From an uncultured Bacteroidales bacterium (GTDB lineage: Bacteria; Bacteroidota; Bacteroidia; Bacteroidales; UBA932), in NCBI GenBank assembly GCA_900318565.1, contig ONLD01000013.1, forward strand, positions 1-38,254: 38,254 nucleotides of DNA, written 5' to 3'. The first letter of the stretch is position 1, and each line of letters starts with the position of its first letter. The notes below the pieces were generated by a model. The model did no database searches. It saw nothing but the letters and a program-made list of their open reading frames with translations, and was not told the DNA's origin. This document shows, one piece after another, positions 1 through 38,254 of this stretch. The position numbers and the translations under genes are program-made.

Positions 1-92
1 CGATGGGCACCCTTGCCTTTGGCTGTAACCTTCCCACTATCAGGGCGGTTTGGGGACTTGCACCCGTTAGAGTACGTTCGTGCTGGGCGAAC
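1..92 (-). mobile_element. 5' end of a group IIC (bacterial class C) intron, running off the window
   Basis: Read on the minus strand from position 92, the sequence begins GTTCGCCCAGCACGAAC, a hairpin whose 5-bp ends (GTTCG/CGAAC) pair. It continues with CTCTAACGGGTGCAAGTCC and, near the edge, GGCAAGGGTGCCCATCG. This order of elements matches domain I of class C introns as I remember it from the Oceanobacillus iheyensis intron (GCCCGGC hairpin, GGGTGAGAGTCCC, GCAAGGGTGTCC). Class C introns characteristically insert just downstream of terminator hairpins, and this one starts 2-3 nt after the T-run of the terminator at 95-125. The 5' end reads GTTCG instead of the usual GTGYG. Any reverse transcriptase/maturase ORF would lie beyond the left edge. 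No coding sequence is claimed here. Confidence 0.82.
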
Positions 93-94
93 AG

Positions 95-125
95 AAAAAA
101 GGGTGACCGCAGTGAGCGGCCACCC
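95..125 (-). terminator. Rho-independent terminator of the dNK-acyl-CoA synthetase-sugar operon
   Basis: On the minus strand a 10-bp stem (GGGTGGCCGC paired with GCGGTCACCC, one G-T pair) with a TCACT loop is followed by six T residues (positions 100-95). It lies 23 bp after the FKBP gene stop, so it ends the operon that starts near 6434. It is also the apparent target of the adjacent group IIC intron. Confidence 0.9.
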
Positions 126-147
126 TGAATGTTTCTTTAAGGAAAGA

Positions 148-951
148 TTATTTCTTCTCCTCTTCGGGCTTCGGAACGAACTTACCCACCTTCACGAGCT
201 GAACGTCGAAGATAAGGGTGGAGTTAGGATCGATACCGGGACGGCCCTGCTCGCCGTAAGCGAGGTTGGCGGGAACATAAAGCTCCACGTGGCCGCCTTC
301 ACCGATGAGCTGCATACCCTCGGTCCATCCGGCGACAACACTCTTGAGGGGGAAGCTGATAGGCTCTGCATCCTCGGCGGTCTCGTCAAACACGGTACCG
401 TCGATGAGGGTGCCCTTGTACTTCACCCACACAGTGTCAACGTCAGCGGGCTTGTTGTCATTGCCGGGCTCGATGATCTTGTACTGAAGGCCGCTCTCAG
501 TCTCCTGCACACCGGCTTTCTTGCGGTTGGCAGCAAGGAACTTGTCACCCTTATCCTTGTTCTCAAGGAGGATGTAGTTGTGGCGCTTCTCAAGATAAGC
601 GTTGAAAGCGTCGTTGATGCGGTCGGGGCTGATCTTGAACTGCTTGTTGAAATCAGGATCACGGAAGTCACCCTTGGCGGCGACGAAATCCTTCATACCG
701 GCGATAATCTTGGAATAGTTGACATCTCCGAAATTGTAGCCCTTCAGGAAAGAACCGAAATTGACACCGAGAAGGTAGCTGACGGTATCGATTTCTGCCT
801 TGGAAGGGGAATAATCCTTAAGGGTCTTGACGGCCTCATCCACGCCTTCTTTCACTGCCTGTCCGTCCACTGCGGGCTCCACCTCACCAGGTGTACAGGC
901 CACGATCGTTGCACCCAGAGCGAGTGCGAAAAGAAATTTACTTGTCTTCAT
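148..951 (-). CDS. FKBP-type peptidyl-prolyl cis-trans isomerase, lipoprotein
   Basis: 267 aa. A short signal peptide ends in the lipobox IVAC with Cys19, so the protein should be lipid-anchored in the cell envelope. An N-terminal helical segment (about residues 45-140) resembles the dimerisation region of FkpA/Mip proteins. The C-terminal FKBP domain (about 150-257) contains VKYKGTLIDGTVFDET, the VVAGWTEGMQLIGEGG core and LAYGEQGRPGIDPNSTLIF, all typical of the family. Expected role: proline isomerisation and chaperoning of periplasmic or outer-membrane proteins. It is the last gene of the minus-strand operon, 23 bp after the ROK kinase and before a strong terminator. No good -7 box is visible in the short upstream gap, so it is probably transcribed from upstream. 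Confidence 0.93.
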   Translation of the reverse strand: MKTSKFLFALALGATIVACTPGEVEPAVDGQAVKEGVDEAVKTLKDYSPSKAEIDTVSYLLGVNFGSFLKGYNFGDVNYSKIIAGMKDFVAAKGDFRDPDFNKQFKISPDRINDAFNAYLEKRHNYILLENKDKGDKFLAANRKKAGVQETESGLQYKIIEPGNDNKPADVDTVWVKYKGTLIDGTVFDETAEDAEPISFPLKSVVAGWTEGMQLIGEGGHVELYVPANLAYGEQGRPGIDPNSTLIFDVQLVKVGKFVPKPEEEKK

Positions 952-974
952 TTTTTTATACTATAAAACTGTTG

Positions 975-1934
975 TTAAATATCCCAAGCAAGAGCGGAAG
1001 CGCCGAGGATGGCGGCATCCGACTCGGAGAGGCTGGAGAAGAGCACCTTCACCTTGCCGCGCCAAAGCGACAGCAGGTTCTCGTTCATCGCATTCACGAT
1101 AGGCTCATACAGGAACTCCTTCGCACGGGCCAGGCCGCCGAAAAGCACGATGGCCTCAGGGGCGGAGAAAGCCACGAAATCTGCGAAGCTGCGGCCAAGC
1201 AGCGTGCCTGTGAACTCGAAAATCTCCTTCGCGGCCTTGTCGCCGGCCTTGGCGGCCTCGTACACATCCTTGGAAGTGATGTTTTCGCGCAGGCGGAGGA
1301 GAGTCGGCTCCTCGGGATGCTGCTCGAGCCACTCCTGGGCGCTGCGGGCCACTCCGATAGCGGAGCAGTACGCCTCCAGGCAGCCCTGCTTGCCGCAATT
1401 GCAGCTGCGGCCGCCGCGCACGGCACAAGTGTGGCCGAGCTCACCGGCGAAGCCGTCGTGGCCATAGACCACCTTGCCGTCGATGACGATACCGCTTCCC
1501 ACGCCGGTGCCCAAGGTAATCATAATGAAGTCCTTGAAGCCCTTGGCCGCACCGTAGGTCATCTCGCCCACGGCGGCGGCGTTGGCATCATTGGTCAGCG
1601 CCACGGGCAGGCCGTCCATAGCTTCGGACAGCATCTTGGCAAAAGGTATGTTCTTCTCGTGGGCCCAGGAGAGATTCGGGGCGTCCTTGATCTCGCCGGT
1701 GTAGTAGTTGCCGTTGGGGGCTCCCACGCCAATCCCTCGTATCTGGCCGTTCAGGCCGGCATCGGAGATAAGCTTGCGGAGAGTCTGGGCCAGCGCCTCC
1801 ACGAAATCACGGGCGTCCTGGTGGTTGTTGGACACAAGTATGGTCTGTGCCAGCACCTCGCCGCGGGCATTCACGACGCCGCTCTTAGCGGTCTGCCCGC
1901 CTATGTCTATACCAAGTACGTAAGGCTTTTCCAT
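975..1934 (-). CDS. ROK-family sugar kinase (glucokinase-like)
   Basis: 319 aa, normal for the family. The N-terminal phosphate-binding motif GIDIGGQTAKSG is at residues 8-19. The sugar-binding/catalytic block TNDANAAAVGE is at 114-124, with Asp116 the likely general base. The ROK zinc signature starts at GELGHTCAVRGG, with His168 and the cysteines of the CxCxxxxC pattern (Cys178, Cys180, Cys185). The protein is cytosolic and phosphorylates a hexose with ATP; glucose, N-acetylglucosamine or N-acetylmannosamine cannot be told apart by eye. It starts 4 bp after the sugar permease stop, which suggests uptake and phosphorylation of the same sugar. Confidence 0.92.
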   Translation of the reverse strand: MEKPYVLGIDIGGQTAKSGVVNARGEVLAQTILVSNNHQDARDFVEALAQTLRKLISDAGLNGQIRGIGVGAPNGNYYTGEIKDAPNLSWAHEKNIPFAKMLSEAMDGLPVALTNDANAAAVGEMTYGAAKGFKDFIMITLGTGVGSGIVIDGKVVYGHDGFAGELGHTCAVRGGRSCNCGKQGCLEAYCSAIGVARSAQEWLEQHPEEPTLLRLRENITSKDVYEAAKAGDKAAKEIFEFTGTLLGRSFADFVAFSAPEAIVLFGGLARAKEFLYEPIVNAMNENLLSLWRGKVKVLFSSLSESDAAILGASALAWDI

Positions 1935-1938
1935 AACT

Positions 1939-3210
1939 CTACTCCACGGGGATGTCTTTATTTACGTTCTTGCAACCTGCCAGCGCATAGAAAATGAGGT
2001 AGCACAGGCAGACGATGAGCAGCCAGTAGCTCTGGATGGAGCCGACGTGGTCTGCAATGAGGTTCTGGACGAACGGGATGATGCCGCCGCCGCAGACCAG
2101 GGTCATAAATATGCCGGAAGCGGGAGCCGTGTACTTGCCGAGTCCCTCAGCCGCAAGGTTGAAGATGGAACCCCACATAATGGAGGTGCAGAGGCCGCAG
2201 AGCATCACGAAGATGAGCGACAGGGGCACCTGGGAGTCGCCGAACTTGATTGCCACGCTCTCGGGGATGAACACCACGCAGATGAGGAAAAGGATAGCTA
2301 CGGCGGAAGTCACGAGAAGCATATTCTTGCTGCTGACCTTGCCGGCGATGGGAGCGCCCACGAGACGTCCGATAAGCATACAGAACCAGTACGCGCCGAT
2401 CATAGTGCCGGTCAGGGCCGGACCCACCCAGTCAAGACCGGAGAAATACACGTTGGCGGTGTTGGGGATGCCGACCTCGATGCCCACATAGAAGAAGATG
2501 GCGATGGCGCCGAGCACGAAGTGACGGAACGAAAGCGGACCGTACGGATCCTTGACGGCCTTGCCTGCGAGGCGCGCGGCCTTCTCATCGGCAGTCTCCA
2601 TATGAGGCTCGGGGATGTTGGTGAGCATAATCACCACGAACGCAAGCGCGAAGATAGCCATTGCGATAATCATCACGGGAGCGGCTTTGGCCACGCTGGC
2701 CTCGGCAATCGTGCCGCCCACCAGCCAGCCCACGAACACGGGAGCGATGGTGCCGCCGATGGAGTTGCAGGAACCGCCCCACTGAATCAGCTGGTTACCC
2801 TTGTTGCCGCCGCCGCCGAGGGTGTTGAGCATAGGGTTCACCACGATATTGAGCATACACATTGAGAAACCGGCTACGAAGGCGCCGGCCACATAGACTG
2901 CGAACGACTCGACATATCCGGAGAGGAACTGGATTCCCACTCCGACAAAGCCGATGACCACTGCGAGAAGGGACGTGAACTTATATCCCTTGCGCTTGAG
3001 GATAAGGCCTGCGGGAATACCCATACAGGCATAGGCGATGAAATTTGCAAGCGAACCGAGCTGAGACAGAGCCTTGGAAGCCCCGAACTGGTTGGTCACG
3101 ATGACACCCATAGAGCCGGCGAGGTTCGTGACGAACGCTATCATAAAGAACAGCGCGAACATCACGACGATCGCGGGAGTGTAGCTTTTGCTTGCGGCGG
3201 TTTTAGTCAT
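1939..3210 (-). CDS. Sugar:proton symporter, MFS FHS family (glucose/galactose/fucose permease type)
   Basis: 423 aa with about twelve hydrophobic segments, giving an inner-membrane major facilitator. Features of the FHS family (FucP, GluP, NagP) are the early FVTNLAGSMGVIVTNQFG segment, a cytoplasmic LKRKGYK loop after TM2, a GGGGNKGNQLIQWGGSCNSIG stretch and a second-half MIGAYWFCMLIGRLVGAPIAG motif. It lies directly before a ROK kinase (4-bp gap) and 7 bp after the acyl-CoA synthetase, all on the same strand. The pairing supports sugar import followed by phosphorylation. The actual substrate is an inference I cannot narrow. Confidence 0.9.
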   Translation of the reverse strand: MTKTAASKSYTPAIVVMFALFFMIAFVTNLAGSMGVIVTNQFGASKALSQLGSLANFIAYACMGIPAGLILKRKGYKFTSLLAVVIGFVGVGIQFLSGYVESFAVYVAGAFVAGFSMCMLNIVVNPMLNTLGGGGNKGNQLIQWGGSCNSIGGTIAPVFVGWLVGGTIAEASVAKAAPVMIIAMAIFALAFVVIMLTNIPEPHMETADEKAARLAGKAVKDPYGPLSFRHFVLGAIAIFFYVGIEVGIPNTANVYFSGLDWVGPALTGTMIGAYWFCMLIGRLVGAPIAGKVSSKNMLLVTSAVAILFLICVVFIPESVAIKFGDSQVPLSLIFVMLCGLCTSIMWGSIFNLAAEGLGKYTAPASGIFMTLVCGGGIIPFVQNLIADHVGSIQSYWLLIVCLCYLIFYALAGCKNVNKDIPVE

Positions 3211-3217
3211 ACGAGTA

Positions 3218-5134
3218 TTATTTAAGTGATTGAATATTCTTTTCGTTGTAAAGTTCCTTGCCTTCCGCTGTCATAGCGTACTCGATGCGGTCCGCGTAGA
3301 ATTTCTCCACCTTGCCGCGCACCATCTTGGAGGTGGTGTTGAGCATACCGTTCTGCTCGGTGAAAGGAGTCTCGCCCACGATAATCGCTGCAGGCAGCCA
3401 CTTCTCCGGGAAGAGGCCGGCGTGGCGTCCGCCGGGACGGTAGGAATCCACCTCGCCCTTGATGATGTCAAGCTGAGCCTTCAGGCCGGCCTCGGAAGCG
3501 GGATCCAGGCCCTTTTCCTTGACGGCCTCGGCCAGGGCGGCCTTGTTGGGTATCACGAGCACCACGGTCCAGGGGCTCTGGTTGTTGTGCAGCACGGAGG
3601 CCTCGATGAACTTGGAGCCGTCGGCCAGGCTGTCTTCGTAGCCCTCGGGAGAGTACTTCTCGCCGTCGGAGGAGATCAGCAGGCTCTTGAAGCGGCCGGT
3701 CACGTAGAGGTAGCGCGGGTCTTCGGGGCAGATGTAGCCGCGGTCGCCGGTATGCAGCCAGCCGTCGATGATGGTCGAGGCGGTGGCTTCAGGGTTCTTC
3801 CAGTAGCCGGCCATCACGTTTCCGCCGCGGATGACGATTTCACCGGTCTGTCCGTGCGGCACTTCGCGGCCATCCTCGTCGCAGATCTTGATGTCCATAG
3901 GCTGCACGGTGCGGCCAGACGAGCCGAAGCGGGCGTGGCCGCTGGAATTGGCGCAGATCACGGGGGTGGCCTCGGTCAGGCCGTATCCCTGGAAAATAGG
4001 CATTCCGATGGCGCAGAAGTAGCGCTGCAGCTCGATGTCGAGCAGGGCTCCGCCGCCGATGAAGAACTTCATACGGCCGCCGAAACTCTCGCGGACGCCC
4101 TTGAATACGAGCTTGTCCATCAGGTCCTTGATGGGTTTGCGCCACCACAGCTTCCAGGCGGGCTTGCCCATATTGTAGTATTCGCGGTTGTACTTGATTG
4201 CGTTGTCCAGGGCGAACTCATAGAGTTTCTGCACCTTGGGACCTTTTTTCTTGATGCCGGCCTCGATGTTCTTGCGGAAGTTGCGGGAAATGGCGGGCAC
4301 GGAAAGCATCACGTGCGGACGCACCTCGCGGATGGCCATAGGGATGTTGCGGAGCATCGTGATGGCGTTCTTGCCGCCGGGTACGGTGGCGATGCTGCCG
4401 CCGTTGCACATCATAAAGTAGAATCCCGCCACGTGCGCGAAGCAGTGGTCAAGAGGAGTGATGATGAGCATCACGTCTCCCCTCTCTATCTTCACGACGG
4501 AATTGCACTGCACGATGTTGGATGTATAGTTGTTGTGCGTCAGAAGGATGCCCTTGGGATCGGCGGTCGTGCCGGAGGTGTAGGAAATGTTGGCGTAATC
4601 GCCGGGCTGCACGGAAGCGATGCGATCTTCGAGGTCCTTCAGATTGGTCTTGATGTATTCCTCACCCATCTTGCGCAGCTCGCCGAAATACATTTCGCCC
4701 TCCTGCAGGGGAAGGTCGTCCAGCACTATCACCTTTTCGATGGCGGGGCACTGGCCGATGACGCGGCGCACTTTGTCAATCTGGCTCTCGGAAGCTATGA
4801 TGTAGCGGGAATCGGAGTGGTTGATACGGAAGGTAAGGTCGTAGTCGGACTCGAGTTTGAAGGAGAGAGGGACGTCCACGCCGCCGGCGTAGAGAATTCC
4901 CAGCTCACTGAATATCCATTTGTTGCGGCCTTCGGAGATAAGAGCCACTTTCTCCCCCTTCTTAAGTCCAAGGGCCATAAAGCCGGCCGCCATAATGCGG
5001 CCTTCCTCACGGGTCTGCCTGAATGATGTTTCAGTCCAGGTGTCGCCGATTTTCTCACGGAGGAAAGTATCATCTCCGTACTTTTCAGCGTAATGATCGA
5101 CAAAGTCGATGATGGTCAGAATCTGCTTGTCCAT
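3218..5134 (-). CDS. Long-chain fatty acid--CoA ligase (AMP-forming)
   Basis: 638 aa, the usual size for FadD15/FAA-type synthetases. The ATP-binding P-loop YTSGTTADPKG is at residues 185-195, the A5-type motif GYGLTEATP at 383-391 and the hinge region with HTGD at 461-464; VTGRFKSLLISSDGEKYSPE follows. It activates fatty acids to acyl-CoA through an acyl-adenylate. The large insert between motifs is typical of the bacterial very-long-chain/FAA1 subgroup. It is probably cytosolic or peripherally membrane-bound. It sits 15 bp after the second deoxynucleoside kinase and 7 bp before the sugar permease, so this is a functionally mixed operon. Confidence 0.93.
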   Translation of the reverse strand: MDKQILTIIDFVDHYAEKYGDDTFLREKIGDTWTETSFRQTREEGRIMAAGFMALGLKKGEKVALISEGRNKWIFSELGILYAGGVDVPLSFKLESDYDLTFRINHSDSRYIIASESQIDKVRRVIGQCPAIEKVIVLDDLPLQEGEMYFGELRKMGEEYIKTNLKDLEDRIASVQPGDYANISYTSGTTADPKGILLTHNNYTSNIVQCNSVVKIERGDVMLIITPLDHCFAHVAGFYFMMCNGGSIATVPGGKNAITMLRNIPMAIREVRPHVMLSVPAISRNFRKNIEAGIKKKGPKVQKLYEFALDNAIKYNREYYNMGKPAWKLWWRKPIKDLMDKLVFKGVRESFGGRMKFFIGGGALLDIELQRYFCAIGMPIFQGYGLTEATPVICANSSGHARFGSSGRTVQPMDIKICDEDGREVPHGQTGEIVIRGGNVMAGYWKNPEATASTIIDGWLHTGDRGYICPEDPRYLYVTGRFKSLLISSDGEKYSPEGYEDSLADGSKFIEASVLHNNQSPWTVVLVIPNKAALAEAVKEKGLDPASEAGLKAQLDIIKGEVDSYRPGGRHAGLFPEKWLPAAIIVGETPFTEQNGMLNTTSKMVRGKVEKFYADRIEYAMTAEGKELYNEKNIQSLK

Positions 5135-5149
5135 TATTCGTTTTATAGG

Positions 5150-5773
5150 TTATTTATCTTCAGGGAAAAGTCCATAGAGCTTCGCGTCTATCATATTGGT
5201 AATCAGCTCGAAGTCCTCGGGCCTGTTGCCGAACTTGATGTTGTCGGCGTCCACTACCAGCAGGTTGCCTTTGTAACCGCCGATCCAGTCTTCGTATTTC
5301 TCGTTCAGGCCTGTCAGGTAGTCGATGCGGATGCTCTTTTCGTATTCACGGCCCCTCTTCTGTATCTGGGAGATGAGGTTGGGAATGGAAGAGCGCAGGT
5401 AAATCAGCAGGTCGGGAAGACCCACCAGGGACATCATCAGGTCGAAGAGGTCGGTGTAGTTTTCGAAGTCGCGGGTGCTCATCAGGCCCATATCGTGCAG
5501 GTTGCGGGCGAAAATGCGGGCGTCTTCGTAGATGGTACGGTCCTGGATTATCACTTTCTCGGACTTGGAAATCTCGAGGATATCCTTGAAACGCTTGTTG
5601 AGGAAGTAAATCTGCAGGTTGAATGACCAACGCTCCATATCCTCGTAGTAATCAGCAAGATAGGGGTTGAAGTCAACCGGTTCGAACTTGGGCGTCCACC
5701 CGTAGTGGGCGGCGAGCATCTTGGTCAGCGTGGTCTTTCCGCTGCCTATATTTCCAGCAATCGCTACGTGCAT
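5150..5773 (-). CDS. Deoxynucleoside kinase, second of a tandem pair
   Basis: 207 aa. The P-loop GNIGSGKTT is at residues 7-15. The catalytic QDRTIYEDARIF block (the family's DR[ST] motif) and the arginine-rich lid QKRGREYEKSI follow. This is the dCK/dGK/dAK family, which phosphorylates deoxynucleosides with ATP for nucleotide salvage. It is closely similar to the upstream copy (5807-6421), with blocks such as TLTxMLAAHYGWTPKFE and SQIQKRGREYE shared, so the pair arose by duplication. The gap between them is 33 bp. In lactobacilli, tandem genes of this family encode a heterodimeric enzyme; whether that applies here is unknown. Base specificity cannot be read by eye. Confidence 0.92.
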   Translation of the reverse strand: MHVAIAGNIGSGKTTLTKMLAAHYGWTPKFEPVDFNPYLADYYEDMERWSFNLQIYFLNKRFKDILEISKSEKVIIQDRTIYEDARIFARNLHDMGLMSTRDFENYTDLFDLMMSLVGLPDLLIYLRSSIPNLISQIQKRGREYEKSIRIDYLTGLNEKYEDWIGGYKGNLLVVDADNIKFGNRPEDFELITNMIDAKLYGLFPEDK

Positions 5774-5806
5774 AACATCAAGTATTACAAACTACAAAGA
5801 TAACAA

Positions 5807-6421
5807 TTATTTGAATAGGCCGTAGAGTTCTGCGTCGATTTTGTCCGTAATGGAGGCAAAATCCTCCGGATTGTGCTCGAAATCCAGGGAGTCCGCATCA
5901 ATCACGAGGAGCCTTCCCTCGTACTCTCCGATCCACTTTTCATAGTGTTTATTGAGCCCGTCCAGGTATTCCAAGCTTATGCTCTGCTCATACTCGCGGC
6001 CCCTCTTCTGGATCTGGGACACCAGGTGCGGGACGGAAGACTTCAGGTATATCAGCAGGTCCGGCGGATTCACCATAGACATCATAAGGTTGAAAAGCTG
6101 CATATAAGTGTCGTAGTCCCTCTCGGAGAGGTTGCCCTGCTCGCGGTTGTTCTCCACGAAGATGTGCACGCCTTCCAGAAGGGTGCGGTCCTGGATAATC
6201 ACGTCCTTGCTGGAGGCTATCTCGAGCACGTCCTTGAAGCGCTGCGCAAGGAAATAGGTCTCGAGGTTGTAGGACCAGCGCGGGATGTCCTTGTAATAGT
6301 CTTCCAGGTATGGGTTGTATGTCACGGCCTCGAATTTCGGGGTCCATCCGTAATGGGCGGCAAGCATACGAGTGAGGGTCGTTTTGCCGCATCCGATATT
6401 GCCAGCTATTCCTATGTGCAT
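5807..6421 (-). CDS. Deoxynucleoside kinase, first of a tandem pair
   Basis: 204 aa from the ATG at 6421. The frame is open to 6472, but that stretch contains the operon promoter (6441-6473), and the sister gene also begins directly with MHVAIAGNIG, so the shorter start is preferred. The P-loop GNIGCGKTT is at residues 7-15, with the DR motif in IIQDRTLLEG and the lid QKRGREYEQSI. It is a cytosolic deoxynucleoside salvage kinase of the dCK/dGK family and the first gene of the six-gene minus-strand operon. It is divergent from the hydrolase gene at 6481, sharing a 59-bp promoter region. Confidence 0.92.
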   Translation of the reverse strand: MHIGIAGNIGCGKTTLTRMLAAHYGWTPKFEAVTYNPYLEDYYKDIPRWSYNLETYFLAQRFKDVLEIASSKDVIIQDRTLLEGVHIFVENNREQGNLSERDYDTYMQLFNLMMSMVNPPDLLIYLKSSVPHLVSQIQKRGREYEQSISLEYLDGLNKHYEKWIGEYEGRLLVIDADSLDFEHNPEDFASITDKIDAELYGLFK

Positions 6422-6440
6422 TTGTTTGAAACTTGTCTTA

Positions 6441-6473
6441 CAAAAATAAATAGATTTTCGTATTTTTGCCAAA
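6441..6473 (-). promoter_or_regulatory. Promoter of the dNK operon
   Basis: On the minus strand, TTTG (6473-6470), a 21-bp spacer and TATTTTTG (6448-6441) form a full match to the Bacteroidota -33/-7 consensus. With the -7 centred as usual, transcription would start near 6437, about 16 nt before the ATG at 6421. Confidence 0.75.
6461..6468 (+). promoter_or_regulatory. -7 element for the MBL-kinase-recO unit
   Basis: TATTTTTG is a perfect TAnnTTTG 12 nt before the ATG at 6481, giving a leader of about 9 nt. No well-spaced TTTG is seen upstream (the nearest TTG, 6433-6435, is 25 bp away). It overlaps the divergent dNK promoter region, so the two units may compete for polymerase. Confidence 0.6.
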
Positions 6474-6480
6474 TTAATTT

Positions 6481-7167
6481 ATGGAGATTTACAGATTCAT
6501 ATTCAACCGTCTCGAAGAGAATACGATGGTTGTGTGCGGGGAGCCGGGACGCTGCGTGGTCGTGGACCCCGGCTACCGTTCGGACGAAGAGCGCGACGCC
6601 CTCGAGGGCTGCCTGGAGAAGCATTCCCTCAAGCCTGAAGCAGTGCTGCTGACGCACGGGCATATGGACCACATTTTCGGCGTGGCCGACTTCCAGAAGC
6701 GGCACGGCGTACCCGTGTATATGGCCCCCGAGGAGCGCAGCGTCGTGGATTATTACCAGCGGGTCACCAAGTTCGGGCTGCCGGCCGCCGACCCGGGGTT
6801 CACCACCACCGACATCAGTGACGGCTCGCTCATAGAGGCCGCTGGGCTCTCTTTCCGCGTCATCACGACTCCCGGCCACTCCCCCGGCGGCGTGTGCTAC
6901 CTCGAAGAGGCGCAGAAAGCCATCTTCACCGGCGACACCCTTTTCGCGGGAGCCATCGGCAGGACTGACCTCTACGAGGGTGACTACGACGCCCTCATAA
7001 AGTCCATTATGGAGAAGTTGATGCCCCTGGACGGGGACATAGAAGTTTTCCCGGGCCACGGCGGCCCAAGCAGCATAGGCACGGAAAGGGCCACCAATCC
7101 CTTCCTTGAACCGTTCAACGAAAGGGAAGAGATTCCCGAACTTAACGAATCAACAGTAAATGACTAA
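6481..7167 (+). CDS. Metallo-beta-lactamase-fold hydrolase (YcbL/glyoxalase II-like)
   Basis: 228 aa. The metal-binding signature THGHMDH is at residues 58-64, with further ligands His133 (TTPGHSPGG), Asp152 (FTGDTLF) and a late His in FPGHGG. The order and spacing match the short glyoxalase II-like/YcbL group of single-domain hydrolases that act on thioesters or related small molecules. No signal peptide is present, so it is cytosolic. It is the first gene of a plus-strand unit and overlaps the next gene by 8 nt (the ATGACTAA at 7160-7167 holds both a start and a stop). The true substrate is unknown. Confidence 0.9.
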   Translation: MEIYRFIFNRLEENTMVVCGEPGRCVVVDPGYRSDEERDALEGCLEKHSLKPEAVLLTHGHMDHIFGVADFQKRHGVPVYMAPEERSVVDYYQRVTKFGLPAADPGFTTTDISDGSLIEAAGLSFRVITTPGHSPGGVCYLEEAQKAIFTGDTLFAGAIGRTDLYEGDYDALIKSIMEKLMPLDGDIEVFPGHGGPSSIGTERATNPFLEPFNEREEIPELNESTVND

Positions 7168-8155
7168 AATTGAAGCAGCCCGGCAGGAGTACAAAGACTG
7201 GTGCTCCGCCATCGGAATCGACACCCTGGAGAAAGTAAACGAAGTAGTCGACAGCGGAAACGCCATCGAACTCATCAACCTCTGTGAAGCCCGGCAGGAA
7301 CGGAAGTACGCCGAAGCGGCCGACCAGATATTCTGGCGCCGCAAGAGTTGCGGCATCGTGATGATGTCCGGCCCCAGTTCCAGCGGCAAGACCAGCAGTT
7401 CCTTACGTATCGCGCAGCAGTGCCGCGTACTCGGCATCACGCCCAAGGTGATAGAACTCGACAACTACTTCAAGCCCCGCGAGGAGACTCCCAAGGACGA
7501 AAACGGCGAATACGATTTCGAGGCGCTCGGCGCGATGAACGTGGACCTGCTCAACGAGAACCTCAACGACCTGCTTGCAGGACGCGAGGTCATCATCCCA
7601 AAATTCGACTTCAAGGAAGGACGTTCCATTATGGATCCTTCGCGCACTATGCGTCTGGAGAGCAACGACATCCTGTTTATGGAAGGCATCCACGCCCTGA
7701 ATCCCGCCCTTACCTACAACGTGGACCAGAAGCGCATCTTCCACGTGTACATCTCCGCCCTTTCGGCCCTGCCCGGAGGCGAAAAAGTCCACAACAGCAC
7801 CACCGACAAGCGCCTCATCCGCCGCATCGTAAGGGACAACCGCGTGCGCGGCATCAGCCCCGAGGACAACATCCTCCGCTGGCCTTCGGTGCGCCGCGGC
7901 GAGACCTTCAACATCTTCCCGTTCGAGGAGAATGCCGACGTGGTGTTCAACTCCTCCACCCTCTACGATATGCCGCTGCTCAAGTACTACGCCGAGCCGC
8001 TCCTGTACGGCATTTCGGAGTCCTCGCCCGCCTATCCCAAGGCTTCCTCACTGCTGGAATTCCTCAAGAAGGTGTCGGCCCTGAAGCCCTCCGAGATAGC
8101 GGCTGTGCCCCCGACATCCATTATGCGCGAATTCATCGGCGGGCAGACCCTGTAG
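7160..8155 (+). CDS. Uridine kinase/phosphoribulokinase-family nucleoside kinase, short form
   Basis: 331 aa. The P-loop GPSSSGKT is at residues 71-78, followed by a LDNYFKPREETPKDENG block, LFMEGIHALNP, and a C-terminal PPTSIMREFIGG typical of the Bacteroidota nucleoside kinase. The relatives I know are about 550 aa, with an N-terminal TGS and threonyl-tRNA-synthetase-like editing region. Here only about 60 residues precede the kinase domain, and the start lies inside the preceding gene, so the N-terminal domains are truly absent, not mis-started. Probable role: nucleoside phosphorylation in salvage. It is translationally coupled to the upstream hydrolase. Confidence 0.85.
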   Translation: MTKIEAARQEYKDWCSAIGIDTLEKVNEVVDSGNAIELINLCEARQERKYAEAADQIFWRRKSCGIVMMSGPSSSGKTSSSLRIAQQCRVLGITPKVIELDNYFKPREETPKDENGEYDFEALGAMNVDLLNENLNDLLAGREVIIPKFDFKEGRSIMDPSRTMRLESNDILFMEGIHALNPALTYNVDQKRIFHVYISALSALPGGEKVHNSTTDKRLIRRIVRDNRVRGISPEDNILRWPSVRRGETFNIFPFEENADVVFNSSTLYDMPLLKYYAEPLLYGISESSPAYPKASSLLEFLKKVSALKPSEIAAVPPTSIMREFIGGQTL

Positions 8156-8161
8156 CCTCCG

Positions 8162-8812
8162 ATGGTCCACGCCTCCGAGTTCATCCTTCTCCAGGGCACC
8201 AAAGTGGGCGAAAAGTCCCTGGTGCTCCACACCCTGAGCCGCCGGTGGGGACGGCGCAGTTTCCTCACGAGCGTGGGCAGGAAGAGCCCTATGGCCCTTT
8301 TCCTGCCGCTCTCGCTGCTTGAAGGAGAGGTGATCGAGAACGCCAGGTCGGAGCTGTGGCGCCTGCGCGAAATCAGCGCCGCGCATCCCCTTGGCGGCAT
8401 CAGGGGGGACCTGCACAAAAACACTATGACGCTCTTCCTCAGCGAAGTGCTCTACCGCACTGTCCGGGACGGCGAAGGGGACGAAGAGCTTTACGACTGG
8501 TGCAGGCGCAGCATATTGACGCTGGATGCGCTGGAGACGGATTTTTCCAATTTCCACCTGCGGTTCCTGCTGGAATTCGCCACGGTGATGGGCTTTTCCC
8601 CCAGCGCAGAAGACCTCGCGCCTTTCGCCGGCGAGCATTTCTCAAAAGTGCAGCAGTTGCTGAAAGGCAGCGCCGCGGATTCTCTGCTCGTGCCAATGAA
8701 CGGAGCCGAGCGTAATGAGGTGGCCTCGCTGCTCCTTGACTACATAGGCTGGCACACCGAGACCAAGATTGCGGTCCGGTCGCTGGGTGTGTTGAGGGAG
8801 CTGTACAAATAA
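8162..8812 (+). CDS. recO: DNA repair protein RecO
   Basis: 216 aa, slightly short for the family. The N-terminal OB-fold region reads EFILLQGTKVGEKSLVLHTLSRRWGRRSFL, matching the start of Bacteroidota RecO proteins. The rest is the helical domain with LFLSEVLYRTVRD and DALETDFSNFHLRFLLEFATVMGF. RecO works with RecR to load RecA onto SSB-coated single-stranded DNA. It starts 6 bp after the kinase stop and ends 4 bp before the convergent uvrA stop. The usual zinc-finger cysteines of the C-terminal region are not evident. Confidence 0.85.
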   Translation: MVHASEFILLQGTKVGEKSLVLHTLSRRWGRRSFLTSVGRKSPMALFLPLSLLEGEVIENARSELWRLREISAAHPLGGIRGDLHKNTMTLFLSEVLYRTVRDGEGDEELYDWCRRSILTLDALETDFSNFHLRFLLEFATVMGFSPSAEDLAPFAGEHFSKVQQLLKGSAADSLLVPMNGAERNEVASLLLDYIGWHTETKIAVRSLGVLRELYK

Positions 8813-8816
8813 GCCT

Positions 8817-11561
8817 CTAAAGCATATCCCGCAGATACGGTCCCGTCACTGAAGCAGGGTCGGCGGCAATCTGCTCCGGGGTCCCCTTCGCCACCACGCG
8901 CCCGCCGCCGCGTCCGCCTTCCGGACCCATATCCAGAATATAGTCCACGCTCTTCAGGATGTCGGGGTTGTGCTCAATAATAATGACTGTATTCCCCTGG
9001 TCCACAAGCTTCTGCAGGACTTCGAGCAAGGTCTTTATGTCTTCGAAATGCAGGCCGGTGGTCGGCTCGTCCAGCATATACAGGGTGTTGCCGGTGGCTT
9101 TGCGGAACAGCTCGGCCGCCAGTTTCATACGCTGGCTCTCGCCGCCGGAAAGGGTCACTGAAGACTGTCCCAGATGCACATAGCCCAGGCCAACGTCCAC
9201 GAGCGCCTTCAGCTTGGGGGCGATTTTGGGATGGGACTTGAAGAATTCGTAGGCCTCCGAAATGGGCATATCCAGCACCTCGCTGATGTTCTTCCCCTTG
9301 TAATGCACCGCAAGGGTGTCTTCCTTGTAGCGCTTGCCGCGGCAGGCGTCGCAGGGCACCGTCACCGACGGCAGGAAGTTCATTTCCACCACTTTAAGCC
9401 CGGCGCCTTTGCACTCTTCGCAGCGGCCGCCGGCCACGTTGAACGAGAACCGGCCCGCCTTGAAGCCGCGCACCTTGGCGTCAGGGGTCTCCTCGAAGAG
9501 ACGGCGGATGTCGTCGAATACGCCGGTGAAGGTGGCGGGATTGGAGCGGGGCGAGCGCCCGATGGGGCTCTGGTTGATTTCTATGACCTTGTCTATGTTC
9601 TCGACGCCCTCTATGTCCCTGTAAGGCAACGGCTTCTGCTTGAGGTGGTAGAAGCGTCCCTTGAGGATGGGCATCAGGGTCTCGTTGACGAGCGAACTCT
9701 TGCCGCTGCCCGACACGCCGCTGACGCCGATGAAGCACCCGAGCGGGAAGCTGACGTCGATGTCCTTGAGGTTGTTGCCGGATGCGCCGCGTATGGTAAG
9801 CATCTTCCCCGAGCCGGGACGGCGCACCGCAGGCACTTCGATTTTGCGCTTGCCCAGCAGGTAGGAGGCCGTGACCGAATCGCCGCAGATCTTGTCTGCA
9901 GGGCCGTTGTAACACAGCCGTCCGCCAAGTACGCCGGCGCCGGGACCGATGTCCACGAGGTGGTCGGCGCTGCGCATCGTCTCCTCGTCGTGCTCCACTA
10001 CGATGACGGTGTTGCCCTCGTCGCGCAGCTTCTTCAGCGAGGCTATGAGCTTGCGGTTGTCGCGCTGGTGCAGGCCGATGGACGGCTCGTCGAGTATGTA
10101 AATCACGCCCACAAGCTTGGAGCCGATCTGCGTGGCGAGGCGGATACGCTGGCTCTCGCCGCCGGAGAGGGATGCCGTGGCACGGTCCAGCGATAGGTAC
10201 TCAAGTCCCACGTCCACAAGGAATTGCAGCCTGTCGGAAAGCTCCCGCAGCACGTCCCGTGCCACCGCTTTCCCGCGCCCGGTGAGTTTACCTTGCAGGG
10301 AGTGGACCCAGGCAAGCAGGTCGGTGATTTCGAGCGTGGAGACCTCGGCGATAGTGCGGCCGTCGATCTTGAAGCAGGAGGTCTCCTCCTTGAGGCGCGT
10401 GCCGTGGCACTGCGGGCACACGATGCGGTCCTCGACGTCTTCGACGACGCCTTCCCAGGTCGCCATCTGCGTGAGGCTGCCTTCACCTATGCGGTACAGG
10501 TCGTCGGAGCCGTACACTATCTGCGAGACGAACTCCTGAGGCAGCACTTCGATGGGGTCGTAGAGGGAGCAATTGTGCTTCCGCGCCATTGCACGCACGA
10601 TTTCGAACTTGCGGTTGTCCCTTACGCGGCCGAGCGGCACGATGCCTCCTTCGGCTACGGACATACGCGGGTCAGGGATGATGGTCTCCAGGCTCACGTC
10701 GGGCACGGATCCAAGGCCCTTGCAGTAAGGGCAGCAGCCTTCGGGCGAGTTGAAGGAGAAGCTGTGCGGAGCGGGCTCCTGGAGCGACACGCCCGATTCC
10801 GGGTCCACGAGGTGCTTGGAAAAGTGGCGCAGGGACCCGTCTTCCACGTTCAGCACCGCCACGGAGCCTTTGCCGATTCCGATGGCGTTCGACACTGAGC
10901 GGCGCACGCGAGCCTCGTCGCCCTCGCCGGGCTTGAGCTTGTCCACTACGAGTTCTATGAAATGGGCCTTATAGCGGTCCAGGGCGTCGATTTCGGCAAG
11001 TTCGGAGATTTCCCCGTCGATGCGGATCTGGGTGTAGCCGCGGCGGCGCATCTGCTCGAAAAGCTCGCGGTAATGGCCCTTGCGACCGCGCACCAACGGG
11101 GCGAGCACTATGCACTTCTTGCCGCTGTATTCCGACATTATCAGGTCCACAATCTGGGCGTCGGTGTAGCGCACCATCTCTTTGCCGCTGACGGGAGAAT
11201 AGGCGGTCGAGGCCTTGGCATAGAGCAGGCGGAGGAAGTCGTAGATTTCCGTGATGGTGCCGACCGTGGAGCGCGGGTTGGCGCTGGTGGTCTTCTGCTC
11301 TATGGCGATGATTGGGCTCAGGCCGTCGATGCTTTCCACGTCGGGCTTCTCCAGGATGCCCATAAAGTGCTTGGCATAAGGAGAAAGGGTGTTCATATAG
11401 CGGCGCTGTCCCTCGGCATAGATGGTATCGAACGCCAGCGAGCTCTTGCCGCTGCCGCTCAGACCCGTGATGACAACATATTTGCCCCGGGGGATGTCCA
11501 CGTCGATGTTTTTCAGGTTGTGCGCCCTCGCGCCCCGTATCTTGATGACTTCTTCTGCCAT
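8817..11561 (-). CDS. uvrA: Excinuclease ABC subunit A
   Basis: 914 aa, close to full family length. There are two ABC ATPase modules: Walker A GLSGSGKS at residues 33-40 and a second GVSGSGKSSLV in the C-terminal half. Both LSGGESQR signatures are present. Zinc-binding cysteine pairs are visible in CCPYCKGLG/CPQCHGTR and in GRCEECKGAG/PCDACRGKRY. It recognises bulky DNA lesions and loads UvrB in nucleotide excision repair. It is monocistronic here, divergent from queC, and its 3' end abuts recO with a 4-bp gap and no terminator. The stop is TAG. Confidence 0.97.
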   Translation of the reverse strand: MAEEVIKIRGARAHNLKNIDVDIPRGKYVVITGLSGSGKSSLAFDTIYAEGQRRYMNTLSPYAKHFMGILEKPDVESIDGLSPIIAIEQKTTSANPRSTVGTITEIYDFLRLLYAKASTAYSPVSGKEMVRYTDAQIVDLIMSEYSGKKCIVLAPLVRGRKGHYRELFEQMRRRGYTQIRIDGEISELAEIDALDRYKAHFIELVVDKLKPGEGDEARVRRSVSNAIGIGKGSVAVLNVEDGSLRHFSKHLVDPESGVSLQEPAPHSFSFNSPEGCCPYCKGLGSVPDVSLETIIPDPRMSVAEGGIVPLGRVRDNRKFEIVRAMARKHNCSLYDPIEVLPQEFVSQIVYGSDDLYRIGEGSLTQMATWEGVVEDVEDRIVCPQCHGTRLKEETSCFKIDGRTIAEVSTLEITDLLAWVHSLQGKLTGRGKAVARDVLRELSDRLQFLVDVGLEYLSLDRATASLSGGESQRIRLATQIGSKLVGVIYILDEPSIGLHQRDNRKLIASLKKLRDEGNTVIVVEHDEETMRSADHLVDIGPGAGVLGGRLCYNGPADKICGDSVTASYLLGKRKIEVPAVRRPGSGKMLTIRGASGNNLKDIDVSFPLGCFIGVSGVSGSGKSSLVNETLMPILKGRFYHLKQKPLPYRDIEGVENIDKVIEINQSPIGRSPRSNPATFTGVFDDIRRLFEETPDAKVRGFKAGRFSFNVAGGRCEECKGAGLKVVEMNFLPSVTVPCDACRGKRYKEDTLAVHYKGKNISEVLDMPISEAYEFFKSHPKIAPKLKALVDVGLGYVHLGQSSVTLSGGESQRMKLAAELFRKATGNTLYMLDEPTTGLHFEDIKTLLEVLQKLVDQGNTVIIIEHNPDILKSVDYILDMGPEGGRGGGRVVAKGTPEQIAADPASVTGPYLRDML

Positions 11562-11590
11562 TGCTCTGCCCTGGTCCTTTTAATAATATG

Positions 11591-11598
11591 CAAAGATA
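11591..11598 (-). promoter_or_regulatory. -7 element of uvrA
   Basis: On the minus strand this reads TATCTTTG, a perfect TAnnTTTG, about 30 nt before the uvrA ATG. No convincing -33 TTTG is seen. It lies back to back with the queC -7 element, 13 bp apart. Confidence 0.6.
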
Positions 11599-11611
11599 GA
11601 AACAAAATTCT

Positions 11612-11619
11612 TATCTTTG
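11612..11619 (+). promoter_or_regulatory. -7 element of the queCDE operon, nearly leaderless
   Basis: TATCTTTG matches the TAnnTTTG consensus exactly and ends 6 nt before the queC ATG at 11626. If transcription starts four bases after the final G, the leader is about 3 nt. This leaves no room for a preQ1 riboswitch, which in other bacteria often controls queuosine genes. Confidence 0.65.
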
Positions 11620-11625
11620 CAGCCT

Positions 11626-12267
11626 ATGAGAGCAATCCTGATTTATTCCGGCGGACTGGACAGCACCACGCTCCTGTACGAATACAAAGACAGCATAGAA
11701 CTGGCCGTATCCTTCGACTACGGCGCCAAGCACAATTCCAAGGAGCTCGCTTTTGCCCGCGAGCACTGCAAGTTGCTGGGCATTCCGCACCGCATCATAC
11801 CCCTTGACTTCATCGGAAAGTATTTCCGGAGCGACCTTCTCCTCTCCGGAGGTGACATCCCAGAAGGCAATTATGCCGAGGACAATATGAAATCCACCGT
11901 GGTCCCCTTCCGCAACGGCATTATGCTGGCCGTTGCCGCAGGGCTGGCGGAGAGTTTCGAGATGGACACCGTCCTGCTCGCCAACCACGGCGGCGACCAC
12001 GCCATCTATCCCGACTGCCGGCCGGAGTTCATCGAAGCCTTCGACCGCGCAGCCTGCGCAGGCACCTACAACGGAGTGCGCATCGTCTCGCCCTACTGCA
12101 ACCTGACCAAGCGCGACATCGCCCTCCGCGGACGCAAGCTGGGCATCGACTATTCCCGCACCTGGTCCTGCTACAAGGGCGGCGAAAAGCACTGCGGCCG
12201 CTGCGGCACCTGCACCGAACGAAAAGAAGCCCTCGCAGGCTTCGACCCCACCGAATACGAAGAATAA
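11626..12267 (+). CDS. queC: 7-cyano-7-deazaguanine synthase QueC
   Basis: 213 aa. The PP-loop ATP pyrophosphatase motif SGGLDS is at residues 8-13, and the C-terminal zinc site uses Cys182, Cys190, Cys193 and Cys196 (CGRCGTC). QueC converts 7-carboxy-7-deazaguanine to preQ0 with ATP and ammonia. The ATG at 11626 was chosen because a perfect -7 promoter element ends 6 nt upstream; a TTG three codons earlier would overlap that element. It is the first gene of queC-queD-queE, the three enzymes that make preQ0 from the GTP-derived precursor. Confidence 0.95.
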   Translation: MRAILIYSGGLDSTTLLYEYKDSIELAVSFDYGAKHNSKELAFAREHCKLLGIPHRIIPLDFIGKYFRSDLLLSGGDIPEGNYAEDNMKSTVVPFRNGIMLAVAAGLAESFEMDTVLLANHGGDHAIYPDCRPEFIEAFDRAACAGTYNGVRIVSPYCNLTKRDIALRGRKLGIDYSRTWSCYKGGEKHCGRCGTCTERKEALAGFDPTEYEE

Positions 12268-12273
12268 GAGCCT

Positions 12274-12606
12274 ATGTATTACGTCTGCAAACGATTGGAA
12301 ATATCTGCAGCCCACTCCCTTATGCTTTCCTACGAGAGCAAGTGCGAGGACCTGCACGGCCACAACTGGATTGTCAAGATCTACTGCAAGTCCGAGGCCC
12401 TCAACCAGGACGGTATGGTCACGGACTTCACCCTTATCAAGAAGAAGATATCTTCGGCCCTGGACCACAAGAACCTCAACGACGTGCTCCCTATGAATCC
12501 CACGGCCTAGAACATCGCGCGCTGGATCTGCGACAACACCCCTAATGCATATAAAGTAGAGGTGTGGGAGTCGGAGATGAATATGGCCGCATACGAACGG
12601 GACTAG
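12274..12606 (+). pseudogene. queD: queD (6-carboxytetrahydropterin synthase) interrupted by an in-frame TAG
   Basis: Reading from ATG 12274, residues 1-78 are good QueD: zinc ligands His14, His28 and His30 (in LHGHN), the catalytic Cys24 and DHKNLND. Codon 79 is TAG (12508-12510). Without it the same frame runs on to the TAG at 12604-12606 as NIARWICDNTPNAY and ends EMNMAAYERD, giving a normal 110-residue QueD. The family has Glu at this point (NPTAENIA), so a single GAG to TAG change explains it. The downstream half shows no other damage and queE still starts on the original stop (TAGTG), so the change looks recent or is a sequencing error. TAG is an ordinary stop elsewhere in this window (uvrA, pbpC), which argues against recoding. 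Confidence 0.85.
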
Positions 12607-13178
12607 TGTACCGGGTCAACGAAATATTCTATTCGCTCCAGGGCGAGGGCTACTGGACGGGGACGCCTATGGTCTTCGTCCGGATGAGCGGCTGCAATCT
12701 CCGCTGCCCCTTCTGCGATACCGACCACGCGGCATTTTCCGAAATGAGCGCCACTCAGATTGTGGACGCGGTCCGGCAGGCCGGGGCGGATTGCCGGAGG
12801 GTTTGCCTTACCGGCGGCGAGCCGTCGCTGCAGCTGGACCCGGCACTGGTGGAGGCCCTGCATTCCGCAGGATTCCTCATCCACATCGAGACCAACGGCA
12901 CGAGGCCGCTTCCGGAAGGTCTGGACTGGATTACGCTCAGTCCCAAGGCCGATGTCCCCGGGATCAAGGGGGACGGGAGCGTCGTCCTCTCCGAAGCCGA
13001 TGAAGTCAAGGTCGTCTATCTGGGAGAGGACGTCGAAAAATGGGCCCTGATGCCCGCCCGCTGGCATTTCCTCCAGCCCTGCTCCTGCAGCAACACCTCC
13101 GAGGCCATCGACTACATCCTCCGCCACCCCCACTGGCGCCTCTCCCTCCAGACCCACAAATACCTCGACATCCGCTGA
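12606..13178 (+). CDS. queE: 7-carboxy-7-deazaguanine synthase QueE (radical SAM)
   Basis: 190 aa from the GTG at 12606, which overlaps the ancestral queD stop by one base (TAGTG). The frame is open to a GTG at 12564, but MYRVNEIFYSLQGEGYWTG is the conserved family N-terminus, so the later start is preferred. The radical-SAM CX3CX2C cluster site is Cys30, Cys34 and Cys37 (GCNLRCPFCDTDHA), with the glycine-rich LTGGEPSLQ motif after it. QueE converts 6-carboxytetrahydropterin, the QueD product, to 7-carboxy-7-deazaguanine. It is the last gene of the operon; the transcript continues through repeat array 1 to the terminator at 13651. Confidence 0.94.
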   Translation: MYRVNEIFYSLQGEGYWTGTPMVFVRMSGCNLRCPFCDTDHAAFSEMSATQIVDAVRQAGADCRRVCLTGGEPSLQLDPALVEALHSAGFLIHIETNGTRPLPEGLDWITLSPKADVPGIKGDGSVVLSEADEVKVVYLGEDVEKWALMPARWHFLQPCSCSNTSEAIDYILRHPHWRLSLQTHKYLDIR

Positions 13179-13197
13179 CCCCCGTCCCGGCCGCCCG

Positions 13198-13585
13198 CCG
13201 TGTGCAAAAGCGGCCGTTCCGCACACGGGACGCGGGAAATCGCGGCGGCCGGGTGTAAAAGCAGCCGTTCCGCACACGGGACGCGGGAAATCGCGGCCGC
13301 CGGGTGTAAAAGCAGCCGTTCCGCACACGGGACGCGGGAAATTGCGGCGGCCGGGTGTAAAAGCGGCCGTTCCGCACACGGGAGACGGAAAATTGCGGCG
13401 GCCGGGTGCAAAAGCGTCCGTTCCGCACACGGGACGCGGGAAATTGCGGCGGCCGGGTGTAAAAGGGGCCGTTCCGCACACGGGAGACGGAAAATTGCGG
13501 CAGCCGGGTGTAAAAGCGGCCGTTCCGCACACGGGAGACAGATAATTGCGGCCGCCGGGTGTAAAAGGGGCCGTTCCGCACACGG
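13198..13585 (+). repeat. Tandem array 1: eight copies of a 51-bp repeat
   Basis: Unit starts (GTGYAAAAG) fall exactly every 51 bp at 13202, 13253, 13304, 13355, 13406, 13457, 13508 and 13559, the last copy ending after 27 bp. Each unit has an invariant 15-bp core, CCGTTCCGCACACGG, at unit position 13. Before it is a variable triplet, and after it one of two spacer forms: a GACGCGGGAAAT type (copies 1-3 and 5) or a GAGACGGAAAAT type (copies 4, 6 and 7). Units end in a GCGGCNGCCGG block. The array opens with CCGTGTGC (13198) and closes with its reverse complement GCACACGG (13578-13585). As 51 is a multiple of three, long reading frames appear in most frames; I regard them as artefacts. Confidence 0.95.
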
Positions 13586-13650
13586 TCTGCCGTTACAGCC
13601 GGGTCCAGCGAAAAAATCGTAGAAAAGTTTATTGTTATTGCTGTCCTACA

Positions 13651-13681
13651 GGCCTCCGACGTGCGTCGAAGGCCGTTTTTT
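13651..13681 (+). terminator. Rho-independent terminator after queE and array 1
   Basis: The stem GGCCTCCGAC / GTCGAAGGCC (one internal mismatch) with loop GTGC is followed by GTTTTTT. It would end the queCDE transcript, so array 1 forms most of that mRNA's 3' untranslated region. The rest of the intergenic stretch, 13586-13650, holds nothing I recognise. Confidence 0.85.
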
Positions 13682-13723
13682 CATATAAGCGTTGCAAAAC
13701 GGATTAAAACGCTTATTTTTTCT

Positions 13724-13731
13724 CATCTTTG
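13724..13731 (+). promoter_or_regulatory. Possible -7 element of the Rpn-like nuclease gene
   Basis: CATCTTTG matches TAnnTTTG in all but the first base and would give a leader of about 18 nt before the ATG at 13753. No well-spaced TTTG is visible upstream. Confidence 0.45.
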
Positions 13732-13752
13732 CAGGGACCAAACAACACTGCT

Positions 13753-14640
13753 ATGAAAGACATCAACATTCCATGTGAAGAAGACGTCCAAATGAGGACT
13801 GAGAACATCCATTTCATCGACCTGCGCCTTGATTTCGCCTTCCGCCTCGTCTTCGGCCGGAAGGGCAACGAGGACCTCCTGCTCCGTCTGGTCAATGCCA
13901 TCCTGCCTGACCTCCACGCCGCTTCCGTAGAACTGTCCGGCGAGAATATGTCCCGCCTGCGGCGCGACGCCCGCGCTGCGGTCTTCGACATCCACTGCAA
14001 GACAGAGGCGGAGGAAGACATCATCATCGAGATGCAGTATCGCCACCAGGACGACTTCAACGACCGCCTCATCTTCTACTCCTCCTTCCCCATCTACAAC
14101 AGCCTCGCCTCCGGCACGGAGTCTTTCCGCTTCAAGCCGGTGTATATGATAGGCATCTCCGACTTCATCCTTCCTGAGGTGAAGCGCAACGAGGATGTCG
14201 TCAACTACTATCGCATCAAGAACCAGAAGCACGGCACGGCTCTCTCGGAGCGCCTGACGTATGTGACCGTGGAGCTGCCGAAGCTGAGGAAAAGGCTCGT
14301 GGACCTGAAGACGGAGCAGGATCTGCTGTTCTACGCGATCCGTCATATAGGCAATATGGATGAGATGCCGGAGCAATATAGCGGCAGCGGCTTGGAAAAG
14401 TTGTTCGAAATGTGTAGCTTCGCAGCTATGAGCATCGAAGAACAAGAAACCTATTTCGCCAACCTGATCAAGGAGATAGACTCCAAGAGCCAGTTGCGCA
14501 CTGCCCGTAACGAAGGGATTTCCGAAGGCAAAGAAGAAGCCAGGCTTGAGGCCGCCAAGAACTTGAAAGCCTTGGGCGTTAAAGAAGACATCATCTGCCA
14601 GGCCACAGGCCTCTCGGCAGAGACCGTCGCGTCACTATAG
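13753..14640 (+). CDS. PD-(D/E)XK nuclease-family transposase (Rpn-like)
   Basis: 295 aa. The N-terminal block FIDLRLDFAFRLVFGRKGNEDLL followed by LVNAIL is the opening signature of the PD-(D/E)XK nuclease/transposase family (Rpn, recombination-promoting nucleases). Likely active-site residues are Asp79 (AVFDIHCKT) and the Glu93-Met-Gln95 motif (IIIEMQYR). The C-terminus is Lys/Glu-rich and ends in a short helical segment (LGVKEDIICQATGLSAETVASL), as in relatives where such tails vary. The ATG at 13753 is preferred over an upstream TTG that overlaps the -7-like box. The gene lies alone between two arrays of the same 51-bp repeat. It also contains the only CATG tetranucleotide I found in the window (13772-13775). 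Its exact role is unknown. Confidence 0.85.
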   Translation: MKDINIPCEEDVQMRTENIHFIDLRLDFAFRLVFGRKGNEDLLLRLVNAILPDLHAASVELSGENMSRLRRDARAAVFDIHCKTEAEEDIIIEMQYRHQDDFNDRLIFYSSFPIYNSLASGTESFRFKPVYMIGISDFILPEVKRNEDVVNYYRIKNQKHGTALSERLTYVTVELPKLRKRLVDLKTEQDLLFYAIRHIGNMDEMPEQYSGSGLEKLFEMCSFAAMSIEEQETYFANLIKEIDSKSQLRTARNEGISEGKEEARLEAAKNLKALGVKEDIICQATGLSAETVASL

Positions 14641-14680
14641 GCTATTCAACCGGAGCATTACTTTCCCCTATTGGCGGTGG

Positions 14681-15038
14681 CCGTGTGCAAAAGGGGCCGT
14701 TCCGCACACGGGAGACGGAAAATTGCGGCGGCCGGGTGTAAAAGGGACCGTTCCGCACACGGGATGCGGGAAATTGCGGCGGCCGGGTGTAAAAGCGGCC
14801 GTTCCGCACACGGGACGCGGGAAATTGCGGCGGCCGGGTGTAAAAGGGGCCGTTCCGCACACGGGACGAGGGAAATCGCGGCGGCCGGGTGTAAAAGCGA
14901 CCGTTCCGCACACGGGACGAGGGAAATCGCGGCGGCCGGGTGCAAAAGCGGCCGTTCCGCACACGGGATGCGGGAAATTGCGGCCGCCGTGTGCAAAAGG
15001 GGCCGTTCCGCACACGGGAGACGGAAAATCGCGGCCGC
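14681..15038 (+). repeat. Tandem array 2: seven copies of the same 51-bp repeat
   Basis: Unit starts fall at 14685, 14736, 14787, 14838, 14889, 14940 and 14991, in the same orientation and phase as array 1, with the same invariant core CCGTTCCGCACACGG in every copy. Both spacer types found in array 1 recur here: the GAGACGGAAAAT type in copies 1 and 7, and GACGCGGG, GATGCGGG or GACGAGGG variants in copies 2-6. The array opens with CCGTGTGC, as array 1 does, 41 bp after the nuclease gene stop, and ends 17 bp before the promoter of the next gene. The 14641-15105 stretch holds no other recognisable feature besides that promoter. Confidence 0.95.
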
Positions 15039-15054
15039 GAAACGCACTTTTTTC

Positions 15055-15085
15055 TTTGCGGCTTCGTAAATAAAAAGTATATTTG
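15055..15085 (+). promoter_or_regulatory. Promoter of the SGNH hydrolase-amidotransferase pair
   Basis: TTTG (15055-15058), a 19-bp spacer and TATATTTG (15078-15085) fully match the Bacteroidota consensus. The predicted leader before the ATG at 15106 is about 17 nt. Confidence 0.8.
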
Positions 15086-15105
15086 CGATACTAACAACAC
15101 GTAAT

Positions 15106-16281
15106 ATGAAAAAATTAATCTACGCAGCTGCTGTTCTGCTCCTTGCCTGCTCCTGCAGCCAGAAGCTCTACAACGTAACCAAAGCCTACGACGACAAGCA
15201 TTTCGCAAAGCTCCAGGCCGTCATCGACAACCCCACAACCCCCAAGGGCACCAACTACAGCTTCACCGAAGCCTCCGACATAGGCCTCGTGGGCAAGATG
15301 TTCTATGATACCCCCAACCCCTACCACCGCGTGGACACCGTCAAATACAAGGGTATGACACGCGGCGAGAACCAGCAGGCCCGCTGCTCCGCAGGTCTCG
15401 CCGTCATCTTCAAGACCAACTCCACATCCATCAGCGTCAAGACCGAATGGGGCCAGCTCTACAGCACCGTCGCCACTATGCCCATCGCATACCGCGGCTA
15501 CGACCTCTACATCAAGAACAAGAAAGGCGAGTGGCAGTGGGCCGCATCCGGAGCCACAAAGCCCGAGAAAGGCACAGACAACCTCGTGCTGATAAAGGAT
15601 ATGGCTCCCGGCGACAAGGAGTGCATCCTCTACCTCCCGAACTACTGCGAAATCCGCTCCTGCAAGATAGGCACCACCGTCGGCTCCTACATCCAAAGAC
15701 TCGACGGACAGTTCCGCAATAAAATTGTCTTCCACGGCTCTTCCTACACCCACGGCATCAGCACCAGCCGCCCCGGTATGAGCTACCCTATGCAGTTTAT
15801 GCGCCACACCGGTATGCAGGTGCTCGCCTTCGGTATGAGCGGCAACTGCAAGATGCAGCCCTACTTCGCCGCAGTGCTTGAGGACGTCGAAGCCGACGCT
15901 TACGTGTTCGACGCATTCTCCAATCCCGACTACAAGATGATCAAGGAGCGCCTGCAGCCCTTCATCGACCGCCTCATCGCGGCCCATCCCGGCAAGCCCC
16001 TCATCTTCCAGCAGACCATCTACCGCGAGGCCCGCAACTTCTCCCTGACCTACGACGCCAAGGAGCAGGCAAAGCAGGATATGGCTTCCACCCTCTTCGA
16101 CCAGCTGCTCAAGGATCCCAAGTACGCCGACGTGTACTTCATCCAGACCAACGCCTGCGAGAAAGACAGCCACGAGTACTCGGTGGACGGCGTCCATCCC
16201 GACGACCACGGCTACTACCTCTGGAGCAAGTCCATAGAGAAGCCCATCCTCAGCATCCTTGCCAAGTATGGTATCAAGTAA
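15106..16281 (+). CDS. SGNH/GDSL hydrolase, lipoprotein
   Basis: 391 aa. The signal peptide ends in a lipobox LLAC (Cys15), so it is lipid-anchored in the envelope. Residues about 30-200 form an N-terminal domain like the beta-sandwich that precedes the hydrolase domain in some Bacteroidota SGNH proteins. The catalytic domain shows block I HGSSYTHG (likely nucleophile Ser212 or Ser213), the Gly/Asn block in FGMSGNCKM (Asn247) and the Asp361-x-x-His364 pair in VDGVHPDD. The likely activity is esterase or deacetylase on carbohydrate or lipid esters. It overlaps the next gene by 14 nt. Met codons here are preceded by GGT, CCT, ACT or TTT, although most codons end in C, a clear example of CATG avoidance. 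Confidence 0.88.
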   Translation: MKKLIYAAAVLLLACSCSQKLYNVTKAYDDKHFAKLQAVIDNPTTPKGTNYSFTEASDIGLVGKMFYDTPNPYHRVDTVKYKGMTRGENQQARCSAGLAVIFKTNSTSISVKTEWGQLYSTVATMPIAYRGYDLYIKNKKGEWQWAASGATKPEKGTDNLVLIKDMAPGDKECILYLPNYCEIRSCKIGTTVGSYIQRLDGQFRNKIVFHGSSYTHGISTSRPGMSYPMQFMRHTGMQVLAFGMSGNCKMQPYFAAVLEDVEADAYVFDAFSNPDYKMIKERLQPFIDRLIAAHPGKPLIFQQTIYREARNFSLTYDAKEQAKQDMASTLFDQLLKDPKYADVYFIQTNACEKDSHEYSVDGVHPDDHGYYLWSKSIEKPILSILAKYGIK

Positions 16282-17023
16282 GGCTAAATTATTGATTCTG
16301 ACCGTAATTGCGGGGGCTGCGCTGCTTGCGTGCTCCCGCAATTCTTCGCCCGTCGTAGGCATCACCTGTTCCCGCAGCGGTTCGGGAAGCACTCTGCTCC
16401 CGACCACCTATTCCTCCGCGCTCAGCCGTGCCGGAGCCGTGCCTCTCGTAATTCCCACGGTAGAGGACGAGGCGCAGGCGGCCGCAGTGCTCGAAGCTCT
16501 GGACGGCATTATGTTTTCCGGCGGCGAGGACGTGGACCCCGCCCGCTACGGCGAGACGGTGCTCAACGGGACCGTCGAGATTGACTCGCTGCGCGACCGT
16601 TCGGACTTCCTCCTCGCCCGCGCAGCCATTGCTTCCGGCAAGCCCGTGCTGGCCATTTGCCGCGGCTCGCAGCTGCTGAACGTAGTGCTCGGCGGCACCC
16701 TCTACCAAGACATCCCCACGCAGTGCCCGGACGCGCTGCGCCACAGCGACGGTGCAATGCACAACATAGGACTTGCCGAGGGCAGTGTGCTCGCCCGCAT
16801 CTACGGTCCAGACTCACTGAGTGTCAATTCGATGCACCACCAGGCAGTGAAAGACCCGGCGCCCGGAATAACCGTCACCGGCCGCGCCGCCGACGGCACA
16901 GTAGAAGCCTGGGAGACGCCGAATATCTGGGCGGTACAGTTCCATCCCGAAAAGATGCTCCGCGCCGGCGACGAGCGCTGGATTCCCCTCTTCGAAGCCT
17001 TCGTGGACCGCTGCCGCCGATAA
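16268..17023 (+). CDS. Exported class I glutamine-amidotransferase-like hydrolase (PuuD/peptidase C26 type), lipoprotein
   Basis: 251 aa from the ATG at 16268, inside the 3' end of the SGNH gene. The N-terminus is a lipoprotein signal, with lipobox LLAC (Cys22). The rest is a class I glutamine-amidotransferase fold of the gamma-glutamyl hydrolase/PuuD type: nucleophile Cys131 in AICRGSQLLN and His226 and Glu228 in VQFHPEK. Relatives hydrolyse gamma-glutamyl bonds. Cytosolic PuuD acts in putrescine breakdown, but an exported form must have an envelope substrate, for example a gamma-glutamyl peptide or peptidoglycan fragment; this is inference. Its coupling to an exported SGNH hydrolase suggests a joint role. 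It ends 14 bp before the convergent EamA gene. Confidence 0.88.
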   Translation: MVSSKAKLLILTVIAGAALLACSRNSSPVVGITCSRSGSGSTLLPTTYSSALSRAGAVPLVIPTVEDEAQAAAVLEALDGIMFSGGEDVDPARYGETVLNGTVEIDSLRDRSDFLLARAAIASGKPVLAICRGSQLLNVVLGGTLYQDIPTQCPDALRHSDGAMHNIGLAEGSVLARIYGPDSLSVNSMHHQAVKDPAPGITVTGRAADGTVEAWETPNIWAVQFHPEKMLRAGDERWIPLFEAFVDRCRR

Positions 17024-17037
17024 ACGGCAGTAAGCAA

Positions 17038-17880
17038 TTATGAGCCGAAGACGATAAGAATGACGCCGGCGGCCATAAGCAGCATATTCAGCGTCTTGCC
17101 GCGGAGACCTCCCTCCTTGAAGATGATGGCGCCGAGGATAAAGCTCACCAGCACCGAAGCGCGCCGTATCACGGAAATGATGCTCAACAGCGCATCCGGC
17201 TGCTTGAGCGCGTAAAAATACATCGCATCGGAAGCCGTGATCATCACGGCGAGAAGCAGCAGCATCCAGTCCCAGCGCATCGTAAAGCGCGTCCCGGAAA
17301 CCAGCCGCTGCGCGAGCACGCAAAGCACCAGCAGCACGGTGATATAAAGGTTGGTCCAGCTCTGCACGAAAAGCGGCTCCATCCCCGCCATAATATGCTT
17401 GTCGTACAGCGCGCTCGCGACCCCGGTCAGCACCGACAGTCCCATCCACAGGAAGCCCGCGCGCCGCGACTGCTGCGGCCCGTCGTCCCTGCTGGTATGC
17501 CGCACCAGGAACAGCGCCGCAATCACCAGCACCACGCCGGCCCACTGCATCCAGTCCAGCCGCTCGCCGAAAAGAATAATCGAAAACAGCACCACGAACA
17601 CAGGGCGCGACCCCTTGATGGTGCTTGCCGTGGTCAGCGGCAGCCGTTGCAGACCGGCAAGCCCCGACACCCAGGAAGCCGTCACCAGCACGGCTTTCAG
17701 TACCAGCTGGAGGTGGTCATTCAAAGGGCCGAGCCGCAGGAACGGCGAAAGGAACACAGTAGTCAAAGCAGTAGCCCCGAGGAGAACGGCAAGTACGCCG
17801 TTCTTCCTCAGAGCTTGCTTCTTGGCTACGTCATAAATCCCCAGCAACAGCGCTGAAAGGACAGCCAGGAGTATCCACAT
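17038..17880 (-). CDS. EamA/DMT-family transporter
   Basis: 280 aa, with about ten hydrophobic segments in two homologous halves, the DMT superfamily layout. The first half contains LLGIYDVAKKQALRKNG and a TIKGSRPVFVVLFSIILFGERLDWMQWAGVVLVIAALFLV stretch, the usual end of an EamA repeat; the second half repeats the pattern with VSFILGAIIFKEGGLRGK. It is an inner-membrane metabolite exporter or importer of unknown substrate. It begins 3 bp after the alpha-2-macroglobulin stop, so the two genes are one transcription unit. Confidence 0.87.
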   Translation of the reverse strand: MWILLAVLSALLLGIYDVAKKQALRKNGVLAVLLGATALTTVFLSPFLRLGPLNDHLQLVLKAVLVTASWVSGLAGLQRLPLTTASTIKGSRPVFVVLFSIILFGERLDWMQWAGVVLVIAALFLVRHTSRDDGPQQSRRAGFLWMGLSVLTGVASALYDKHIMAGMEPLFVQSWTNLYITVLLVLCVLAQRLVSGTRFTMRWDWMLLLLAVMITASDAMYFYALKQPDALLSIISVIRRASVLVSFILGAIIFKEGGLRGKTLNMLLMAAGVILIVFGS

Positions 17881-17883
17881 AGA

Positions 17884-20800
17884 CTATTTTACTTCAACCC
17901 AGCGGCCGGGCACGAGGGCCGACACACCGGCATCGTACATCGCCGCGCAACTGACAGCCGGCAGATAGAAGCGTCCGGGGTAGGTGGCGATGAGCTTGGT
18001 CTGCACGGTCACGCTGCCGCCTGCGGGCAGGTCGAAGAAGCTGTACACCCTGTCGTCACGGATGTCCTGATAGCTCACGCCGCTGGGATAGGAAGCGCTT
18101 GCGGAGTAGAGACGATCGTTCTGAATCTCCCAGCCGGAAGGGAACTTATGGTTCAGGGCCAGGTCTGACACACGGCCGGAGCCGGTGTTGGTCACGGTCA
18201 CGACGGCATAGATGGTCCTGCCTCTGGAGAGGGTATCGACGCTGACGGGTTTGCGGTCCTGGTCGATATAACTCACGCTCATCTTGATGCGGCTGCTGAT
18301 GGCCTTCTCAGTCGCTGCAGGAGGCACGCCCACCACGGAAGCGACGGCGTAGAGGTTGCCCTGGGATGCATTCTCAATCTTGATGCTCAGCGACTTGTCG
18401 CCGTCCTTAACGGGCAGCACGATGCGCTCGAAGCACTTCTCGCCGCTGACCTTCCAGGTCTTGCCGCCGCAGCTGCAATTGGCCTTGATACCGCCTGCAT
18501 TCGCACGGGCGTAGTCGCACACGGCGTAGAGGCTCCAGGCTGTGGACTGGGTGCTCATATAGACTTCCTTGTCGCTGAGGCGCGAAGCCACGGCCTCGGC
18601 CAGCTTGAAGGCATCCTCCTTGCGGTCCAGCAGAAGCATAGTCTTCAGGGCGACGGCGCGGTTGCGGTCCGCGCTGCCGTAGGCCTCATAAACATTGTCC
18701 TCGTACTTCAGAGGAGCCGCAATCTCGCGGGCCACAGCCTTCTTGCCGTCCACCGCGTAGGCAGCAGTAAGCAGCCAGGACGCGCCTGCGGGCAGTTTCT
18801 TGCCTTTTTCGCGCAGAAGGTTCATAGCACTGCGCTGGGGCCTGCCGGCGGAGGCGAGAGCGAAGACGCCGTAGGCACGGGCCGTCATCTCCTCCTTGGT
18901 GTTGGACACTTCCCTGCCAATCCAGGCAATCAGTTCCTTCTTGAGGTCGGCGGGCACGGCGTAGCCGGCATCCTCGGCCTCCTTGAGGAAGTGCAGTGCG
19001 TAGGCGCTGCCGAAGAGCGAAGAATAGTTGGAGCCCGGCCAGTAGCTCAGGGAACCGTCGCTGCGACGGTAGTTCTGGAGCCTGCGGATGGCGGCCTCGA
19101 CGTTGAAGCGGCTGCGCTCGCGTATGCTCTCGTCGCAGGTCATCACCTTGTCGAGGTAAAGCTGCGGGAAGGCGGCGGAGACGGTCTGCTCCAGGCAGCC
19201 GTAAGGATAAGTCAGCAGATAGCGCAGGCGCGATTCGAGGTCGATTGAAGGAATGGTCGAGAGCTCGAGGGTGGCGGAATTGGTGCCGGGTGTGCCGAAC
19301 AGGGCTGCTGAGAGGTCCTTGGTCGCTCCGCCGGCGAGCAGCAGCGAATTGCCGCGGGTCACCTCCGGATTCGGATTAAGGACATCTATCTCAATGGCAC
19401 TGACCGACTTGTCACTTCCGGACTGGGCCGTAGCGCTGATATGGGCTATGCCCGTGCGGTCCTTGACTTTGATTTCGAAATACTCGATGCTCTGGCCGGC
19501 CTTGTCGGAACGGACGGTGCGGCTGTCGGAGCCGACCACGTCCACGAGCTCGTCGGCCTTGAGGCTGAGCTTCACGTCACCCACGCCGTCCTTGAGAGCG
19601 ATGAGGGTCACGGGGACCTTGATGGTCTCGCCGATGTTCAGCGTCCTCGGAAGAGTGGCCTGCACCATCACGGGCTTGGACACGGTCACGTCGGCGCTGC
19701 TGCTGCCCTGGGCCTTGCCGTCGGTGGCAATCACCATAGCGCGCAGCGAGCCAATGTACTGAGGTACCTCGAAACTGTGGGAGCCGGTCTTGCCGGCCTT
19801 GAGCGTGAAGGGACCGAAGTAGGCCACCACCGGCTTGAAGCGCTGGGCGTTCTGAGGCTTTATGTTGACCACGGCTTCTTCGTCACCGCCGATTGCAAAC
19901 AGCTGCTCGATCTTGCCGCCGTAGGCTCCGATGACATCGTCGTAGAGGTCCCAGGTGCGTACGCGCAGGGCCTCCTTGGCGTAGAAAGCCTTCCAGGCGT
20001 CGGGAGTCTTGAAGGAAGTGAGGCCCAGCAGACCCTCGTCAACGAGAGCCACCACATAGCTCATAGCCTTGCCCTTCTTCTCCTTCACCTTGAACTTGAG
20101 GGTGGTCTCGGGCTTGACCTCGGCAGGTATCTCCAGAGTCGGCTCCAGGTGAGACGCCTCGTCGGCCACGTTGATATTGTGCACTCCGTAAAGACGTATG
20201 GGAGCGTCGTTAAGGGTATTCTTGTGCGGCTGCACCAAGGTCACGAAGGCATATACGTTGGGAAGCATATCGGCTGTCACGGGCACCTGGATTTCGGTGC
20301 TCTCGCCCTTGCAGTCGATCCATTCGGTGCGCAGTATCCTGCCGCCCTTCTCCAGGGACAGGAGGGCCTTGTTGCCGGGGGCTGAAGGAATCACGAGCTT
20401 GGCGGTCTCGCCCACGTTGTAGCCGTCTTTGTTGGAGGTGATGGCAAGGCGCGCGGCGGCATCGGAATGGCCGGCGGAGCCGCTGCCGTAGTTCTCATAC
20501 ACCTCGCAGGTCATCGAAGCGGAATGGCCGCCGGTGGCATCGCTCACGCGGATGAAGTACAGGCCGTCGGGCGCATTCTTCCAGTCGTAGCTGAAGCTGC
20601 CCTTGCCGGAAGCGGTGGAGATGTGCTTGTCGAAGAAGACCTCCTTGCTCTTGCCGGACATATAGCTAGCCATCTGGGCGGCGGAATTCCACCACCAGCC
20701 CCAGTCCACGTGGCAGATTTCCACGTGCAGGTCGGACACCGAGACGGGGCTGCCGTCCGGGCCCACGGTCACGACGTCGAACTTGTGGGCGGTGCCGGAC

Positions 20801-22452
20801 TTGATGTATTCCTCACCCCATTCGGTGGTGTTCTTGTCGGTCTTGATGCCTACGTAAGTGTCGAACGGGGACATCTTGAAGCTGAACCAGGAGGAGCTGA
20901 ACTCGCCCGAAGGCTCGAAGGCGCGCATAGTGAAAGCTATGTCCAGCATACCGGGCACGCCCTCGCCGCGCAGATCCATATTGGTGTTCAGCTGCACCTG
21001 TCCGTTGTCGTCGGTGCGCATATCGCTGTAGTAGCGGGACTGCGACTCGAAACCGCGCGACTCGTCCTTGAAGTCATAGCCTTCATAGCCCTTGAAAGCG
21101 GTGCGGGCGTTGGTAAGTTCCACGTCGCCGTTGACCTTGAGGTCGGCTCCGGGAGCGCCGTAGAGCCACTTGACGGACACCGTGCCGACGCAGCTGCTCT
21201 TGGGCACGAGCCACTTCTGGTCGAAGCGCAGGTCAATGTCCAGCTTGTTGGGCTTGACGGTCTCTATCTTTACCGACTTGTTGAAAGTCTGCGCACCCAC
21301 TTTCACGTTGACCATCCAGGAGCCCGTGGGGGCGTCGGCGTCGGTGGTGAAGGGGAAATGGTAGATATGGCTGCCGTCGTTCTTGACGGAGACGGTGCGG
21401 GTCACCTGGCCGTCGGGGTTGCGGAGCTCGGCCACTACCGGGTGGCCTATCGGAAGCTCGCCGTCTTCGGCCATCGTGATGGCGCTGATATGGAGGGTGT
21501 CACCGGGCCGCCAGACGCCCCTCTCGCCGAAGATATAGGCCTTGAGGCCGCCGCGGGCGGAGCTGCCGGAGACGTCGAAGTTGCTGGTGGAAAGGGATTT
21601 CTCGTACTTCAGGGCAAGGTATGCGGAGCCCTTGTCGGAGGAGACGAGCACATAGCGTCCGGTCTCGTCGGCCGGGAAGCTGACGCGGCCGTCCTTGTCG
21701 GTCACGCCCTTGCCGATTTCCTGGAGCACGTCGTCGTAGAGCTTGACCTTGGCGCCCTTGAGCGGAGCACCGGAGAGTATGTCGCAGGCGAAGACTTCCC
21801 AGCGGTTGTCGCCGCCCTTCGCGATAAGCGCCACGTCGCTGGCAAGCAGGAACGTGTTGCGCTCGTCGTAGGTCTCGTAGTCACCGAAATAAGAGTCGCT
21901 GTCCCAGAAATCCTCTTCCTCGAGAGGATCCAGGCCGCGGATTTCCACGTGGTAGATGGCTCCGGGCTCGGGCTTGATGAGTTCGTCCAGGCTCAGGGCG
22001 TAGTTGCGTACGGTGCGGATATGCGGGGCGTCGGAGCTGCCGAGCACAACCGTAGTATCAGCCACCACGCGCGCCACCCTCGAGAGGTTGTAGCGTGCCT
22101 CGTAGGAGTCGAACTGCAGGAACTGCAGGATGTTGCTCGTGAAGACCTTGCGCACGCGGAAGCGGGCCTTGGCATAGCCGTAGGAGCTGAAGAGCAGGTC
22201 CATCTTGCCGCTGGACGGCAGGATGGAGCCCTTGCTGACCAGACGCATCTGGGGAGATTCAGGGAGAGGAGACTCGGACACCTCGTCGTTCTCGTATACC
22301 TCATATACAGACTCGGAAGAGGCTGATGCTGAGGCGGAAGCGGAGGTCCCGTCCTGCTGTCCGTCCTTCACGGGAGCAGGGTTGGAATTGTTGCAGCCCG
22401 CAAAGACTAAAGCGGTGGCCAGCGCACTGGCGAATAGTTTGGATAGTTTCAT
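17884..22452 (-). CDS. Bacterial alpha-2-macroglobulin lipoprotein
   Basis: 1522 aa. The signal peptide ends in LVFAGC (lipobox, Cys20), giving an envelope lipoprotein, followed by a Ser/Ala/Glu-rich linker. MG-type beta-domains fill the N-terminal two thirds. The thioester motif YGCLEQ is intact (Cys1086, Gln1089) within the thioester domain, so it should trap proteases covalently. Bacterial members protect the periplasm when the wall or outer membrane is breached and are commonly encoded with PBP1C. Here pbpC is the divergent neighbour, 23 bp away start to start. The gene is followed at 3 bp by an EamA transporter. It looks intact, with no frameshift. Confidence 0.95.
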   Translation of the reverse strand: MKLSKLFASALATALVFAGCNNSNPAPVKDGQQDGTSASASASASSESVYEVYENDEVSESPLPESPQMRLVSKGSILPSSGKMDLLFSSYGYAKARFRVRKVFTSNILQFLQFDSYEARYNLSRVARVVADTTVVLGSSDAPHIRTVRNYALSLDELIKPEPGAIYHVEIRGLDPLEEEDFWDSDSYFGDYETYDERNTFLLASDVALIAKGGDNRWEVFACDILSGAPLKGAKVKLYDDVLQEIGKGVTDKDGRVSFPADETGRYVLVSSDKGSAYLALKYEKSLSTSNFDVSGSSARGGLKAYIFGERGVWRPGDTLHISAITMAEDGELPIGHPVVAELRNPDGQVTRTVSVKNDGSHIYHFPFTTDADAPTGSWMVNVKVGAQTFNKSVKIETVKPNKLDIDLRFDQKWLVPKSSCVGTVSVKWLYGAPGADLKVNGDVELTNARTAFKGYEGYDFKDESRGFESQSRYYSDMRTDDNGQVQLNTNMDLRGEGVPGMLDIAFTMRAFEPSGEFSSSWFSFKMSPFDTYVGIKTDKNTTEWGEEYIKSGTAHKFDVVTVGPDGSPVSVSDLHVEICHVDWGWWWNSAAQMASYMSGKSKEVFFDKHISTASGKGSFSYDWKNAPDGLYFIRVSDATGGHSASMTCEVYENYGSGSAGHSDAAARLAITSNKDGYNVGETAKLVIPSAPGNKALLSLEKGGRILRTEWIDCKGESTEIQVPVTADMLPNVYAFVTLVQPHKNTLNDAPIRLYGVHNINVADEASHLEPTLEIPAEVKPETTLKFKVKEKKGKAMSYVVALVDEGLLGLTSFKTPDAWKAFYAKEALRVRTWDLYDDVIGAYGGKIEQLFAIGGDEEAVVNIKPQNAQRFKPVVAYFGPFTLKAGKTGSHSFEVPQYIGSLRAMVIATDGKAQGSSSADVTVSKPVMVQATLPRTLNIGETIKVPVTLIALKDGVGDVKLSLKADELVDVVGSDSRTVRSDKAGQSIEYFEIKVKDRTGIAHISATAQSGSDKSVSAIEIDVLNPNPEVTRGNSLLLAGGATKDLSAALFGTPGTNSATLELSTIPSIDLESRLRYLLTYPYGCLEQTVSAAFPQLYLDKVMTCDESIRERSRFNVEAAIRRLQNYRRSDGSLSYWPGSNYSSLFGSAYALHFLKEAEDAGYAVPADLKKELIAWIGREVSNTKEEMTARAYGVFALASAGRPQRSAMNLLREKGKKLPAGASWLLTAAYAVDGKKAVAREIAAPLKYEDNVYEAYGSADRNRAVALKTMLLLDRKEDAFKLAEAVASRLSDKEVYMSTQSTAWSLYAVCDYARANAGGIKANCSCGGKTWKVSGEKCFERIVLPVKDGDKSLSIKIENASQGNLYAVASVVGVPPAATEKAISSRIKMSVSYIDQDRKPVSVDTLSRGRTIYAVVTVTNTGSGRVSDLALNHKFPSGWEIQNDRLYSASASYPSGVSYQDIRDDRVYSFFDLPAGGSVTVQTKLIATYPGRFYLPAVSCAAMYDAGVSALVPGRWVEVK

Positions 22453-22470
22453 ATATTTTGGTTATTTTTG
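22438..22470 (+). promoter_or_regulatory. Promoter of pbpC, nearly leaderless
   Basis: TTTG (22438-22441), a 21-bp spacer and TATTTTTG (22463-22470) fully match the consensus. The -7 box ends 5 nt before the ATG at 22476, predicting a leader of about 2 nt. The -33 box lies inside the first codons of the divergent macroglobulin gene. Confidence 0.78.
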
Positions 22471-22475
22471 TGCTG

Positions 22476-24737
22476 ATGTCCAAATGTAAGAAAATTATTT
22501 TGATTTTGAGCCCTTTTGTGCTCTTATATATATTCTGCCTTCCCTGGAAGCTGTTCCGCTCGCCCGTATGCGCCACGCTCACCACGGCGGACGGCACCCT
22601 CCTGGGAGCGCGCATAGCCGCCGACGGGCAGTGGCGCTTCCCCCCGGCAGAAGAAGTGCCCGAGAAGTTCGCCAAGTGCATAGTCTGCTACGAAGACAAG
22701 CGCTTCTGGTGGCATCCTGGCATCGATTTCCTCTCAGTCGGCAGGGCCGTGCGGCAGAATTCCTCGCGCGGGCGGGTGGTCAGCGGCGCCAGCACCCTGA
22801 CGATGCAGGTAATCCGCCTGAGCCGCCCGGACGCACCGCGCAATCTCCCGGAAAAGATGCTTGAGGCGGTGCTCGCCACGCGCCTTGAAATCCGGCACTC
22901 GAAGAAAAAAATCCTTCTCCTGTATGCGTCCAACGCGCCTTTCGGCGGCAATGTCGTCGGGCTTGAGGCCGCCGCCTGGCGCTATTTCGGCCGCCCCGCA
23001 GACAACCTATCCTGGGCGGAGAGCGCTATGCTGGCCGTACTGCCCAACTCCCCCGCCCTCATCCACCCGGGCCGCGGCAGGGACCAGCTGCTGCAGAAGC
23101 GCAACTTCCTGCTGGACAAGCTGCAGGCCGAGGGCACGATAGACGCCCTGGAGTGCGAACTCGCCAAAGACGAGCCGCTGCCAGACAAGCCTCTGCCGAT
23201 GCCGGACAAGGCCTACCACCTGCTGGAGCGCCTGCGTGCGGAGGGCGGCGACAAGGCCTACACGTGCAGCATCGACGCCCCTCTGCAGGACAGGGTCTGC
23301 GCCATCGCACGTAACCATTTCGAACTCAACCACCAGAACGCCGTCGATAACCTCGCCGTGCTGGTGCGGAGCGTGCGCACGGGCGAGGTGCTGGCCTACT
23401 ACGGCAACACCCACGGCCTGGCAAAAGGCCTGCGCGGCGCCGAGGTGGATATGATTCCGGCGCGGCGCTCCAGCGGCAGCACACTCAAGCCGCTGCTGTA
23501 TGCCGCCCTGCTGCAGAGCGGGCAGATTTTCCCCTCCCAGCTCATCAAAGACACGCCCTACAACCACGATAACTTCTCGCCGCACAACTACCTGCGCACC
23601 TTCGACGGAGCCGTCCACGCGGACGAAGTGATACAACGTTCCCTCAACGTCCCCTCGGTGCGTATGCTGGAGCAGTACGGAGCCCCGCGCTTCCTGGAGC
23701 TGCTGCAGCAGATGGGTTTCAGCACCATCGACAAGGATGCCGGCCACTACGGACTGTCGCTGATTCTCGGCGGCGCGGAAATCACGCTCCAGGACCTTGT
23801 GGACGCCTACCGGGAGATGGCGGGCTCGCTCTGCGAAGACGCCGTCTCGCTTAAAGGCACGCCGCTCGGGCGCGGAGCCGTGTGGCTGACTTTCGACGCC
23901 CTTTCGAAGGCCGGCCGTCCCGAGGAGGAGGCTTCGTGGATGGACTTCAGTTCCTCGGCGCGCATCGCGTGGAAGACAGGCACGAGCTGGGGCAACCGGG
24001 ACGCGTGGAGCGTGGGAGTGAGCGCCGACTACGTGGTCGGAGTGTGGGTTGGCAACAGCGACGGCGAAGGCCGCTCGCAGATGACGGGCGTGAGTTACGC
24101 CGCCCCCGTGATGTTCGAAGTCTTCTCCGCACTGCCGCCTTCGCGCTGGTTCGCCAAGCCCCTTGACGACCTGGTGCCCGCCACTGTGTGCCGACGCAGC
24201 GGACTGCCCGCATCAAGGGTGTGCCCTGAACGGGATACGGTGTGGGTGCCGGATATAGAGCAAAGGCCCGACGAATGCCGTTTCCATAAAGTGGTGCACC
24301 TCGACGCCGACCAGCAGTATCTGGTCAACAGCAGCTGCTACCCCGTGGAGAAGATGGTCGAGAAAGTATGGTTCGTGCTGCCACCGGCAATGGAGTGGTA
24401 CTATATGAAGAACCACCTGGATTACAGGCCGTTGCCGCCTAAGCACCCCGGCTTTGACGCCGCCTCGGACAGCGGCCGTCCCATAGAGATTCTCTACCCG
24501 CACCAGGGCATCACCGTGGTGACCACCGTGGGGCTCGACGGCAAGGAGCAGGGCTTCGTGGCCCGGGCGGCGCACAGGGATCCCAAGGCCGTGCTATACT
24601 GGCACCTGGACGACCGCTACCTCGGCCAGACTGTCGGGGAGCACGATTTGATGATGCACCCGGAGCCCGGCAAGCACGTCCTGGTGGTCCTGGACGAAGG
24701 CGGCGCCTCCCGCAGCGTCTCCTTCATATCCCGCTAG
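22476..24737 (+). CDS. pbpC: Penicillin-binding protein 1C
   Basis: 753 aa from the ATG at 22476, chosen because the next upstream in-frame starts lie within the divergent gene and the -7 box is immediately upstream. One N-terminal membrane segment (about residues 7-22) is followed by a GT51 glycosyltransferase domain with catalytic Glu73 (YEDKRFWWHPGID) and GASTLTMQ at 104-111. The transpeptidase domain has Ser335-x-x-Lys338 (SGSTLKP), SLN at 389-391 and KTGTS at 500-504. The C-terminal domain (about 660-753) is the PBP1C-type region (PIEILYPHQG). It polymerises peptidoglycan in the periplasm. It is paired divergently with an alpha-2-macroglobulin, a known association. The stop is TAG. Confidence 0.95.
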   Translation: MSKCKKIILILSPFVLLYIFCLPWKLFRSPVCATLTTADGTLLGARIAADGQWRFPPAEEVPEKFAKCIVCYEDKRFWWHPGIDFLSVGRAVRQNSSRGRVVSGASTLTMQVIRLSRPDAPRNLPEKMLEAVLATRLEIRHSKKKILLLYASNAPFGGNVVGLEAAAWRYFGRPADNLSWAESAMLAVLPNSPALIHPGRGRDQLLQKRNFLLDKLQAEGTIDALECELAKDEPLPDKPLPMPDKAYHLLERLRAEGGDKAYTCSIDAPLQDRVCAIARNHFELNHQNAVDNLAVLVRSVRTGEVLAYYGNTHGLAKGLRGAEVDMIPARRSSGSTLKPLLYAALLQSGQIFPSQLIKDTPYNHDNFSPHNYLRTFDGAVHADEVIQRSLNVPSVRMLEQYGAPRFLELLQQMGFSTIDKDAGHYGLSLILGGAEITLQDLVDAYREMAGSLCEDAVSLKGTPLGRGAVWLTFDALSKAGRPEEEASWMDFSSSARIAWKTGTSWGNRDAWSVGVSADYVVGVWVGNSDGEGRSQMTGVSYAAPVMFEVFSALPPSRWFAKPLDDLVPATVCRRSGLPASRVCPERDTVWVPDIEQRPDECRFHKVVHLDADQQYLVNSSCYPVEKMVEKVWFVLPPAMEWYYMKNHLDYRPLPPKHPGFDAASDSGRPIEILYPHQGITVVTTVGLDGKEQGFVARAAHRDPKAVLYWHLDDRYLGQTVGEHDLMMHPEPGKHVLVVLDEGGASRSVSFISR
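22481..22488 (-). promoter_or_regulatory. -7 element of the alpha-2-macroglobulin gene
   Basis: On the minus strand this reads TACATTTG, a perfect TAnnTTTG, about 28 nt before the ATG. It lies inside the first codons of pbpC, so each divergent gene carries part of the other's promoter. No clear -33 box is seen. Confidence 0.55.
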
Positions 24738-24764
24738 GGCTCGCCCGATACGGAAAATTATCGC

Positions 24765-24772
24765 TATATTTG
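24765..24772 (+). promoter_or_regulatory. -7 element of the deaminase gene
   Basis: TATATTTG is a perfect consensus match, with a predicted leader of about 20 nt before the ATG at 24796. A matching TTTG at the right distance is not evident. Confidence 0.6.
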
Positions 24773-24795
24773 CAGATTATTAAAAGATTCGAACG

Positions 24796-25254
24796 ATGAA
24801 CAGATATATGGAACTGGCAATCCGCGAGGCGCGGGAAGGCATTGAGCAAGGACACGGCGGTCCGTTCGGGACGGTGATAGTCAAGGACGGAAAGATCGTG
24901 GGCCGCGGCCACAACTGCGTGCTGCGGGACAACGACGCCACCTGCCACGGCGAAGTGGCGGCCATAAGGGACGCCGGACGGCGCCTGGGGACTTTCGACC
25001 TGAGCGGATGCGAACTGTACACCACGGGCGAGCCCTGCCATATGTGCCTATGTGCCTGTATGTGGGCCAATATCAGTAAGATATACTACGGATGCAATAT
25101 CGCCGACAACGGCCTTATCGGCTTCCGCGACGATAAGTTCGACAAGATTTTCGGCGGCCGCGACAAACTCGAAGGCTATATGACCGAAATAGACCGCGAA
25201 GAGTGCCTGGCCCTCTTCCGCGACTATATGGCTATGAGCCACGAGAATTACTGA
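24796..25254 (+). CDS. Zinc-dependent nucleobase/nucleoside deaminase (guanine deaminase-like)
   Basis: 152 aa. Typical cytidine-deaminase-fold sites are present: a His-x-Glu motif (CHGEVAAIRDA) and PCHMC, which together bind zinc and supply the catalytic Glu. The opening GIEQGHGGPFGTVIVKDGKIVGRGHN and the late GFRDDKFDKIF segment resemble the Bacillus GuaD (guanine deaminase) group more than TadA. The site reads HGE where GuaD and TadA usually have HAE. Probable role: purine salvage or catabolism, though tRNA or other substrates are not excluded. It is a single gene with its own promoter, overlapping the convergent U32 gene by 7 nt at the 3' end. Confidence 0.85.
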   Translation: MNRYMELAIREAREGIEQGHGGPFGTVIVKDGKIVGRGHNCVLRDNDATCHGEVAAIRDAGRRLGTFDLSGCELYTTGEPCHMCLCACMWANISKIYYGCNIADNGLIGFRDDKFDKIFGGRDKLEGYMTEIDREECLALFRDYMAMSHENY

Positions 25255-26504
25255 GCCTCCACCCAGAGATAGACTTTGTCTCCCCGACGGACGTGCTGCC
25301 CGCTGGGGCCCTCCGGTATGACCACGGAGCAGCGCTCCCCTTTGGCAGCCTTCTCGCAGGGCACCAGGTTGACGCGCATATCGCTGACTGTCAGCTGCGT
25401 GACCCCGCTGGTGGAGCCGATGACCATAATCTCGTCGCCCTTTCTGAGGTCTGTCGCCTCAACGGTGATCTCAGCCACGCCGATGCGGTCGAACCAGTTG
25501 CTGATGCGCCCGCAATAGACTTTGCGGCGGGTGGCGTGGGAGCCGTAGATTTCGCTCCACTGCCCCAGATAGGCGCCCTGATAATAACCGTCCCAGAAGC
25601 CCCGGTTGAAGACCTCGGCAAGCTTTTCCTTGAGCGCCGCCGCAAGGGAGGGAGTAAAAGTCCCGTCCGCGACCGCGTCGGCGGCCCTGCGGTAGCAGGC
25701 TGTGCAGCGCTTCACGTAGTCGGCGCTGCGGGCCCGTCCTTCAATCTTCAGCACCCGCACGCCGCTGTCGATCATACGCGGCAGGAACTCAATGGTGCAC
25801 AGGTCCTTGGGGGACATAATATACTTGTTGTCGATATCCAGCGTGTAGCCCGTCTCGAGGTCCCGGACCTCGTAGCCCCTACGGCAGAGCTGCATACAGG
25901 CGCCCCTGTTGGCCGAAGACCCGTAGGCCTGCAGGCTCAGGTAGCACTTGCCGCTGACAGCCATACAAAGGGCTCCGTGGGCGAACATCTCTATACGCAC
26001 GGGCTTCCCTGAAGGGCCGCAGATGCCTTCGCGCTCCACGGCTTCGTGGATATCCTTCACTTGGTCCAGGTTGAGCTCGCGGGCAAGCACCACCACGTCG
26101 GCCCAGCGGGACCAGAAGCGCAGCGACTCCAGGTTGGAGACGTTGAGCTGGGTGGAGGCGTGGACTTCGAGGCCGATGCTGCGGGCGTACTCGATGGCGG
26201 CTATGTCCGAAGCTATCACCGCATCCACGCCTGCCGCGCGGGCTGAATCCAGGGCTTCACGCATCGCCTGCAGGTCTCCGTCGTAGAGGATGATATTCAG
26301 GGTAAGGTAAGCCTTGGCGGAAGCCTCGTGGCAGATCCGCACGACTTCCGGCAGGTCTTCAGGGGCGAAGTTGTTGGCGCTGTGGGAGCGCATATTGAGG
26401 TGCCCGACACCGAAATACACGGAATCGGCACCTCCCTGGATGGCGGCGTGCAGGCACTCGAAGTTGCCTGCAGGCGACATTATTTCGAGAGATTTCCTGT
26501 CCAT
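25248..26504 (-). CDS. U32-family protein, TrhP-like (prephenate-dependent tRNA hydroxylase type)
   Basis: 418 aa. It opens with ELMSPAGNFE-type sequence (LEIMSPAGNFECLHAAIQGG) and carries the family motif MFAHGALCMAVSGKCYLS followed by GACMQLCRRGYEV, whose cysteines bind an iron-sulfur cluster in characterised members. Length and the lack of a long C-terminal extension fit TrhP (YegQ, tRNA U34 hydroxylation) better than RlhA (YdcP, about 650 aa, 23S rRNA). That assignment is from length and motif memory only. Cytosolic. The start overlaps the S41 protease stop (TAATG), so it is translationally coupled as third gene of the rdgB-S41-U32 operon. Confidence 0.85.
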   Translation of the reverse strand: MDRKSLEIMSPAGNFECLHAAIQGGADSVYFGVGHLNMRSHSANNFAPEDLPEVVRICHEASAKAYLTLNIILYDGDLQAMREALDSARAAGVDAVIASDIAAIEYARSIGLEVHASTQLNVSNLESLRFWSRWADVVVLARELNLDQVKDIHEAVEREGICGPSGKPVRIEMFAHGALCMAVSGKCYLSLQAYGSSANRGACMQLCRRGYEVRDLETGYTLDIDNKYIMSPKDLCTIEFLPRMIDSGVRVLKIEGRARSADYVKRCTACYRRAADAVADGTFTPSLAAALKEKLAEVFNRGFWDGYYQGAYLGQWSEIYGSHATRRKVYCGRISNWFDRIGVAEITVEATDLRKGDEIMVIGSTSGVTQLTVSDMRVNLVPCEKAAKGERCSVVIPEGPSGQHVRRGDKVYLWVEAQ

Positions 26505-28132
26505 TACTCAAACGTGAATGAGGCGGCGCGGCGGAGGGCTTCCCGGAGCTGGGTGTCGTAGCGCAGGCGGAGCTTCACCCCGTCGGGCTGGAAGTAGTAG
26601 CGCACCACGATTTCTTCTTCGATGAAGGGTACGATTTCGTCTTTCTTGAGTCTCAGGAACTCTTCCTTCTCCATATCCAGGGCCTTGCCCAGCGCGTCCA
26701 GCTCCTTGGACATAGCATCCTGCAGGCCGTCCCTGGCAAGCTCCTTGCGCACCAGGTCGAAGTAGGTCTTGGCACTTGACCTGTAATCGAATTCCTTACC
26801 CTCGGCAAACTTGATAAAGTCCTCGTAATCAGCGTCCGAGAGGCAGAATTCGTCGGTCGGAGGGATGCTCGTATGATTGCGCACATATTCGAGGGCATAC
26901 TGCTCCACCACACCGTTGAGCACCAGCGAATAAGTCAGGCGGCTGTACTCGTGGGGCTTGACTATGATGTCGGGCGTGATGCCGCCTCCGTCGCGCACGA
27001 TGCGGCCGCGGGCGGTCTTGAATTCGTGCGTCAGCGAGTCGGGAATGTGTCCCACGGAGCCGTCTTCATTGCGGTGCGAATAGTCAATCGCCTGCACGCA
27101 GCGGCCGCTGGGGGTGTAGTACTTGGCCGAAGTGAGCTTCAGCTGCCCGCCGTAAGGCAGGGGACGAATGCTCTGCACAAGGCCCTTGCCGAAGGTGCGA
27201 GTGCCGATGATGATGGCCCTGTCGAGGTCCTGGAGGGCGCCGGATACGATTTCCGAAGCCGAAGCGGAGCCTGAATCCACCAGCACAATCAGCGGCAGTT
27301 CAGTATCCAGCGGAGCCTGGGTGGTGCGGCTGGTGTAGGACGAGCCGTTCTCGCGGCCCTTTGCAGTCACGACCACGGACCCCTTGGGCACGAAGATGGA
27401 CACGATGTCCACGGCCTCGTTGAGCAGGCCGCCGCCGTTGCCGCGAAGGTCAAGCACCAGCGTGTCGAGCTGTCCGCCCTTGCGGAGATTCTGGATGGCA
27501 GCACGCAGCTGCGCGGCCACGCCTTCGGTAAAGCCGGTCTGCAGCACGTAGCCCGTATGCGGAGTCACCATCCCGGCGTACTGGATGTCGGGCAGGTGGA
27601 TGGTGCGGCGCGTCACGCGCACGTCCTTGAGCTCGCCGCTGTGGACCTTCTTCACCTTGAAAAGCACTTTGGTACCCGGGGTGCCGCGCATCTTCTCGCT
27701 GCATTCCGCGCTCGTCAGCCCCTTCACGCTCTGCCCGTCGATCAGCAGTATCTCGTCGCCGGCACGCAGCCCCGCTCCATAGGCAGGAGAATCCTTGTAG
27801 GGCTCGTTGATGATGACGTTGCCCTGCAGGTCGGGCTTGTAGATGACGGCGCCGATGCCTCCGTAGCTCTTGTTGATCATCATACGCAGGTCTTCGTTTT
27901 CCTCTTCGGGCACATAGACGGTGTACGGGTCGAGGTTGGAGAGCATTGCGTCTATGCCGGCGCGTTCGATGCGGTCCACGGGAAGCGAATCCACGTAGGC
28001 GCGGTTGAGCTCTTTGAGTATGGAGGAGTGGATTTCAGACCACTTGCCGAGCTTGAAGCTCTTGGACTGGGCGCCCGCGGCGAGCGTAGCGCACACGAGC
28101 AGCAGGGATATGAGAGTTTTCTTCATTTTCAT
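26504..28132 (-). CDS. S41-family C-terminal processing peptidase
   Basis: 542 aa, starting at 28132 (MKMKKT) or two codons later. A signal peptide ends near AAGAQS, so it is exported to the periplasm. Domains in order: an N-terminal helical region, a PDZ domain (about 90-180, with GAGLRAGDEILLIDGQSV) and the S41 protease core with LDLRGNGGGLLNEA, the nucleophile serine in SGSASASEI and the catalytic lysine in FGKGLVQ. The long C-terminal helical region is typical of Bacteroidota CtpA/Tsp-like enzymes. It cleaves C-terminal regions of envelope proteins. It starts 4 bp after rdgB and overlaps the U32 gene by one base. Confidence 0.93.
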   Translation of the reverse strand: MKMKKTLISLLLVCATLAAGAQSKSFKLGKWSEIHSSILKELNRAYVDSLPVDRIERAGIDAMLSNLDPYTVYVPEEENEDLRMMINKSYGGIGAVIYKPDLQGNVIINEPYKDSPAYGAGLRAGDEILLIDGQSVKGLTSAECSEKMRGTPGTKVLFKVKKVHSGELKDVRVTRRTIHLPDIQYAGMVTPHTGYVLQTGFTEGVAAQLRAAIQNLRKGGQLDTLVLDLRGNGGGLLNEAVDIVSIFVPKGSVVVTAKGRENGSSYTSRTTQAPLDTELPLIVLVDSGSASASEIVSGALQDLDRAIIIGTRTFGKGLVQSIRPLPYGGQLKLTSAKYYTPSGRCVQAIDYSHRNEDGSVGHIPDSLTHEFKTARGRIVRDGGGITPDIIVKPHEYSRLTYSLVLNGVVEQYALEYVRNHTSIPPTDEFCLSDADYEDFIKFAEGKEFDYRSSAKTYFDLVRKELARDGLQDAMSKELDALGKALDMEKEEFLRLKKDEIVPFIEEEIVVRYYFQPDGVKLRLRYDTQLREALRRAASFTFE

Positions 28133-28136
28133 CCGA

Positions 28137-28763
28137 TTACAGATTGCAGTTCTGCTTCAACCATTGTGCCATTGCACGAAGGGCCTTGCCCCTGTGGGAG
28201 ATGGCGTTCTTGACTTCCTGCGGCAGCTCAGCCACGCTCCGTCCCGGATATTCGTCGGGCAGGAACACGGGGTCGTAACCGAAGCCGCCGGAGCCGCTGC
28301 GGACGGAAGCGATGCTGCCCTCGAGGGTGCCTTCGAAGAAGTGCAGCCCGCCGCCGAGGGTAAGGGTCACGACGCTGCGGAACCTGGCGGTACGGGGCTC
28401 GCCCGGATGGAGGGACAGTTCACGCAGAAGGGTATCTATATTTGCCGAGAAATCGTGGTCAGGAGGCAGCGGAAGGCCGTCCCGCCGGGCCACGTCCACC
28501 GCATAGCGGGCGGCGTGCACTCCCGGAGCTCCTCCCAGGGCATCTACTTCCAGGCCCGTGTCGTCGGCGAAGCAGTCCAGGCCGCAGAGCGCGCGGTAGC
28601 CCCTGGCTTTCAGCACCGAATTCTCTTTCAGCGTCAGACCGTTCTCTTCGACTTCTTCGAACACTCCCAGTTGCGCGGGGCCCACCACCTCTACGATACC
28701 GTCCAGGATTTCCCGGGCCTCGCGGAGTTTGTCTTTGTTGCCGGTAGCAAATACAAGTTTCAT
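28137..28763 (-). CDS. rdgB: XTP/dITP diphosphatase (Ham1/RdgB)
   Basis: 208 aa. Family blocks are all present: FATGNKDKLREAREIL at residues 4-19, FADDTGLEVDALGGAPGVHAARYA in the middle, GGFGYDPVFLP, and SHRGKALRAM near the C-terminus. It hydrolyses dITP, XTP and related non-canonical nucleotides to keep them out of DNA. First gene of the rdgB-S41-U32 operon. The -7 element lies 4 nt before the ATG, so its mRNA should be essentially leaderless. Confidence 0.95.
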   Translation of the reverse strand: MKLVFATGNKDKLREAREILDGIVEVVGPAQLGVFEEVEENGLTLKENSVLKARGYRALCGLDCFADDTGLEVDALGGAPGVHAARYAVDVARRDGLPLPPDHDFSANIDTLLRELSLHPGEPRTARFRSVVTLTLGGGLHFFEGTLEGSIASVRSGSGGFGYDPVFLPDEYPGRSVAELPQEVKNAISHRGKALRAMAQWLKQNCNL

Positions 28764-28767
28764 AATG

Positions 28768-28775
28768 CAAAGATA
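28768..28775 (-). promoter_or_regulatory. -7 element of rdgB, nearly leaderless
   Basis: On the minus strand this reads TATCTTTG, a perfect match, ending 4 nt before the ATG at 28763, which predicts a leader of about one base. No good -33 box is visible. Confidence 0.6.
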
Positions 28776-28781
28776 TACAAA

Positions 28782-28813
28782 ATTGCCGGGTTTAGGACTT
28801 TTGATTATATTTG
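28782..28813 (+). promoter_or_regulatory. Promoter of the polyprenyl synthase-rsgA pair, nearly leaderless
   Basis: ATTG (28782-28785), a 20-bp spacer and TATATTTG (28806-28813). The -7 box is perfect and ends 6 nt before the ATG at 28820, predicting a leader of about 3 nt. Confidence 0.68.
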
Positions 28814-28819
28814 TATCCT

Positions 28820-29731
28820 ATGTTTGACGACAGTATAATTTCATTCCCTTCAAACCCGACGGGCCTCTATGACCCCCTGAGGTATATGATAGGCATCGGC
28901 GGCAAGCGTATCCGCCCCAACCTCTGCCTTCTCGCGTACAGTCTCTACGGCGGCGAGCCGTGCCAGGGAGCCCTGGAAGCGGCCCAGGCGCTCGAGATTT
29001 TCCATTCCTTCACCCTCATCCACGACGACATTATGGACCATTCCCCGCTTCGCCGGGGCGTGCCCACGGTATGGAAGAAGTGGAGCGAAGACACGGCCAT
29101 ACTGAGCGGCGACGTGATGCTCATCGAGGCCTACAAACACATCGTCAAGGTGCCGCAGGAATGCCGCGCGGCTGTGGTTGACCTCTTCTCCTCAACTGCC
29201 GGGCAGGTGTGCGAAGGACAGCAGTACGATATGGAGTTCGAGAGCCTCGACTCCGTATCTATGTCTCAGTACGAGAATATGATAGCGCTGAAGACGGCAG
29301 TGCTCATAGCCTGCGCCGCAAAGACGGGAGCCCTCGTGGCCGGCGCCCCTCAGAAGGAATGCGAGGCCCTGTACCGCTACGGCTACGACCTCGGTATGGC
29401 GTTCCAGATCGCGGACGACTACCTCGACGCGTACGGGGACGAAAAGGTGTTCGGGAAGCCCATCGGAGGCGACGTCGCCAACGGCAAGAAGAGCTGGCTC
29501 ACCCTGCGCGCTATGGAGAAGTCCCCAGACCCTGAAGCATTTATCGAACTCTTCAAGAGCCGCGATTTTGCCGCAGTGAAGCGGCAGTACGACGCCCTGG
29601 GCGTGGGCGTGGACGCATTGGCGGAAATCGTCCGTTTCTCCGATTCAGCAATCGCCGCGCTCGACGGCCTGCACGCCGATACGCAGCCGCTGCTGGCATT
29701 TGCCGAGAAGCTTGTCGGCAGGGTGAAGTAA
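28820..29731 (+). CDS. Polyprenyl (farnesyl/geranylgeranyl-type) diphosphate synthase
   Basis: 303 aa from the ATG at 28820; a TTG three codons upstream is rejected because it overlaps the -7 promoter box. Substrate-binding GGKRIRPNLCLLAY is near residue 29. The first aspartate-rich motif is HDDIMDHSPLRRG and the second FQIADDYLD. It condenses isopentenyl diphosphate with allylic diphosphates. Product length cannot be settled by eye; one such enzyme is usually needed for quinone or undecaprenyl precursors. It overlaps rsgA by one base (TAATG). Confidence 0.92.
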   Translation: MFDDSIISFPSNPTGLYDPLRYMIGIGGKRIRPNLCLLAYSLYGGEPCQGALEAAQALEIFHSFTLIHDDIMDHSPLRRGVPTVWKKWSEDTAILSGDVMLIEAYKHIVKVPQECRAAVVDLFSSTAGQVCEGQQYDMEFESLDSVSMSQYENMIALKTAVLIACAAKTGALVAGAPQKECEALYRYGYDLGMAFQIADDYLDAYGDEKVFGKPIGGDVANGKKSWLTLRAMEKSPDPEAFIELFKSRDFAAVKRQYDALGVGVDALAEIVRFSDSAIAALDGLHADTQPLLAFAEKLVGRVK

Positions 29732-30666
29732 TGGAGGCCACCGTAGTCAAGAATGCCGGCAGCCACTTCCTGCTGAGCCCCTTGCCGCAGTGGGCGCCGT
29801 TTCCCGCCGTGCTGCGGGGAAAAGTGCGTCTGGAGCGCTCCGGAGCCACGAATCCAGTAGCCGTGGGCGACAGGGTCGAATACGAGCTGGACGGGGAACG
29901 CGCCGACGAGCTGCACCCCGCCGTGATACGCAGCGTGCTGCCCCGCACCAACTACGTCATCCGCCGCAGCACCAACCTCTCGCGGCAGTCGCACGTGATT
30001 GCGGCCAACCTGGACAGGGCCCTGCTGGTGGTTACTCTGTACTTTCCCGAAATCAAGCTGCCATTCCTGGACCGCCTGCTGGTGACCTGCGAGGTCTATG
30101 GAGTCAGGCCGGTCATCGTGCTCAACAAACTGGACCTCTACCGGGATCTGGCAGGAGAGGAAGTGGAGCGTTTCTGCTCGATCTACAGGGGCGCCGGCTA
30201 CGAAGTCGTCGAGTGTTCGGCGCTTACGGGCGAGGGCATCGATTACCTGCGCACCGTCTGCTCCGGCGGCACGAGCCTCCTGAGCGGCGAATCGGGCGTG
30301 GGCAAGAGTTCGGTCATCAAGGCCCTGGACCCTTCGCTGGACCCTAAGGTGGGGCGCATCAGCACGGCCCACCTGCAAGGCAAGCACACCACATCCCTAT
30401 ATGAGATGTACCCTTTGAGCAGCGGCGGATTCATAGTTGACACTCCGGGCCTGCGGGGATTCGGCCTCGTGGACCTCGAAAAGGAGGAGATTTCCAAATA
30501 CTTCCCCGAAATGCTGCGGGTTGCGGATGGCTGCCGCTTCGTCCCCTGCACGCACACCCACGAGCCCGGCTGCGCCGTAAAGGCGGGCGTGGACGAGGGC
30601 TCAATCAGCCCAGAGCGCTACAACTCCTACCTCGGAATGCTCGAAGAGGACAAGAAATTCAGATAG
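29731..30666 (+). CDS. rsgA: Ribosome small subunit-dependent GTPase RsgA
   Basis: 311 aa. An N-terminal OB-fold (about 1-70) precedes a circularly permuted GTPase: the G4 motif LNKLDLY comes before G1 SGESGVGKSSV, then G3 DTPGLRGFG. A C-terminal zinc site follows, visible as Cys and His residues in DGCRFVPCTHTHEPGCAV. It checks maturation of the 30S subunit. It starts on the polyprenyl synthase stop (TAATG) and its 3' end overlaps the convergent dapF by 8 nt. Confidence 0.96.
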   Translation: MEATVVKNAGSHFLLSPLPQWAPFPAVLRGKVRLERSGATNPVAVGDRVEYELDGERADELHPAVIRSVLPRTNYVIRRSTNLSRQSHVIAANLDRALLVVTLYFPEIKLPFLDRLLVTCEVYGVRPVIVLNKLDLYRDLAGEEVERFCSIYRGAGYEVVECSALTGEGIDYLRTVCSGGTSLLSGESGVGKSSVIKALDPSLDPKVGRISTAHLQGKHTTSLYEMYPLSSGGFIVDTPGLRGFGLVDLEKEEISKYFPEMLRVADGCRFVPCTHTHEPGCAVKAGVDEGSISPERYNSYLGMLEEDKKFR

Positions 30667-31447
30667 TCCCGTCGAAGACGGTGCGGGCCGGGCCTTTCAG
30701 AAGCAGGCGGCCGTCTTTGCAGGTGACTTCGAGTTCACCGCCGTCCATACGCAGAAGGCAGGGGCTGCCGGCGAGACCGAGGGTCACGGCGGCTGCGGCT
30801 GTGGCGCAGGCCCCGGTGCCGCAGGCGAGCGTGATGCCGCTCCCCCGCTCCCAGACGCGCATCCGGATGCTGCCGTCAGGCCTCACGGAAGCGAATTCCA
30901 CGTTCCGGCCTCCCTCGAAATGCTTCTCCGCCGACGGACCTACCCGCTGCAAGTCCACCGCGTCCGCATCGGGGCAGAACACCACGAAATGCGGATTCCC
31001 CACATCCACGAGCACCCCTCTCAGCAATGAATCTCCCGCCTCAACGCCGAAATCCACCGCCTCGATGCGGAAGCCCCCCATTCCGACGGTAACGCTATCG
31101 ACGAGGCCGTCCGCGCCCGTGTGGAGAGTAAGCTGCTTGATGCCGGACTTCGTGGAGAGGGTCAGCGAGCGCTTGTCCGTCAGCCCACGGTCGAAGACAT
31201 ATTTCCCTATGCAGCGCGCCGCATTGCCGCACATAGCCCCTTCGGAGCCGTCGGCATTGAACATACGCATAGAGAAATCCGCCTCCGGGCAGCGCCCGAT
31301 GAGCACCAGCCCGTCGGCACCTATGCCGAAATGCCGGTCGGAGAGGCGCACCGAAAGGGCCGCAGGGTCAGCCACGTCGAAACGGGCCGCATCTATATAG
31401 ATGTAGTCGTTGCCGCAGCCCTCCATCTTGGTGAATTCCAGCCTCAT
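30659..31447 (-). CDS. dapF: Diaminopimelate epimerase
   Basis: 262 aa. Both catalytic cysteines are in their motifs: AMCGNAARC (first half) and TLACGTGACATAAA (second half). The N-terminus MRLEFTKMEGCGNDYIYID is the usual KMxGxGND start. It converts LL-diaminopimelate to the meso form for lysine and peptidoglycan. It is last in the gpmI-manA-rnr-M28-dapF operon and overlaps the M28 stop (TGATG). Confidence 0.95.
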   Translation of the reverse strand: MRLEFTKMEGCGNDYIYIDAARFDVADPAALSVRLSDRHFGIGADGLVLIGRCPEADFSMRMFNADGSEGAMCGNAARCIGKYVFDRGLTDKRSLTLSTKSGIKQLTLHTGADGLVDSVTVGMGGFRIEAVDFGVEAGDSLLRGVLVDVGNPHFVVFCPDADAVDLQRVGPSAEKHFEGGRNVEFASVRPDGSIRMRVWERGSGITLACGTGACATAAAAVTLGLAGSPCLLRMDGGELEVTCKDGRLLLKGPARTVFDGTI

Positions 31448-32898
31448 CAGAACAGCCAGGATGCCTTTAGATAGGTGCCGGTGCGAAGGCGGGCGGGCTC
31501 CCCGGAAGGGAACAGGTCGCCGAGCTGCCAGCGGAAGTCCCAGGACAGCATCAGGCCGGCCACCTTGATGCCGAAATTGGCTGCGATGCCTCCCTCGTGG
31601 GGATTGAAGCCCCAGGCCGGATTATCATTGTCGAAGCTGTGGCTGAAGCAATAGGAATAGAAGCCTCCGAAGCCGATGAAACCGTATTCCCCGCCCTCTC
31701 CGGTCTTTAGCCGCAGGTACAGAGGCACCGTCACGGCGCTGTGCCGGAAATTCTGCCCGCGGCCGAAAGGCTCAGCCGTCGAAGGGAAACGGGCACCCGC
31801 ATTCTCATACAGCACGTCCAGCTGGAAGCCGGACTTGCCTATATTGATGAGGCTCGTTATACCGGCTGAATAAGCCATCCCGGGCCTCGTGGTGAAATCC
31901 GCTTTGGGGAAGGCGAGCCGGCCCTGCCCCACGGAGGCTGTCACGCCGAACTCAAAGGTCCGAGCCTTGCCGCTGTGCTTGCCGGCAAGCCTTCCGCTGG
32001 CCTCCAGGGAAGGGTCCGATGCAGCCTGCAGGGCGAAATCCGAAAGGTAGCCCGTGACCTTGTCCAATCCCTCATAGTCAATGAGTTCCGGCCTGTCGGA
32101 AGGCTTGTGGTACTGGGGGTGAAGGCCCGTGGAGACGGCCAGCGTGGGCACGCCCTTGCGGGCAAAACCGTCCGTGTCGGTAGCCGTAAGCACCGAGGTC
32201 TCGAAATTCTTCGTGCGCACATTCACCGAATGCCGCCGGGCTGTCTCCTGCGCCAGGACCTTTCCGTCGCGTATGGTAGCCACGCCCTCGAGCGTGAGCT
32301 TCCCGCTGTGGTTGTAGCGCCCCACCATATCCACGCTCATCATCAACTTGATATGCTCTATGCCCACAAGCCCGTCCAGGAACTCGGCAAGGGCCGTACT
32401 GCCGTAGAGGCCGATTTCCTCGGCGTCGAAAGCGGCGATAATCACGCTGCGCTGCAACTCGCCGCGCTCCCCGCAAAGCGCCCGCGCGATTTCAATCAGG
32501 GCGGCGCTGCCGGAAGCGTTATCGTCGGCACCGGGATAAATCTGCCCGTTCTTTACGCCGAGATGGTCGTAATGGGCGCCGAGCACTATGTACTCATCCT
32601 TCAGGGTGCTGCCCTCTATGAGTCCCACCACATTGCAGTAAGAAGTCCCGTTTTTAGTGAACGGCACCATAAAATCCCCCCCGAAGAAGGGCTGAAGGCC
32701 ACATTCCTTGTAGCGCGCCGCAATGTATTCGCGGGCGAGGATTGCTCCGCGGGTAGCCGCCCCGCGTCCCTTGAGAGAGTCGGAAGCAAAGTAGCCTATG
32801 TACTCGGTCAGCCTATCTTTTCGAGGCTGAGCGTTTACGGCCCCGCCGCCCGGCAGGAGCGTCAGGAGCAGCAGGCACAGGGGTAGAATCTTCTTCAT
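31447..32898 (-). CDS. M28-family zinc aminopeptidase with a C-terminal barrel-like domain
   Basis: 483 aa from the ATG at 32898 (five codons later than another possible ATG at 32913). A signal peptide ends near AVNAQ, so it is exported. The M28 peptidase domain (about residues 27-290) has the full metal set: His109 (GAHYDHLG), Asp125 (GADDNASG), Glu160/Glu161 (FDAEEIG), Asp190 (VDMVGRY) and His264 (HPQYHKPSD). The rest (about 310-483) alternates polar and aromatic residues with repeated Tyr/Phe and ends KASWLF, like an outer-membrane beta-barrel porin-type domain. The start lies inside the rnr coding region (86-nt overlap). Confidence 0.85.
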   Translation of the reverse strand: MKKILPLCLLLLTLLPGGGAVNAQPRKDRLTEYIGYFASDSLKGRGAATRGAILAREYIAARYKECGLQPFFGGDFMVPFTKNGTSYCNVVGLIEGSTLKDEYIVLGAHYDHLGVKNGQIYPGADDNASGSAALIEIARALCGERGELQRSVIIAAFDAEEIGLYGSTALAEFLDGLVGIEHIKLMMSVDMVGRYNHSGKLTLEGVATIRDGKVLAQETARRHSVNVRTKNFETSVLTATDTDGFARKGVPTLAVSTGLHPQYHKPSDRPELIDYEGLDKVTGYLSDFALQAASDPSLEASGRLAGKHSGKARTFEFGVTASVGQGRLAFPKADFTTRPGMAYSAGITSLINIGKSGFQLDVLYENAGARFPSTAEPFGRGQNFRHSAVTVPLYLRLKTGEGGEYGFIGFGGFYSYCFSHSFDNDNPAWGFNPHEGGIAANFGIKVAGLMLSWDFRWQLGDLFPSGEPARLRTGTYLKASWLF

Positions 32899-34909
32899 TT
32901 TCAATAAGTTCATAATCCAGGAGTCGCTGCTCCAGGTTGGCGTTCTTAACGCGTATCCGCACCCTGTCGCCGAGGCGGAACTGCTTCCGGGTACGGCGGC
33001 CCACGAGGCGGTAGTGCGATTCATCGAATTCATAGAAATCGGAGCGGATCTCGCGCAGGGGCACCATTCCTTCGATATGCGTCTCGTCGATTTCCACGTA
33101 CATTCCCCATTCCGTCATTCCGGACACGGCGCCTTCGAATTCCTGTCCCACCTTGTCCTGCATAAACTCCACGAGCTTGTACTTCACGCTCGTGCGCTCG
33201 GCATCGGCGGCCACCAGCTCGCGCTCGGAGGCGTGGACGCACTCCTGCTCGAACTTGCGCTTGTCGGCGGAATCCCCGCTGCGCAGGTAGCTGCTCAGCA
33301 GGCGGTGCACCATAAGGTCGGGATAACGGCGTATAGGGGAAGTGAAATGGGTGTAGAACTTGAACGCAAGGCCGTAGTGGCCGATGTTGTCGGTGCTGTA
33401 CACGGCCTTGGCCATACTGCGCAGGGCTATGTTCTCGAATGCATCATACTCGGGCTTGCCCTTGGCGGCGCCCAGCAGCTCCCGCAGGGCCGACGCCGCT
33501 CCCTTGCCGGAAGTGGCCTCCGCCATCTGGTAGCCGAAGTTGGATGCGAAGCCCCTCAGGCCCTCAAGCTTTTCGAAATTGGGCTCCCCGTGGACGCGGT
33601 ACACGAAAGTCTTTGCGCTCTTCAGCGGCACGCCGTTCATCCTGCCGCCGGTGGCCACGAATTCAGCCACGGTGCGATTGGCGAGCAGCATAAACTCTTC
33701 GATGAGGTTGTTGGACTCACGGGCGATTTTCTGGTACACGCGCACGGGCTTGCCGTTCTCGTCCACCTCCACCTTCATCTCTGGGCGGTCGAAATTGATG
33801 GCGCCGGCCTTGAAACGGGCTTCCCGAAGGATGTGAGCAAGGCGGTTCAGGGTGAGCACGGCGTCATCCAGGGCGGTACGGCTCTCCTCCTGCGGCGGGT
33901 TGTCGATGATAGCCTGGGCCTGGTCGTAGTCCATACGACGGTCGGAGCGGATGACGGTGCGGCCTATCCAGCGCGACTTCACGGCTCCCTTCGGCCCTAT
34001 CTCGAACACGGCGGAGAAAGTCAGCTTGTCTTCGTCCTGGCGCAGCGAGCACAACTTGTTGCAGAGCTTCTCGGGCAGCATAGGCACGGTGCGGTCCACG
34101 AGATACACGGATGTGCCTCTCTCGCGGGCTTCCTTGTCCACGGCGCTGCCGGGCCTGACATAGTAGGACACGTCGGCGATATGCACGCCGACCTCGTAAT
34201 TGCCGTTCTCCAGCCTCTTGAAAGACAGCGCGTCGTCGAAATCCTTGGCATCGGAGGGGTCTATCGTGAAGGTGAGGGTGTCACGGAAATCCTTGCGCCC
34301 CTTGAGGTCTTCGGCTGTGATGGCTTCGGAAATCTTGTCCGCGGCGTGCTCCACCTCTTCATCGAAGCGGTAAGGCAGGTTGAACTCGGCAAGAATGGCG
34401 TGCATCTCGGTGTCGTTGTCGCCCGGCGTGCCGAGCACGTCCACTATGTGGCCCAGGGGGCACGCCTCGCCCCGCTGCCAGCGGTCCACTACGGCCGCCA
34501 CTTTCATCCCGGCCTGCGCTCCCAGGCTCCGCGCCTGCTCCGCGTCCACCTGGATGTCGTAGGGCATAAACTTGCTCTGCATCAGCACCCAGGCCTGGGC
34601 GCCGACGTAGTGCATATATCCAACGAACGGAGCCTTGCTGTGCTCGAGGATTTCGACCACCTCTCCTTCGCGCCGCTGCCCGCGGCCTCCGGGACGGGTC
34701 ACCGCCACCCGCACAAGGTCGCCGTTGAGGGCGTGGCGGGTCTTGGCGGCCTTGACATAGATATCATCGTCCTGGCCGTCCACAATCACGAAGATGTAGC
34801 CCTCGCGGGTCATCTGTACCTTTCCTACAAAATGCGGGACCTGCCTTCGCGAAGACCCGGTATGCGACTTCTGCCGAGGCTTGTCGCCTTTCTTGCTTCT
34901 TCTTTTCAT
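32813..34909 (-). CDS. rnr: Ribonuclease R
   Basis: 698 aa. Cold-shock/OB domains lie in the N-terminal third, then the RNB catalytic domain with DPSDAKDFDDALS (the metal-binding aspartates) and HFTSPIRRYPDLMVHR, then an S1 domain (about 600-680, with GMTEWGMYVEIDETHIEGMVPL). Both ends are basic: the start MKRRSKKGDKPRQK and a Lys/Arg-rich tail. It degrades structured RNA 3' to 5'. It starts 6 bp after manA, and its last 28 codons overlap the M28 signal-peptide region in another frame. Confidence 0.96.
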   Translation of the reverse strand: MKRRSKKGDKPRQKSHTGSSRRQVPHFVGKVQMTREGYIFVIVDGQDDDIYVKAAKTRHALNGDLVRVAVTRPGGRGQRREGEVVEILEHSKAPFVGYMHYVGAQAWVLMQSKFMPYDIQVDAEQARSLGAQAGMKVAAVVDRWQRGEACPLGHIVDVLGTPGDNDTEMHAILAEFNLPYRFDEEVEHAADKISEAITAEDLKGRKDFRDTLTFTIDPSDAKDFDDALSFKRLENGNYEVGVHIADVSYYVRPGSAVDKEARERGTSVYLVDRTVPMLPEKLCNKLCSLRQDEDKLTFSAVFEIGPKGAVKSRWIGRTVIRSDRRMDYDQAQAIIDNPPQEESRTALDDAVLTLNRLAHILREARFKAGAINFDRPEMKVEVDENGKPVRVYQKIARESNNLIEEFMLLANRTVAEFVATGGRMNGVPLKSAKTFVYRVHGEPNFEKLEGLRGFASNFGYQMAEATSGKGAASALRELLGAAKGKPEYDAFENIALRSMAKAVYSTDNIGHYGLAFKFYTHFTSPIRRYPDLMVHRLLSSYLRSGDSADKRKFEQECVHASERELVAADAERTSVKYKLVEFMQDKVGQEFEGAVSGMTEWGMYVEIDETHIEGMVPLREIRSDFYEFDESHYRLVGRRTRKQFRLGDRVRIRVKNANLEQRLLDYELIENEEDSTPVPAAPDAPAGRRGRKRSASKR

Positions 34910-34915
34910 ATTCTG

Positions 34916-35827
34916 TCAAGCGTGGCTCAGGAGGACTTTCATACCCTCTCTGTCCGGTTCAAATTCAACTGACTGCGCGCTGGCGGGCACAAGTATGCAG
35001 CCGTCGGCGCCTGCGCGCACCTCCTCCCCCTCGGCACGGAGCACTCCCCCGCCCTCCAGGCACATTACTATAAGGAAACTGTCCAGGCCACGGAGGTCCT
35101 TGACAAAGCGGCCGGAAATATCCAGCACCGAGGTCGTGAAATACTCACACTCCACCAGGGGCACCTCCGCCTCGCGGGCGGGGGTATATGGCGTCTTGTA
35201 GTGCTCATAGACCTTGTAGTCCAGGGCGTCCTTCGCCAGGGCGGTATGGAGCGGCCGGGGCTTTCCGTCAAGCCCGGGGCGGTTGTAGTCCCAGATGCGG
35301 TAGGTAGAATCCGAAGTCTGCTGTATCTCGGCGATATAGCTGCCTTCCAGCAGGGCGTGCACCCTTCCCGGCGGGATGAAGAACACGTCCCCGGGGGCTA
35401 TATCGTGGCGGGCGATGACTTCCGTAATCGACCCGTCGGCGACCCGCTTCCCGAATTCCTCCGGAGTGATTTCCCTGGAGAATCCGCACATAAGGCCGGC
35501 GTCTTTTTCCGCCCTTATGACATACCACATCTCCGTCTTGCCGTGCAGGCCCTGGCGCGTCCTGGCGAACTCCTCCGAAGGATGCACCTGGATACTCAAC
35601 GGGGCGTGCACGTCGAGGAACTTGACCAGCAGGGGGAACTCGTCGCCGTAGCGGCGATATACTTCCCCGCCCATCAGGCGCTCCTTCTCGCGGGCGACCA
35701 ATTCGTTGATGTTCATCCCCTTGCAGGGGCCGTCGGCAATCACGGAGAGCCGCTCCGGATAGCCCGAGAGCACCCAGAGTTCCGAGCCCCAAATCATAGG
35801 GCGCAGAATGGGTTCGAGCCGGTACAT
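34916..35827 (-). CDS. manA: Class I mannose-6-phosphate isomerase
   Basis: 303 aa from the ATG at 35827, which shares a base with the gpmI stop (TGATG). The open frame runs further upstream inside gpmI, but [18 protein letters not shown] is the normal start of short Bacteroidota type I enzymes. Zinc ligands are seen in SIQVHPSEEFA, the Glu of KTEMWYV and the His of PPGRVHALLEG. It interconverts mannose 6-phosphate and fructose 6-phosphate, feeding GDP-mannose and glycolysis. Second gene of the gpmI operon. Confidence 0.93.
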   Translation of the reverse strand: MYRLEPILRPMIWGSELWVLSGYPERLSVIADGPCKGMNINELVAREKERLMGGEVYRRYGDEFPLLVKFLDVHAPLSIQVHPSEEFARTRQGLHGKTEMWYVIRAEKDAGLMCGFSREITPEEFGKRVADGSITEVIARHDIAPGDVFFIPPGRVHALLEGSYIAEIQQTSDSTYRIWDYNRPGLDGKPRPLHTALAKDALDYKVYEHYKTPYTPAREAEVPLVECEYFTTSVLDISGRFVKDLRGLDSFLIVMCLEGGGVLRAEGEEVRAGADGCILVPASAQSVEFEPDREGMKVLLSHA

Positions 35828-37347
35828 CAGATGAGAGGTTCGGCTGTCATAGCCTCGGGCTGGGGGATGCCCATAAGCTTCAGGATGGTCGGGGCTACGT
35901 TGCAAAGGGCTCCGTCCTTGACGGTCTTCACCTCGTCGCCGGCTCCAATCACGATGAACTGCACCAGGTTGAGGGAGTGGGCGGTGTTGGGAGAGCCGTC
36001 TTCGTTGACCGCATAGTCGGCGTTGCCGTGGTCGGCGGTCAGGAGCACCGTGTAGCCGTGGTTGAGGGCGCAGGTGATGGTCGTCTCCACGCATCCGTCG
36101 ATGCAGCCTACGGCGTTGCAGATGGCCTTGTACACACCCGTGTGGCCGACCATATCGCCGTTGGCGTAGTTGAGGATGATGAGGTCTTCCTTCTCGCTGC
36201 GTATTGCTTCGCACAGGCGGTCGGTCACCTCGACGGCGCTCATCTCGGGCTGCAGGTCGTAGGTCGCCACCTTGGGGGAATTGACCAGGATGCGGTCCTC
36301 GCCCTCGAAGGGGGTCTCGCGGCCGCCGTTGAAGAAAAATGTCACGTGCGCGTATTTCTCGGTCTCGGCGATGCGGAGCTGCCTCAGGCCGGCCTTGGAG
36401 ATGGTCTCGCCGAGGGTGTCCTTGACTTCCTCCTTGTCGAAGAGGATGTGCAGGCCCTTGAAGGAGGCGTCGTAGGGAGTGAGGGTGCAGTAGTAGAGAG
36501 GTATGGTGTGCATACCTTCCTCGGGCATATCGTTCTGCGTGAGGACGTTGGTGAGCTCGCGGGCGCGGTCGTTGCGGAAGTTGTAGAAAATCACGGTGTC
36601 GCCCTCCTCGACCTTGGCGAGCGGCTTTCCGTCCTTGGTGATGACGACGGGCTTGATGAATTCGTCGGTCACGCCCTCCTCGTAGGATGCGCGGATGGCT
36701 TCCCGGGCGCTCTCGAACTGCGCGCCTTTGCCTTCCACGAGCATATCATAGGCCTCTTTGATGCGGCCCCAGCGCTTGTCGCGGTCCATTGCGTAGAAGC
36801 GTCCGCAGACAGTAGCGATGCGGCCGGTCGTCTCAGCCATTTTCTCTTCGAGTTCCTCGACGAAGCCGAGGCCGCTGCGGGGGTCGGTGTCGCGGCCGTC
36901 CATAAAGCAGTGCACATAGACATCGGGGAGACCGGCTTTCTTCGCCTCGGCGAGGAATTCATAGAGGTGGTCAAGGGAGGAGTGCACGCCGCCGTGGGAG
37001 CAGAGGCCGAAGAAATGGAGCTTGCCGCCGTTGCGCCTGACGTTGTCGTAGGCGGCCTTGATTTCCTTGTTGTCCATCAGGGAGTGGCTGCGGCAGGCCA
37101 TATTGACCTTCACGAGATCCTGGTACACTATGCGGCCGGCGCCGAGGTTCATATGCCCGACCTCGCTGTTGCCCATCTGGCCGTCGGGCAGGCCGACGTA
37201 TTCGCCGCAGGCGTGGAGGTGGGCCATCGGATATTTGGCACGGAGAGAGTCGATGAACGGGGCTCCCTGGGTGTAGATTGCATTGCTATGGTCGTGGCGT
37301 CCTTCGCCCCAACCGTCGAGAATCATCAGAAGTACTTTCTTGCTCAT
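35827..37347 (-). CDS. gpmI: 2,3-bisphosphoglycerate-independent phosphoglycerate mutase
   Basis: 506 aa, the family's usual length. Metal-binding Asp11 (MILDGWGEG), the phospho-acceptor Ser61 in MGNSEVGH, and the later ADHGNADY metal motif are all present. It interconverts 3- and 2-phosphoglycerate in glycolysis with manganese. First gene of the gpmI-manA-rnr-M28-dapF operon, with a -7 element about 36 nt upstream. Confidence 0.97.
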
Positions 37348-37383
37348 AGTCGTATATTTGTTTGCTATTTTCGATATAACTTA

Positions 37384-37391
37384 CAAATATA
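37384..37391 (-). promoter_or_regulatory. -7 element of the gpmI operon
   Basis: On the minus strand this reads TATATTTG, a perfect match, giving a leader of about 33 nt before the gpmI ATG. No clear -33 box. The 93-bp gap between the lipoprotein stop and gpmI shows no clear terminator. Confidence 0.6.
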
Positions 37392-37440
37392 CTGCTTTTT
37401 TTCGTATTCTCTGCTTCCGGGAGGCCTTGCACGGGTCCAA

Positions 37441-38070
37441 TCACTCAGTCCGAAGGAAATCGTAATTATGGGGGTTATCTATAGGGCATCTGTTATAGAT
37501 ATCTATCCGACCGTTTGTGCAATATATTGTATCACATTTGTTAAACGGTATTTCCGTGCCGGAATTTGGAATCTTTTTGCATTCAAAACAAACTGAGAAC
37601 GACACATCACCCTGCCCTTTTTCCAGCCAGAAGACTAAGTCTTTTGTGCTTCCGGGCATCATTTCTCCTGCCGGGTAAAGCCAGACATCCGAGAGTGAAG
37701 AATAATACTTCTTGCCCGCAACAAAAAATGTCGTATCAGAAGAGAACCGCGCTTCGTATAAGATGCGATTATTGCTATCAAGTCTATCAAGGCTATTAAG
37801 TACACCGGGGGATACGAGATTATTGAACACGAAATGAACCTGAAGCCTGTCTTCCGGGGCGCTGAAACTCGGCTTTCTATAGTTTTGTCCTCTAGACAAC
37901 GAATAGTGAACCGGGTCGTGCTCTGTATATTCGAATCTTTCTCCGTTCAATTCATATTCTACGCTATAATAGACCTCCCACGGCCAGTCAATCTTGGCAT
38001 TTATAGCATTGCAGCCACTGACCAGTATCAGTGACACGCTCAACGACAATAAACCTTTTATTCTTCTCAT
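37441..38070 (-). CDS. Hypothetical lipoprotein
   Basis: 209 aa from the ATG at 38070; a GTG two codons upstream overlaps the -7 promoter box and is rejected. The N-terminus is a lipoprotein signal ending LVSGC (Cys20). The mature part has no motif I recognise: mixed beta-like sequence with several Tyr/Phe, and four late cysteines (FECKK, KCDTIYC, RCPI). Base composition is clearly lower in GC than the rest of the window and codon use is more AT-rich, which suggests a lineage-specific or acquired gene. It carries no CATG. Confidence 0.8.
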   Translation of the reverse strand: MRRIKGLLSLSVSLILVSGCNAINAKIDWPWEVYYSVEYELNGERFEYTEHDPVHYSLSRGQNYRKPSFSAPEDRLQVHFVFNNLVSPGVLNSLDRLDSNNRILYEARFSSDTTFFVAGKKYYSSLSDVWLYPAGEMMPGSTKDLVFWLEKGQGDVSFSVCFECKKIPNSGTEIPFNKCDTIYCTNGRIDIYNRCPIDNPHNYDFLRTE

Positions 38071-38075
38071 ATTCA

Positions 38076-38083
38076 CAAATATA
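38076..38083 (-). promoter_or_regulatory. -7 element of the hypothetical lipoprotein, nearly leaderless
   Basis: On the minus strand this reads TATATTTG, a perfect match, ending 5 nt before the ATG at 38070, predicting a leader of about 2 nt. No -33 box is seen. Confidence 0.58.
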
Positions 38084-38254
38084 AGTCTTTTTTTATTCTG
38101 GCCTAATGCTTTTATTCAAGGCATCAGCCGCGTGGCCGGCAAGAGGCTATACAACAGCACATTACGACTTTTGGTTGCACGCGAAATAACGCAAGCAAAA
38201 TTAGGAAACAACTGATGTTCAGGGACTTGTGCGCCACGGGCAATTGTCTTTTCC
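38084..38254. other. Unassigned right edge, lower GC
   Basis: After the lipoprotein promoter, the last 171 bp hold no gene I can support. Short open stretches exist on both strands and run off the edge (minus-strand frames ending near 38116 and 38133 could be the C-terminus of a gene beyond the window), but none shows a recognisable motif. Confidence 0.4.

Follow-up and report, generated by a model that had tools for sequence, protein, structure and literature searches.

The window analysed here is the whole 38,254-nt stretch of DNA, which belongs to a gut-type bacterium whose genome is labelled G000 in our comparisons. The features on which the following analysis is based are:

1..38254, no strand: core-genome stretch nearly free of CATG (1 vs 127 expected)
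975..24737, no strand: genes compared site by site with the sister genomes G295 (11 genes) and G289 (8 genes); every aligned sister CATG is replaced
8817..11561, minus strand: UvrA gene, used for the tree of the genus; CATG 0 vs 8 and 7 in the two sisters
13729..14640, plus strand: ORF of a PDDEXK_2 (PF12784) nuclease-family transposase; profile match with E 5.7e-43
13772..13775, no strand: sole CATG of the window, near the start of the transposase ORF
15106..16281, plus strand: SGNH hydrolase gene, named as such in the first-pass annotation; CATG 0 vs 9 in the G295 orthologue

Under a second-order Markov model, 127.06 occurrences of CATG are expected in the window, whereas one was observed (ratio 0.008, z −15.3). 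The first-pass annotation, made by reading the sequence, had reported a near-absence of CATG with a single copy at 13772-13775, and both statements agree with the count. The comparison of all tetranucleotides that it had proposed placed CATG far below expectation, with the lowest observed/expected ratio among the 136 strand-collapsed words. Among 22 genes called in the window, with 31,389 bases in all (overlapping starts untrimmed, and the transposase ORF and some other ORFs left out), CATG did not occur at all, compared to a mean of 129 and a minimum of 113 among 300 synonymous codon shuffles within genes. The Markov count and the shuffling together rule out chance or codon composition as the cause: the palindrome CATG is rarer than composition and codon use predict, as is expected of restriction-site avoidance.

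In these 22 genes, in-frame Met codons were preceded by G (95), T (116) or A (23), but never by C, despite a C at the third position of 5,080 of the 10,441 codons; the earlier remark that Met codons do not follow C therefore holds. TATG and GATG had been described as common. The former is indeed raised (174 vs 83 after shuffling), while the latter lies at the shuffled level (130 vs 129). The suggestion that the effect is specific to CATG stands only in part. CATG is the lowest word, and neither TGCA (131 vs 115 shuffled) nor GATG is depleted. However, CTAG is very low, with exactly 5 copies in the window, estimated before as about five, where 51.8 are expected (ratio 0.10; 2 vs 18 shuffled in the genes). 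GATC, which had gone unmentioned, is also low (52 vs 145 expected in the window, ratio 0.36; 38 vs 137 shuffled in the genes).

The transposase ORF that holds the only CATG lies between two arrays of 51-bp tandem repeats (13197-13585 and 14674-15035). It is probably a mobile insertion, which would agree with the presence of the window's only CATG at this position. A count over the wider genome, also proposed earlier, showed that the depletion is not local: 516,389 bases of the same assembly contain 67 CATG versus 1,654 expected, and the longer word RYCATGRY occurs 18 times in the whole assembly, compared to 917 and 564 times in the two sister species. Four stretches account for 51 of the 67 CATG, and restriction islands are present in two of them. 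Contig C32, with a DpnII-type system, has 20 CATG versus 57 expected, and an EcoRII-type island on contig C66 has 9. Recently acquired DNA, with recency deduced from gene content, is thus less depleted, and the stretches spared from CATG loss look younger.

In the UvrA tree of the genus, G000 groups with (G295, G289) with a support of 100/100, and G294 is placed on a long branch (0.79). The corresponding stretches of the sisters are near normal in CATG, with 92 of 101 expected in G295 and 42 of 58 expected in G289, and 40 of 88 CATG are common to both. None of the sister sites was retained in G000 (0 of 86 for G295 and 0 of 36 for G289), and the SGNH hydrolase, which lacks all nine CATG of its G295 orthologue, is still 95.4% identical to it at the protein level. 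These comparisons show that CATG was lost on the branch leading to G000, after the split from the two sister species. Compared to the sister stretches, the UvrA and SGNH genes have each been flipped individually, with gene order kept.

At the 86 sites aligned with CATG of G295 we found TATG 46 times, CACG 10 times, CCTG 9 times, GATG 8 times and CATA once. Across sites aligned with the sisters, the replacement words track the silent options available to each codon, and CATG was lost mostly through synonymous change. The first-pass annotation had also considered that C-methylated CATG decayed through C-to-T change. This would agree with the raised TATG and with its place as the commonest replacement. 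However, an excess of TATG is expected without decay as well, since TATG is the sole silent exit of twofold xxC codons. Moreover, CACG, CCTG and GATG are unreachable by C-to-T or G-to-A change, CATA is nearly missing, and where both residues are conserved versus G295, some fourfold xxC codons in front of ATG acquired a final G (GTC to GTG 3, GCC to GCG 2 and ACC to ACG 1). Since the replacement words are those that codon synonymy allows, we reject decay as the main cause and regard it as exceedingly improbable.

Because the effect is most visible at Met codons, a codon-pair or translation preference against C before ATG might be invoked instead of avoidance at the DNA level. Relative to G295, xxC was retained before ATG at 0 of 51 sites and before other A-starting codons at 336 of 416 (Fisher p 1.5e-32). 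The other frames are affected too: CAT was retained before G at 0 of 10 sites, compared to 11 of 23 before other bases, and xCA before TG at 0 of 8, compared to 3 of 15 before other T-starting codons, the last being a small contrast. Intergenic DNA, delimited by crude gene calls, contains 2 CATG versus 35 expected, while the control words TGCA (63 vs 60) and GTAC (38 vs 38) are at expectation. A translation-only effect is rejected on the intergenic depletion and the other codon frames, and the probability that we give to such a preference is close to nil. Depletion in every codon frame, including the small xCA-TG contrast, and in intergenic DNA strongly supports selection acting at the DNA level against the word CATG.

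We searched the G000 assembly for restriction systems, covering the D12, N6/N4 and C5 methyltransferase families. The Type II systems recognised are one of DpnII type and one of EcoRII type. The only D12 and N6/N4 methyltransferase matches are those of the DpnII-type system, and the only C5 methyltransferase match adjoins the EcoRII-type nuclease and Vsr. The families of these two systems have the known sites GATC and CCWGG. That one of them is the agent is suggested by their residence in the genome and by the low GATC count (768 vs 2,066 expected in the 516,389 bases), as a GATC system would cause. However, the nucleases match PF04556 DpnII (352 bits) and PF09019/PF09217 EcoRII, respectively, and both islands still contain CATG and therefore look young. 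On the family match and the persistence of CATG in the islands the resident systems were rejected as the agent; a role for them is highly improbable. A search of the assembly for NlaIII-type enzymes, suggested in the first-pass annotation, gave neither a PF05315 (ICEA) nuclease at E ≤ 0.001 outside N-masked stretches nor a D12 methyltransferase of the NlaIII type; the methyltransferases found there belong to other systems.

NlaIII-type cassette genes are present in the genus-mates G286 and G291, and in G291 and another relative, G604, the layout is methyltransferase, ICEA nuclease, D12-type methyltransferase. For the sisters G295 and G289, no match to PF05315 or the cassette D12 was reported. 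In a sample of 393 genomes of the order, G604 is the one PF05315 carrier above the cut-off, and it has the lowest CATG/control ratio (14/354, ranked by eye), while four genus-mates have 588-820; matches below the cut-off, in G428 (440/788) and G487 (319/264), were left out of account. In the family sample of 298 genomes, the three carriers above the cut-off rank 5, 29 and 45 (one-sided Mann-Whitney p 0.003, a test with only three carriers that ignores relatedness and leaves out G113, whose match of 18.9 bits is below the cut-off and whose ratio is 1.31). Two of the three carriers, G291 (0.44) and G184 (0.60), are depleted only moderately. NlaIII-type systems are thus associated with CATG depletion in relatives. 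The cassette nuclease had one partial match in 72,556 plasmid records, covering 57% of the query at 38.8% identity, none in 50,697 phage records and no solved structure at E ≤ 0.1, and no NCBIfam name was found for it or its D12 methyltransferase.

Taken together, the CATG loss in G000 is probably the trace left by a Type II restriction system with CATG as its site. A resident system would cut any CATG that escaped methylation, and mutants silently losing the word would be favoured until nearly none were left. The agent would be a restriction system, either an NlaIII-type one or one that is unrelated to NlaIII but shares the site CATG. Restriction as the cause had been proposed from the sequence; selection on the word and the NlaIII-type link in relatives support it, but an NlaIII-type agent was not found in G000. 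As no gene of the assembly was recognised as this agent, it would have been lost very recently, lie outside the assembly or belong to a family outside our search. A loss would date back, as roughly estimated, no further than about 0.02-0.03 changes per fourfold site, and the near-zero CATG of the core implies that selection is still active or ended very recently.

Nine genomes of the family sample have a CATG/control ratio below 0.12. The cassette was found only in G286; the other eight, including G000, are without it, and it is not easy to assume that every one of them lost it very recently. In the depleted genome G004 (1,615,540 bases examined, listed as 99% complete, 329 CATG), there was no match to PF02086, PF01555 or PF00145. 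The [NDS]PP[YFW] motif occurs in nine of its ORFs of at least 150 amino acids. Three of these are DNA methyltransferases, namely HsdM and two Eco57I/N6_Mtase-type proteins whose genes contain 4 and 2 CATG themselves (one of these two was scanned over 982 of 1,255 residues), and the other six we take, from their first residues, to be RNA- or protein-modifying or unrelated. Together with the near-zero core CATG, these findings favour an agent other than a classical restriction-modification pair that purges CATG and is still active here and in other depleted lineages. It could be a nuclease with another form of self-protection, a non-methyl DNA modification or an RNA-level enzyme cutting CAUG. 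On the other hand, an unprotected CATG nuclease should kill, yet G000 and G004 retain their 67 (in 516 kb) and 329 CATG; the intergenic depletion disfavours an RNA target, although spacers may be transcribed; and a known agent is enough in principle, as carriers of NlaIII-type systems equally show depletion. We consider a non-classical agent unlikely. That several Bacteroidales lineages, including G000, are held near CATG-free by an active agent with no recognisable restriction-modification pair is doubtful but conceivable; candidates would be an enzyme for CATG whose host is protected by a modification not yet described, or an unknown mobile system missed by the assemblies.

Footprints of restriction are familiar from orthodox Type II systems, which cause restriction-site avoidance (Rusinov et al. 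2015, PMC4687349). As in the cases of that study, a short palindrome is depleted and relatives differ; where a genome avoids a site but has no cognate system, the study describes this as possibly the trace of a lost one. In contrast to those cases, the loss in G000 is almost complete and falls on a single branch, later than the divergence from the two sisters; the word CATG is missing from the main text of the article. Like the CATG systems NlaIII and iceA1-hpyIM, as described in PMC13340068 and PMC4687069, the cassettes of G604 and G291 have an ICEA nuclease. Unlike them, both of these complete cassettes have two methyltransferase genes, and G000 yielded neither nuclease nor D12 methyltransferase. 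The titles and abstract openings of the papers found on CATG under-representation and Bacteroides CATG methylation do not describe this depletion. CATG cutters unlike NlaIII also exist: the nuclease of UpaP162, the CATG system of Ureaplasma parvum, has no homology to known enzymes according to its authors (PMC6191088), who report 1,450 CATG in the genome carrying it.

The disappearance of nearly every copy of a tetranucleotide along a single branch, while close relatives are near normal, is a direct record of the response to sequence-specific attack, in which all 86 compared sites were altered, mostly via an available silent mutation. Genomes that bear this footprint without a known enzyme are places to seek undescribed CATG-specific defence systems. 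C5 methyltransferases occur in the depleted genomes G000, G286, G160, G192, G176 and G283.

Only one copy of the tetranucleotide CATG (13772-13775) is seen in the window, where its di- and trinucleotide composition predicts 127, and no tetranucleotide has a lower ratio. The near absence noticed in the first-pass annotation, down to the single copy, is thus borne out. CTAG is low as well (5 observed, 52 expected). The 22 called genes, a set that omits the transposase ORF (13729-14640) holding the only CATG, contain none, whereas synonymous shuffling within each gene gave a mean of 129 and a minimum of 113 (300 shuffles). In these genes the base before in-frame Met codons was G in 95 cases, T in 116, A in 23 and C in none, although about half of the codons (5,080 of 10,441) end in C, confirming the annotation's remark that no Met codon follows a C. 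In 15 kb of intergenic spacers, 2 CATG were found where 35 were expected, with TGCA at 63 of 60 and GTAC at 38 of 38; this sample rests on crude gene calls, and 4 of 13 CATG lie outside every called gene, 2 of these in the counted spacers. The depletion of CATG is real and strong.

In a UvrA tree, the genome of the window (G000) groups with two sister species, G295 and G289 (support 100/100), and along much of the window these sisters have gene content in common with it. The stretches fetched from these sisters hold 92 CATG against 101 expected (G295) and 42 against 58 (G289), and 40 of 88 CATG are common to both. At aligned positions G000 has kept 0 of 86 copies from G295 (11 genes), 0 of 36 from G289 (8 genes) and 0 of 16 from the more distant relative G285. 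Zero retention by itself is not peculiar to CATG, because several other words also kept no copies, namely GTTA (0/15) and TAAC (0/18) versus G295, and ATAA (0/19), ATTA (0/15), GGTT (0/34) and GTTA (0/21) versus G289. CATG stands out because its count is larger and the genome as a whole has almost none of it.

The G295 sites were replaced by TATG (46) and GATG (8), every one preceding Met, by CACG (10) at His CAT before G, and by CCTG (9), of which 7 at xCA before TG; the replacements track the available silent options. C-ending codons were kept in 0 of 51 cases before ATG, compared to 336 of 416 before other A-starting codons. Loss of methylated CATG through C-to-T change, which the annotation had offered as a cause, did not hold up as the main route: it is opposed by the replacement spectrum, which includes CACG, CCTG and GATG, and by the loss of C-ending codons before ATG. 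Since the replacements are led by silent options and C-ending codons are lost before ATG, the pattern fits selection against the word CATG itself.

The window is contig 51 of the G000 assembly (2.31 Mb, 104 contigs, 96.5% complete). Over whole assemblies, RYCATGRY was counted 18 times in G000, 917 times in G295 and 564 times in G289. In 516 kb of G000, 67 CATG were found against 1,654 expected, and they cluster as follows.

CATG-holding stretches of G000 (copies out of 67)
Contig C32: 20 of 67, with a DpnII-type restriction system aboard
Contig C45, fetched part: 15 of 67
Contig C66, one stretch: 9 of 67, with an EcoRII-type nuclease, a C5 methyltransferase and Vsr
Contig C102, one stretch (L257): 7 of 67

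Given this clustering, the older part of the genome has almost no CATG, unlike DNA of younger appearance. Four of the seven copies in L257 lie inside one ORF that, judged by its beginning, is a putative IS110-type transposase, and an ORF of contig C32 presumably encodes a phage-type integrase. At locus L083 (1-15700), the DpnII-type system and an ORF that we assume to be integrase-like adjoin the 3′ end of a presumably mnmE-like ORF, and CATG is still present there. Two ORFs beside this system (L083 5069-5599 and 5559-6173) gave no Pfam match. The genome carrying the DpnII-type system on contig C32 is also low in GATC, with 52 of 145 expected in the window and 768 of 2,066 in the 516 kb; the sister stretches hold 60 of 79 and 34 of 53.

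Orthodox Type II restriction systems lead to avoidance of their own sites, and a site avoided in a genome that lacks the system can be the mark of a lost one (PMC4687349). CATG is the site of NlaIII (PMC6191088) and of the related Helicobacter iceA1/hpyIM system (PMC13340068, PMC4687069). From the family name and these papers, we read PF05315 (ICEA, the iceA-type nuclease family) as representing NlaIII-type cutters. It scored over the cut-off in 3 of 299 family genomes (G286, G291 and G184, with G113 a fourth below it) and in 1 of 393 order genomes (G604, with G428 and G487 below it). The nuclease is flanked by two methyltransferase genes in G291 (called by Pfam) and G604 (called by likeness). 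Ranked by eye, G604 is the most depleted of the 393, with 14 RYCATGRY against 354 of the reversed pattern; in four of its genus-mates the count is 588 to 820. By the same measure, the carriers in the family sample, G286, G291 and G184, rank 5, 29 and 45 among 298. CATG is absent from the cassettes of G604 (6.7 expected), G291 (8.9) and, in the part examined, G286 (4.3), while the examined part of the G184 cassette holds 3 against 4.3. Because the carriers are depleted and their cassettes mostly CATG-free, an NlaIII-type system looks like a sufficient agent, the carriers being few and their relatedness uncorrected.

In the readable (non-N) sequence of the assembled G000 genome, PF05315 and an NlaIII-type D12 methyltransferase gave no match; its D12 and N6/N4 matches are part of the DpnII-type system, and its C5 match is part of the EcoRII-type one. 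The restriction cause proposed in the annotation is favoured by selection against CATG and by the NlaIII-type link in relatives, but NlaIII-type genes were not found in G000 itself. The CATG/control ratio is below 0.12 in 9 of 298 family genomes (G176, G000, G111, G213, G286, G192, G160, G174 and G004), and just one of these, G286, has an NlaIII-type cassette. The methyltransferase searches covered 15 genomes each, all picked for depletion, with no undepleted comparison genomes. Among the nine, D12 matched in two (G000, G286), N6/N4 in four (G000, G286, G213, G174; one in G111 below the cut-off) and C5 in five (G000, G286, G160, G192, G176). The N6/N4 gene of G213 adjoins a MamI-type nuclease. 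In addition to its cassette, G286 has 11 C5 matches, of which some are fragments of a single gene; the next highest count in the 15 genomes is 2. All three families were without match in G004, and a motif search of its fetched 1.62 Mb found no long-resident Type II methyltransferase; of the 329 CATG there, most 5-kb bins hold 0-2 and a few hold many. An unprotected CATG nuclease is contradicted by the CATG still held in depleted genomes.

In kind, the depletion is best explained as restriction-site avoidance. As candidate accounts we consider recent loss of the system, a system outside the assembly and an unrecognised system, and give most weight to the first two jointly. CATG turnover between the sisters is 0.81 per unit of fourfold distance, and G295 and G289 are about 0.97 apart. 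From this turnover, a rough estimate places any end of selection no further back than about 0.02-0.03 changes per fourfold site, with the Jukes-Cantor correction near saturation and the remaining CATG treated as regained.

A protein search brought up relatives in Bacteroidales assemblies, many of whose titles point to rumen or gut; across these 80 loci observed/expected CATG ranges from 0.05 to 1.11. Further strongly depleted Bacteroidales records are L036 (4/74), L028 (10/100) and L001 (7/76); L001 and the nearly normal L004 (87/103) have equal iPGM identity to the window (86%). Within 8817-16281, the UvrA and SGNH hydrolase genes are each flipped relative to both sisters, with gene order kept. 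Between them sits a PDDEXK_2 transposase ORF bordered on both sides by 51-bp tandem repeat arrays, at 13197-13585 (7.6 copies) and 14674-15035 (7.1 copies). Weaker likeness to this repeat (68-73%) occurs on G000 contigs C40 (L093) and C25 (L091).
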